Of a stretch of DNA of 64,000 nt, positions 1 to 64,000 are shown one piece after another. Position 1 is the first letter of the stretch; each line of letters opens with the position of its first letter. This DNA comes from Echinarachnius parma (taxonomy: Eukaryota; Echinodermata; Echinoidea; Clypeasteroida; Echinarachniidae): positions 100,867 through 164,866 of the forward strand of contig JBAMJV010003147.1 of the NCBI GenBank assembly GCA_037951105.1, in the 5' to 3' direction. Position numbers and translations under genes: made by a program. The notes under the pieces were generated by a model. It worked only from the letters and a program-made list of their open reading frames with translations, had not been told where the DNA came from and ran no database searches.

Positions 1-18
1 CACAGTTGTCGATCACAT
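1..18 (-). CDS. Paralogue 1 EGF exon, cut by the window edge
   Basis: Acceptor CTCGTAG then DVIDNC, the start of another fibropellin-like EGF exon that continues left of base 1. Confidence 0.75.
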
Positions 19-2640
19 CTACGAGAAAAAACGAAACAAAATATTAAATACATTCAAGAAGAGGTGGAAAGCCTACGCCTATGGTTCCATAATAATTAGA
101 TTCAGATTCAGTTTATTCAAACCATAAAACAAAAGTAACAAATATAAATAGCAGTTTGATAATCAATATACAAAATGGTTTTGGACCCCATAGAAGCCGG
201 AGCTTGTAAATTGGGGCCCTTTTACAAATTATACAAATTCTAGAGAAATAATATGGTAGGTAGGTCATCATTCAAACCGGATACACACGCCATTCACTCA
301 AGCCCACATCGGGGGCACTGCTATGAATACAAGAAGATAATAGAAGAAGCGAAGAGGGGGATCCGAAAATACGAAGATAAAGAAAAAGGTAAAATAGAAG
401 AGCAAGTGAAAGTGTAACAGAAAATCTGACAAAGAACTTAGTTTATAATAGTTGTTGTAGTAAGTCCCTTTTGCATACACACTTGAATCTTGACAAAGTT
501 GTACTTGATCTTATATTCTCAGAGAGATTGTTCCATTTGCTTATGCCTACATTTTGAAAGGAGTTTAACGCATGAGTAGAACGTACTGGTGGTTTGTGCA
601 GTAATGATCTTTGCCTAGTGCTATAAGAATGTATACATGAATTACTTACGAACAATGTTTTAAATAGGAACGGTAGATGTCCCGTATGGAAATTATACAT
701 AAATATTAGAGTATTCATAGTAATTAGCTCCTGGATAGGGAGAATTTTCATCTTTAAAAATAGGGGACTACTAGGGCTATTATATTCAGAGTGAGTAATG
801 ATCCTAATTGCCCTTTTTTGTAACACGCGTATTCTATTGAGATGAGAAAAATAAGAATTACCCCACACAATATTGCAATATAAACTTTTACATTTATTTA
901 TATGTCCTTACAAGATTATCTTTACAGGAATATTGTATAATTTGGCTTATGAGAAGTAAGTACCAATATTTGAATATATTTATTTACCGTCAGTACAGAA
1001 TTGTCCACCCCAGCCCTCCCCACAGTCACATGTGTATTGGTTGATGCCATCAACACACAGTCCGTGTACGCACTGGTTGTTCTCACAATCTCACAAAGAG
1101 TTATAATGGGTAGTCAGCAAATTCCAACTCGCACTCCACCGTAATCTCCCGAGGTAAACTCACGATATGTGTTGGATCGATCGAAGAGCGGTGCTTCGGG
1201 CCTTCTTATGAAATTGCATGCAGCACACAGCTGGTATCTGTATACCGAGCGAGTTTCTCGAGCTGTCACCTAAGGCAATACATATCGCTGATAAGATCAA
1301 ACAGCGGCACTTTGAAGTCAGTGCGGTTAAGCGTGTTACGTAGTATTTTTGCTCGTAAACATCTCTGATGGATCTCCATTCGCCTAGTACAAATATTCCG
1401 AACGCGACTATTTTTGATGCATTTTCGACTCGGGTGTTCGGAAGTGGGACAGTTTGCGATCGCTACTTATAACTGAGCCAATGGGGATTACGTACCGTGC
1501 GTAAAAATGCGCAATATGGATCCACGCGTCTAATATACCGGTCTGAATTCCCTTTAAGAAGAGGTCGAATAGCTACCGTACGCATCATATGGTTCCATAC
1601 CCTACCGAAAATATCACAGTGTGCCACTGTGTGAGCACACTGTGATTTACAGTGTGGACCACGATGTGAACACACTGTGTAGACTATTTTAAATTGGCGA
1701 ATGTTTCAGTGTGAACAGTCATCACACTGTGAACACACTGTAAACACACTGTGAAGTTGCTCAGATACACAGTGTGAGCGCACTATTTTACCCACTGTGA
1801 ACGCATGCGGTTTCACACTGTGGTGAGTGCTCTCACAGTGTGAGTGGGTGTTCACACCGTGAAAACGCTCCAATTTAACACAGTATACATAATGTGTGAA
1901 CACTGTGGTCAACACTGTGACACACAATGTGCTAACACTGAGCCACACCGTGTTCATTACGGCAGGGTATGAATATTATTTGTTTAATAAATATGTCCTT
2001 ACAAGATTATCTTCAGAGGAATATTGTATTTACCACGAGACTTGGTAATTTGGTATAAGAGAAGTAAGTAATGTACCAATATTTAAATACATAATTCATA
2101 TATACTATAGGTTTGTCATTCAATTTCATTATTTTGTACTTCAAATTCGTCCCGAGGAACCATCAGAGCGGAATTCCTAACTTCAATTTCGTCTTTCGTC
2201 AATCAATTTAACAAAAAGACCACACAATTTAGTCATTTGTCACACATTTTCGTCAATTGCAAATCAAATTCGTCGGTCACAGTTGCTGAACACATGAAAG
2301 CGAAAGCAATCTCGTCAATTGGTAATCAATTTCATTAAAATTCGATTCAAATTCGTCCCATGTATTTACGCTGTAATTGTCTGTGTTATATTGTCTTGAT
2401 GAAATTATTAATTGTAACATTAATCATTTAGGGGTAACATACACATGTACACACTCGAAAACAAACTCACGCGCACAAAAACACACGCACACACACACAC
2501 TCACACACACACACACAAACACACATACATTTGCACACAATTCACTCCAACACGCACACAAGCACGTTTACAAAAATGTGCAGTTAATTCATTTTTAAGA
2601 CATACATAGAAATAATATAAAACAATATTAAATAGTATGT

Positions 2641-2681
<41 letters not shown>

Positions 2682-3026
2682 TTACCCGGGCATACTTGTG
2701 GGCACCCGACTTGTGGGGTACTTGTCCTACTACAGGCTGAAGGAGTGCTACTACAAACTGTTTTTTTTCCACAAAATCTTTGCAACGAAAAAAGGCAACC
2801 TTCTGAGTGCATGGGAGGGTAGGGGTATGTCTAGAAAAAAAAAATTCCTCAAGTATAATTTATGGGGCACAGTCACAAGATTTTGTCACATAACTCTCTG
2901 AAGCTAAATACGCCGATTTAAGGCTATTCCTTAGTGGGGTCCATGATTTATTCCCCACAAGGAAAAAATACCCCACAAGTATATAATTGTACCCACACGA
3001 GACCCCACAAGAATGCCGGGGTGAAC

Positions 3027-3065
<39 letters not shown>

Positions 3066-6000
3066 ACATGATATACACATGACATACCCTCAGTACAGAA
3101 TTGTCCACCCCAGCCCTCCTCGCAGTCACACGTGTACTGGTTGATGCCATCAACACACGGTCCGTGTTCACAATGGTGCTCTACACAATTGTCGATCACA
3201 TCTACAAGAAAAATATATTTAAATTCAGGAAGAGGTCGACGCATATCCACGGTCCCATATCATCGTTTACATATTTGTTTATGTGTCCTTAGTACAAGAT
3301 TATTATATGAACTATAGCAATATGAATATAGATGTAGGAGTAGTAAGTACTAATATTTGAAATAAAAACAAGCATGACATACCTTCAGTACAGAATTGTC
3401 CACCCCAGCCATCTTCGCATTCACACGTGTACTGGTTGATGTCATCTACACACGGTCCGTGCTCACATTGGCTCTCTACACAGTTGTCGATCACATCTAC
3501 GAGAAAAAACATATTCAAATTCAAGAAGAATATCAACGGTCCCATATAAACGTTTACATATTTGTTTATGTGTCCGTAGAAAAATGATCCCCAGAGAAAT
3601 AATATATGAACTACGACAGTATTAATAACTATGGGTATACGAGTACAATAATGATATTGATAACCATGGAAAACCTTCAGAACAGAACTTTCCACCCCAT
3701 CCCTCCTCGCAGTCACACGTGTACTGGTTGATGCCATAAACACACGGTCCGTGTTCACACTGGTTCCCCTAGCAATTGTTAATCAAATCTATCAGAAAAA
3801 CAAAATGAAAAACATAGTTGAACTGTATATACGGTCCCATACATGCAAATGTTGTTTATCTGCCCTTCCAACTCTATCTTCTAGAGGCTATATTATACAG
3901 GCCTTCTACAATATGAAGTATATGGTATTAACCAATGTTTGAAATAAATACACACATGGCATACCTTCAGTACAGAAGTGTCCATCCCAGCCCTCCTCGC
4001 ATTCACACGTGTACTGGTTGATGCCATCAACACACGATCCGTGTAAGCACTGGTTCTCCTCGCAATCGTTGACCGAATCTACGAGAAAACAGAATGAAAA
4101 CCACACTGAAGTCGTGTAACTGCCCTTCTTAAGAATATTGTTATATAGGCAACTTCAATCAAGCGTATGTGGTATTAAAACCAAAAATTTAAATAAATGT
4201 TTACTTGGATGACATAGATTTAGTACAGAATTCCCCAGCCCGGCCTATCTCGCAGACACATGTGTATTATTGATACCACTCACACACAATCCCTCACAGT
4301 AAGAAAAAAGGGTTGATAAATGGTGCAAAGTAACGGAAAAAGGTGCAGACTCGGTATAGGATTAAAGTTGCACCAGATTATGCACCTATAAAGGTGCATT
4401 TTTGCTAAAGTGCAAAGTCGCACCTCCCTTAGTCTTGTTCCTATACTATGGTCCTACTGCACGCATGTATTTATGTACTCCTCTATTAATACACGATTCG
4501 TAAACTCTATGTCAATCATCACATATATCTCACACTATTATGAGTGTATAGTCTTATGGTTTTAAATGAATATGTGCCAATTTTATTTTCATATAATCTT
4601 GAAATGAATTAAATGGGTCTGTAAATCAAACTACGGCCACAGCAAGGCTTTCAACCAATTACAGGGTCCGAGAGAAACAATAAAAGAACAAGTTAAAGAA
4701 GAGAAGGTGCCATGCCAAATACTAAATGTTTTTAGACCACTATAGACAAGAATATTACAATCGATCCAACCGAATAAAGATAATACAAAAAATGGAAAAT
4801 TACTTATAAAGAGCGATATAAATATGACATATAATGTATTATACATTATATGTCATATTTATATAATACATTATATGTATATAATGTAAATTAAAAAAAC
4901 TAACTAAACAATAATTATTTCGAGTACTTCATCAATAATAATAATTTTAATTTACGTTTAAATACAAAGAGAAAGGGGCTTGTAGTAATTTCTTTTGGAA
5001 GATCATTCCAAAATTTTGGACCCAAAAATATATATTTTTTGTTGGGCAAATAGTGTACGCGTTCGTGGTAAATGAAAGGAATCACTATGCCGAGTGGGGT
5101 AAGTATGAAAATAACTATTCTTTTTAAATATCGTCATAAAACTTTCAGGAAGTTCATTATTGGACAATTTATACATAAATATCCCAATATTATACAAATA
5201 TAAATCAGTTAGATTCAATACTTTATTTGTATAAAATAATTATATTGTGTGAGCATAAAAACCTTTTTTTATTAACAATTCTAATAGTTCGTTTTGTATT
5301 TTAACTAGTTTATCAAGTAATAATAATGTACTATTGCCCCATGCTAAAATTCCATAATACATGTAAGATGATATTAATGTTTCAAAAGGAGTGTGTAAAA
5401 CGGTAGTTGGAAAAAAAACTCCTTAACCTATATAAAATTCCAGTATTTCTAGATATTAAATTTCATAAGTAATTAGTATGTGATTTCCAAGATAAATCAC
5501 TATCAATATATAAACACAGGAACTTAATACTATCCACTCGTTGTAAATTAATATTATTTATTAAAATATGTTCAGGGAGTAAATTTATCTTGTTACTAAA
5601 AACCATATATTGTGTTTTAACAATATTTACTGACAATTTATTTAAATGAATCCATTTCTGTACCAATTTCATTTCATTATTAACTATATTTAACAAGGCC
5701 TCTGGATCACGGTGTGAATAAAAAAAGGTTAGAATCGTCCGCAAAGAGTATAAAAGATAATACTTGAGAAGCATTAGGAAAATCATTCATGTATAATATA
5801 AAAAGAAGAGGGCCCAGGAGTGACCCCTGGGGTACTCCACATGAAACAAATCTGTGGCTTGACTCATGCCCATTGACAGCAACAAATTGTTTTCTATTTT
5901 CTAAATAACTCCTAAACCAGTCCAACGCATGCCCACGTATTCCATAATGATTTAACTTATATAATAATATATTATGATCTATCGTATCGAAGGCCTTGGA

Positions 6001-9000
6001 AAGGTCCAAAAATATCCCAACTGTATGTAATTGATCAACAACTTCCGTTAAATTCACTATATTACCTACCACAAACTTATTGAGAAAAACGATATTTTGG
6101 TTCAATGTGAATAAGAATGTTTTAAAGGTGCCTATATTTCCAAATTGTTTTGGCGTGATTTTTATAGTCATGCTTAATTTGTGTTTTATACAACCATTTA
6201 CATACTATTAAGATATGGTATTTCATACAGGACAGTCACTTCAAAGACAATGATCGGTTTTACAGTGGATCTTGCGTTACGTAAGTATTACCTGCCATTA
6301 CTCGACCTATAATTATCGATGTGCCGAGCACCTGGCAAAAGGACACGTATTGTCACGATAATGGTGCCCGAATGGTGCCTGCTATGACCCGGATCAGATG
6401 CTCCATGTTTGAGTTACAATACGCGGTAAATAGTTGAAGAAAGCCAAAATAGAAAACCTTTACCCAATTCGCAGTTGATTCCATTGTAGCCTGGATGACA
6501 GGTACATGAATATCCGTCCAACAGATCTTCACAAGTTCCTCCATTGAAACAGGGGGATGAGAGACACTCGTCGACATCTGTAAATTCAATTTCAGAAATA
6601 TCGCATTAGAAGAGGTGGAAACAATCTATTGCCAGTTAGGGCAACTTCTGTAGCTCCAGTAACAAATCCCAAATCCGTGGTCGCAAGAATGTTCATTACA
6701 ATCATTGATATCTGTATGTCAGAATGGAAATTAAATAACTCATATATCTACGTAGGCATGGTGAGTGCAAATATATGAAAAAAACATGCAATTGTTGCAA
6801 TTAAAGCATCACATTGTTATACTCCATATTACATATAAGTGGTATAATACATATATAGGCAAACAGTTTTATGTTGGTTATATCAATACTCACATACTAT
6901 TTGTATTGATTCTACTCAAAATTATTACGCTGGCCTACCCATGTCATAAATTCAATTAAGACTTTATCGGGGCTCGAACCAATAACTTCGAGATCATGAG
7001 TGTGATCTCTGAGTTACAATACGTGATAAATAATAGCAGAAGATCAAATACTTTACCCAGTTCGCAGTTGATTCCATTGTAGCCGGGAGGACAGGTGCAT
7101 GCATATCCGTCCAACAGATCTTCACAAGTTCCTCCATTGAGACAGGGGGATGAGAGACACTCGTCCACATCTGTACCTGCAATTTCAGAAATATCACAGT
7201 ATAAGTGATGGACAAATTAATCGTGCTAGTTATACGGCAAGTTCTTTAGCTCCAGTTACAAACCGAACTTAAATAATGTAACGAGCACTCGTCAACATGT
7301 GGAAGGATATTCTAACAAGATAAATTATTACCTATGCATTGATGGGGGAAGATGAAATGAAATAGGTTTATCACACCTATTTGGTTGGTACATTATGTTT
7401 TTATCAAATCGACAAACTCTCGAGAACAGTCGAGAAGGATTTACTACATGCATACTGTATATAAATCTCATGAGATAATGATTATAATGGATTACGATTA
7501 ATAACGATGCTCGACATGATGAGAAAATCCCTGTGCATATTTACCATGTGTATCCAGCTCTGTTCTCCGAGTGCCGCCCACTGTTTATTGAAAAAGACCT
7601 ACTTAAAGGGATAGTACAGTTCTGGTCAAACTAAATTGTAGTTACCAAAACTTACAACAAATCATTACAAACTACTAGTTATCTAGTTATAACTCCACCT
7701 TCCTCGAAAGGTAAAAAAAACCTACAAACGGCTAAGTTAAAAGGCTGTTATTATTCCAAAAGCGGCTGTTAAACTCAAGAGGGGCCCTAAAAATATTGAT
7801 TTGAATTTGTTCTTGTATTGAAATAATGATTCAATAGAGAGATCATTAACAACTATTTCAAAACCAATGTGTATGTATTATACAGATTTTTTTTTTTTAA
7901 TTATCGAATAAATGTGGGCCCCACATTTATTCCGATCGGATATACTTATTAATTTTTCAGCTGATTCTAAATCGATTTTGGTCAAATCAAGTTCGAAATA
8001 TCCTTAAAATCAATATTCTTCCTTACACTTATTTTGTCATTACCTCACATATTATTTATTTCTTCAGGCGCCCTCTAAATTAAACTGTATTATCTCTTTA
8101 AGCCATATTACTAACATGCCTATTTTTGTTCAATACAGCTAGACAATAATTCGTAATTGCAGAGAGTATTTATCTCTTTTCATAGGATATTATTAACACA
8201 TAACATATTTTAGGCAATCAATTTCAAAATGTGTATGATAAGTCTTATTATGGAAATAATGTACCGTACCGCAAATAATGTCAGTTGAGTTGACAACAGA
8301 CAATTTTAAAGAGCATTGGAAATCAATGAAATAAATAAAATTTCGTGAAGACAAAGTTCATATTGTGTATTAATCTACATTCCAGTAATGTGAAAAAACA
8401 CAAACAAGAAATAACAATATATATTTTAGAACATTGTACCTATTTCACACGGTTCTCCGGTGAGCGGGGCAGGACACTCGCAGTAGAAACCCTCCTTAGT
8501 CTCCACACACTGCCCTGGTGAACACGGGTTGCTCAGACAATCTGGACGAAATAGATTTAAAGCGGCAATACCAACGATTATCCTCATTGCATCGATAATT
8601 CATAAACATACGTATGCCTATACTATTTTCAGGAGCATAAATATGACGTACATGTATTTTCTTATACATGTATACTGTGTGTCTTAACACAAATCGTAAA
8701 AACGGAAGTGTAAGGTATTAAGATAAATTAAAAATGGACGTTATCCCTTTTTTTATTTGAGACGTGAACATAACCCTCCAAATGAATTTTAGTTGGGCTC
8801 TGTTGTGTTTGCCAGTCCCGATATATAATCAGTTCTTTGCACTTTGTAATGATGTTTTATTTGAAATTATGTAGTAAAAATATAATGCATTTATATTTTG
8901 TTTTCGTTTTTGCAATCTAGAAATAAAATATCAAGTCAATAAATGAAACAGTCCAGAAATCGCAATTAAAATGGTCTATCCTTTCCTTGAGACTGTTAGA

Positions 9001-12000
9001 TGATAAAATATGATTATGTCCACCATTCCCAAATCGTTGTCTTTAACAAAATTAAAAAAAATTATTGTTGAATAAGGAAAATACAATAACTAATATGAAC
9101 CATACCTGGCAAGGAACACACAAGAGCACCGCCGCCAAACGAACTTAAAAACCCCTTTCGCGCGTACTTGGGAACAAGACGGACTGCCGTGCCATTTGGG
9201 AGCTTCAACAACGGATCATGCTGTCGCAGCCATGGCAAAGACAACCTTAAGATTTAGAAAATAAATGCAATGTATAAACTGTATCACTAACAATCACTAC
9301 CATTTTCAACATTTTCACCATCACACTATAAGTGTATTATAGTGTAGAATTACACTTATTAAGGCTAAAACTGGTAAAGCTTTCCATTAAATTTGGGGGT
9401 TAGCTAGGGCCACTAGCTTTGTGCACTAGCTTTCGGAAATATTGCACGTTTTCACAACACACATGTCTGCAAACTTATCATCTGATGGGTAAGATGATTG
9501 CAGGAATTGAGCGGAATTGATTGAGTGCTTAATGAGATAAGTTGACTTTGTGTTAGGGGGAAGATGTTGACTTCAAGAATGTGGTTCAGTGTCCAGCGGG
9601 GTCTAGTGGGTGAAACCCCTGGAAGCTTTTTAATTGTAACTATTCAATAACCTCACCGGTAGCTATCACAAGGTCAGCACAATTGTGCCGAGCCTGGAGG
9701 GGAGGGGGTAGGGGGGGGGGGGTAATCTGGATCAGGAGCCCCCCCCCCCTACCTACGCAACTGTGAATGGGCGTAGGCACACGTTCTTCTAAAGGGGGGC
9801 TAAGGTCTTTTGCCCAAATTTTCAACAAAAAAGGTCCTCGCGCCTCTTTAATGCCCGACAACAACATGCTTCTAATTTTTAAAGTCCAAAATAACACGAT
9901 TCTGCCCAAATGTAAGACGGTTTTGCCTGAATTTAACATTATTTTTGCCCGAATATGACACGATTTTTCCCGAATTTGGCAGGATTTAGCCCGGATTTGC
10001 ATGATTTGCCAACATTTCAGGTGCGTTTTGCCCGAATATTGCCGGTTTCAGAACTCCAGGGGGCTGCAGCCTCCATGCCCCCCCCCCCCCCCCCGCACCC
10101 TACGCCTATGCCATGTACAACATGCATAACAAGTGTTTCACTTCACCTTTGTTTCCCTACTGTTTTTTCAACTGTACCATAGACAACTTTCTGTCTCCAT
10201 TTCATTCCGTCATGCAGCTAATTTCATCTGACCTTGCACCAACAAAGGCGGGTAACGTAACCATTGACATAGCAACAGTTACAACAACAGCGGCTACATA
10301 ACCCACTTTTTTTTTAGTACACTCTCAAATGCGTTCAGATGATGTTTCATCAGGTACCGATGGTAAACCTGGCAACCTCCAGTGGTCATTCAAAACAGTT
10401 GATAGTGGTTTCACAAACATTGATTATTTTCATTATTAGCGATACCCATGAGGAAATAAATTACTAGAAATGGCAGCAGTTATGCAGATCACAGTACGCG
10501 TAAATTCACGCGTTTCATTTCCCTTTAATTTTCATGATGTGTTTTCAATGGTTGTCATCCGAAACTATTTCCTTTGACTGAAAGTGAATTTTGGTTACGA
10601 AATGATAATAATAACAATTACCTGTAGTTGTCAGGAATAGGATCGCAAGGAGCACTTGGTTAACCTACAAAATAAAAAATGTGAGGATGAAAATAGTGAA
10701 CTGAGTTATTATAATTATGATATACACTCTTAGAAATATTGGGTAAAGCTTGGATACATAAGTGCCCTCATCGATGCATGGTAAACCAAAACTGGGCATT
10801 TCTATGCCCAACTGCATAATATTTTATCCAATTATTGCTCATTCTTACCCAATTACTGCTCATTTTGGGTAAGAATGAGCAATAATTGGACAACATATAA
10901 TGCAGTTGGGCATAGAAATGCCCAGTTTTGGTTTACCCATCAATGAGGGCACTTATGTATCCAAGCTTTACCCAATATTTCTAAGAGTATAGCCATGCTT
11001 AGTTATCGCATTTTGTTGGCATGGATACAGTGACGCAGCCCGGTCATCTCGTGAGACTAGGCAGCCATTATCATTCACAGTACATAAGGAGGAGCGGAAG
11101 ATGGAGGGAGAGGCATTATCTTCCTTGCTTCCTGTAACCTTAGCGAAGACGACCTCCTTTCTTAATATATTACAGTTATATTATATTGTATTATTTCGTT
11201 TATTTGAGTTTCTTCTCTATATGAAAATAGACTTGAGATTTAATCTCTGCACACAAATATTGTCCCTATCTTTGTTACTGGCATTGCGTTTTCTCTTTTT
11301 TTAAATTGTGTTATTTCCGTGCAATATGTTATACAATCAATTGTATAATGGTAATAAACATGATACAAATGTATATTGAGAATCACGGAAATAACAAAAT
11401 AAGAGATTATTGCATTGCGGAAGGGGGTATTCATAGGCAGCTGGCTTGAAAGCGACGCCCCTCGCAATAATGAGGGGCGTGTATTTGTTTAATCGAGAAA
11501 AAAAATCAGTACAAAATAATCAGATTTACTTAGGTAATTCACATGGTTAATTTAACAGTTTGTAACAAATTGTTCTTTGTATTATCATAAATCAATCAAG
11601 TCCTTAAAGTCATACCTGTAAAGTGTCCAAATCCACGAAAATTACTTGGAGCTTCATCGTTTCTCTTCTACCGTATTGTTTAGCTTATGGTAAGAGAAGA
11701 ATAAAATAGGGTTTGATTTTTTCAAATGTCCCTTTAGTATGAAGATAATTATCATTGAAAATCATTATTTCTAAAGCGTTAATCAACGCAATTGAAAAAA
11801 AGTACAATTGTCTCAGCAGAGAATGTCCGCATGCAGCACCCGTGAGAACATTCCGGAGATTGAACTTTGAGCCGAGCGAGTTCAAATTCCATGAATTATG
11901 TACTACGTGTGTAAAAATACACGGGTGCGAATATCTCAAACGGATCATTCATTACTACGACAAAAGTATGGCAGACCATCAGTATTCGGTGATAAAATAT

Positions 12001-12832
12001 GAACTCAATATTCGTTTTTTTCACTAGGTAAACAGTGTTCGTTTTCTTTCAAACTTTCACAAATCTTTCAATTGTATTTTACAATGATATTGATGTAAGA
12101 TTGAAGTCTCAAATGTCATTTTGTGCAATATCGGACACTTTACAGGCATCACTTTAAGTTCTGTATAGAATACAAATTTAAATCAAACGTTTGTTACGCG
12201 TTCTTTTCAAAGGTAGCAATGAACAATTTGTAGTAATATTTTAATTCCCTTTTTTAAAAGAAAAACACACGAATGCATTATTTTGGACCAAATGCTATTA
12301 TATGTATGAATAAACTAGTCATAATGCAACAAATAATATAAAAGATTTAATTCAAACATCGTGGAAACTAACTACAAATATTATAAATGATTGAAAATAT
12401 GCGAAGAAAAATAGGCTTCATGAATACATTTAAATACATTTTATTATTTCACATAATCATGTGACATTGGTTTAGTCCTGTAATGCAACGACAAAGTCAA
12501 GAAGGGTATCTCATATTAAGATTAACTAATAAAAGTTTGTAACAGATAATTCTTTGTAACACAATACATCAGCTAAGAACTTACTACATGGAACATGAAT
12601 TCAAACCAAAAGTTTATCAGTTTTTTTTTCAAGATAGTAATAAATCAGCAATCTGTAAGAGTATTCGTCAATCTTTGTCAGCATCCTTGGCATGATAATA
12701 AGTCAACATTGTTATTAGATAGCTTTTTCAGTTAAATAAAAAGAATAATTGAATACAGTTTAAACAAATAATACATTAATTTTATAAACATTACATAAAA
12801 AGAAAACCTTTAGATGATAATATACTCACCAT
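1..12832 (-). CDS. Paralogue 1: multi-EGF secreted protein, runs off the left edge
   Basis: Shares the four-exon front of paralogues 2 and 3 (ATG-only exon 12830-12832; 43-nt signal exon 10622-10664; module exon 9106-9245; 102-nt EGF exon 8440-8541), then differs: two DVDEC calcium-binding EGF exons (7057-7170, 6464-6577) and a run of fibropellin-like EGF exons (3965-4078, 3383-3496, 3088-3201, 988-1089, 1-18). All EGF exons are phase 1-1, so they can be skipped or added without shifting frame. The EGFs carry the CxDxxxxYxC hydroxylation motif. Oddities: the module exon is 140 nt and out of frame by the simple model, one array exon (3675-3788) has a stop, and three others are relics. It may be functional with exons skipped, or decaying. 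No CTLD is visible in the window. Confidence 0.6.
98..875 (-). mobile_element. LINE 3' fragment (reverse-transcriptase C-terminus)
   Basis: The minus strand encodes a C-terminal stretch of Jockey/CR1-type ORF2 with the characteristic [12 protein letters not shown] and [12 protein letters not shown] words, about 140 residues, ending in a stop. The element ends at the left in a tail of TGAATC-like repeats, as non-LTR elements do. 5' truncated; inserted between two EGF exons of paralogue 1. Confidence 0.75.
988..1089 (-). CDS. Paralogue 1 EGF exon with a replaced 5' end
   Basis: Homologous to the array exons from DCENNQC to GQFCTDG, but homology stops at base 1090, where foreign DNA begins and the usual DVIN start is gone. 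The sequence across the junction happens to read TTTGTGAG/AT, an AG in the right phase, giving a 102-nt in-frame exon. Whether that acceptor is used is unknown. Confidence 0.6.
1097..1596. other. Unassigned insertion in the EGF array
   Basis: About 500 bases of more GC-rich DNA, unlike the flanking introns and without a convincing ORF. It joins the broken EGF exon at its left side and the CACTGTG element at its right. Confidence 0.4.
1597..1970. mobile_element. MITE made of CACTGTG words
   Basis: Ends are inverted repeats, CATACCCTACCG on the left and CGGCAGGGTATG on the right. The interior is a dense, irregular series of CACAGTGTG/CACACTGTG words in both directions, so the strand can fold on itself in many registers. 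Confidence 0.65.
2100..3087. repeat. Intron with CA microsatellites
   Basis: CA runs at about 2465-2525, 2645-2680 and 3025-3063. The stretch 2107-2370 starts TATAGGTTT and repeats AATTTCGTC words, resembling the TATAGGTTTTCCC elements near 55.8 and 58.4 kb. No gene seen; the short frames over the CA runs are low-complexity. Confidence 0.55.
3088..3201 (-). CDS. Paralogue 1 fibropellin-like EGF exon (array unit 4)
   Basis: 114 nt, phase 1-1: [31 protein letters not shown] microsatellite starts about 25 bases past its donor. Confidence 0.88.
3383..3496 (-). CDS. Paralogue 1 fibropellin-like EGF exon (array unit 3)
   Basis: 114 nt, phase 1-1: [28 protein letters not shown], donor GTATGT. Confidence 0.88.
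3675..3788 (-). pseudogene. Fibropellin-like EGF exon with stop codon (array unit 2)
   Basis: Full-length 114-nt EGF homologue (QCEHGPC, GINQYTC, GKFCSEG), but TAG at 3771-3769 replaces the codon after the first Cys, and the donor is GTTTTC where neighbours have GTATG. If spliced in it would truncate the protein; skipping it keeps frame. Confidence 0.75.
3965..4078 (-). CDS. Paralogue 1 fibropellin-like EGF exon (array unit 1)
   Basis: 114 nt, phase 1-1: [28 protein letters not shown]. First intact member of a tandem array with starts at 4078, 3788, 3496 and 3201 (spacings 290, 292 and 295). Confidence 0.88.
4220..4302 (-). pseudogene. Relic fibropellin-like EGF exon
   Basis: Homologous to the array exons over the Cys-rich 3' half, but with an internal stop (CGAGATAGGCC) and without the GTATG donor. 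It lies one unit upstream of array unit 1; its 5' half has been lost. Confidence 0.6.
4820..4880. repeat. AT-rich palindrome
   Basis: TATGACATATAATG and its reverse complement stand head to head at about 4825-4858, followed by further ATTATATG words; the strand can form a long hairpin. Confidence 0.6.
4900..6180 (-). mobile_element. Broken LINE, reverse-transcriptase domain
   Basis: Minus strand. From 6171 to about 5730 it encodes RT motifs in order: [26 protein letters not shown] and FADD. A frameshift near 5730-5790 moves the continuation ([19 protein letters not shown]) to another frame, and a C-terminal piece ([11 protein letters not shown]) follows at 5003-5218. The Jockey/CR1 group fits best. 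No endonuclease domain: 5' truncated and dead. It lies in an intron of paralogue 1. Confidence 0.8.
6464..6577 (-). CDS. Paralogue 1 calcium-binding EGF exon
   Basis: 114 nt, phase 1-1, nearly the same as the preceding EGF exon ([26 protein letters not shown]); the two are a recent exon duplication. Confidence 0.87.
6655..6711 (-). pseudogene. Relic EGF exon
   Basis: After an ATACAG acceptor it reads [17 protein letters not shown] and then breaks down; a stop follows and no donor is in place. Half of an EGF exon survives. Confidence 0.6.
7057..7170 (-). CDS. Paralogue 1 calcium-binding EGF exon
   Basis: 114 nt, phase 1-1, six Cys. Starts [10 protein letters not shown] and has [10 protein letters not shown], which fits the calcium-binding and Asp-hydroxylation patterns of cbEGF domains. 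Donor GTAAAG. Confidence 0.88.
7245..7299 (-). pseudogene. Relic EGF exon
   Basis: Minus strand starts like an EGF exon (VDEC) and then loses Cys spacing. Its following bases match those after the relic at 6655-6711 (CTGGAGCTA words), so both come from one duplicated unit. Confidence 0.5.
7604..8101. mobile_element. MITE, TTAAAGGGATAGT family
   Basis: Starts TAAAGGGATAGTACAGTT and ends with the complementary AACTGTATTATCTCTTTA. Near the middle, AATAAATGTGGGCCCCACATTTATT is a palindrome around GGGCCC, a mark of this family. Noncoding. Confidence 0.72.
8440..8541 (-). CDS. Paralogue 1 exon 4, EGF domain
   Basis: 102 nt, phase 1-1: DCLSNPC, GQCVET, FYCEC, GEPCEI. Same type and length as exon 4 of paralogues 2 and 3. 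Confidence 0.85.
9106..9245 (-). CDS. Paralogue 1 exon 3, divergent module, frame problem
   Basis: The 3' part reads [18 protein letters not shown] and ends ALVCSLPG, clearly homologous to the module of the other two genes. The exon is 140 nt rather than 180, and entering in phase 1 from exon 2 reaches a stop (TGA) before KLPNG. The open frame needs a phase 2 entry. Either a base has been lost or gained, a small exon lies between, or the gene is damaged. Confidence 0.55.
9769..10108. repeat. Element with GGCGTAGG ends and GCCCGAATATGACA minisatellite
   Basis: Flanked by GGGCGTAGGCAC and CCTACGCC as inverted ends. The interior is a diverged tandem repeat of about 20 bp around TTTTGCCCGAATATGACA. 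A second copy, split by a nested insertion, lies at 58163-59550. G and C homopolymers sit just outside it (about 9711-9750) and before its right end. Confidence 0.65.
10622..10664 (-). CDS. Paralogue 1 exon 2, signal peptide
   Basis: 43 nt between TGTAG and GTAATT; with the preceding Met gives [16 protein letters not shown], a signal peptide of the same length and phase as in the paralogues. Confidence 0.72.
10722..10990. mobile_element. Near-perfect inverted-repeat MITE (hairpin)
   Basis: The halves are inverted copies of each other over about 120 bases each, from ACTCTTAGAAATATTGGGTA on the left to its complement on the right, meeting at AATTACTGCTCATTTTGGGT. It lies about 60 bases 5' of the signal-peptide exon of paralogue 1. 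Confidence 0.85.
11604..12157. mobile_element. MITE, TTAAAGTGATACCTGTAAAG family, copy 1
   Basis: Inverted ends TTAAAGTCATACCTGTAAAG and CTTTACAGGCATCACTTTAA. Copies at 22794-23366 and 41475-42020 share the interior words GCTTCCTCGTTTCTCTTCT and AAGATAATTATCATTGAAAA. Short ORFs in it are not genes. Confidence 0.8.
12158..12829. other. Intron 1 of paralogue 1, remainder
   Basis: AT-rich sequence with no repeat structure or ORF that I can recognise. Confidence 0.5.
12830..12832 (-). CDS. Paralogue 1 coding exon 1 (start codon only)
   Basis: ATG followed by GTGAGT, as in paralogues 2 and 3. A minus-strand TATATATATA run at 13001-13010 lies about 170 bases upstream and could serve as a TATA box. 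Confidence 0.6.
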
Positions 12833-14820
12833 TTCGAAAGAAATACTGGTGTTGATATCTCAAATCCAACAGTTGTTCAATGCTAATAAAACTTTCTCTT
12901 TTACGATACAATTTTAAGGTAAATCAAACGGTCCTGGACGTGTCTCTCCTTCGAGACCACTAGGCACTATTGCTTTGATTTAGTCGATCTTGTATTAAGT
13001 TATATATATACGAATACATAGAATATTCGTGGCGAAGGGTGGATTTTTTGGGGGGGCACAAGACTGATTGGGGGCACAGCTTATGTATTTCTTTGTTTTT
13101 TTTTTCTCCATTTTTCCCCATAATGTTGTGTATTATTTTGTTTTAATTAATGGGGGGAGGAGGCAAGTGCCTCCCGTGCCCCCCCCCCCCCCCCCCCTTT
13201 ATAGCTACGCCACTCGCCGACCAATCTTCGCAAGCTGCCAGATAATTAAAAAGTTAATTAAAGTATATAGAAAACTTAATTAAACAAAAGGAAGAGGTGA
13301 TATATAGATAGAGGAGGAGAGAGGGGGTCTGAAAAAGATATGTTCAATTGAGAACATATTTCCATAATAGCTTAATGACATATTTATGAGCATGAAGAAA
13401 AAGAGGAAAATGAGAGACAAATTGGATGAAATAGATAGAAAAGAGAGGGAGAGAAAGAAAAAGATAAAAGGTTCCCGGAGAGAGATCGACAAATTTTCCA
13501 GTAAACCTTTTCCCAACAAACAATATTAATACATTACGGAAATATGATAGGAGGAAAGAGAAAGAGACAAACATACAAATATATGCACAAAACAATAGAT
13601 GAATGGATATGTATTCTAATTAAGCGATAGAAACTTTCTCTTTCGTATGGATTTGTATAGACTTATTATTGTGATTAAAATGTGTGACTCTTTGAACTGA
13701 GATGTAATAAACCGAACCTCAAATATCATTATAATACGCAGAAATATTGCAGTGTGAGCAAAACAAAAGGGAAGGAAGCAGGAATTCATGAGCTAATAAA
13801 TCACAGTTCTTAGACTTTCCATTGTTCATTATGGAACCATTATGGCGCCATTTTGTAGGTCATGTCAAAAGACTTTTGTTTTGAGTTCCGATGTCCGCCT
13901 CTCCAAATTCCTTATGACTGTACCAAAACTTAGATATTTGGCACACATTTAACGCAAAACGAGGTCTTCAAAACAAAATAATAAAAAATGGTCGTCAATA
14001 CGGGAGCTATTTACAATATTATGACAAAAAGCATAGAAAATGCTGTACATTTTTACAATTTATTATTTTTGTGCCAAACGGACTATTTTGATCTCTTTGA
14101 TATTATGCAAGTTCGCCATCTGTAATAAAGTGGCTGACATTTCTTTAGTGTTTTATGTCTGTCAGGGTTCCTTTTCATTTACAAACTAATTCTGACTGAG
14201 ATGATCTTCTTATGATTTGTCATACTCTTTTTACTACAATATTATGCGTTTATAATAATAATAGCAACAATAATAATTGTCAATTTTTATAAATTAAATG
14301 CGCTTTATTACAGTTAGGTCTAAAAGCGCTCGGAGCTGCAGTATAACCTTGGTTTTAACTGAGCAGCCTCATTCAAGCGCTCAAGCATTTCAAGGAACAT
14401 TTGCCTGTCAAGTACCCATTTACTACACCTGGGTTTATATTTTCCTTTCCATAATATTCATACTTCATCATTTAAAACATATTTGCATATTTTTAACATA
14501 CACATTATTATACAAAATAATGAAAACATTGGTTTTAAATTTCTTAATATGTTCATCAAAGAAAACGATTAATTCCTATGAAAGTTAATTTTAGTCAATG
14601 ACAAATTATTATTGATAAATTTGATTGGAATTTGAAACAAAACGATCTGTATTGTATGGTATAAACGGGAAGTGGCAAAATACGTCAACTTATTACCAAA
14701 TTAATGTTTACAATAAGATTCTAGGGAAAGTCACCAAATGCGGTTAAAAACGAATAAAAAAACTAGAAAAGTGGCAACCAAAATATGGAATAGGGGCACA
14801 GCTGCAGAACATTTCTCGTA
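12833..14820. other. Upstream region of paralogue 1
   Basis: Holds the candidate TATA run (13001-13010), a fragment of a repeat with poly-C (13023-13215, ending GCTACGCCAC; related sequence at 46856-46965), and a purine-rich GA stretch (13280-13480). No gene seen; the ORF-like frame at 14298-14588 has no recognisable domain. Confidence 0.45.
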
Positions 14821-14828
14821 CAAAAGAC

Positions 14829-15528
14829 GGGTGCGGTTCGTTATTCCGAAGGTTCGTTATTCCGAAGGTTCGTTATTCCGAACACGCAAATTTCCTATAC
14901 CTGAGTGTTCGTTAATCCGAAAATGAAATAGGGTTCGTTAATCCGAACATTTGTTGCAATATTCCGAAGGTTCGTTATTCCGAAGGTTCGTTATTCCGAA
15001 GGTTCGCTATTCCTAAAATGAAATCGGGTTCGTTATTCCGAAGGTTCGTTATTCCGAAGGTCCGTTATTCCGAGGGTTCGTTATTCCGAAGGTTCGTTAT
15101 TCCGAAGGTTCGCTATTTCTAAAATGAAATCGGGTTCGTTAATCCGAAAATGAATTTGGGTTTGTTATATTGCTATAATTTCATATAAAGAGATAAAATA
15201 AACTTAAATGTTTGATTGGTCTGGCCAAGAGGTCTGGAGGGAAAGGGGGAGGGGTATGATTAATGCAGGCTGTAAATTAAATAAACAAAACACAAACTAT
15301 AGTATTATAACAAGCCCGATTTAATTTCGGAATAACGAACCCGATTTTATTTTCGGATCAACGAACCTTCGGAATAACGAACCTTCGGAATAACGAACCT
15401 TCGGAATAACGAACCCGATTATATTTTCGGATCAACGAACCTTCGAAATAACGAAACTTCGGAATAACGAACCTTCGGAATAACTGAACCTTCGTAATAA
15501 CGAACCTTCGGAATAACGGACTGTAACC
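14829..15528. mobile_element. Satellite-armed hAT-like element, copy 1
   Basis: A 700-bp element flanked by an exact 8-bp direct repeat CAAAAGAC (14821-14828 and 15529-15536). The left arm is tandem copies of the 16-bp unit TTCGTTATTCCGAAGG, the right arm its reverse complement, around a unique middle (about 15170-15310). Termini: GGGTGCGG and CTGTAACC. An 8-bp target duplication is typical of the hAT superfamily. No transposase: non-autonomous. Confidence 0.82.
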
Positions 15529-15659
15529 CAAAAGACATGTTTAAAAAAAAAGCATGTTAAAACAATGCACACATCCATACGCATCATGTGACAACTGGTG
15601 TTAACCCATTGCCTACGGGAATTTGGTAGTTCGTTATTAACTCTATATGGGGATTGCGG

Positions 15660-16000
15660 AATCCAATAGGGAGCAGCCTACTGCATATTGCCCCCCCCCC
15701 CCCCCCCTCCCCCCCTCCCCCCGATGATAAAGGGATTGTGCACTTCTGGTCAAACTTAATTCTTGTAACTAAAAACTTATAATATATGATTGAATACTAC
15801 ATTAATACTTATTATAACTCAACAAATTTCGAATGGAAAGTATATAAATGGCCAGGTTAGAAGGCTGATTTCATTTCAAAAGCAGTGGTTAAAGGGAAAG
15901 GGACGCCATATAGACACCTGGACATTTCAACCATTTCTTACAAAAAATAGTGAATGTGATGTTTGGTTAAAAATCATCAAAACAATTTAACCAAACTGCC
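15660..16000. mobile_element. Poly-C run and truncated TTAAAGGGATAGT-family MITE
   Basis: C homopolymers at about 15688-15722, then from 15729 a TAAAGGGATTGTGCACTTCTGG start with family interior words. The matching right end is missing. The segment CCAAACTGCCTCCTCA near 15990 recurs at 18820. Confidence 0.55.
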
Positions 16001-16554
16001 TCCTCATGAGATGTGAATTCAATTCACGACCTAAGCACGAATGAACACAAAAGACGGCGAATTTCTTGAACTGTTGAAGGACCAATATTCAAGAGGTCTT
16101 TTCACTGCCGTCTCTTGCGTACCGAGCGATTTGTAATGAAATATTGCTTCCTGTCAAAAGTAATATCTTGGCAATTTTAAATGTCTATAGATGCGTGATG
16201 TATTCCCATTTCAATAGAATGCAGGTAGCAACGGAAAACACAAATAGAGATGATTGACCTCGTTATAAGGATTGCCAAAGGGGGACGAACAATGACTTGG
16301 ATATTAATAGAACAACATATTTTCCGTATTTTATACTTTCATTATTTTGTAAAACATTAATTTTTGAGGGATTCCACATTCTACAAGCCATGCTTTTTAG
16401 TGGATCCCTCCATTTTCACTTGAAATTTACTTTCTGATTCCGCTTTTATAGCATGATTATTTCTAAATGTCAAAATTTAATTGTACCTTACTTTAAAAAT
16501 TTTACAATTTCGTTGTATCTTTATTCATTGTATTTTAATTAATAATTATATCAA

Positions 16555-17027
16555 CATACGGGGTGCCTGTATCAAAGTACGGGGTGCCTGTTTGGCACCC
16601 TGGTCTAACAAAAATGCAAACAGCCTCTATTGAAAGAGTCCAGAAACGAGCACTAAGGCTGATTTTGGGTCCCCTTTATGGATCATATGATAATGCTTTG
16701 GATGTTACGATGGTTGAAACTCTGGAAGATAGGCGGAAGAAAATATGCTTGAAGTTCGGCAAATCCCTCCTTAATTCTAATGATTTCCGGAACTGGCTCC
16801 CAGAACAGAGACCAGACACTGGAAGGCAGTTACGTCGTCAAACAAATTTATATTCTATTGGTTGTAGGACAGAAAGGTATAGGTCCAGCCCTATTCCTTA
16901 CATTGTGAGATGCTTGAATAAAAATACTAATTAGATACCTTAAAATCCCCATGTATATTGATGCATGTAATACATTAGACACGTAAGTTTTGTACTATTA
17001 TAATATACTGATTTGATTTGATTATTG
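16555..17027 (+). mobile_element. LINE 3' fragment (reverse-transcriptase C-terminus)
   Basis: A plus-strand frame (16563-16934) carries the LINE ORF2 C-terminal signature YGVPVWHPGLT and RVQKRALRLILG, followed by a stop and a short 3' end finishing in TGATTTGATTTGATT, a LINE-like tail. 5' truncated. Confidence 0.75.
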
Positions 17028-18312
17028 TGTTATAATTGTTCACGCACATAATTCCGATCTGTATTATTATGATTATGATGCTTCCTATCTTTATCATGAT
17101 GCTTCCTTTGTGTGAGGCATTTGTGTATAATAACGGGCAATTATACTTTGATGGTAAAAATGCATTTATTCACCCTTACGAATTGTATTGGATAATTGAT
17201 TTGTACAAACTAGTTATTACAGCGAGATACAGTACCTTATAATTGTACATTTAATACTTTTGACTTTAAAAGTAAGTGTTGATTATTATAAGCTATTGAA
17301 CCAAACCAAAACACTCTTATTGAAATGCATTTGAATTCGCATTTTTGTGTACGAGTCTCAATTTACGGGTGATATCATTATATCCATAATCCATGTAATT
17401 GAATAAAGTTAGTTAAGCCATTGAATGCAATACATTATAATTCATATATCATATCATTCTATTCGGATAATTAATTATTACTAATTTCCAAGAATTGCTG
17501 CTAGTTTATGTAGTTTTTGTATAAATCTTTAACTTGCTTAGTAAGTGTTATAAATATTAATTTATAAGTATTTTAAATTTTATAAATTTTACTTTTAAAT
17601 ATTAAATTTGCATTAGAAAATCGAATTAATACACGATGCCTTAATATTATATTATGGGCTTTTGTTATTACTCATTTCATGTATCAATATATAAAACAAC
17701 ATTATTACTCACTGTCGTTGGTTAGTAATTACGGCTAATTCGTTATTCTATTAATTTGTGATTGAGCTATATTATGTAATTTTCGTAAATTTTTAACTAG
17801 CCCAGTAAATGTTACAGCAGTCATAATGGTTTTAATGTTATCTTAAAATATAAAATTTGCATTAGGAAATATAAATTGATACATGATGCCTATTGATTTT
17901 TCTAATCACTTAATTATTGATTAATCGATATACAAAATAATAATATAATTTACTGTCTTTCGTTAGTATTCATGCCTAATTTGTGATACTATTCAGGTAT
18001 ATTATGATTTATTTCTCTAATTATTGTATATAATATATTAAGGTTTCTTTATACCTCGTGAGTTCATTAATGTTATTTCCATGTTTGTAAATATTGTTGC
18101 AAATGACACTGCAATTCAGCTTGTAGCTGTGAATGTGACATTTTGTTGAATAAAAATACCATTATTATAACATAAATTTTGATTGCAAATGTTTATAATG
18201 TATTGTTTAAACTTTCACAAATGTTGTTGTTACTTATTCATTGTAAATATATGTACCGTCTTGTTGAAAATGAAATAAAATTGAACATTGAACATTGAAC
18301 ATTGAAATTGAA
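17028..18312 (+). other. AT-rich region ending in an ATTGAAC-repeat tail
   Basis: Very AT-rich. It closes with AAAATTGAACATTGAACATT repeats (18270-18310), which look like the 3' tail of another plus-strand non-LTR element, but no protein signature precedes it. Confidence 0.4.
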
Positions 18313-18559
18313 GAGACTTTATGATTAAGAGTTAATCATGAACACGAACTAAGAGATACATTGGTATGTTTTGTCTTTATGTTAATTATTACTTTGTGAA
18401 ATATAACTTCTCTGTTGTCTATTGAAGTTCAGTATGGGGAAATATGAACGAGGTTTAATGACATCACACGACATATTTAAACACACAAAAAACAAACTAC
18501 TATGCACCTCCCCACAGTTCGGCCGATGCGCTACATCCACCCCCTCCACGTAAAGTTGG

Positions 18560-19259
18560 AAAAGAGAGTACAGTTTGGGTCAAACTGAATTTCAGGTGCC
18601 AAAACATGCACCATTACATTACAAATATTAGTTATAACTCCGCCATGCATGCACGAAATGTAAAAAAATTACAAACGACTAAGTACATGTATAACGCCTA
18701 ATATAATTTTTTAAAAAGGAGCCGTTAAAACTAAATAGGGCGCTTTCAGTTTAAAAACTCATTAGTTTGAACCATTTTTAAAATGTATGGTTAAAAAAGA
18801 TCAAAACGATTAAACCAAACTGCCTCCTCAAATAATTATGTGTAATAAATTCACGACCTAAGCACGAATAATCAGAATAAGCTTTTTAAAAACTCATGAG
18901 TTTGAACCATTTTTAATAAAACATTGTTTATGTAATGTTTTTTTGTTATAATGATGAAATAAAGAGATCATCTACAACGATTTAAAAACAAATTTGGTAC
19001 ATTTTCGAAACGTGTATTAAGCATTTTTTGTTCAAAGGCTGGTTCAAAATTATTGAACTATTGTGGGGCCCCACAATAATTACAGATGGTTATATTTATG
19101 GATACTTCTGCCGTCTCTGAACCGATTTTGATCAAATCAAGTTTAGTCTGTCACTAACATTGTATGCTCTTTCAAAGTTGATACCCAGTTTTTCATTACC
19201 TCAGAACAAATTGTTTTGATGCAGCGCCCTCTTTACCAAAACTCAACTATCCCTTTAAA
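18560..19259. mobile_element. MITE, TTAAAGGGATAGT family (about 700 bp)
   Basis: Left end resembles GAGAGTACAGTTTGGGTCAA; right end TACCAAAACTCAACTATCCC then TTTAA. Central GTGGGGCCCCAC palindrome at about 19062-19073. Confidence 0.7.
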
Positions 19260-20145
19260 GAATTAAAAATAAAACCATTCAAAACATCAGCACACATTTT
19301 ATATTCATAAACAAACATCCGCACTAAATCATGATAACACGCGTAACATCTATTTTACACAATAAATTATAATTATAAAGGGATAGATATAACGCATTCT
19401 GCACCGTGTTGTAACATTTAGTGTTTATTATGGAAACAAAGGAAATAATAATTATGCCATGAAGGCAGATAGAGAAAATAAACTAATTTTACGGTATGAT
19501 ATAGCTTTTTGTCACACAGTACAGGTGTGACGGAGACATTTTAGTTCCAGTTACAGTCACACGTTACCGGACGGCTCAAACGAACGCCCGACGGATACAA
19601 CAATGCGAATAAACTTATCCGGTGGTGACAGTTGTCTCCAGTGCTGCATTCCCAAAACTTTCCACCGGTACAAAAACAACGGACATCGCCCGGCAACAAA
19701 CACATTCGTTGAACAGGAATCGCATAAGAACTGAGACGAGCAGATTACAAATTTGGCTTTCTGTTTGGCGTCCGTCAACCCTATCCGGTGATAAGTAAGT
19801 GACAGACATTTTATTAAATTTCTTTCAAAACGGCTTCCAGTATAGGCCCCACTCACTATGTACGGGGAGCAACATTTTCAATAAATTTGTCTACGTTCGT
19901 ATGCGTTTCTTGCCCGTTTCTTGTTCGGCGAATACGTTCCTTATCAGGCTACGTCCGTTGATGTATCCAGTGAACAGTTTTGTGCATACATCAAAGGAGA
20001 CTGGATATTATGTTCCCGCAAATTTTCTACGCGCCAGGTCTCCGTTTACGCTATCCGGTTATATGCGACAACACCCAAGAAACTTACATGACACATGTGG
20101 CTACGACCTGACAAGACATCACAAAGAATTCACAAGTCCTAGCTA
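19260..20145. other. 3' flank of paralogue 2, no gene
   Basis: The stretch beginning GTCACACGTTACCGGACGG (19557) has a counterpart at about 46484 (GTCACATATCACCGGCCAG), marking the distal edge of the segmental duplication. The overlapping ORFs here have no recognisable domain. Confidence 0.5.
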
Positions 20146-20873
20146 GGCCCCGTTTCAGAAGGATTTGCAATCGATTGTAAATAGTTGCAATTAATTGCAA
20201 GTCAGATCATGCAACTAAAATGCCCAAATTTGACTTCAAATTTTGACTTTAAAGGGATAGTTGAGTTTTGGTAGAGAGGGCGCTAGACATAATAATTCTT
20301 TTGTGAGATAATAAAAAACTGAGTGCAAAATTTGAAAGAGCATAATATTTTAGTGACAGAATAAACTTTATTTGATCAAAATCGGTTCAGAAACGGCCAA
20401 AATATCCATATCCATAAATATAACAATTTGTAATAAAGCTGGGGCCCCAGGTTTATTAGAGAATTTTGAACCAGCCGTTAAAAATTTTTAAAAAATGCTT
20501 CCTCTTTTCAAAAAGTCATTTTAATAGTTGTTGATTATTTCTCTATCTAGTCACTATTTTTACGAACCTTCACAAGCACAATATTTTATTTTAAATGGTT
20601 TAAACCAATGTGTTTTTAAAGAGCGCCATCTTGAGTTTGAACGCCTCTGTTTGAATGATAAAAGGCTTTTTACTCAGTCGTTTGTAATCTTGAATTCCTT
20701 TCAAGCATGGTAGAGTTATAACTATTAGTTTGTAATGTAATGGTGCAGGTTTTGGTTACTAAAATTCAGTTTCACCAAAACTGTACTCTCTTTACCAGAA
20801 CTCAACTATCCCTTTAAACGTGCATATTTTCTGACTTGCAATTATTGCAACTCTACAATCTCCAACGGGGCCC
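20146..20873. mobile_element. GGGGCCC-ended MITE interrupted by another MITE
   Basis: Outer ends GGCCCCGTTTCAGAAG and CCAACGGGGCCC belong to the family also at 21369-21532 and 47027-47106. Between them a whole TTAAAGGGATAGT element (20250-20817) is inserted. The related flank at 46555-46640 lacks the insertion. Confidence 0.75.
20250..20817. mobile_element. MITE, TTAAAGGGATAGT family, nested copy
   Basis: Ends AAAGGGATAGTTGAGTTTTG and CCAGAACTCAACTATCCC; central TGGGGCCCCA palindrome. Inserted in the GGGGCCC-ended MITE. Confidence 0.82.
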
Positions 20874-21368
20874 ACTGGTCTAGAGTGAACTTTGATCATA
20901 TGAATATATATACGCTTACTTTGAAGAGCCTAATATCAAAAGACGCTACATACACTTTCTAGAAACAAATACTTAACAATGCAGTACAATAATAAGCATT
21001 TTCGCCTACCGGTACTGATCAGTGCATAACTCCCATTAATTATAGTCGTATATATCCATTTACAGTTATAAATAATCAATAGTAAGTTAATAGTTCCAGC
21101 AGTTAGTTATTGTTAACAATATATTGTAATACAAGTACAATAATAAGTTCGATATATCTATTAACCAAAATATACAATTAAGACAATGGATACAATCAAA
21201 TACACATTCCATTTCATATTATTCATATAATCATGGACCCTACTAGAAGGTATAAGTGTACATAGTCAGACAAAGAAAAACACTTTCCACAAACTTAAAG
21301 GGTACCCAAACAGTGGCATTTTCGCTTACTGTTACTGGTAAGTGCATGATTCCCATCACTTTTAGGCA

Positions 21369-21532
21369 GGGTCCCGTTGCAGAAAGAGATACAATCGATT
21401 GTAAGTTACAATTCATTGTAAGTCACAAACTTTGCGCGTTTCAACCAATAAGATTCGCGCATTTAGAATACGTTCTGACGTACAATTAATTGTAACTTAC
21501 AATCGATTGTATATATTTCTGCAACGGGGCCC
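21369..21532. mobile_element. GGGGCCC-ended hairpin MITE
   Basis: Inverted arms of about 45 bases: GGGTCCCGTTGCAGAAAGAG on the left, with ATACAATCGATTGTAAGTTA mirrored before GCAACGGGGCCC on the right. Confidence 0.82.
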
Positions 21533-21602
21533 TATCACTACTAATGGAAATAATCCATGTTTCTCTTAAAACACTATCATCTGTTTTGACTGAACACAGG
21601 CC

Positions 21603-21684
21603 CTGGGGCTGCCATGTTTTCCAACTGTACCATATGAAACGTACGTTTCATGAGGTACCGTTGGAAAACATGGCAGCCTCTAGA
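21603..21684. repeat. Hairpin around ACGTACGT
   Basis: GGCTGCCATGTTTTCCAAC and its reverse complement face each other across ATGAAACGTACGTTTCAT. Confidence 0.75.
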
Positions 21685-21879
21685 GGACAGTCAGAACAGT
21701 TGATAGTAGTTTAAAAGAGATTACTAGAGATACCCATGAGGAAATATGCAAGTAGTAGAAGTGAAAGTAATTGTGCACTTATCAGGAACAGAGAGCGAAA
21801 ATTCCAACGTATCATTTTTTTTTGCCTTTTTCATTTCTGCATGACATGATTGGCGATCGCGTGCTCTAAAAGATAAATT

Positions 21880-22436
21880 GAATATTGTTAGAACTCAAAC
21901 TGATGAACCCAATTGTTAATCAATTTCGTGCTCAATTTAATTTGCAAATCGTCAGTTTGACTGCTGTTCTCACCAGTTTGACCGGAAATACCCTTTATTT
22001 ATAAATCTTACACATGAGAATATGCAAAAGAGGCTTTCGAATTCTCGTAAGTTGTAAATTTGGTTTGTGTTTGTCATTGTTTATATCTACTTGTATTATA
22101 TGGTTTTATATGTTTATGTGTATATATAAACTGTACATTTTATTTATGTTTTCATGAAAAATGGAATAGATTGAAATTGATTTTTTTTAATGATTACTTA
22201 AAAAAACATCAGATGCACATGTTTAAATGTTTAATACAGAAATTATTGAAAATGTTGGATATATGAAGACTATTGTGCTATATAATGGCTACTTTTCAAA
22301 ATTAAAACAATCATGCAACTAAGCCGTTTATATGTTTTCAGCCATCCAGGCATCATTGAATTATAAATGTCCGTTTTCAATGATAACTTACAAGGTCTAG
22401 TGTCTAAAATTAAATTTGACTAGAACTGTATACTAT
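21880..22436. repeat. Repeat fragments
   Basis: About 21880-22010 resembles 47230-47362 (both contain CAGTTTGACCGG and a relic TATAGGTTTTCCC-type end); about 22305-22436 is a partial TTAAAGGGATAGT element. No gene. Confidence 0.45.
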
Positions 22437-22769
22437 CCCTAGTAACTTTGTTGACATATATTGGTTGATATATACAATGCATCTTGTTGTTATATGAAAT
22501 ATCCACTAGGTGTTGGGTAAACAATATAAGTTAAATGGCCCTTATATGGCTGAGTAATGAGCAAAAATGCAAAGTGACGATCCAGTGGATAATTTAACAT
22601 CTGAACAATTCAATTGTAAATACCTTTTTAACGAAACGGACATTTGAAAAACCGAAACCTGTCCCATGCGTTTATTGTTCATACGAATACAACAAGATAT
22701 ATTATGAGGAAACCGCAATAATTCCAATTGGATTTTGAGAATTTGGACAATGTTACTAGGTCCCTTTAA
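22437..22769. mobile_element. MITE, TTAAAGGGACCTAGTAAC family
   Basis: Ends CCCTAGTAACTTTGTTGAC and GACAATGTTACTAGGTCCC are inverted. Related full copy at 37732-38117 and a partial one at about 34890-35057 (shared word GCTCATTACTTGGCCATG). Confidence 0.65.
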
Positions 22770-22793
22770 TATTCATGGTAATCGTAACGAAGG

Positions 22794-23366
22794 TTAAAGT
22801 GATCCAAGTAAAGTGTCTAACTCCAGGAAAATTATTTGGAGCTTCCTCGTTTCTCTTCTGCCGAGTTGTTTAGCTTACGCTAAGAGAAGAATAAAATAGG
22901 GTTAGATTTTGTCAAATGCCCCTTTAGTAGGAAGATAATTATCATTGAAAAATCATCATTTCAAAAGTGTTGCCCAACGCTTTTGGTAAAAAGTACAATT
23001 GCCGTAGCTGAACACGCCCGGCCGGCGCGCCACGCGATAACGGACATTCCGGCCGATAGACAGGGTAGCGCAATGAGTCGATGTACCCGACTGTTGAGCC
23101 GAGCGCGCGCAAATTCTGTACCGTCTGTGTACACGGGAGCGGATATCGTCAAACGGACGATTATTACTGCGACAAATCTACGGCAGGCCATCAGTATTCG
23201 GTGATAAAATATTAACTCAATATTCGTTTTTCACTAGGTAAACAGCGTTCGTTTTTTTTTTACTTTCATAAATCCTTCAATTGTATTTGACAATGATATT
23301 GATTTAGGATTGAGGTCTCAAATGTCATTTTGTGCAATATCTGACACTTTACAGGGATCACTTTAA
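22794..23366. mobile_element. MITE, TTAAAGTGATACCTGTAAAG family, copy 2
   Basis: Inverted ends TTAAAGTGATCCAAGTAAAG and CTTTACAGGGATCACTTTAA; interior as in the copies at 11604 and 41475, with a GC-rich core (CCCGGCCGGCGCGCC). Confidence 0.8.
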
Positions 23367-23384
23367 CAACGAAATCAAATTAAT

Positions 23385-23740
23385 TGACTTAAATTAGATA
23401 TAAGTGAATTGAATGGAATTGAAAAGGTTAATTTATTTTGAACAACATACAGATTCATCTGAAATTGTTGGGCTCACAATATGGATTTAAAATGTAAGCA
23501 CATTATACAATTAAATAAACGTTACGAAAGCCAATAAGAAATCAATGTAACAACCCTTAACAATAAAACAAATACAAGGTATACTGAACACTTAAAAGGA
23601 CTTAGTCATACAACAGTATCATAAACTATAAATGCCATCACTAATAAGCTGGTAAAATATATACAGGCAATTCAAGGTTTGATTTGATAAATGATGCAGA
23701 TTTGCATTGCTTGTTTAAACAATAATGTATTTTTACAACT
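23385..23740 (-). repeat. LINE-like 3' tail segment, copy 1
   Basis: Opens with TTGAATTGAATGGAATTG on the plus strand (a tail, if the element is on minus) and shares long stretches with 48222-48540 downstream of paralogue 3, and partly with 32262-32560. Confidence 0.5.
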
Positions 23741-24778
23741 GAAAAAACGGGGGCTTCCCGGGGATGCCCCGTTTTCTTTGCTCATTTTTCGTTTATGCTT
23801 CTGGTCAGTTTCCCTATGTTTGAAATAATTACCCATTTTACGCACAGAAGTTACAAATCTTTACACGTCTTGTCTCTAAGCTCGATTCGAGATTTCCTTT
23901 TCGAAGTGGTAATTTAACAAGTCATTGTGACATTATACAGATGATAACTGGTGGCGGAGGAAACATTACGGAATGTTTCTCTCCGAAGGATTTGAAATGC
24001 TATTGAGGGAAGACGTTTTTGTCTTCGCGAAATAGCATTTCAAATCCCGAGGGCACATTCCATGATTTGCCCGAAAACAAAGTTAACATAATTATGTTAT
24101 GTTAATATGATTTAGCGTTTGTAGAACAGTAACACAACTTAATTACCATAAAAAATTTAAATTTAGCGTGGTGCTAAAACACGTTATTTCCGTCGTTTTG
24201 CGACAGAAGTGGTTTAAACTTAACCCACGGTTTTTTCGAAAGCCGGGTTTATATTGACGCTTTGCCACCATGGTTCCCTTGGCATTATTCCTAATTTTTA
24301 ATTAATTCAATAAACTCTTTCTACGCTCGGTTTTGACAGCGGGGACTGAGGTTAGCCAATCAATGACTCGTATTTGACCAAGGCAATTAACATAACAATT
24401 ATAATAAATTTGTGCGTATAAATTGTTATAATCGCTTGCATGTACGCACAAACTTTAATTACAAAATTACTTCCAGCCGTGGAGCATAACCCTTGCAGTC
24501 GATAGCATGTATATTATTTGTTCAATATGTTTTACTGAAATTGTTTGCGGCTGGTTATCGCCCTATTACCCTTGCAATCGATAGCATGTATTTAATGTGT
24601 TCCATATTTGTATACGGAACTAAGTTACTGCTTATTATAACCCTATCAACCAAACTACCGTATACATATTATGGTTAAACGAAATCGTGAAACAATTCTT
24701 GGTCATATACAAGTATGAGAAGTCGTTTAGGGGTGACTTCATTTTTGTGTTAGGTTTATAGATGTATGAGTTCAATCT
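23741..24778. other. 3' flank of paralogue 2 with hairpins
   Basis: AACGGGGGCTTCCCGGGG with ATGCCCCGTTTT forms one hairpin (about 23747-23780). A second, longer one (about 23968-24068) pairs GATTTGAAATGCTATT with its complement around GAAGACGTTTTTGTCTTC. ACCCTTGCARTCGATAGCAT occurs twice (24489 and 24569). No gene. Confidence 0.55.
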
Positions 24779-24921
24779 TCATGGCATGCGGTATACCTGA
24801 CACACGGTGATAAAACTGGCCATACAATTGGCGTCGAAATACGTCCCCCTCTTCACAGCCGACACGCGCACCTTTAAACAAACTTGGTTGGTCTCATTTG
24901 ACGGCTGCCCAGTTCCCCAGT
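24779..24921 (-). CDS. Paralogue 2 exon 6, CTLD end and stop
   Basis: Starts NWGTGQPSN, then VCLKVRV, YFDANC, ITVCQ and VYRMP stop. Its acceptor lies about 70 bases from the nearest edge of the foldback element in the preceding intron. Confidence 0.8.
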
Positions 24922-27900
24922 CTGTGTGTGCAAAGTACATTAAGAGCGATTATTCGTCCATCAACATTAAGTTTAACAGCAAATAAGAGGGGTCCTAGAT
25001 TATTAGCGCGAACAATTGCAAAGTATGTGCGAACAAGCGCGAACAAGTGCGAACAAGCTATACTACTAAAAAAAAGGTTAAGGATCACTTTTTTCTTAAC
25101 TTGTATCTTTTCCAAGCTATGAGTGAGGTCTTAACTATTTCTTTATTTTTTTGTTTGACTAGATAGTGTCCTCATTGGAAAAAAAAATTATGTGAGAGAC
25201 ATATGCAACAACTTAACCACATGTGATATTGATTACAGTGTGTTTGAGGTCATTCAGGAGTAAAATATCTCATTTTAAATTGTATACACAAAATAAAAAG
25301 TGATCCTTAACTTTTTTTGAGTAGTACTGCGAACACATTTTTCGTTCGAACTCACTCGTTCGCAGTGAATGGTATAAATACTAACTATACTGAGAACAAG
25401 TGCGAACGAGATTTAACGCGAGTATTTATGAAATCCCGTTCGCACTTGTTCACAGTAAATCCAGTTCGTGCTTGTTCGCATACATTTGTTCCCGTTCATT
25501 CCATCAATATGTAGGTTATTTTTTCACTAAAAACTTTTTCAGAAAAAACGAAACCGGATTTCATAGCAGAAATTTTCTGTCATAATAAATAATTTCTTTG
25601 ATAATTTATACATGAAAACAAAGCTGTGTTTCTCTTCTTTTTCATTTGATGTACAACTTATGGCACATAATTCAGGCATGACTGAATTAAAAGCAATGGA
25701 AATTGGTGTTACCAAAACTCCATTTGCACGCAGAAATTGCAAGTTTGGGCAAGTTTTAGGGAAGTAAACGTGCTTATTTTGAAAAAGGACAAACACTGCA
25801 TAGAAATTCATATTTGTATCTTTTATATGACATCTCATGCACCAAAAATATAAACGATGTTTACCAGAGAACAACAATAAAGAAAACATGCCTGATCTAT
25901 GCCAAATAAGTAGAAAGTTGAGTAAAGCGTGCGTGTTTTTAGTCCGTACGTTATTTTGGGAGGCCACGGCCGCTACGTTTTTCTGAAAACGTGGGGAGGG
26001 AGTGGCAAGAGCAGGGAGGGAGTACCGTCAACGTACGGTGTAAGTGCGTGGCCCGCACGCCACGCCTGGCCGTGAGCGGTTGCGTGCATCGTACGTTGCG
26101 CACGTGGTAAGTGCGTTGTACGTGCTTACAACGTACGGTCTCCGTGCGGTTGCCACGTTATCGTACGGAGGCCGTACTTACACGTGCTGCTCACGTACGG
26201 TGTCCTTACTCACTAAGTACGTGCAAGTGCGAACAACCTTTTCTGCTCATATTATACTGCAGAAATCAGTGCGCACAACGTGCGTTGTAAGTGCGGAGCA
26301 CGTGCTTACTCGGTACGGTCCACGTGAGTTCTGCGTGCTCATTGGACAGTTGAACTGGGGAAGTGCCGAGTAAGCACGGACCACGCACTTATCACGTGCG
26401 CAGCACGCACGTGCGCTCATTGGCTGTAGAACGCAGCGAAAACGCAGCGAACGCAGCGAAAGTTCCTCGTGCACTAAAAGTGCTACGTCGTGTCTGCGTG
26501 CTCCCAAATCCGTACTGAGTCGGTACTGAGTCGGTACTCACCACGTACTGATACCCAAATTTTGTGACCACCGCTTAAAGCGGTGGTCACAACCCGCCGT
26601 ACTTGCAAGTGCGTGCCCCGTGCGTGCTGTCTACTTGCAAAAACGTGGGCAAAATTTGGGTATCCGTACGTGGTGAGTACCGAATCGGTACCGACTCAGT
26701 ACGGATTTGGGAGCACGCAGACACGACGTAGCACTTTTAGTGCACGAGGAACTTTCGCTGCGTTCGCTGCGTTTTCGCTGCGTTCTACAGCCAATGAGCG
26801 CACGTGCGTGCTGCGCACGTGATAAGTGCGTGGTCCGTGCTTACTCGGCACTTCCCCAGTTCAACTGTCCAATGAGCACGCAGAACTCACGTGGACCGTA
26901 CCGAGTAAGCACGTGCTCCGCACTTACAACGCACGTTGTGCGCACTGATTTCTGCAGTATAATATGAGCAGAAAAGGTTGTTCGCACTTGCACGCACTTA
27001 GTGAGTAAGGACACCGTACGTGAGCAGCACGTGTAAGTACGGCCTCCGTACGATAACGTGGCAACCGCACGGAGACCGTACGTTGTAAGCACGTTGTAAG
27101 CACGTTGTAAGCACGTACAACGCACTTACCACGTGCGCAACGTACGATGTACGCAACCGCTCACGGCCAGGCGTGGCGTGCGGGCCACGCACTTACACCG
27201 TGCGTTGACGGTACTCCCTCCCTGCTCTTGCCACTCCCTCCCCACGTTTTCAGAAAAACGTAGCGGCCGTGGCCTCCCCAAAAAACGTACGGACTAAAAA
27301 CACGCACGGTGGGTTGTGACCAGGGCTTTAAGCGGTGGTCACAACCCGCCGTACTTGCAAGTGCGTGCCCCGTGCGTGCTGTCCACGTAGCTTTAGTCGC
27401 CGAGCTTTCCTGACTTAGCAGCTGACAATGGACTTGATGCATGAGTGAATTTACACAAACATGGGGATCAGGGAAAACATGGGAAACATGCTAGATCAGG
27501 AGAGCTACTCATTTGGGCTGAAATCAAGCATGTTTTCATTGTTTTCGTTCTCTGGCATAAATCATTTAATTTTAATCATGAGGTGTCATATGAAATATAA
27601 AATATGAATTTGTATGCGGTGTTCGTCCTTTTTCAAAATACGTGTACTGCCCTAAACACTCACCAAAACCTGCAATTTCTGCGTGCAAATGGAATTTTGG
27701 TAACACCAATTTCCATTGTGCTTATTCAGTCATGCGTGAATTATGTGCCCTAACTTAAACATCAAATAAAAAAAGAGAAACATAGCTTTTCAGTCATATC
27801 ACGTTAATATGACAGAACATTTTTTTATCTGGGACACGCTATAGTTCGCGCTTGTTCGCATTTGTTCGCGCTAATTAGTAGGACCACTATAACGGAATAA

Positions 27901-30900
27901 GGGTGTTCAATAAAAATAAAAAAATGACATCAGGGAAAGACCCCAGGGGCTTGTTTCACAAAGATTCTAACTTGGACTTGACCTGGAACATGACTCTAAG
28001 TTAATATACCTGACAAACAATGGAAAACGTTAATTCCTTTGTGAAATTTGATTAAGCAGTTATTTTGAAAAGGCACGAGGTTTGATAAAATTAGTTATAT
28101 TTGTTATTATCAAGTAGCCTTGAAATAATTGATACATCCTTTTGTTGGAAACCTAATGTACACTGCGAAAAATGCGGTGTTAAAAGTGTAACACTAAGCA
28201 GGTGTCAAGCTGGTGTCAATTCAACACCAATGTTCTTTCAAGTGGTGTAATAGTTTTGTCATGAAAAGAGGGTATTCACTGACAACACCAGGTCGGTGTT
28301 AGTTTTCCACCAAAGAAGATATTTGAACACCCATGGGTGTCTGGTATCTTAACAACAGTGACGGTGTTACTTTAACACTAGATAGGGTGGTCCTCTATTA
28401 AAGCTGGGCTGGTGTTAGATTTAACACCCGTGGTATTAAATCTAACACCATTCTGTTTACAGTTTACCCTTTTCCCGTTTATTCCAAGGCTAATTCACGG
28501 CATTTCCCATTGTTAGGTCCACTTAGAGTTAAGTTAAACTCTGAATCGTTGTGATACACCCTATAATTATAGAGAGGGAGTAAGATGGGGAGATGAAGGG
28601 GCTAAGAGAGGTGTGTAGCAGTGTGGGAACCGACAAATCCGTCTCTGTTTCGACGGCTTTTCCACTTAAGGCCCAGTCTCACTACCAGTAGGAACCCAGG
28701 CCGACACCTAACTGATCAACTCGGGGTCGTTCGGGGTGATGTCGATTACATTTGAACCGAATATTAGATATGGAGGAAGAATAGATATATATCTCTTGTC
28801 CAAGCCCGAACTTGATGAACATTTGGAATTATGACACACAAGTTACACAACCCAAACAGATCGGACCCATATCGACGCGACAATACGGGTGTGCACTGGT
28901 CGGTTTGCTTTTGGTTTCGATTCGGCCTGTTATCGGGATACTGTCAGGCTCGATTTGTCGAAGAATTCTGTCTTACGCGCTCGAAATAATAATAAAATAA
29001 TAATAATAATAATAAATCATTTATAGAGCGCGGAAACTATGTATATATATTCTACCGCGCATATTAATATTAATACCCATGGTCATCAGGTACATTTCAA
29101 ACCCACACAATGATATTGCATACTTTCTCAACTCCCCGGGGAGCATACTAGCCGTGCTGCCACTGATGATGGCGCAAAGGCTAATTAACACCCGACCATG
29201 GTACCCATTTATACACCTGGGTAGAGAGCAGCAACTGTGGATAAATTGTCAAAGATGGGGGCCCGAACCAAAAACCCATCGAGACCGATATCACCCCGAT
29301 AGCAGAGCAAACTTAAACTGACAGCTAATGGAAACCACCCCGAATTGTCGATTTTGAGAATTTGGGGTTTAGTCTGGTTGTGTGTATCTGGCGCGGAATA
29401 GAGACCAGAATTACATTCGGCCGGCACCAAACCAAACAATATCGTTGTTTTTGTATGGAAAGTGCATTTAGCGTCTTTTGGAACTAAGCTCTTCAAATAC
29501 ACTTACTGATCTCGCCGAACGGATACTCAAAGGGGGATACAGACGCATCACGTTCACACATCCACGTAGCCTCTTCCTCTTCCTTGCAGTTCACCCACGC
29601 GAACTTTCTTGAGCCGAACAAGTCCTGGTGGAGCGAGAGGAAAAAGAGAAAATAGCTCATCTCCGCGTCATCTTCGATGAAGAGAAGCGATGCGCTCCCG
29701 TGGATGGTCATGTCTCCTGCAACTGTTGCCAAGGATGCCGCGGTTGCGGGAGGGAGGTTGGTGCAGTAGTCACGGGCATCCTGCCAGGTTCTATTACCGC
29801 CGAAGTGGTAGCACTTGCTTCCATTGCATATCCAATCTTCGACTGGAATGGAATTTAGGAAGGAGGTTTATGTAAACCATGGATATAATTAAACTATGAA
29901 CTGCCGCTTGTCGACGGTCGAGTAAAAGGCGGAAATCACATTTGCTAATTTTTAAAATAAAAAAATGCTTTAGTGGTGTTTGCTAACAATCGGCTTCAAA
30001 TACAATTCACCATCAAATGAGAACATGAGAACAGACATTTGTTAGGTGTATTTAGAAAATATGCAGCTTCAACATTGTTGAAAAGTAAAATAAATGTAAA
30101 TGTTCCCTCATCAATTTAAAAATGGGGCTCCTCAGTGCAACCATGTATTAACAAAAAATACATTTTTTAGTTGTATGTCAAGTTTTTCAAATAAACTAAT
30201 TGCATATCACTATTGGTACGCCTAATGTTACCTAATTGCTGCATATGATTACAAAAACACTGTAGCATTCGAAATGGAATGACGATTAAAAACATTGATA
30301 ATCATATTGAAGGTGTAGGGAGCTTTGCAGAATGACTGTTGTATTTTTCAGAGTGGATAGACTGAAATGATCATCGCCAGACACTGGTATAAACACCACC
30401 TTTCAAAGTGATCCATTAACTTCGTCAAATTCGACCAAAATCTCTTGTGGGGTTTTTACAATCCCTTGTACCTTGCTCTTTGGATTATGTTTGAAGAATG
30501 AAATTGGTTTTAATTATTGTCTCCTCAATGCTAATTTGTAGATATGTCAAGTTATAGTTGAATGCAATAGCGTTCCAGGAACGCCTTTCGATTGTATTAC
30601 TCCATTGAGTCCAGGCCCCATATTCATAGAAACCCCGCTAGCTTATAGTTCCTTGCTCAGTGTATTTTAACTGTGCAGTTTATTAAGCAACAAAATGTTT
30701 TCCTAGTCCCAAAATATATAAGGTATAGCTAGGTAATACTTAGGTGCCCAATAAGTTAACCCAAGTTAGCAAATACAGTTTAAATCTCAGCCACGTCATC
30801 CAAAATATATTTAGCAAGGAACTATGCAACACTGTTAAAACGCTGTGTAAACAAATTCAACAACTTGTTGAAATTTTTCAACAACCGCTGTTTAACATAT

Positions 30901-33900
30901 GAACCATCCAACTGTTGTTGAAAACATTCAACAACCCCAGTTGTTTAAAGTTTACACAACTGTTGTTTTAATTTTCTCAACAACAGTTGTTTACAATAAA
31001 TTTCAACAACCCTGTTGTTGAAATAGTTAATCAGCTCGACAATACGTCATAAGTGTTTGAAATGGGAATTGAATGGGGAAAATACATCATCAAAAAGCAT
31101 CGAATAGATTGTCTTACACTAAACTACAATAATCAGAACTTATAGTTACCAATCTCACAGCGTTCACCAGTGTAAGGAGGTTGACACTCGCAGTAGAAAC
31201 CAACATCGGTCTCCACACACTGCCCTGATGAACACGGGTTGCTCAGACAATCTGATTTCATGTAGAAGAATAGGAGAAAGAAGGCATATTTTTAAAATAT
31301 GTATACATATTTTTAAAGGGCACCTTCATCTTATGTGTAAAAGTGATAAGTTTCAATAATCCATTTGACCAACAACTATAATTTAATGTTTCCACAACAT
31401 TTGTTTCCCTCCAAACTTTATGAAAAAAAATATAATTCCAAACGAACATTCATCGGCCTGCAGAAACAGACTGGTTATATTGTCATGGGAACTTAACCAT
31501 CCCCAATAGACGATAGATGACGGCTTCCTTCTGCACACGTATGAACACATACTGGCGAGTTTTTAAACTAGGATCATAACATAGTTACGAATAATTTACC
31601 AAAAGGCCATTGTTAGTTTAGTATGATGTTGTGGTCAAAATCTTCTTATAATACCAGTTTCTACCCAGGCTTTAATCCTATATAAACTGGGTTCCAAAAG
31701 AAACTTATCACTTCTTCAGAGCGACGCTCACTAAAATCCATAGCATCAAATTGAATCATATTTAGACACAGATAAGCTATCATTCTCCTTATGAAGCATA
31801 TCTGAAAAATTGAAAGGTTGCTTTTGCCAAAAAAGAGAAAAATGCGATGGAATCGCTACAGGTCACTTTACAAAAATCACAGAAACTGCTCGCTGCGAAC
31901 CTCCACGAAAGGCGGTCTATTCAGAACTTTCAATAGCTATTCATTCAACATCAAAGGCGAATTATGTAACCATCAGGCTGGCTATTGTCCGTACCTAGCT
32001 CCGTGCCCGGAAGGCGAGCAGTTTCTGTGATTTTTGAAAAATTACCTCTTGCGATTTCACCTTATTTTATTCTTTGTTGACTAAATCAAAATAATTTTGT
32101 TTAGATGTGAATGCTGAGGAATATTATAGCTAATCTATGCCCAATTATGATTCATTTTTATGCTTTAGATTTTAATGTGTGTCGCTCTGAAGAAGTGATA
32201 AGTTTCTTTTGGAACCCAGTTTAGTAAGGTCACACATTACAGACCTAGTTTAATGTATCAACAAAATAGATTGAATTAAATTGTTTAGTTGAAAAGGTTT
32301 TATGTATTGTCCACAACATGCAGATTCTTCTGAAACTCGTTGGGCGTACAATAATAATGAATTTGACATTTAAACTACATAATTATACAACTGTTTAAAG
32401 TTAAAAATTATAATTGTACCTTACACTGGAAACAACATCATTAACAAGCTGGCAAATATATGAAGGAAATGTAATGATAGAATGCAACTATTAGTTGAGC
32501 CAGCGTAGAATTTATAAGTGAACAAAATGTATTTCATCCAAAATATAATTCCAAAGAGGTTTTTACAAAGCACATGAAATAATATGACATTCTACAAACA
32601 AAAAACATGATTGATATTGTGTATCCCATGGATGGTAAATAATATAAACCAGACAAAATCGAGATACGTCCATACCTGGCAAGGAACAGACCAGTCGGGC
32701 GCCGATTCCACCCGGATTGACCAGGCTCAGCTTCCGATCCTTGGACTTCACATCCTTTGGGACGAGTCTCACTACGTCACCAGAAGGCAGTTTGACTTGA
32801 GAACACTGGGGCATATTAAAGCACTGCTCAGTCCCCTCGGCATTGCACATCAATCCTAGTTTACGCAGAGAAGGAAGAAAATAAACAAAATCTTAGTGGC
32901 CACCTGTCAATGGCATGCAACCTGCCTATAGGGGTCTACAAAATGTATCCCGTAAATACAGATACTATAATATAACCATTCTGACTATATAAGCCGGTTT
33001 GACTATTAGAGAACTGCTTAGTTTCCTCGCCATTGCCCATCAATCCTAGTTTATACATAGACATGATAGAGAAGGAAGAAAAAAGAAAATCTTAGTAGCC
33101 ACCTGTCTATAGCATGTAACCTGCCTATAGTGGTGTTCAAAAGCTATTCCTATATAGCTGCAGAAACACATACTATAATATAAGCTGTCTGTAGAGGTCA
33201 TGTATGTCTACAGCAGTGGCCACTTTGTCCCCTTAATAGGGTTGTCAATGTATACACAGGGGTGATCTGCACTTAAACATTATTCTGCTATAATGAGCAA
33301 TATATATGTACATGTATTCATATTTGTATTATTTGTATTATTTGTATTATGTATTTGCTGGAGCTACAACTACCTCATCCTTCCTAAGGTGCAGTGGCAG
33401 CTCATTATGACTTCGCCATGTCGCATTTGCAACGGATGGAGGTCAAGGTTTCCAAAGTGCTCAGGAGATGGCTTGGAGTCAGCTGTAATCTTACCGGCGT
33501 GGCTCTATTTTGTAAACAGACAAAGCTGCGATTGCCATTAGACGGCCCTACCTCAACCCTGAAGAAGACAGCTTACTTCAACTCCGTCACAGCTCTGACG
33601 AGGTAGTTCAGTCGGTCAGACCTGAGATTCGGTGCGGGCGAAAGTGGAAGCCGGAGAAAGCTGCAGAAAGAGCTACCTGCAGACTACTGTTCGAGGAAAT
33701 GGCGAAGGGTCAAGCTGATCGTCCAGGAGTAGGAGCGATCAAATTCAGACCCTAAATTAGAAAAGCTGTCAAACCAAGAACACCGTGCTGAGATAGGAAG
33801 GATCGTTCTTAGCGAACATGATGATGACTACTTTGTCCGCGCAGTGCAGATGAGTGTGCAAGGAAGATGGACCTCATGGGAGAATGCCAAACAACGCGAC

Positions 33901-36682
33901 CTCAAATGGAAAACGCTTCACGACATGAGCCCAAAGCTGGTGCAATTTATGATTGGTGCGACTTATGATACCATATGGCTTCCCCGGCGAACCTTGCAAG
34001 ATGGGGACTACAAGCTAGTGACGTATGCAACCTTTGTAATCAAGGAGGATGCACAACCACACACATCCTTGCGGGTCGCTACACCTGGAGATATAATCGT
34101 GTACAGCAGGTTATCACACACAGTCTCGAGGAAGAGGTGAGCAGAGTGAACGCGTCGCCATCTACGAGGAGTAAGGAATTCCTCATTAACTTCGTTCGCG
34201 AGGGAGAGACAAGGCCTAAGATGACTCATAGAAAACCTACTGGCCTTTTGTCGTCGGCGAGGGATTGGAAGTTGTTGACCGACCTACGCACAAGACAAGT
34301 CTTCCCAGAAGAGATTGTAGTCACAAATCTTCGTCCCGACATCGTGATCTTCTCAAGACAGAAAACATCTGTAATCAGCGCTAGAACTAACCGTTTGTGA
34401 CGAGGGGAATATGCCAGGCGCTCACGAGAGAAAGCAGAGGAAAGTACGAGGAATTCCTCAACTCATGTTGCGAGGATGCTGGCTGGACTGCTTCAGTGTG
34501 GCCGATAGAGGTTGGTTGCAGGGGTTTTTGCTTCTAATTCCCTCCTACCTTCACTCTTCCGGCTTGGGATCCGACGTTCATCGGGAAAAGCTCTGGACAG
34601 ATTAGCCTGCAATGTAGCAGAGAAATCAAGCTTCCACCTGTGGATCCAACGACATTCAACGGCTTGGGCCTTGCCCCATGCCTAATGCCAATTACGTCAT
34701 AATGGATGCGCGCCAGGCCACATGACTAACGCAGCTCAGTGATAAATTACCAAAGAAGCATGGATCAGGTATTTGATTTGCGAATTTTCCTTTGATATTA
34801 TACGATTAAGGTGTTCGGATACTTTTATTATCCACTAGCTGGAAAGTTATAACAGTGTACAAATTCAGCGCAATTGGTTAGCGATCAAATATTCCTTAAG
34901 TTTGCATTTTAGCTCATTACTTGGCCATGTAACATCCATGTAACGTAACATTTTCACACATTACTGGGTTGGCATATCAGAGCACAACAATACACATGCA
35001 GGTTATCAACCATTCCATCACTGTTTGTTCATGTCAACAAAGATACTCGGTCCCTTTAAAGCCAAATAACAGTACTGGGAATCGCCTTGAACACACAAAA
35101 TGAAAAATATGCTTTCATCACCTACGACGTGAACGAATATTTCATAACTTAGATGTAAATGTAAAGATAAGTTCAAAAACTGCTTTGAAATTGACTAATT
35201 GATTATTATTACGTTCCAAAAAAGAACGATGGTTGACAAGTTCAATTTAACCACGTGCGGAACCGCGTATGTACGCTACATGCAACAGATTATGTTAGCG
35301 CACAGTATGCCGGCCGGCTTGTCGATATATCCGGCCCAGCGCTAATATAGCGACGTGGTCAGGTGCGAACGGGCGGTGAATTTAGGCCAAATTTCACGGG
35401 CGTGCATAGGATTTCCTCCGATATTTGTGCATTTAACGATACTAAGGTTCCGATTTGACCACACAGGCCATTTTAAAAATAATGTACTTATTCAACAATT
35501 CTGATCAATAAGTTTGGCGAATATGGATGCTTTCGGTAACTTTCCCCAATACTGTTATTTAGCTTTAAGCAGAGGTGTAGTTACTGGTAATCATGTAGGT
35601 CATCAAGTGGTCCCAATAATGCTCATCACCATTGAACAAAAAACAAAAAAAACGAATATTAAGTTGAAATAGCAAAACCTTGGGAGCGTGCATCCAACAT
35701 GATAAGTTCTTAGTTGTTTTGGACATTTATATGAGTGTTCTATGAATCGATACATTGTGCTGCATTTTCAAATGTCTTTATGATAATTTAAAACCTATGT
35801 ATGCATGGTAACTAGAAGTTCGCAGACAAAAAGAAATAAACAAAAATGGTCTACTTAGCGTTAAATATTAATCATTAATATAACTTGTTCATACAACATC
35901 AACATGACGTAAACAAACTTAAACAGTTTCACCCTTTTGATAAAAGAACAAAACGTAAGGAAAATATAAAAACATTTAATTTTCAAAATTAGCATCGCTT
36001 TATTGAATTAAATAAATCAGATGTTTTAATCGTAAAAACTTAATATCCGAAAACAACTATTTAGCAACAACAAAAAGCGTTTCTAAGTTTTAGAAAAATT
36101 AAACATACCTTTGCCTGTCAAGAAAACGATGAACAGAACCAGTTGAGTGACCTGTACATGAAATTAGGATAGGACATGTAAGTATTGTTATTGAATATAA
36201 CAAAAACACATGGGTTGATGAATTAACAAATCTCTGTATCTATATTAGATTATGTGATAAGACGATGGCTGCCGAATCGCCGAATCGAAAATAATTGAAT
36301 TACAAACGTAAGGAATTTCAATTCCATTATTTTTTCCCTAGAAATGTGTTCAAAACTTGGAGAAAGTATTATTTGTCAGTTACTAACAGAATGTATTTAA
36401 TGAGCAAACGGTTCGTATTTTTAAAATTATCCTTGTACGGACACATACTATTCCCATTCGATTTTATATACGCAATTAATTTTTTTAAGTAATTTTCTTA
36501 TAAGATTTTCAATTTCAATTTCAATTTCAATTTATTTCCACTTGTAAAAATTACAAATATATACAATATATGATATGCATGAACATCAAATGCATGATTG
36601 GTTACAATTAAATGAATAAACAAAACAAAAGTGGGGGAATCATAAAAAAGCACATTATATGAATTCGAAACAGACTCACCAT
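24779..36682 (-). CDS. Paralogue 2: secreted EGF / C-type lectin-like protein (6 coding exons, complete)
   Basis: Seen: exons at 36680-36682, 36109-36151, 32676-32855, 31150-31251, 29507-29842 and 24779-24921 join to 807 nt (268 residues) with every phase agreeing with paralogue 3. Order: signal peptide MVTQLVLFIVFLTGKG, four-Cys module ending VCSLPG, EGF domain, long-form CTLD, tail QVYRMP and stop. The front is close to paralogue 3 (5 changes in 60 module residues, 4 in 34 EGF residues), while the CTLD is much more different: exon 5 is two codons longer and exon 6 four codons shorter. The calcium-site words are GQPSN and QVCLKV, so no canonical EPN/QPD plus WND site. The last intron is 4.6 kb and holds the foldback element. 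The product is probably a secreted lectin-like protein; its ligand cannot be told. Confidence 0.82.
25061..25326. mobile_element. MITE nested in the foldback element
   Basis: Inverted ends TACTACTAAAAAAAAGGTTA and its counterpart finishing in TTGAGTAGTA, both carrying TTAAGGATCACTTTTT. It splits the outer left arm. Confidence 0.7.
25929..27307. repeat. 1.38-kb palindrome (636-nt and 658-nt arms)
   Basis: Left arm 25929-26564, right arm 26650-27307. The 22-nt difference is two extra copies of an 11-bp unit (ACGTTGTAAGC, three against one, at about 27080-27115). As a result the two strands encode an identical 86-residue frame (26247-26507 minus, 26707-26967 plus), a consequence of the mirror and not a gene. 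Confidence 0.9.
26566..26595. repeat. Palindrome at the foldback centre, with a displaced copy
   Basis: TGTGACCACCGCTT, one A, then AAGCGGTGGTCACA: a perfect 14-bp stem. From here AAGCGGTGGTCACAACCCGC and the next 35 bases recur as a direct copy at 27328-27383, outside the inner right arm. Confidence 0.85.
27886..28988. mobile_element. Intron of paralogue 2 with GGTGTTA-rich MITE
   Basis: Between about 28158 and 28462 lies an element with related inverted ends (CACTGCGAAAAATGCGGTGT and the complement of CTGTAAACAGAATGGTGTTA), filled with GGTGTTA/TAACACC words. The remainder shows no gene. Confidence 0.55.
28989..29260. repeat. SINE-like short interspersed repeat
   Basis: An AATAATAATAAT run, then ATTTATAGAGCGCGG, and further on TACCCATTTATACACCTGGG and GGATAAATTGTC: a combination common in interspersed repeats of marine invertebrates. 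The ORF across it has no recognisable domain. Confidence 0.5.
29507..29842 (-). CDS. Paralogue 2 exon 5, CTLD first part
   Basis: 336 nt, phase 1-1. Marks: WICNGSKCYHF, TWQDARDYC, SASLLFIEDDAEM, AWVNCKEE, TWMCERDA. The second helix region is longer and more hydrophobic (YFLFFLSLH) than in paralogue 3. Confidence 0.85.
29843..31149. other. Paralogue 2 intron 4
   Basis: 30402-30600 carries the GTGATCCATTAACTTCGTC repeat also at about 38304 and 50770. 30829-31030 is a partial copy of the ACACTGTTAAAACGCTGTGT element seen whole at 52501-52997. No gene. Confidence 0.5.
31150..31251 (-). CDS. Paralogue 2 exon 4, EGF domain
   Basis: 102 nt, phase 1-1, six Cys: DCLSNPC, GQCVET, FYCEC, GERCEI. Donor GTAACT. 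Confidence 0.88.
31686..32221. mobile_element. MITE with about 43-bp inverted ends and TA flanks
   Basis: Left end AACTGGGTTCCAAAAGAAAC continues identically on the opposite strand at the right end through TTATCACTTCTTCAGAGCGAC. Flanked by TA on both sides, as for Tc1/mariner-type elements. Lies in intron 3 of paralogue 2 and is absent from the matching intron of paralogue 3. Confidence 0.82.
32262..32665 (-). repeat. LINE-like tail insertion near exon 3 of paralogue 2
   Basis: In paralogue 3 the word ATGTATCAACAAAATAG runs almost directly into the exon 3 donor (about 52098-52127). In paralogue 2 about 400 bases starting ATTGAATTAAATTG intervene. Related to 23385 and 48222. Confidence 0.5.
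32676..32855 (-). CDS. Paralogue 2 exon 3, unrecognised N-terminal module
   Basis: 180 nt, phase 1-1, beginning GLMCNAEG and ending RLVCSLPG; same Cys spacing as paralogue 3. No known domain recognised. Confidence 0.8.
32860..33380. other. Paralogue 2 intron 2, 3' part
   Basis: Contains a diverged tandem duplication: the stretch after exon 3 (GCCACCTGTCAATGGCATG, 32897) recurs near 33098 (GCCACCTGTCTATAGCATG), with a relic of the exon end (CCTCGCCATTGCCCATCAAT, 33025). Confidence 0.6.
33385..34690 (+). mobile_element. Broken retroelement, C-terminal part of reverse-transcriptase polyprotein
   Basis: Plus strand in several frames: RRWLGVSCNLTGVALFCKQT, then GRWTSWENAKQRDLKWKTL, LARWGLQASDVCNLCNQGG, FVREGETRP, DLRTRQVFPEEIVVTNLRPD and ERKQRKVRGIP. 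These match the conserved tail of invertebrate retroelement polyproteins (the zinc-knuckle-like CxxC followed by the LRPD block) as I remember them. At least two frameshifts; no intact RT core in the window. In intron 2 of paralogue 2, antisense to the gene. Confidence 0.72.
34691..35055. other. Fragment of the TTAAAGGGACCTAGTAAC repeat
   Basis: 34890-35057 matches the family (GCTCATTACTTGGCCATG, then CAACAAAGATACTCGGTCCC). The rest shows nothing recognisable. Confidence 0.45.
35056..35567. mobile_element. MITE with AAATAACAGTA ends
   Basis: Left TTTAAAGCCAAATAACAGTA faces right TACTGTTATTTAGCTTTAA. Interior 35225-35470 is GC-rich with GCCGGCCGGC-like words. Confidence 0.65.
35568..36108. 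other. Paralogue 2 intron 2, 5' part
   Basis: AT-rich; no gene or recognised repeat. Confidence 0.5.
36109..36151 (-). CDS. Paralogue 2 exon 2, signal peptide
   Basis: 43 nt between TACAG and GTATGT, encoding VTQLVLFIVFLTGK plus one base. Confidence 0.8.
36508..36665 (-). mobile_element. LINE-like 3' tail fragment with TTTCAA repeats
   Basis: CAATTTCAATTTCAATTTCA, then TTTATTTCCACTTGT, just upstream of AATTCGAAACAGACTCACC. The same place in paralogue 3 lacks it, so it is an insertion specific to this copy. Confidence 0.65.
36680..36682 (-). CDS. Paralogue 2 coding exon 1 (start codon only)
   Basis: ATG followed directly by GTGAGT, as in the other two paralogues. Confidence 0.7.
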
Positions 36683-36904
36683 TGTAGAAGTTTGTATCAG
36701 AAGCCCAGCGCGTGGCACCTGACTAAAATGTTTTCTCTAGTTAAATATAAAAACTACCGCGTTCTATCTAAGAGAACAACCGTTAGAATATTGATACTAG
36801 CGCATTTAGTTTCTCCTGGCCGTTATATCAGCTGATCAATGTTTGCAAATCACAGTTTAGTCATGAAGTCATGACCATTAGAATTCTCAAATATATTAAG
36901 ATTC

Positions 36905-36935
36905 TTTAGATGTCACGCCACTTATATACAAATGC
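36905..36935 (-). promoter_or_regulatory. Candidate TATA region of paralogue 2
   Basis: Minus-strand TGTATATAAG followed by TGGCGTGA, about 240 bases before the ATG, at the same relative place as in paralogue 3. Confidence 0.4.
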
Positions 36936-37129
36936 AGACGTGATTTATAATAAAAAAAAAAAAAGCATGATCAATTCTTTGCAACTGCTGCTTTGATATA
37001 TTTCATGAAATCAATATTTATATTACAATAACCTGAAGGTCATTAATAGATTGTTTCATCCCTTGTGCGAATGGATGATGAACAAATTCATCGAGAATAT
37101 TAAGGTTGGACATTGATGATGCGTGTTGC

Positions 37130-37430
37130 ATGTGGAGTAGCGAAAGGGGGAGGGGGCTAAGCCCCTCGATCCCCTTCCCCTCAGACGATTTTGTTGTTGT
37201 TGTTGTTGTTGTTGTTGTTGGTTGCTGTTTTTTTCTGGTTGGGGGTGGGGGGGGGGGGGGGGGGCTTGGTTGCTTTTAAGCCGGTAGCTATGATTGTGGG
37301 GCTTTGAATAGCTAAAATCCAAAGGCTTCGGGGGGCTACGTCTCTTGGACCCCACCCGAAGACGGTGCACGCGACCTTAGGTTGGAGCCCCTCCTCCCCC
37401 CCCCCCCTGCAGAATTCCCGATTACGCGAC
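37130..37430. repeat. Low-complexity element with GTT and poly-G runs, copy 1
   Basis: TAGCGAAAGGGGGAGGGGGC, GTT repeats (37193-37220), a G run (37246-37264), CCCCACCCGAAGACGGTG and a C run. The counterpart upstream of paralogue 3 lies at about 57695-57965. Confidence 0.65.
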
Positions 37431-37731
37431 TGCGTATGCACATGGGAAATTTATGGAAGTTTTGTATATAATTGTGTTGCAACTTTTCATTGCGAAGTTG
37501 GATTCTTGTATAATACGTCTCCTCCAAATCAGGATATTACCGTTTGATACATATTTAGCCAGAAGTAATATCAAAATGGAAAGCATGCATTCATTCCCAG
37601 CCTTCTTTAATTTCAATACATTGCATTAAAAAGAACGTGTACATTACACGCATCTGAAAAGTCTTGAATAGGGACACTTCGTTTAGCTCATTATATATTT
37701 TACAAACCGTCTGTATACTGAGTAGTCCAGC

Positions 37732-38117
37732 TTAAAGGGACTTAGTAACATTGTCCAAATCCTCAAAATAAAATTTTAATTCTAGCGGTTCCCTCATACC
37801 TTGTTGTATTCGTATTAACAATAAAATCATGGGACCAGTTTCGGTTTTTCAAATTTCCCTTTCCTTATAAAGATATGTACGATCGAAGTATACAGATAAG
37901 AAAAACTCCTCCGGAGTTTTGAAACCATGTACAAAGTGAGTGCAGTGAGTTAGTGAATATCACTTTGCATTTTTGCTCATTACTTGGCCATGCAATGTCT
38001 ATTTGACTTGAAATGTTCACACAATACCCTGTGGACATATGAGATAACAACAATATACATTGCATCAACCCTTAATCACTTTTTGCACATGTCAGCAAAG
38101 TTACTAGATTCCTTTAA
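37732..38117. mobile_element. MITE, TTAAAGGGACCTAGTAAC family, full copy
   Basis: Ends TTAAAGGGACTTAGTAACAT and GCAAAGTTACTAGATTCC then TTTAA are inverted. Confidence 0.75.
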
Positions 38118-38351
38118 AAAGGCATAATTTTGACTTTTACAGTTCTGTTTTATGCTGATGAGATCCAGGATGGCGTGAACATGTCACCCTTGAGCGATAT
38201 TATTTATGAGCGTAATTTAGACAATGGGGTAAAAGTTGCTTAATATCATTGATGGTGTTTAATTTAAATTCCATCAAGGAAGGGAAGGATAACATTAAAA
38301 ACATTAAAGTGATTGACCATTAACTTTGTCAAATTCAAGCAAAATCACTTA

Positions 38352-40292
38352 GGCCCAGTCCCATACTCGTGGTTTTCACGGCGACTCATAACGGTTTACT
38401 AGAACGAATCGACTCGATTTAGCCACGGTTTAACAACGAATTAGGAAGAATTGTACGGCGACTCAGAATGAATATTCGTTCTTCGTCGTTGTTCGACGAG
38501 TCAGTTCGTCCTTCTTTTGTCTTTAACCATCACAGGAGAACAATCGTGGCAGAAAAAAAGTGGCGGTCCCATAGTGGCGATTTCTACGGCGACTCTCAAC
38601 GGATTACCATTCGTGGAGAAAATCACTCGAGTCGTTGTAATTCGTTGCGAGTCATTGTAATTCGTTCTTCAAACCGTTGCGCATCGCGAAGAACGCCGTG
38701 ACTCGTGTTACGTTAGCGCAACGATAGTTTTGAACCGGTTCAAAACTGTCGCCATGCCGCAACGATTTCCTCACATTCTTTTCATGGAACAATCGGACAG
38801 TGCACAATAAGAACAATCGGACTTGTTTGAGTCAGTTTAAAAACGAGCTCTTCGTATAATAAATCACATAAATTGGTTTCTTGAAATTAGAAACATTGTT
38901 TGATCGTAGAAAGAATATGTGTTTACTACTCTTTAAACAATTGCAAAAACCTGATCATAAATCAAATTACCTTCTTCCAGAGCGTATATTCCGGATATTG
39001 CATGTGTAGTGGTAGACAAATATGCCCAACCCAGATGCAATACAAACCGCTGCAAACATAGCTTTATCCCATGGTGTTTGTATAATCTTCAATAATAAAT
39101 GTCTGTTTTATATTAATTTTGATATATATTTGTACAAATATTATATTGTATACCCTGTAATAGTTCCCTCTCTCGCTCATATTATATTGAAGTAGTAAAT
39201 GATGATAGTTATCGATGCATATTCTCTTTTTTATTGATAATTTGTTAAAGTAGCAACCTGTATTACCAAACTTAAATCATTTTATTGATACTATGGTTGT
39301 TATGGATACACACATGTCACATATGTTATTGTATTATTCATGAAACATATCTAATTAATCAAATTAAAGATGCTAGAATACTTAAAATACTTAAAATGAA
39401 AATGTATGGGCGTCCCCTTTTTTCCTCTTCTTTTCCTTCTTCCCCTTCCCCTTTCCTCCTCCGCCTCATCTTCCTCTTCCTCTTCTTCTCTTTCCTTTTC
39501 TCCTCGTCTTCTTTTTCCCCTTCTACTTCCCCTCCCCCACCTCCTCCTCTTCCTTTTCTCTTCTTCCCCCTTATCCTCTATCTCCTCCTCCTTATTTCCT
39601 ATCCCTCGTTTTCTCCTTCCGATGTTTCTTCTCCCCCGGCCCCCTCCTCCTTTCCTTTCCCTTCTCCTCCTTCTTCTTTTCCCCCCTCAATATTCTAACT
39701 CAAACTGCAATCGTTCGTGGATTTATTGTGTATGTTAACTTCGTAGGCGAGCTATATAGCGAAATATGTCAAACTATTTCATCCACATTCAGGACATACC
39801 TTGCTTGTTACATGCATGTTCTACCACAGTCATAATATTCCTGAAAGTTGATTAAAACATTTCGTCGCGTTGGTTTCGTGTCGGTTCGTATTGGTTCGTT
39901 CTGATTTGTGTTGATTCGTTCTGATTCGTTGTAGTTCGTCGTAAAAATCGCCACTAATGGGAAAATAATAGAACGGAAAGCGGCGATCTTCACAACGAAG
40001 CGATACGAGTCGCAGCGAATTGCAACGATGTGGAACGACTTGACACGAATATGCAACGGCATATACAACGATTTTTGGTGAAATTCGTTGTGGCGTGGCG
40101 ACCGTTTTGAACAGTTGAAGACGGCGATTTTGGCTCCGCTTTCACGATTTTCTTCACCATGTTCACGATGCGCTACGGTTTTGGGGAATAATCGATACGA
40201 TGTAATACGATGCAACACGACCTAAGCGATTTTCTCGACGAACGTCAAATCGTAGCGAGTCGCCGTGAAAATCGTCAGTATGGGACTGGGCC
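38352..40292. mobile_element. 1.94-kb element with GGCCCAGTCCCATACT ends
   Basis: Terminal inverted repeats GGCCCAGTCCCATACT and AGTATGGGACTGGGCC, with GGCGACTC words mirrored inside. Both arms (38352-38720 and about 39840-40292) are filled with CGATTCGTT-type words in opposite direction. Flanked by TTA and TTTA, compatible with a 3-bp TTA target as for Harbinger-like elements. No transposase seen. Confidence 0.75.
39413..39695 (+). repeat. Polypyrimidine tract of about 280 bases
   Basis: Almost only C and T (CTCTTCCTCTTCTTCTCTTT and so on), with very few purines. Able in principle to form triplex DNA. The serine/proline-rich ORFs across it are low-complexity translations. Confidence 0.8.
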
Positions 40293-40648
40293 TTTAGAGC
40301 TTACACGCGTCTCTTGTACCATTTCGTTTGGCTCATGGCAACAGCAGAATTAAATGGGTTTAGATTTCCTTTCAAATGTCTCCATATAGTTATGGACATA
40401 TTTACGATTGAATTGAACAACGTAACGGAACGCTCTGCGAATGTGGTCAAAGCTATCCGAATTCGATAACGATCGGGGATAACGTGACTGTTGTGACATC
40501 AATTTTCACTTTCTTCTCTAAGTAAACATTGTAATTTTCTATGAAACTTGCACACATTCAAAATAATCTTACGATGATATTGGTATATAATTGTAGTCTC
40601 AAATCACTTTTGTAACAAAGTTATACATTTAATGAATCACTTTAATCT

Positions 40649-41474
40649 GGGGGAATATGAACCAATGTATGGCTTTCATTTGTATATTACATGCGCAGCC
40701 GTCTGAAAGCAAAGGTGGATATCCCTGATTTGCAATTTTTTAGCATAATATTACTGATTTTCATAGACTAAACCTCCAATAAGCAATACGTATATACACA
40801 TTACAATGCTTTATAATTATTTTGTCATGTTGTAAAGGTGTTTAAAATTCATTGCCACGTTTGTGTCCTTGGGCAACGCATTAGCATAATTATATCTACC
40901 TAATGTGCATGGTACACCTTGTTAGTGTAATATAACGTCATTAATATGTATCTAGTTTGAGACCCCTTTTTGTGATTTTCTGTACATTTATTTGTCGATG
41001 GTTAGTAATTAATTTTGGAGAATATTATTATTGATACATGGACTTGTGATTCATAACCAACATGAAATAACACTTTAACTTTCGCAAAATGTGTTTTACT
41101 CAAATGGATCTACACATCAGAGGCGGGAGTCCCTATGTGATAAAAGCATTATAAGCAGTGCGTCTTTAATACTCATGTTGATGCATTGTCTTGATTACTT
41201 TGGATGGGTGTCTGTTATTCCCACATGTATTATGATTACTTCACTTTGTAAGTGAACTGAAAAAAGAAGACAATTGTAGTAAGTCTTTGTACTAACATGC
41301 ACAAAATAAGCCCACGAAATTTTTGCACTAATTTGTTAGGAATCAGTATATTATGAAGAAGAAGGAAAAAGAGAAAAGTATATCGCGATATTTTATTAGA
41401 AGCGCTAAAATAGTGTTTATTTATGAATAAATATATATATATATTTGTTTTGCTTTGATATTATTCTATTATAA
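40649..41474. other. Intergenic AT-rich DNA
   Basis: No gene or recognised repeat; the word GGCGGGAGTCCCTATGTGA occurs at 41122 and again at 42067. Confidence 0.4.
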
Positions 41475-42020
41475 TTAAAGTCATACCTGTAAAGTGTCCA
41501 AATCCACAAAGATTACTTGGAGCTTCCTCGTTTCTCTTCTACCGTATTGTTTAGCTTATGGTAAGAGAAGAATAAAATAGGGTTGGATTTTTTCAAATGT
41601 CCCCTTAGCATGAAGATAATTATCATTGAAAATCATTATTTGAAAAGCGTTGATCAACGCTTTTGATAAAAAGTACAATTGTCCTAGCTGAACACGTCCG
41701 GCCAGCGAGCGTGGGAACATTCCGGACCCGATTAAACTTTGAGCCGAGCGAGCGCAAATTCCATGAATTCTGTACTACGTCTGTAAACATGTAAACATCT
41801 CAAACGGATGATTATTACTGCAACAAATGTACGATAGGCCATCAGTATTCGGTGATAAAATATGAACTCAATATTCGTTTTCTTTACTAGGTAAACAGTG
41901 TTTGTTTTCTTTCAAACTTTCACAAATCTTTCAATTGTATTTTACAATGATATTGATGTAGGATTGAAGTCTCAAATGTCATTTTGTGCAATATCTGACA
42001 CTTTACAGGTATCACTTTAA
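41475..42020. mobile_element. MITE, TTAAAGTGATACCTGTAAAG family, copy 3
   Basis: Inverted ends TTAAAGTCATACCTGTAAAG and CTTTACAGGTATCACTTTAA. Confidence 0.82.
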
Positions 42021-43030
42021 GTGTTGTAATAATGGGACTAATTTTGACTATACTGAGGCCCACTTCCACATAAGTGGCGGGAGTCCCTATGTGAGAGGTG
42101 GGCTTTGTCATTGAAATAAGGATAATGTTTACATTTTTATATAAAAGTAATAGTTATATGGTGGGAGAAAAACAATATAATAATCGCGATACTTTTAGCG
42201 GTGCCATAGAAACTTATTGTTGATGATTTATAAAAATGCTATAATATTTTTTAAATATATGAATAATTAATCAATAGAAGAGTAATCGGCAACAATAGTC
42301 ACATTTGACTGATTGCCACCAAACAACAACAACAACAAAACAGCAGTCGTGTTTATCCTGATATGGAAAGGATACAATATTGAGTTACATCATTGTTCTA
42401 GGGTTTGGGTGTATATAGAGAAGCATGAACTCTGCTCTCCGTGGATACCAAATCAGACAATTGGTAATTATAATTTAAGAAATGTCCAGAAATAATCTCT
42501 GAGTAATTGTAAAACTACAATAGATTTAACATGTTTAAGTACATTTCCGATTTCCTAATTGATTTTGTTCGCATCCTAAATGATTATCATTCATAATTCA
42601 ACTGGCATGTTGTATATTTGTATTATGTTTGACATGTAATATAGCCCCTTGAACTCATTTATCTTCTTATTTGTATGTGTTTTGTATTGGTTGATATGAT
42701 GATATTTGGATGCATAAATGTGCATTGCTGTATTAAATCTATTATCATGTATGTACTTTGTAAATGGCTATGGAATTCAACTTCGGCTGCGATAACGTAA
42801 TTTGTATTTAAAGAATTGAAAACCAATGCATTTATCAAACTAAATAATCCCTAGGTTTCACCGTGTGAGCCTTCTTAAATTCAAGATGGCCCCCTGGTTT
42901 TCGTCAAGCCAGGACTGTATATACGGTATTATTACTGTCTGTTTGAGTGATGTATGATCGTTATTTTACTTTGATGAATATGATATACAGTATAAAAGCA
43001 GTACTAATAATAGCGTTAATCAAGAACATA
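42021..43030. other. Intergenic AT-rich DNA
   Basis: No gene or recognised repeat found. Confidence 0.4.
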
Positions 43031-43039
43031 TTTCCAGAG

Positions 43040-44045
43040 TAAAATTCCTCCTGTGACATCACCTGTCAATCATTGGTCAGCTAACGGAGTTGAACAAAAG
43101 ACATCAGTACAAAAAGAGCATATATTTTTTAAGACAATAGATTATCACGGCCTTCCTTGACTTAATGATGATTAAGCTTTTCTGACATAGCAACTGCTAT
43201 TGAAATTGAAAGTGTGTCGGTTAAAATTGTATTCAAACATGTGATGATATTGGGCCGTATGCATAAAAACAAGCAATTGCTTATAAGCAAATGCTTTAAG
43301 CACAAGCAAGAGCTTGTCAAGCAAAAGATCAAGTTCAAGCAATTGCTTAAATTCGTATGCACAAGCTTTTGCTTGTGCTGAAACCTTTTGCTTGCACTGC
43401 CTAAGCAATTGCTTACGTGTTGGACAAAGGATCGTTACGGTTGTGCGAACATCGCACTGCAGGGCAACAATGCTTCGTGCCCGACCTGGCAGCAGTATTT
43501 TTTATTACGCAAATAGGGGGGAAACGGCGCAGAGCATCAGGGGGGTTTCTGTGCAGATCGATGGACAAAAATTGCCGTAAAAAGTCTAAAATAACAGGAA
43601 TATGATTAAATATGAAATCGTCTGGAATAGGGAGCTTGTAATCATCCTGAAACGGTACGAAATTGTTATCCTTAAACGCGAATGCCCTGAGTAAGCAAGA
43701 GCTCAAGCTGGTCTGGATGTGCTTGAAAAAACGCAATTGCTTATCAAGACAAGTAAAAGGTTCGTTGTATGCATACGGTTTTAAGCAATTGCTTGTTTGG
43801 TAAGCAATTGCTTACGAGCAGTAAGCAATTGCTTGTGCTTGTAAGCAAATGCTTTTGCTTGCAAGCAATTGCTTGTTTTTATGCATACCGATTCAAGCAA
43901 AAGGCTAGCACAAGCAATTGCTTGTTTTTATGCATACGGCCCAATGTGAGCAGGCCCTCACCTTGGGCTAAGTTGCATTCCACCCTGTGATTGACAGATG
44001 ATGTCACAGGGGGAATTTGACTCCGGAGAGTTGTTTAGAGGTGGG
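43040..44045. mobile_element. Repeat with TGACATCA-rich ends, split by a nested MITE
   Basis: Left part (GTAAAATTCCTCCTGTGACA, CTGTCAATCATTGGTCAGCT) and right part (TGATTGACAGATGATGTCAC, CTCCGGAGAG) are inverted. An uninterrupted relative lies at about 54240-54645. Confidence 0.7.
43252..43942. mobile_element. MITE with GGGCCGTATGCAT ends and AAGCAATTGCTT words
   Basis: Exact inverted ends GGGCCGTATGCATAAAAACA and its complement, each followed by AGCAATTGCTT. The self-complementary word AAGCAATTGCTT or close forms recur many times in both arms; the middle (43420-43700) is unique. Confidence 0.82.
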
Positions 44046-44398
44046 GGTAAAGAAAATAATTGCTACTATTTTAAAGGTTCCCTTTATAATATATCACTTG
44101 CTATAAGAGAGCCTTTGGCTATATTTGAAATGTCACATGAAGTTATACAATAGGTGATTGAAGAAGAATGATGTATCTAAAAATAAGAAGCAACCTCTTG
44201 AAAACCGCTCATTAGATGTCACTTCTGATTTCAATGCATTTCATAAAAACAAACGTTTTCATTAAATAAATCTGACAATAATAATTACAGATACTTCTTT
44301 TCTATTCAGTATTAACTCCGAAGAATCGATTAAACAGCTATTGATTCATTTCAACGAGGACATCAAAGCCTGAAAGAAAAGGGAATATAACAAGTACG

Positions 44399-45948
44399 TG
44401 TCATAGTCGTGTAGATTTTTCTAGGACCTGGACACGTTCTTTAGTCCAACGTTTTTTTTATTGATTCATATTCTAGAAAGGTTAAAAAGAAATTTCAGCT
44501 TTGTTGCCACCTTGGCAACAGTGGGCAACTTTCTGTATAAGCATTATAAAGTTAATTAGCTAATTTGCATATTTGTGAAATAAGGTCAGGGGTCATTTTC
44601 TATCTAGGAATATTACAATATTGATAAAAACAAGGATTCTATGGTATTTTGGGGCAATGATTCCATTTCCACTGCTCGTTTTTAAGTGCCATATGGGCAA
44701 CACCCTGAAATGCAAGATGGCTGCCCCTAATTTGCATATTTATGAATATTATTGATTTTCAGTGGCTACAGCTTCTAATTAGCCAAAATTACATATCATT
44801 TTCCTCAATCGAGTTCTACATGTGAGATATAGATAGTTTAGCTTGGTTGCCACCTCGGCAACCTCTAGCAATGCATAAAATTAGCATAATAAGGTATTTT
44901 ACCTAATTTGCATATTCCCCAAAATCGAGTATATTGGGAACCCGGAAAGTAAAAATGACAAGTAATACCACTTTTCCATGGTTTTAGGGGGCAAACAATC
45001 CATTCATGATACTTTATTTGACGTATCACCTTGGCAATCCACATAAATCCAAGATGGCCGCCTTTGTCATTTTAAAGCAAATAATGCTATTTGCCACTTT
45101 AATGGCATTTATTTTATAAAAGTATGATTTTTTTTACTGTAAGCAAACAACAACATTGTAATTCAAGTATTCTAGTTCCTATTTACAATAATTAAAAGTC
45201 CAAACATTATAATATTGATCTAATATAACCGAAAGAATATAGTCGTGTATCGTAACATGTGTAATTTGAGGAGCAGCCATCTTGGATTTGAGATGGTTGC
45301 CATGGTGATACAGGGAAAGTATCAAAAATGGATCTGTTGCCCCCCAAAACCTTGGAAAAGTGGTATTACTTGCCTTTTTTAATTGCCGGGTTCCCAATAT
45401 ACTAAATTTGGGAGAATATGCAAATTAGGTAAAATACCTAATTATGGAAATAATATGCATTCCTAGAGGTTGCCATGATGGCAACTAATCTTTGATATCT
45501 TATAAATACATACTTAGTACATAAATGACAAATAATAATCTGGAATTATTACTAATTAAGGGCTGTAGCCACTGAAAATCAATAATATTCATAAATATGC
45601 AAATTAGGGGCAGCCATCTTGGATTTCAAGGTGTTTTCCATATGGCACTTACAAACGAGCACCGGAAATGGAATCCTTGCCCCAAAATATATTAGAATCG
45701 TTGTTTTTTTATCAATATTGTACTATTCCTAGATAGACAATGACCCCTGACCTTATTTCACAAATATGCAAATTAGCTAATTAACCTTAAAATGCTTATA
45801 AAAAAAGTTGCCCAATGTTGCCAAGGTGGCAACAAAGCTGAACATTTTCCTTAACCCTTCTAGAACATGTATCAATAAACAACATTGGACTAAAGAACTT
45901 TTCCAGGTCTTGTACTTGACCCAATGGACCGTCTTCACGACTATCACG
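44399..45948. mobile_element. 1.55-kb inverted-repeat element, arms of about 670 bases
   Basis: Left arm 44399-45066, right arm about 45268-45948. Mirrored marks: GTTGCCACCTTGGCAAC, TCAGGGGTCATT, CTAATTTGCATATT, AATCCAAGATGGC. Arms are clearly diverged. ATTTGCATA occurs repeatedly in both. No coding signature. Confidence 0.82.
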
Positions 45949-45999
45949 ATTTCTATTATTTGTAATTGTTCGTATCTGACAATATATTTTTGACAAAGC

Positions 46000-47026
46000 G
46001 ATGAAAAGAAAAGACCGGCTCGGTCGATGGAACTGAACACGTGATAAACATCAAGCTTACACGATGAATGTGCGTTTGCATGCTATTTAGCAACCAGTGA
46101 CGTAGATTGGGGCAAGTCAGGCACAGAGAATGAATAAATAGATACAGACTTAACAATTCTTCGAGTATAAGTATCCAGATAATTTTATGATTCAAATTAT
46201 TTTGATTATTCGACACTTGTATAGCGTCTGGAATATCACAGTATGATTACGAAAGTATATTATTTCCTTGTCAGTAAAAATAACTCTAAATTGAAAAGTT
46301 GATTGAAGATTAAAATAATGATTAGGATGGCTTCTTTCTTATTTGTGTAACTTTGAATAATTATGGCTGAATATCATTGAACGAAATAACCATACATAGA
46401 AAAATGTATAACATCACTGAGTTGTTTACGTATGGGTATAGGTGTACGGGTGTAACCGCGCACTTTTTGTTTCGTGCAGGTACAGTCACATATCACCGGC
46501 CAGCTCGAACGGACGCCCATTCAGATCATGTGACTTAATGCGCAAATCTAATTGGTTTAAACGTGCACATTTTCTGACTTGCAATCAATTGTAACTTTAC
46601 AATCGGTTGCATTTATATTTCTGCGACGGGGCCCACTGGTCTAAAATCAACTTCGATCATATCAATATACACGCTTTATGAGCCTAATTTCAAAAGACGC
46701 TTCATCCACTTTCTATGAAAAATTAGTTAATATTGCAATATTACAGTAATAAGCCTATCTTGCCAAATTAAATTACAACTATGAAAGTTATCAAATACAA
46801 TACATTGTACATTCCATGTCATACTATGGATATAATATACATAAGTGTAAAACAGTGGCGTAGCGTGGTCGGACTGATTGGGGGGGGGGGGGGGGGGAGC
46901 ACGCAAAATTATTAGGGGCACACCTTATGTATTTCCTATTTTTTTTCAAAAAAAATTACCCCATACGCTGGCATTTTCGCTTAGTAGCGTAACTGTGATA
47001 AGTATATCATTCCCATCCTACGACTA
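46000..47026. other. Distal 3' flank of paralogue 3
   Basis: 46484-46730 parallels the flank of paralogue 2 at 19557 and 20815-20960. 46856-46965 is a poly-G repeat (GTGGCGTAGCG) related to 13023-13215. No gene. Confidence 0.5.
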
Positions 47027-47106
47027 GGGCCCCGTTGCAGAAAGAGATACAATTGGTTGTAAGTTGCAATTAACTTACAATTGATTGTTTCTCTTTCTGC
47101 AACGGG
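47027..47106. mobile_element. Short GGGGCCC-ended hairpin MITE
   Basis: GGGCCCCGTTGCAGAAAGAG and its inverted end CTCTTTCTGCAACGGG with almost no interior: a minimal deletion form. Confidence 0.8.
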
Positions 47107-47452
47107 AAGTCAGTCTAGAAGTCAGTGACAGGAATAATTATGCACTTATAGAGCGAAAATATCAGCGTTTCATTTCCTTGCCTTTTACATTTCTACAAGA
47201 CAGGAATTGGCGATCGGGTGCTCGACAATTCAAATAGAATCTAAAATGTTTTTAGTTACTCAAATGATTTAATCCCAACCATCAGTCAATTTCGTGCTAA
47301 ATTGAATGATCACAATGTCACTTTGACCGTTGTTCTCAGCAGTTTGACCGGGAAAACCTATATTCATATATCCTACATATTTTTGAGAATATCCAAAAGC
47401 GGTTTTCAAATTGTTTTTTAATTATTGCTTTAACCAAATATTAGATTCACAG

Positions 47453-47962
47453 TTAAAGGGATAGTTGAGTTTTGGTAGAGAGGGCGCTAGACTACTTATT
47501 TTTTTGTGAGGTAATGAAAAATTGAGTGTAAAATTTGAAAGAGACGGCTGAAATATCCATAAATATAACAATTTGTAATAAAGGTGTAGCCCCAGGTTTA
47601 TTAGAGAATTTTGAACCAGCCGTTAAAAATTCACAAAAAATGCTTCCTCTTTTCAAAAAGTTACAAAATAGGTATTTAAATAGTTATTGGTTATTTCTCT
47701 ATCTAATCACTTTTTCAACAAAACATCACATGCACAATATTTTATTCAAAATGGTTGAAACCGATGAGTTTTTAGAGAGCGCCCTCTTACGTTTTAACGG
47801 CTCTTTTTTAATGGTAACATGATCTTTACTACGTCATTTGTAATTTTGTGTTCCTTTCTAGTTATAACTATTAATTTGTAATGTAAAGATGCAGGTTTTG
47901 GTTACTAAAATTCAGTTTCACCAAAACTGTACTCTCCTTACCAGAACTCAACTATCCCTTTA
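47453..47962. mobile_element. MITE, TTAAAGGGATAGT family
   Basis: Ends TTAAAGGGATAGTTGAGTTT and AACTCAACTATCCCTTTAA. A 95-residue frame in it resembles a frame in the copy at 60480 (opposite strand) only because the elements are homologous. Confidence 0.85.
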
Positions 47963-47979
47963 AGAAAAATCGTATTTAA

Positions 47980-48195
47980 ACAATGGTTGAACATTTCAGA
48001 AGTCTGAAAACTCTTGTGTTAACGGCTGCTTTAAACAAAATGAAAACAACTATGTTACTTAGATGCTCAGCCATTTATATGTTTTTCTACCAGCCAAGCA
48101 TTATTGAATTATAATTTATATATTAGTTTTCAATGAAAAGATACAAGTTTTAGTTTGTAAAATTGTATTTGACCAGAACTATACTATCCATTTAA
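47980..48195. repeat. Partial TTAAAGGGATAGT-family MITE
   Basis: Interior words and a degraded right end (ACCAGAACTATACTATCC). The counterpart next to paralogue 2 is at about 22305-22436. Confidence 0.5.
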
Positions 48196-48221
48196 TATTC
48201 ACGGTTACTTCCATGAAGGTT

Positions 48222-48540
48222 AACAATGAATTGAATTGAATTGAATAGGTTTCATTTATTTTGTACAACACACATATACACTGATATGACATTTAAAGTA
48301 TATTATACAAATGGTTTAAACGTTACAAAAGACAATAATAAATCAATGTAACAACACTGTCTTGCCGATAATACAAATACACTGAACACGAGGAAGGACT
48401 TATCATACATACAGTATCATAATATATACACACTATTACTAGTAAACTGGTAAAATATATACAGGAAATGTAATGCTATACGATCAAATTTTGAATTAAA
48501 TGATGCAGATTTTCATAATTTAGTTGGTTAAAAATGCTCT
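48222..48540 (-). repeat. LINE-like 3' tail segment, copy 2
   Basis: GAATTGAATTGAATTGAATA, then a stretch parallel to 23385-23740 (AACAAGCTGGTAAAATATATA-like words), showing that the segmental duplication includes the 3' flanks. Confidence 0.55.
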
Positions 48541-49047
48541 GTAGAAAGTATGAAACATTAAGTAGAAACAAAATGACGCATAAATCATACGACTTTGACA
48601 GGACTAAATACGGTACATGCATTATTATCTGATTATTATTTATTATTTTATATTATAATAAACCCCGCACGAAAAGTTCCGCAATTCAAGTTTGATCGTT
48701 CATATCCCTCTTGGCCCTAAATTATCTTACATGAATTCGGTATCATTTCGGTATCATTTTGTATTCATCTATATATATTTTTATATTATTTATTTATTTA
48801 TTTATTTATTATTATTATTTTTTTTTGGGGGGGGGGGGGGCATACTCCTTTTTTCAAAGTGATGAAAACTGTCACGATTAGCCGGCTGAATCACATATTG
48901 AATCACTGCTTGATGCAGTTATGACGGGCAGGAATGGCAATTTTTCGTTCCGGTTTTTTTTGCCACCCTGTCGGATGCGGATGTGCCACGAAGTGTTTTG
49001 TTTTTTACTCCACTTCGTAAAAAATTCTTTCTTGATGAACACCATCT
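48541..49047. other. 3' flank of paralogue 3 with TTTA repeats and a G run
   Basis: TTTATTTATTTATTTATT at about 48788-48812, a T run and a G run (about 48827-48840). Candidate untranslated region; no further exon recognised. Confidence 0.45.
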
Positions 49048-49202
49048 TCACGGCATGCGGTATACCTGGCACACAGTGGGGAAGTCATTCTTACAGAGGG
49101 CGTCGTAATACTTCCCTTTCCCTTTGTTGACGGTTGCTGACACTTCTACGCGCACCTTTAAACAGTTGATGTCAGATAATGTGGGTTCCGTTCCTGCCCA
49201 GT
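49048..49202 (-). CDS. Paralogue 3 exon 6, CTLD end and stop
   Basis: Opens with NWAGTEP in place of the usual WxxGEPN, then INCLKVRV, YYDALCKND and the family ending TVCQ. Stop TGA follows VYRMP. The 3' flank holds no close polyadenylation signal; TTTATT on the plus strand (AATAAA on minus) recurs near 48.79 kb. Confidence 0.8.
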
Positions 49203-52200
49203 CTGTGGGTGTAAAGTTGAACGCGATCATAATGTATTACAGCTAATATGGAGTATGTATATTCAATAGTGAGAGAGAGTGCAAAGAGGTAGCGGAAGGG
49301 TGGGGAGTAACAGAAAGATCTCCAGGAAATCGGGTTCTGTTTCGACGGTAATTGTTCCAATAAAGCCCTGGTCATAATGGACCTACAACAGGTTCACAAC
49401 GGTAAATAGTTATGCCACTGGCACTGCACGACACATCCACGAACTTGTTTGTCTAACTCGTGTGTGATAACGTCATACGACAATCGTACGACATTCGTAT
49501 GGAAAATGACATGTTGTGGATGCCAACAGTTTGGTGCCATACGATGGACCTGCTACATTACCACGATTCGAAATTGTCAGACTCTACGATCAAGTATATT
49601 AATTGTAAGAAATCATCATTGGCTTTTATTTAGTCAATGGGAGAAATTTAACATATGACCGCATTCCAAAAATCTAATGGCTAGACAATTTTTATGAGGG
49701 ATATTATGTATTGATATATGCTGGTCCGATTAACAAAATTAACCCCAAAAAATGTGTGGAAAAGATACAATGTGCCAGTACAAAAAAAGTTAATATGAAT
49801 AGATAAATATACATGAACTTACTAATCTCGTCAAACGGGTACTCAAATGGTGGTCCAGATGCGTCACGTTCACACAACCACATAGCTTCCCGCTCTTCCT
49901 TGCAGTTCACCCACACGTACTTTGCCGATCCATGCAGGTCTTCGACGAGGGAGAGGACAGAGCTCATCTCCGTTTCATCTTCGATGAAGAGAAGTGATGC
50001 GCTCCCATTAATGACCACGTCTCCTGCAGCTGTTGCCAAGACTGTCATGGTTGCGGGAGGGAGATTGGTGCAGTACTCACGGGCATCCTGCCAGCTTCTA
50101 ATACCGCCGAAGTGGTAGCACTTGCTTCCATTGCCGCATATCCAATCTTCGACTGGAATGGAATTTACGAAGGGGGGTTAGTAGAGTTTTGGTAAGGCTA
50201 AACTTTAGTAACCAAAACCTGCACAAAAACATTACAAACTAATAATTATAACTCCACCATCCTCGAAAGGTATAGAAAATTACAAACGACTAAGTAAAAA
50301 GCCTGTTATAATTCAGAAAGAGCCATTTACACACATGCGGGCGCTTTCTAAAAAATCATTGGTTTCAACCATTTTTCATACAAAATTATGCATGTGATGT
50401 TTTGTTGAAATGATTAATAAAATAGAGAGTTCATCAACAACTATTTTAAAAACCTCTTTTGAAATTTATTGAAAAAGTATAAGCATTTTGTAAATAATTA
50501 AAAACAATCATCGAATATATCTGGGGCCCAGATTTATTCCGATCGGATATATTTATTGATATTTCAGCCGTTTCTGAACTGATTTTGATCACTTAAAGTT
50601 TATTCTGTAATTAAAATTGTATGCTCTTTCAAATCTTACACTCGGTTTTTTATTATCTCACAAACAAATGATTTCGTTCAGCACCCTCTATACCAAAACG
50701 GAACTACCCCTTTAACCATGGTTAAAATACGTCATTGATCATCTCCATACCCTGGTATGCACACTGAAAAAGTGATCCATTCACTTGTTAAAATTCAACC
50801 AAAATCTCTAGGGGTTTTACATTCCCTTGCCCATGTTTGGCTTTTTTTAAAATACGGTGGCAGGAATGAAATTGGTTTGAATTATTGTCTTTTAGATATT
50901 TTAGCTTATTTGAGATATATCAAGTTATGGTTGAATGCAAAAGCGGTCCAGGATCGCTTTTCCATTATATTACTCCACAGTGTCCAGATTTGTACATGGT
51001 GATTGGAATGAAAGGTGGGGTAATTCGTTCACATGTACATTACATGGATGGGCGGTACTGTAACTCGACAGCTTGTCATATTAAACATTATCATAACATA
51101 ATACAATTACAAAGTCTGGAGTAAATGGACTTTAAGTTGATCAGCTTGACAAGATGTCATCAGTGTTTGGCATGGGAGTCAATGCAGTAAAGACAGGACT
51201 AAATTACGAAGAGGAGCGGAATAATACAAAAGCTTAGAATACATTAGCTAAAGACCAACTATAAAAATCACAATTTACCTATCTCGCAGCGTTCACCAGT
51301 GAAGGGACGTTGGCACTCGCAGTAGAAACCCACCCCGGTCTCAACACACTGCCCCGATGGACACGGGTTGCTCAGACAATCTGATATAATATAAAAATAT
51401 GCGAAAGGATAAATATTTCAACTTGAAAACTTAATCCTTGTTTTAAACTTTGCTTCATAACTTTGTCACACGCGTGGGAACTGTTGTTCAACATGTCCTT
51501 GGAATGTTTTTCTTTGTAAGACTTTGAAGGAAGCCATCATTATAATGTAAAAGTTATCAATTTTACATTTAACCAACATTTATACACTGAAATGTATGTT
51601 TTCAGAAATATTGTATCCGAACGTTATGATCAAAACGAATGCAATCAAACAATCCTTGGCCTGCAGAAACAAACTAGTTATATTGTCATGGGAACCTAAC
51701 CACCCCCTTGACAATAGATGATAGTCTCCTTCTGCAGACGTATGAACACATGCTGGTTATTTTTTTCTAAATTAAGATTCATAACATAGTTACATAATAT
51801 AATTTTCCAGAAGCCCATAAGCCAGTTATGCTCTTGAATGTATTATTCGACATCCGGACGACATCCTCATAATTATACGGCCAGTTAAGACGCGCGCGGA
51901 ACGTTACACAGGGTAGATGACGTAGACAGCGCGCGCCGATACTCCCGTGTCGCGCCAGCTGATCGTGATGAGGTAGGTGCGGTTGTTATGGTAACCTACC
52001 CGAGTGAGGATTTTGTGGATGGCTGGTTAAGACAGCGGCCATGAGCCTGACGAAGGCTCACCAGGTGTTTTACGATCAGACCCCCTACTGTTAGTCGAAT
52101 GTATCAACAAAATAGTACAACCATACCTGGCAAGGAACAGACCAGTCGTGCGCCGATTCCACCCGGTTTGACCAGGCTCAACTTCCGATCCTTGGACTTC

Positions 52201-55200
52201 ACATCCTTTGCGACGAGTCTCACTACGTCACCAGAAGGCAGTTTGACTTGAGAACACTGGGGCATATTAGAGCACCTCTCAGTCCCCTCGGCATTGCAAA
52301 TCAATCCTAATTTAAATAAAGACGGGAGAAAATAGAACAAGTTGATGGCCACCTGCTATAACACCCATCCTGCCTATCAAAATAGTGGTTTCCAAAATGT
52401 ATCCCCTGCAGAGACCCACACATAAATATAACATGTTGCAATTGTGGAGTTACTTTTTTCTGATGTTAATCACTTCATTTTTAAACTGAAGATTAGGCAT
52501 ACACTGTTAAAACGCTGTGTAAACAAATTCAACAACTTGTTGAACATTTTCAACAACCGCTGTTTAACATGTGAACCATCCAACTGTTGTTGAAAACATT
52601 CAACAACCCCAGTTGTTTAAAGTTTACACAACTGGTGTTTTAATTTTTGTCAACAACTGTTGTTTAGAATAAATTTCAACAATCATATTGTTGAAATAGC
52701 AAATGCAAAAAGGATTGTACTAAAAAGCGGCGAGGTCGGAATCGAACCGGGGGTCTTTGGGTTATATGTCTAACACGCTACTGACTGCGCTAACTCGGTT
52801 CGCTTGGTCTGCTGGGAGACAAAAGGGGTTTTGTCGCGGTGATTTCGCGGTCGAAATTATCACGTGAATTAACACTTTTCAACAGCGCTTGAACAATGGC
52901 CGCTTTACACAACCCTTCTTTCTACAACTATTCATGCTACACCTAAAGTTGTATAAAAAGATTCAACAACCATTTTTACACAGCGTTTTAACAGTGTACG
53001 ACTACCATGCCCACGAAGCTACGTTGTAGTTCAGTTTATTTGATGTATTTATTTATTTCCGGTATGATAAACAACATGATACAAAGGTCCGGAGAACAAC
53101 AATGATCATGGTACACTAATATTTCTAGATACATTAACAAAAAAACACATAAATCGTAAACATATAATATAATGAAGTTCCAATTTTCTAAATTCTAATT
53201 TTTTTGTTATAATATACAGTATAATACAACATGTTTAGAGAGGTAAAAATTCAACAGAATTAGGTTAAATGTAATCATAATTTTAGTTAATCAAAATGAT
53301 ACCCGTCTTAATTGGACAAAATAGTCGTGGTGACGTCCTGACGTTACCCGGGTGAGATCATACCCCGTTCCTATTATCAAAGACTCTCCAATGGGGGTAC
53401 CATCAGGACTACATCGGGCTGCGTTTTAACCAAGTCGTACCAGGGTGAGGTCGTGGTAACGTCCGGACGTCACCCTGATATCATCATGACAAAATACCTA
53501 TTAATCCGCGGACCGTGGTTACCCGGATGGATGACGTCAGTCGGGCATGTGCAAATGGGCCGTGAAAAATATAAACATTGCAGCGATCGCACTTTGGATC
53601 GGGAACATGCGACACGCTTGTAAGCAAGGTTGCCAATTTAACTTGCTGTATGATTACACACATAACCTATTACATGCGTTCCTAATTTTACACTGGCAAT
53701 TAATCAACTAATACAAGTTTTGATAAATTAATAAATGAATCGTAAATTTTAAAAGCTACAATTAGGTAAGCACAACAACTGATATCTGACTGTGCACATT
53801 CAATTCAGCAATAATCGCTGATCGGGCACACGTGTATCTGTATGAATAATGATAATACTGCTTGTTTCCTTTTAAGTTGACTTTATTATACTGTCTTACG
53901 CCAATCGCAATATCTACCCAAATATTGCCGTGTCGCGCCAGCAGATGTTATGTCATGCCCATGTCATGGTTGTCAGCCGTTGTCATGGTAACTCACCCGG
54001 GTGGGGTTTGTGCGGGTGACCGAACGAATTTATTAAGCCACGGCCGTCCAAAGTCTCACCCCGTGTTTTGCGGTTAGACCACCAACTGTTTCTCACCCTG
54101 ATGTAGCCAGGGTAACATCGAGGTAATTAAAGGGGCCCGGCAAACCAAATGCATGTTGACTTCTGTTCATCTGTACTAGTGTACACATTCAATATTTGTA
54201 AACGGTTTGACCTAAATATGTTTTGTATATGTATAAACATTTTATCATTTATTTTTCTTCATGTTGCTAAGCCCCACCTCCTAAAAAACCCTCCGGAGTA
54301 AATTCTACTGTTGACCTGTTGTGACATCATCTGTCAATCACTGGTCAGCTACCATGAGATTAACAAAAGATGAAAGTACAAAAAGAACATCCACACAAAA
54401 GCATGCCCTGCATACCTCCATGCAATAGCTTAGACAGTGTTTTTCTTCTGATATAGCAACAGCTATTGAAATTGAAGGTGTGTGAGTTGGTATTCTATTC
54501 AACCGTGTGATGCTATTGTGATTAGGCACTCAGCTTGGGTGAAGGTAACCTCTTTGTAACTGAGTAGTGAATGGCTGATGATGTCACAACATGTCAACAA
54601 TATAATTCTACTCTGGAGAGGTTTTCAGAAGTGGGGGCTTCACAATAATGGAGAAAAATAATTACTAAAATGTTTTAAAATAAACAAAATATGATTGGGT
54701 CAAATGGTTTACAAATAGTTGATGTGTACACGTATATATATGAACAGAAGATAACATGCGTTTAGTTTGCCTGGCCACTTTAAGACGGGATCAGTAAATT
54801 CCGTGCTGGGGGGGGGGGGGGGGGGGGGTGCGTTGGGTGCGTTCGCACCCCCCCCCCCCCCCCCCCAATTCAGTAAGGTCCATTTTCTACCGGTCTCGAG
54901 TCCACTTTTTATTGGTCTCGACCATATCTCAGCCAATGGTCTTGAATTAATGGCTAAACAACTTTATCAGAGGTTCAGCCTCGGTCTCAATTGTATTTCT
55001 GATATTTAGGAAAATCAAAATGATACCTCTGTTTGTCAAGAGAACGATGAACAGAACCAGTTGAGTGACCTGCACATGGAATTCAGGATAGGATATGGAA
55101 AACGGAAATATTGTTATTGAAAAACATAAACACATGTATTTATGAATAAAACACATTTCTGTGACGAAACCGTCACCGATTTAAAGGTACACTTGAGTAT

Positions 55201-57135
55201 GGTACTTCCCGAAATGTGAAATGAGATTCATCCCCTTTCAAATGCTCTCATAGTTTTAACATTGTATTTATAAATATTGTATTCATAAGTCTACCCTGCC
55301 GGGGAGAGACATCTTGACTTTTTAGAAAAAATACAAAAAATGCTTATGGACTTCTTAAAAAAAAAATCTAAATAGGTTTTGAAATAGTTGTTGATGATAT
55401 CTCTATTCAATTATAATTCTAACAAAACATTACATGCACAATTTTGTATGAAAAATGGATAAAACCAATGAGTTTTTAGAGAGCTCCCTCTTGAGTTGTA
55501 ACAGCTGTTTTTTAATTATAACTGGGTTTTTACTTAGTCGTTTGTAATTGTGTATACCTTTCAAGCATGGTGGAGTTGTAACCTATTAGTTTGTACCGTA
55601 ATGGTGCAGGTGTTTGTAACTATAAAATTAAGTTTGACCAAAACTCAACTATCCCTTTAAAGTTTTGGCTGCCGAATCGGCAAATCGAAAATAGTTGGAT
55701 TACAAACGTATAATATGGATTTTTAATTCCATTACTTTCTTTTTAGAAAAGTATCCAAAACTTGTGTTATTTGTCAGTTACTATAGGTTTTCCCGGTCAA
55801 TTTCGCTATTTTCTCATGCAATTTCATATCAGCAGCATTCAATTTCACCTAATCCGCGTTGGGATCGACACATCGTCATTCAAATTCGTTGTTAGTCATT
55901 CATATTAAGTAACGGAGCAACCAATTTCACACTTGCGTCATTCAAATGTAAGCGATGGGCGCTAATTTGCGTTAATGGTCTTTCAAATTCATCTCTAGCA
56001 GTCTGCGCTCTCATTTCGGTCATTCAAATTCGCGCATGGGCAAACAAGTTAATTATAATTTCATTAAAATTAAACATGTACAGTGGAAATGTAATGGATA
56101 TGTAACGTCATGGTATGGTACAGTTATTTCGTGCATGGGCAATCAATAAACAAAACATGATGAAAATACAGATATAGATTATGAAAAAAGATACTGATAA
56201 AATAAAGATCAGATGATGACAAACAAGAAAATGGGATGAAAATGAAGATTAAAATGATGAACTAAATATTGCATGTTGATAAAGTAAAGACGTGATGAAC
56301 GAATAGAAGAAAAAACAAAAAGAAAGCAAAATGTGAAATATAAAATTATTGAACATTGACAAACAAATCTAAACAAAATGTGACTGATGAATATCGAAAA
56401 ATGAAGATTATAATGTTGAAAGTATCTCTGAAATGTCAAATATATAACACGATGAAATGGTCGAGACTATGTAAGGAAAAGAACGGTGATGATGATTTAA
56501 AAGATAAATCAAAGTCATCGTATGTCATGTATGTGTGTGTTTGTATATGTGTGTGCGTATGTATATGGTTGTATACATGCATGTAAATATGTTTATGTGT
56601 GAGTACGTATGGATGTTATTTGAGTAACTTGAATCGAATGAACATTTCTGGAAATTGGTCACCCATTAACGAAATTGAATGCACAAACGAGCGATTGTCA
56701 AGCTTGCCGTATTAAATTGAATGCCCATTTGTTGAAAATAGCGCCCAATGATGAAATCGAATGCCCATTTGCGAATTTGAAGTTCGCGATTTGATATTTG
56801 AGTGCCCATATACGAATATGCATGCCGGAATATGAATTTGAATGACCAAAGCGACTCCTCCACAGTACAGCAATTGCACGAAATTAAATGCACATAAAAC
56901 GAATTTCGGCGCGTAATGTTGGAAATTGGCCGGGAAAACCTATATTAAACAGAATGCATCTAAGAAACAAATGGCTATTGTTTACTTATCCTTGTACATT
57001 GTACGGACACATTTTTTTTTTTATTTACCTTTCGATTTTTATATACGCAGTTAATTTTTTGATAATTTACTTATTCGATTTATATGCAAGCTTTCTATCT
57101 TATATGCATTTGATTGTTTGAAACAGACTCACCAT
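49048..57135 (-). CDS. Paralogue 3: secreted EGF / C-type lectin-like protein (6 coding exons, complete)
   Basis: Seen: six exons at 57133-57135, 55027-55069, 52127-52306, 51279-51380, 49823-50152 and 49048-49202, all with AG/GT boundaries, join to 813 nt without a stop and encode 270 residues. Order: signal peptide MVTQLVLFIVLLTNRG (1-16); unrecognised module (about 16-75) with four Cys, ending VCSLPG; EGF domain (about 76-109) beginning DCLSNPC; CTLD (about 110-266) beginning VEDWIC and KCYHF; tail QVYRMP and stop. The extra N-terminal Cys pair marks a long-form CTLD. Known: such proteins are usually secreted recognition or matrix proteins. The CTLD lacks EPN/QPD and WND calcium-site motifs (EPT and NCLKV instead), so classical calcium-dependent sugar binding is doubtful. 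CAG at the end is followed by GTATAC, which could be a donor, but reading through reaches the same seven-codon tail and stop as paralogue 2, so I end it there. No transcript evidence. Confidence 0.82.
49823..50152 (-). CDS. Paralogue 3 exon 5, CTLD first part
   Basis: A 330-nt phase 1-1 exon. CTLD marks in order: WICGNGSKCYHF (long-form Cys pair), SWQDAREYC (first helix), SASLLFIEDETEM (strand and second helix), VWVNCKEE and MWLCERDA (core strands). Exon ends at GAGATT A, donor GTAAGT. Confidence 0.85.
50178..50715. mobile_element. MITE, TTAAAGGGATAGT family, in intron 4 of paralogue 3
   Basis: Ends AGTAGAGTTTTGGTAAGG and ACCAAAACGGAACTACCCC then TTTAA; central TCTGGGGCCCAGA. Confidence 0.7.
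50770..51278. repeat. GTGATCCATTAAC repeat, intron 4 of paralogue 3
   Basis: AAAGTGATCCATTCACTTG onward matches 30402-30600 in the same intron of paralogue 2. No gene. Confidence 0.5.
51279..51380 (-). CDS. Paralogue 3 exon 4, EGF domain
   Basis: A 102-nt phase 1-1 exon encoding one complete EGF domain with six Cys: DCLSNPC, GQCVET, FYCEC, GERCEI. It lacks the DxDEC calcium-binding start. It differs from the paralogue 2 exon at four residues. Confidence 0.88.
51850..52085. repeat. GC-rich insertion in intron 3 of paralogue 3
   Basis: CGCGCGCGG-rich stretch containing GTGTCGCGCCAGCTGATC. Related sequence at 53930-54110 (GTGTCGCGCCAGCAGATG). Not seen in the paralogue 2 intron. Confidence 0.55.
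52127..52306 (-). CDS. Paralogue 3 exon 3, unrecognised N-terminal module
   Basis: A 180-nt phase 1-1 exon that I cannot assign to a known domain. It starts GLICNAEG, has Cys near positions 4, 12, 17 and 56 of the exon peptide, a basic stretch KDVKSKDRKLS, and ends RLVCSLPG. It differs from the paralogue 2 exon at only 5 of 60 residues, so it is better conserved than the lectin part. Confidence 0.8.
52501..52997. mobile_element. TIR element ACACTGTTAAAACGCTGTGT, carrying a tRNA-like sequence
   Basis: Ends ACACTGTTAAAACGCTGTGT and ACACAGCGTTTTAACAGTGT are exact inverted repeats. The interior is rich in CAACAAC/GTTGTTG words. A relative lies at 30829-31030 without its right half. Confidence 0.83.
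52727..52803 (-). tRNA. tRNA-like sequence (degenerate; probably a pseudogene or SINE head)
   Basis: Minus strand: TTAGCGCAGTCAGTAGCG fits an A box and GGTTCGATTCC fits the B box exactly at tRNA-like spacing. The acceptor ends do not pair (GCGAACC against TCGCCGC) and the anticodon stem around ACATA is poor, so a working tRNA is unlikely. Confidence 0.5.
53300..54140. repeat. GC-rich repeat with GTAACGTCCGGACGTCAC palindrome
   Basis: Near-palindromes GGTGACGTCCTGACGTTACC (53329) and GTAACGTCCGGACGTCACC (about 53457), and a section related to 51850-52085. No ORF of note. In intron 2 of paralogue 3. Confidence 0.5.
54240..54645. mobile_element. Repeat with TGACATCA-rich ends, uninterrupted copy
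   Basis: CCTCCGGAGTAAATTCTACT and GTTGTGACATCATCTGTCAA are mirrored at the right end (GATGATGTCACAACATGTCA, CTCTGGAGAGG). It shows the state of 43040-44045 before the nested MITE arrived. Confidence 0.72.
54808..54866. repeat. G21 / C19 homopolymer hairpin
   Basis: A run of 21 G (54808-54828) and a run of 19 C (54848-54866) face each other across a short GTGCGTTGGGTGCGTTCGCA loop. Homopolymer length in an assembly is uncertain. Confidence 0.8.
55027..55069 (-). CDS. Paralogue 3 exon 2, signal peptide
   Basis: A 43-nt exon between a TGCAG acceptor and a GTATCA donor encodes VTQLVLFIVLLTNR plus one base. The hydrophobic run TQLVLFIVLL directly after Met is a typical signal-peptide core. Exon length and phase (0 in, 1 out) match paralogues 1 and 2. 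Confidence 0.8.
55181..55660. mobile_element. MITE, TTAAAGGGATAGT family, in intron 1 of paralogue 3
   Basis: Left end TTAAAGGTACACTTGAGTAT, right end CCAAAACTCAACTATCCC then TTTAA. The homologous site in paralogue 2 (about 36262, before TGGCTGCCGAATCG) is empty. Confidence 0.72.
55782..56944. mobile_element. TATAGGTTTTCCCGG-ended element in intron 1 of paralogue 3
   Basis: Left TATAGGTTTTCCCGGTCAAT and right ATTGGCCGGGAAAACCTATA are inverted; the interior repeats TTCAAATTCG/CGAATTTGAATG words. In paralogue 2 the same intron reads GTCAGTTACTAACAGAATG without it, an empty site that fits a TA target. Confidence 0.83.
57133..57135 (-). CDS. Paralogue 3 coding exon 1 (start codon only)
   Basis: The ATG is followed at once by the donor GTGAGT. 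Paralogues 1 and 2 have the same arrangement, so the first coding exon carries only Met (phase 0 intron) and the rest of that exon is 5' untranslated. Confidence 0.7.
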
Positions 57136-58162
57136 TGTTGAAGCTTTGGTAAGAAATCCAGCGCGTGGTACCTCTTGAATGTTGTTGTTCAAAATAACCG
57201 CGTTTTTGCTATATTAAAAGAAAAAACACTTTTTAGAATATTAATTTTCTACCGGCCGTTATATCAAATCCATAAACACCGGATTATTAGCTGATCAATG
57301 ATTGCAAATCAACTCAATTCACGCTAATACTGAACACAGTTAATAGCATGAAGTCAATTTAGTAGTATGTTCTCAAAGATATGTAGATATTTTAAAAATC
57401 ACGCCACATATATAAAACTGCAGAAGGGATTTCTAATTCTTAAAAAAAAAAACATAATTAATTATCTGCAACTGCTGGTTTGATATAATTCATGAATTCA
57501 AAGCGGTATATTGTACAATAACCTGAATGCCATTAATAGATACCTGTCTGCGTTATCTTCGCTGATGCGAAGCGAAGGGGTGATGACCATTGCCTTGCAC
57601 TTTGCCTTGAACAGTTGCCTTGCACTTTGCTTAATGAAATTAAAGGAGAGTGTCAGGGTAAGACATTGATGATGCGTGCCGTGTTGCTAGTATAGCGTAG
57701 CGAAAGGGGAGAGGGCTCCTAGGGCAAAGCCACAATTCCCCTCCCCCTCAGACATGCTTTTGTTTCGTTTATGTTTGTTTGTTTGTTTGTTTTTGTTGTT
57801 GTTTTTTTTCTCGGGTGGAGGTGGGCTATGATGTTGGGGCTTTAAATAGCTAAAATCACAAAGCTTCTGGGGGCTACGTCTCTTAGACCCCACCCGAAGA
57901 CGGTGTACACGATCGCAGGTTGGAGACACCCCCCCCCCCCCCCCCCCTCCTCCCTGCAGAATTCCCGATTACTTTTAATTCTCTGATAACATTGCTCTTT
58001 GTTTTTTCCTGCTGATTATTCGTCTATGGGGAATCTGGAACAATATACACGATGGTTTGAACGTGTCGCCCTTGAGCAATATTATTTATGAGCATAATAA
58101 GGCAAATGGGGTAAAATTTGCATTATTAATATTGTAAAAGGTAATTTTAAATCTATGACATT
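57136..58162. other. Upstream flank of paralogue 3
   Basis: Contains the shared promoter-like words, the low-complexity element copy 2 (57695-57965, with GTTT repeats and a C run) and a stretch at 58021-58140 parallel to 38151-38260. No gene. Confidence 0.5.
57390..57425 (-). promoter_or_regulatory. Candidate TATA region of paralogue 3
   Basis: On the minus strand a TTTATATATG box is followed by GTGGCGTGA, about 275 bases before the ATG. The paralogue 2 upstream region keeps the same pair of words (TATATAAG then TGGCGTGA). Downstream, GATCAGCT, GATATAACGGCC, CGCGGT and CCACGCGCTGG are also shared. Conservation may only reflect recent duplication. Confidence 0.4.
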
Positions 58163-59550
58163 GGCGTAGGAGCACATTTTTCTCAGGGGGCTCGGGTCTT
58201 TTGCCCAATTTTTTCAATTTCAATTTCAATTTATTCTTGCTTCCAACAAAACATTACAAATGAATAATGATAATTTGCACAAAATAGGGATATACATAAT
58301 ATTGGAAACAAGAGGGGTCCACTAAAAAGCAATGCTTGTACAATTGTGGACCCCTCAAATAATATAGGTTTTCCCGCTCAATTTCGCGATTGTGTCAATT
58401 GTATTGATAATAGGAGCAAACGAATTCGCGCGATTTGCGATCGCCGTACCAAAGCAGCATTCGAATTCGTAAATAGTCTTTCAAAATCACGTAGGAGCAA
58501 GTGAATTTGCACAAAGTGCATACCTTTTCATCAATGGTCATTCGAATTCGCGAAAGGGCAGTTGACAGTTGGCTGCACATTCGCAAATTCGAATGCCCAT
58601 AAATGAACTTCTGTGTCTATTCACGAAAGCGTGTGCGTATGCATGAATTCGCATGCACTTATTCGGAATTTGGAAGACCGATACCAACGATTACGTGGCA
58701 ACGCGCGAATTCGAATGACCCTAAATGAATTCGATTGAAAAAAAGTGCAAAATTGAGCGGGAAAACCTATAGTTAGGTATATTGTACATTTAAATTAACA
58801 CATTCTAGACTACAACAACATAATCAAATATAGAGAGGAAAAAAGGGGATGCCAACAAAGACCAACATGGAACAAGAGAGAACTTTACATGACACAAAAT
58901 AGGAGAAGACGCACACAATACAAACAATTAGACACTGCAAAAAGGAAGTGAGAGATCGGAGGTACAAATGTATGTAAAGGGTAAGCTGCAAAGGATAAGC
59001 TGCAAGAGGGGTTCAAGTGAAAATAAGGAAAAGACTTGCGCATAATAGAAAGGAACAATGCATGAGAAGGCACAATATATATTATCAGATTACATTTTGA
59101 GTCCGCGAGTAAAGAATAATTAAACGTCCCATTTTAACCTGAAAGCAAAAAAAAAAAGGTATTCGCCTCTTGATGCCCGAAGAGTATGTGTTTGATTTTT
59201 AAGTCCGAAGGGCACGTTTCTACCCGAATGTAGAACGGTTATACCCGAAAATAACGTTGTTTTGCCATAAAATGGCATTTATTTGCCTGAATGTAACATG
59301 ACTCTGCCCCAAAAGTTTAAAGAGTTTGCCCGAACATGACTTAATTTTGCCCAAGTATGACATGGTTTTTCCCCAAATATGACATGGTTTTCCCAAAATA
59401 TGACATGGTTTTCCCCGAATATAAGATGGTTTTGCCCAAATATGACACGGATTTGCCAGAATGTGACATGATTGTGCACGAATATGGTCGTTTTTAATAA
59501 ACTCCAGGGGGGCGGGGGCTGCAACCCCCTCAGCCCCCGCCTCCTACGCC
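58163..59550. repeat. GGCGTAGG-ended minisatellite element, copy 2, split
   Basis: Same ends and GCCCGAATATGACATGGTTT repeats as 9769-10108. About 935 bases (58216-59150) are inserted after CTTTTGCCCAATTTTT, starting with a TTTCAATTTCAA tail. Confidence 0.7.
58363..58771. mobile_element. TATAGGTTTTCCCGC-ended MITE, doubly nested
   Basis: TATAGGTTTTCCCGCTCAAT faces ATTGAGCGGGAAAACCTATA; the interior repeats CGAATTCG words. It sits inside the insertion that sits inside the minisatellite element. Confidence 0.83.
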
Positions 59551-59701
59551 TATATGATCTAGGATGGGTAGTATATAATGAGTAAACACATGATTGGATT
59601 GCACAGTTTTATAGTCGAACAGATTTTTAGTACTTAAAACTTTCAAATTATCAAAGAAAATAACATGTATAGTTCAATGATGATTTAATGGTAGTAACAA
59701 C

Positions 59702-60461
59702 GGGTGCGGTTCGTTATTCCGAAGGTTCTTTATTCCGAAGGTTCGTTATTCCGAAGGTTCGTTATTCCGAAGGTTCGTTATTCCGAACACGCAAATTTCC
59801 TATACCTGTCGTGTTCGTTAATCCGAAAATGAAATAGGGTTCGTTAATCCGAACATTTGTTGCATTATTCCGAAGGTTCGTTATTCCGAAGGTTCGTTAT
59901 TCCGAAGGTTCGTTTTTCCGAAGGTTCGCTATTCCTAAAATGAAATCGGGTTCGTTATTCCGAAGGTTCGTTATTCCGAAGGTCCGTTATTCCGAGGGTT
60001 CGTTATTCCGAAGGTTCGCTATTCCTAAAATGAAATCGGGTTCGTTAATCCGAAAATGTATTTGGGTTTGTTATAATGCTATAATTTCATATAAAGAGAT
60101 AACATAAATTTAAATGTTTGATTGGTCTGGCCAAGGGAGGGAAAGGGGGAGGGGTATGCTTAATGCAGGCTGTAAATTAAATAAACAAAACACAAACTAT
60201 AGTATTATAACAAGCCCGATTTAATTTTCGGAATAACGAACCCGATTTTATTTTCGGATCAACGAACCTTCGGAATAACGAACCCGATTTTATTTTTGGA
60301 TCAACGAACCTTCGGAATAACGAACCTTCGGAATAACGAACCTTCGGAATAACGAACCTTCGGAATAACGGACCTTTGGAATAACGAACCTTCGGAATAA
60401 CGAACCTTCGGAATAACTGAACCTTCGGAATAACGAACCTTCGGAATAACGGACTGTAACC
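59702..60461. mobile_element. Satellite-armed hAT-like element, copy 2
   Basis: 760 bp, same arms and termini (GGGTGCGG, CTGTAACC) as 14829-15528, differing in numbers of 16-bp units. Flanks GTAACAAC (59694-59701) and GTAAAAAC (60462-60469) match at 7 of 8 bases. Confidence 0.82.
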
Positions 60462-60479
60462 GTAAAAACATATACGCAG

Positions 60480-61042
60480 TTAAAGGGATAGTTGAGTTCT
60501 GGTAAGGAGAGTACAGTTTTAGTCAAACTGAATTTTAGTAACCAAAACCTGCATCATTACATTACAAACTAATAGTTATAACTAGAAAGGAACACAAAAT
60601 TACAAATGACGTAGTAAAGATCATGTTATCATTCCAAAAGCGCTGTTAAAACGTAAGAGGGCGCTCTCTAAACACTCATCGGTTTCAACCATTTTTAATA
60701 AAATATTGTGCATGTGATGCTTTGTTGAAATAGTGATTAGATAGATAAATAACCAACAACTATTTAAATACCTATTTTGTAACTTTTTGAAAAGAGGAAG
60801 CATTTTTTAAATTTGTTAACGGCTGGTTCAAAATTCTCGAATAAACCTGGGGCCCCAGGTTTATTACAAATAATTATATTTATGGATATTTCAGCCATCT
60901 CTGAACCGATTTTGATCAAACAAAGATGATTTTATTATTTAAATATTATGCTCTTTCAAATTTTACACTCAGTTTTTCATCATCTCACAAACAAATTATG
61001 TTGTGTAGCGCCCTCTCTACCAAAACTCAACTATCCCTTTAA
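60480..61042. mobile_element. MITE, TTAAAGGGATAGT family
   Basis: Ends TTAAAGGGATAGTTGAGTTC and AACTCAACTATCCCTTTAA; central AATAAACCTGGGGCCCCAGG palindrome. Confidence 0.85.
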
Positions 61043-61576
61043 CTTACAAGGTTGTTTTCATTCAAAAAGTAGCCTTTTACACGTAAAGAGGACCACCAGG
61101 CAGAGAACAACACATCATTATATGTTTTGGTACCGTTGTGTGATATCAAACAGATGCCCAACATTTTGCAAACAGATGTGTTATAAACAATCCAATTAAT
61201 TACTACCACTTACGGAACCATTATTATTTCATGGTTCCGTACGCGCCAAACATGCGATGCGTTCGTCGTCAGTCTTCGTATGCAGACCCGTGAACGCATG
61301 TTGTAGTAAATGGTAATGGTTTCCCCCATATATATTTTTTCTGAAAACCTATTTATCTTACATTTTTGGTGGAATGGACTACTAAAAATTTTACCTTTCT
61401 TTTATAAGAATATTATTTTTGAGTGGTGGTACCCTTTAAGTATATAAATACCTACGGTAAACTGTTTCTGCAGACCCATGAATGTTTTGTCACATTAGTT
61501 GTGATTATAAACTTTAACAATATCAAAGAGACATGTTTCGTTACGGTTTGAATAACTAAAAATAATCAATTTTATA
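61043..61576. other. Intergenic DNA
   Basis: No gene or recognised repeat. Confidence 0.4.
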
Positions 61577-61606
61577 TCAAAAACCCAATTTAGATTGGGT
61601 TTTTGA
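61577..61606. repeat. Hairpin at the LINE edge
   Basis: TCAAAAACCCAAT and its exact complement ATTGGGTTTTTGA around TTAG. A 13-bp stem. Confidence 0.75.
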
Positions 61607-61609
61607 TGG

Positions 61610-62755
61610 TTATTTTAAATATTTAGGCATCGTTGAAAAGATCGTTAACAGTGTTTGGTAGAATAATAGTTGTAAAATCCTTATTAGTATCAAAGTTAAA
61701 TTATTTATTTTTATCATTACCGAACCCCTCTGATGAAATTATGAAATTATTACAAAAGTCATTTTTAAAATTTATTTGGAATCATAAACTGACAAAATAA
61801 GTAGGAAACAAATGATACAACCCTATCATTTGGGAGGAGCCAAAATGATAGATATATACTCACATGTTCATTCATTGAAAATATCATGGATGAGAAGATA
61901 CTGTTTTGGTAATATAGATTCTTTTATTGATAATTTAATGCATACATTTATGCCCAAAAATTGTCAATTGAACCCTACTTTTGGTGATGTTCACTTTTTA
62001 AGATTGTCAATAGGTGCAACTAACCCGTTTTGGAAAAATGTTTTTTGGGCTTATTGTATTTTACAGTCTAACAGTTTTCGCGATATATCTTGTCAGCCTC
62101 TATGGTTTAATAGTCATATTCAGGTGAATAACGTGCGTGTATTTTATAGGTCTTGGTACGAAAAGGGTATAATATGTATTAACGATTTGTTAGATGAAGA
62201 TGGAACTTTTTTGTCACTCAATGAATTTAAATTGAAATATCAAATTACAGTTAATTTTTTGCAATACTTTGGCCTATGTGAAGCTATTTAAATCTGGTTT
62301 CAATAACCGTTGTGGTATTTTTGTGAAAATGGAACAGCCTTTAAGATTAGATTTAATTTCCCTTATTTGTCAATTTCGAAAAGGATGCTCGCATATATAT
62401 GCTTTATTATTACAACAAAAAAGGGAAGAATGTAAAAGCTATACAAAATGGAAAAGGTTTTTTAATATTGATGAATCCATATGGCAGAAGTATTGTGCTC
62501 TTGCATTTAATTGTTCTATTGATGTTAATTTACGTTGGTTTCAATTTACAATATTACATAGAATTTTGTTTACAAACGACATATTGTTTAAATTGAACAT
62601 GTTGTTGAAACTGAATTATGTTCCTTTTGTAATGCTCATACTGAACAATTACTCAATTTTTTGTGATTGTCAATTTGTTAAAATTATTGGCAAAACGAAA
62701 AGATGGATTAACCATAAGTGCTGGTTGTAACATACATTTACAAAGAAAATATAAT
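61610..62755 (+). mobile_element. Broken L1/Tx1-type LINE, C-terminal part of ORF2
   Basis: Plus strand: LLQKSFLKFIWNHKLTK, then HLGGAKMIDIYSHVHSLKIS, WYEKGIICINDLLDEDG and FLSLNEFKLKY, the conserved block after the RT domain in L1/Tx1 elements. A stop near 61800 and a frameshift at about 62270-62290 split the frame; it continues to 62730. No RT core present. The fragment meets the G-depleted tract at 62816. Confidence 0.78.
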
Positions 62756-62815
62756 TTTTTGGATTAAGAGGTTTAAAACAAAGAGCAATAAACATGTTTA
62801 CTTTTCGATAGTAAG

Positions 62816-64000
62816 CAAAACTAACAAACTACACTACACCTCTACTCAACCAACCCATAAAAAACACTAAACCCACCATCCAACACTTTCAAAACAACAC
62901 CCCATCACCAAATACAAATATATAACATTACCATTACCACCAATAAATCACCCCACATTAAAACAACCTACCTACATAAAAATCAAATAAACAAACTAAC
63001 ACAAACACCCCCTCCCAACACCTCCCTTAACAAACATATAACCAAACAATAACAATAACAATCACATACTAATACACATACCATCACATAAACCAAAATA
63101 AAACAAACACCACCCCCATCATATTCTTTTCCCCCCCCCCCCCCCCCCACCTTAAAATTAACAAACCCCCTACACAACACCCCATCCACCCCTATCTTAC
63201 ACATCAAAAAACCCCTTTTTTTTTTACAAACTACTCCCCACAAATCTCCTCTCTAATTAATCTCTACTATACCCTTTTTTTCTTTATTTGTTTTTTTTAA
63301 TACTACTCCCCCATAAATCCTATCTCCCCTACCAACCCCAAAACTCTTCCCCCCTCCCCTTCCCTTACCCCCCCCCCCCCAACCCCCCTCTCTCCTCTCC
63401 AATTAATCTCCACTATACCTCCCTTCTTTTATAATTTTTATTTTTCTCCCCCCCTCCCCCCCAACTACAAAACCCCCAATACTCTTAACTCCCCATCCTA
63501 CCCCCCAAAACTCCACCTCTCCTCTCCCCAATTAATCACCATATAACTCTCTTTTTTTTTTTATTTTTTTTTTATTATACCAATCCACAAAACCCACCCT
63601 CTCTTTAACTACTAAAATACTATATCCACCTACAAACATCACAACCTAACCCCCAACAACCAAACTCCCACCAAACCCTAACACTAATAATTATTCCATC
63701 AACATCACAAAACACACCAACAACACCAACACACCCCCAACAACAAAAACTTCCCACTTAACCAAATCCAAACACACCAATACCACCTCTCCAAAATTCC
63801 ACAAATCTCATACCCACCCCTAACACCCCACCCTATCAATCCTCCTCCATTATACACACCTCCCACCTCCTCCCCCACATCCCCCCCTCACAACTCATAC
63901 CAAATCAAACCCCATAAAACACCCCCCCCCCTAACCCCACTCACCCCACTACCCAAAACCAACCCTCCCCCTAAAAAAAAACCAAAATCAAACACCCCCA
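62816..64000 (+). other. G-depleted tract, probable artefact
   Basis: 1,185 bases of A, C and T with one G (63290). Contains C and T homopolymers and an irregular repeat of CTCTCCAATTAATCTCCACT-like words near 63246, 63395 and 63512. No gene; the Gly-rich frame on the minus strand is a product of composition. Confidence 0.9.

Follow-up and report, generated by a model that had tools for sequence, protein, structure and literature searches.

The window analyzed here, a stretch of 64,000 nucleotides, forms the right-hand end of a contig of 164,866 bases in a 1.2-Gb animal genome, and it holds part of an array of related genes that lie in one shared direction, with gene 2 first, then gene 1, the broken gene 3, and gene 4. 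An earlier note on this DNA had proposed two genes for proteins of 268 and 270 residues. We reassembled both from the window at these lengths, frame-consistent and with GT-AG introns throughout, and the predicted order of a signal peptide, a Cys module of ∼55 residues, an EGF domain, and a C-type lectin-like domain (CTLD) held in each. Gene 1 (36682 to 24779, minus strand; 268 residues) and gene 2 (57135 to 49048, minus strand; 270 residues) share the same series of six exons. An ATG-only exon comes first, followed by the exons for the signal peptide (43 nt), the module (180 nt), and the EGF (102 nt) and by two for the CTLD; the stop codons end at 24779 and 49048, respectively. Intron 1 is in phase 0 and all others are in phase 1.

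In gene 2, the start codon (57133..57135, with the 5' untranslated region upstream) is directly followed by a GTGAGT donor. The signal-peptide core lies in 55027..55069, an exon with AG/GT edges, phase 0 in and phase 1 out; the signal peptides of both genes were called by eye. Next come the four-Cys module ending in CSLP(G) (52127..52306, phase 1-1), the EGF exon (51279..51380), and the CTLD, the first part of which (49823..50152, phase 1-1) is separated by one intron from the last part and stop codon (49048..49202; from the assembled translation). The assembled reading frame of gene 1, also on the minus strand, places the start codon at 36680..36682, the signal-peptide core at 36109..36151, the module at 32676..32855 (95.6% nucleotide identity to that of gene 2), the EGF at 31150..31251, and the two parts of the CTLD at 29507..29842 and 24779..24921, the latter with the stop codon. 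The run from module through EGF to first CTLD exon is found again, with order and strand unchanged, on contig C7432, which is presumably the other haplotype.

A broken third copy, a partial copy of the module, and a genome-wide family are absent from the earlier note. The third copy, gene 3, retains on the minus strand a 43-nt AG/GT signal-peptide exon (10622..10664) as in genes 1 and 2, but its module exon (9106..9245) measures 140 nt, a length not divisible by 3, and the frame is broken; this module gave weak tblastn matches to those of genes 1 and 2 (E of 0.016 and 0.17). Its first EGF exon (8440..8541) is 79 to 82% identical at the nucleotide level to those of genes 2 and 1, and further EGF exons follow within 995..7159, with cores at 7159-7064, 6566-6471, 4064-3972, 3482-3390, 3187-3095, and 1087-995. 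One EGF exon, near 3783-3661, contains an in-frame stop. The EGF run crosses the left edge of the window; the CTLD at its end, ∼1.7 to 2.1 kb beyond that edge, is disrupted by stop codons and breaks in the frame. Gene 3 thus looks like a pseudogene, judged from its sequence; another broken copy was found elsewhere in the genome (locus L051 on contig C291). Between the exons of gene 1, a partial, degenerate copy of the module start (33004..33045, minus strand) matches the gene 1 module at 83% over 42 nt.

Gene 4 lies 12 to 22 kb to the left of the window and consists of a module (locus L025), three EGFs, and a CTLD-like end, after which comes a stop codon. A signal-peptide-like exon is present 614 nt upstream of its module; the exon holding just the start codon is established for genes 1 and 2. 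Farther left on the contig is a 5000-base gap, and tblastn found no further copies at E below 1 in the stretch read.

We next consider what the known parts of these proteins are. The EGF domains score above the PF00008 cut-off of 21.5 bits (gene 1, 30.9 bits, E of 3.3e-7; gene 2, 23.0 bits, E of 9.9e-5). The CTLDs match Lectin_C (PF00059) over positions 4/5 to 106 of the 107-position profile but at 17.0 bits in gene 1 and 16.4 bits in gene 2, below the cut-off of 22.6; at E up to 1, Lectin_C was matched neither by gene 4 nor by two pieces of L051 exons, and none of the best 150 of 619 genome-wide Lectin_C candidates falls on this contig. By eye, an alignment of genes 1, 2, and 4 contains the six framework Cys residues of the long form, together with an added Cys pair in the pattern W(V/I)NC ... 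W(M/L/V)C. Matches among PDB chains were mostly Notch EGFs; C-type lectin structures were matched weakly, lithostathine best of all at an E of 0.003. Because the Pfam score is below the cut-off, the CTLD label rests on the Cys framework and these structure matches. Ca2+-dependent sugar-binding C-type lectins carry EPN or QPD plus WND motifs. The corresponding positions read QPS/FDA in gene 1, EPT/YDA in gene 2, and QPN/YDT in gene 4; the motifs are absent from genes 1 and 2, and "lectin" is therefore doubtful for these two proteins, being at most the name of a fold.

The module had gone unrecognized in the earlier note, which named a match to a known Pfam domain as grounds against its novelty. 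We scanned all 21 modules of an alignment (A2) against Pfam and obtained no significant match: four families appeared, with one member each, and the best E was 0.044. PDB chains likewise gave no significant match to the module, either with a single sequence (best E of 0.96) or with a profile (best E of 0.84). The weak matches to ribosomal L24, Plexin-A4, DUF7177, a SAMD1 domain, and zinc fingers are backed by nothing else and were set aside as chance. A fold of the module predicted from one sequence was too poor to serve in a fold search (pLDDT of 53.3, pTM of 0.36). The module thus appears to be an uncatalogued domain, and the titles and abstract beginnings in the literature searched contain no description of the head that it forms with the EGF.

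With the gene 2 module as the query, 62 matches were found genome-wide at E up to 10, presumed allelic copies included. Several are nearly identical to one another (L022/L023, 99.7%; L035/L036, 99.9%; L038/L039, 99.1%), and our guess is that there are some 40 distinct loci. All 30 matches for which DNA was read fit an AG..GT exon of phase 1-1, a phase that the script required. The module starts with GCxC in 17 of the 30 and ends with CSLPG in 28 and CSWPG in 2. Alignment A2 was built from 24 distinct module sequences at the 30 loci, 20 of which were used (L021, L033, L044, and L048 were omitted) and joined by that of the divergent locus L054; among its 68 columns, 8 are invariant over 21 rows, the last two Cys residues among them. 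Cys counts vary between modules (4, 5, or 2), and the L054 module retains just these last two, suggesting that they are probably paired. A signal-peptide-like exon lies upstream of the module in 7 of the 30 loci; none was found within 1.5 kb upstream in the other 23, and in genes 1 and 2 this exon is more distant than that.

The module and the EGF that follows it (EGF1) are linked across the genome. For 42 of the 46 strongest EGF1 matches, a module precedes the EGF by no more than 20 kb on its own strand, where our arithmetic gives a chance expectation of ∼0.02; in this search the best 150 of 3906 candidates were scored, and 51 of the 150 entered the tally. Broken gene 3, with its disrupted module, is among the four matches that have none. 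Conversely, 46 of the 62 modules are followed by an EGF1 within 20 kb, and for 43 the distance is no more than 5 kb. The domains behind the head differ. A CTLD match was found behind 14 of the 62 modules (three of these more than 11 kb away), a CUB match behind 15 (one, at 12 kb, doubtful), and a lectin of the sea-urchin-egg-lectin (SUEL) type behind 1. None of the three was located behind the other 32, for 14 of which the EGF was not located either, a number that owes in part to specific queries, best-N match lists, and short contigs. These tallies, which comprise the strongest matches and weaker ones on module-bearing contigs, used 25 of the best 150 CTLD matches and 28 of 148 CUB matches.

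The joins behind the head are in phase 1 for each tail that we followed. On contig C1292, a CUB domain in two exons (Pfam E of 3.8e-16 and 3.6e-6) follows with a phase 1 join and then a stop codon. All of the 13 best matches to the CUB exon lie 1.2 to 2.9 kb downstream of a module; the 14th, without a module, sits at a contig start. On contig C13278, a SUEL lectin exon (Pfam E of 4.8e-24) is joined behind the head in phase 1; no exons after it were found, and it is the one SUEL match sharing a contig with a module among the best 150 of 229 candidates. Among the 18 best matches to the CTLD exon of gene 4, a module precedes 11 within 30 kb, and the other 7 have none at that distance. The earlier proposal of a gene family is borne out by the tandem genes 1 and 2, by gene 4, and by the 62 genome matches. 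The combination ending in a CTLD exists in genes 1, 2, and 4, but the CTLD is just one of at least three C-terminal domains that stand behind the same head.

To follow the order of these changes, we used a tree of module plus EGF built from 15 of the 19 copies that have both (the near-copies L021, L036, L039, and L040 were omitted). The five CUB rows form one clade (100/100), the five CTLD rows form another (92/90), and the SUEL row falls elsewhere. This topology favors a few old changes of the tail, after which genes duplicated locally. For CUB, with its single clade, it lends no support to tails being shuffled freely and continually. C945 falls outside the CTLD clade. A module locus on C3317 that is closely related to that of C945 (82.9% over 1.2 kb) has a CTLD match 11.7 kb downstream. 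On C1186 and C5417, where the modules are divergent, CTLD matches lie 3.7 kb behind them, so the CTLD may be the older tail and CUB one replacement.

Genes 1 and 2 have diverged unevenly. The dS value is 0.06 for the module, compared with 0.46 for the EGF and 0.35 and 0.98 for the CTLD exons; the corresponding dN/dS values are 0.71 (from 8 changes only), 0.13, and 0.40 and 0.37. Silent differences in the module are fewer than in the remaining exons (Fisher P of 2.6e-4, on rounded counts). In the signal-peptide exon, 4 of 43 bases differ, all nonsynonymous and none silent. Identity over the 180 nt of the module exon falls from 95.6% to 79% in the 50 nt on each side; by the same measure, flanks of the EGF exon are 76 to 77% identical and unrelated 100-nt stretches 68 to 72%. 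The L021 module, presumably the second allele of that of gene 2 (L020 and L021 are 95.5% identical and presumed allelic), differs from gene 2 at three residues and agrees with gene 1 at all three, which hints at gene conversion. Since identity drops so close to the exon, a conversion tract would need borders that nearly coincide with those of the exon, and constraint is as good a reading of the low silent divergence. Distinct from the module, genes 1 and 2 also share an intron repeat (199 nt, 94.5% identity) that sits at nonmatching places (31026-30829 and 52699-52501).

Our preferred explanation, in which we place about as much belief as doubt, is that the window holds part of a tandem array from a large gene family, whose products would be secreted, would serve in recognition or adhesion, and combine a constant head with binding ends of several kinds. 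The common 5' unit consists of the signal-peptide exon, the Cys module, and one characteristic EGF, and later exons join it at phase 1, bringing a CTLD (in this window, after 1 to about 10 EGFs), a CUB domain, or a SUEL lectin. The analysis shows the anatomy directly, in the exon structure, the head-to-tail linkage, the types of domain, and the low silent divergence of the module exon. The proteins would be secreted in soluble form, and their C-terminal domains would bind an extracellular ligand, in genes 1 and 2 probably without a canonical Ca2+/sugar site. The head may dock or oligomerize the protein, such that different binding ends feed one assembly. A bolder version, a cassette-like recognition system in which a new constant head, kept similar between neighboring genes, was put separately before the unrelated CTLD, CUB, and SUEL domains and then multiplied by tandem duplication, with diverse recognition ends reporting through one dock, seems to us unlikely.

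The same genes could instead encode a structural or adhesive family of the extracellular matrix, mucus, egg coat, or glue, whose lectin-like and CUB domains cross-link glycoproteins and recognize no foreign target. EGF, CUB, CTLD, and SUEL domains are common in matrix and adhesive proteins, and both the long EGF run of gene 3 and the lack of Ca2+/sugar motifs in genes 1 and 2 agree with such a role. Tandem duplication, the faster divergence of the CTLD, broken members, and presumed allelic differences fit recognition families better, although they are not proof, and we regard a purely structural role as somewhat improbable.

The module could also be a propeptide or a secretion or targeting segment that is removed before the mature protein acts and has no binding role; it stands directly behind the signal peptide, and its Cys number is variable. 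We think this quite improbable, because the invariant columns of A2 extend across modules with different C termini, the last module Cys adjoins the EGF, and no dibasic site is seen by eye at the CSLP|DC junction. Least probable of all, to the point of being negligible, is an accidental assembly of exons from separate genes. Introns of 0.5 to 4.6 kb would give it space, but the exon series recurs in the tandem genes, on C7432, and in gene 4, which argues against chance; order and strand are alike in all of these and in the CUB group, phases match wherever DNA was read (genes 1, 2, and 4, L050, and L053), and upstream modules far exceed the chance expectation for the EGF matches.

Under the preferred reading of a secreted family with a constant head, the catalogue of extracellular modules would gain an entry, a domain absent from Pfam at the front of several tens of genes whose binding ends differ. 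The family would also be a clear example of tail domains replaced through matching exon phases while the head stays constant and, if its function is host defense, another lineage-specific recognition repertoire. The tail domains are already known ones; it is the module-bearing head that matched nothing in Pfam or the PDB.

Comparison with known systems places the parts in familiar company. With long-form C-type lectin-like proteins (PF00059), genes 1, 2, and 4 share the Cys framework with its extra N-terminal pair (WIC..KCY); they differ in that genes 1 and 2 score below the cut-off, gene 4 is unmatched at E up to 1, and a further Cys pair is present. The G3 region of lecticans has the order EGF-CTLD-CCP, and selectins have CTLD-EGF-CCP. 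The genes described here resemble both in an EGF adjoining a CTLD and in phase 1 extracellular exons. Unlike lecticans and selectins, genes 1, 2, and 4 have no CCP domain in Pfam scans, their stop codon directly follows the CTLD, no transmembrane segment is seen, and an extra unknown module stands at the N terminus. For known SUEL (rhamnose-binding) lectins and CUB proteins, the titles and abstract beginnings in the literature searched describe no such head. The likeness to these proteins (PF02140 and PF00431) lies at the other end, where domains of these two types stand behind the head in sister genes of the family.

Genes 1 and 2 share an intronic repeat of 199 nt (window positions 31026-30829 and 52699-52501), the two copies of which are 94.5% alike and rich in CAACAA words; one lies in each gene, in differing introns. 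An intron of the broken gene 3 contains, at 6050-4950, a remnant that by eye resembles a LINE-type reverse transcriptase. Translations of open reading frames recur on both strands between 26044 and 27297, a GC-rich stretch judged by eye to be an inverted repeat of ∼1.2 kb, perhaps a fold-back mobile element. At the contig end, positions 62800-64000 are of low complexity and strongly C-rich (GC skew of -0.61 in 62001-64000), which may be an assembly-edge artefact.

The CTLD-type copy L051, on contig C291, is probably a further broken member of the family, because its CTLD exon is interrupted by an in-frame stop. At locus L054, an open frame of 629 residues (1442-3328), built of a 14-residue repeat, sits between a divergent module and the EGF belonging to that module; this frame is a minisatellite. 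Outside the window, a single contig of the same genome, C6862, carries 45 of the 150 scored SUEL-lectin matches, all on one strand, from position 302 to 164426, in blocks ∼1.9 kb apart with almost equal scores.
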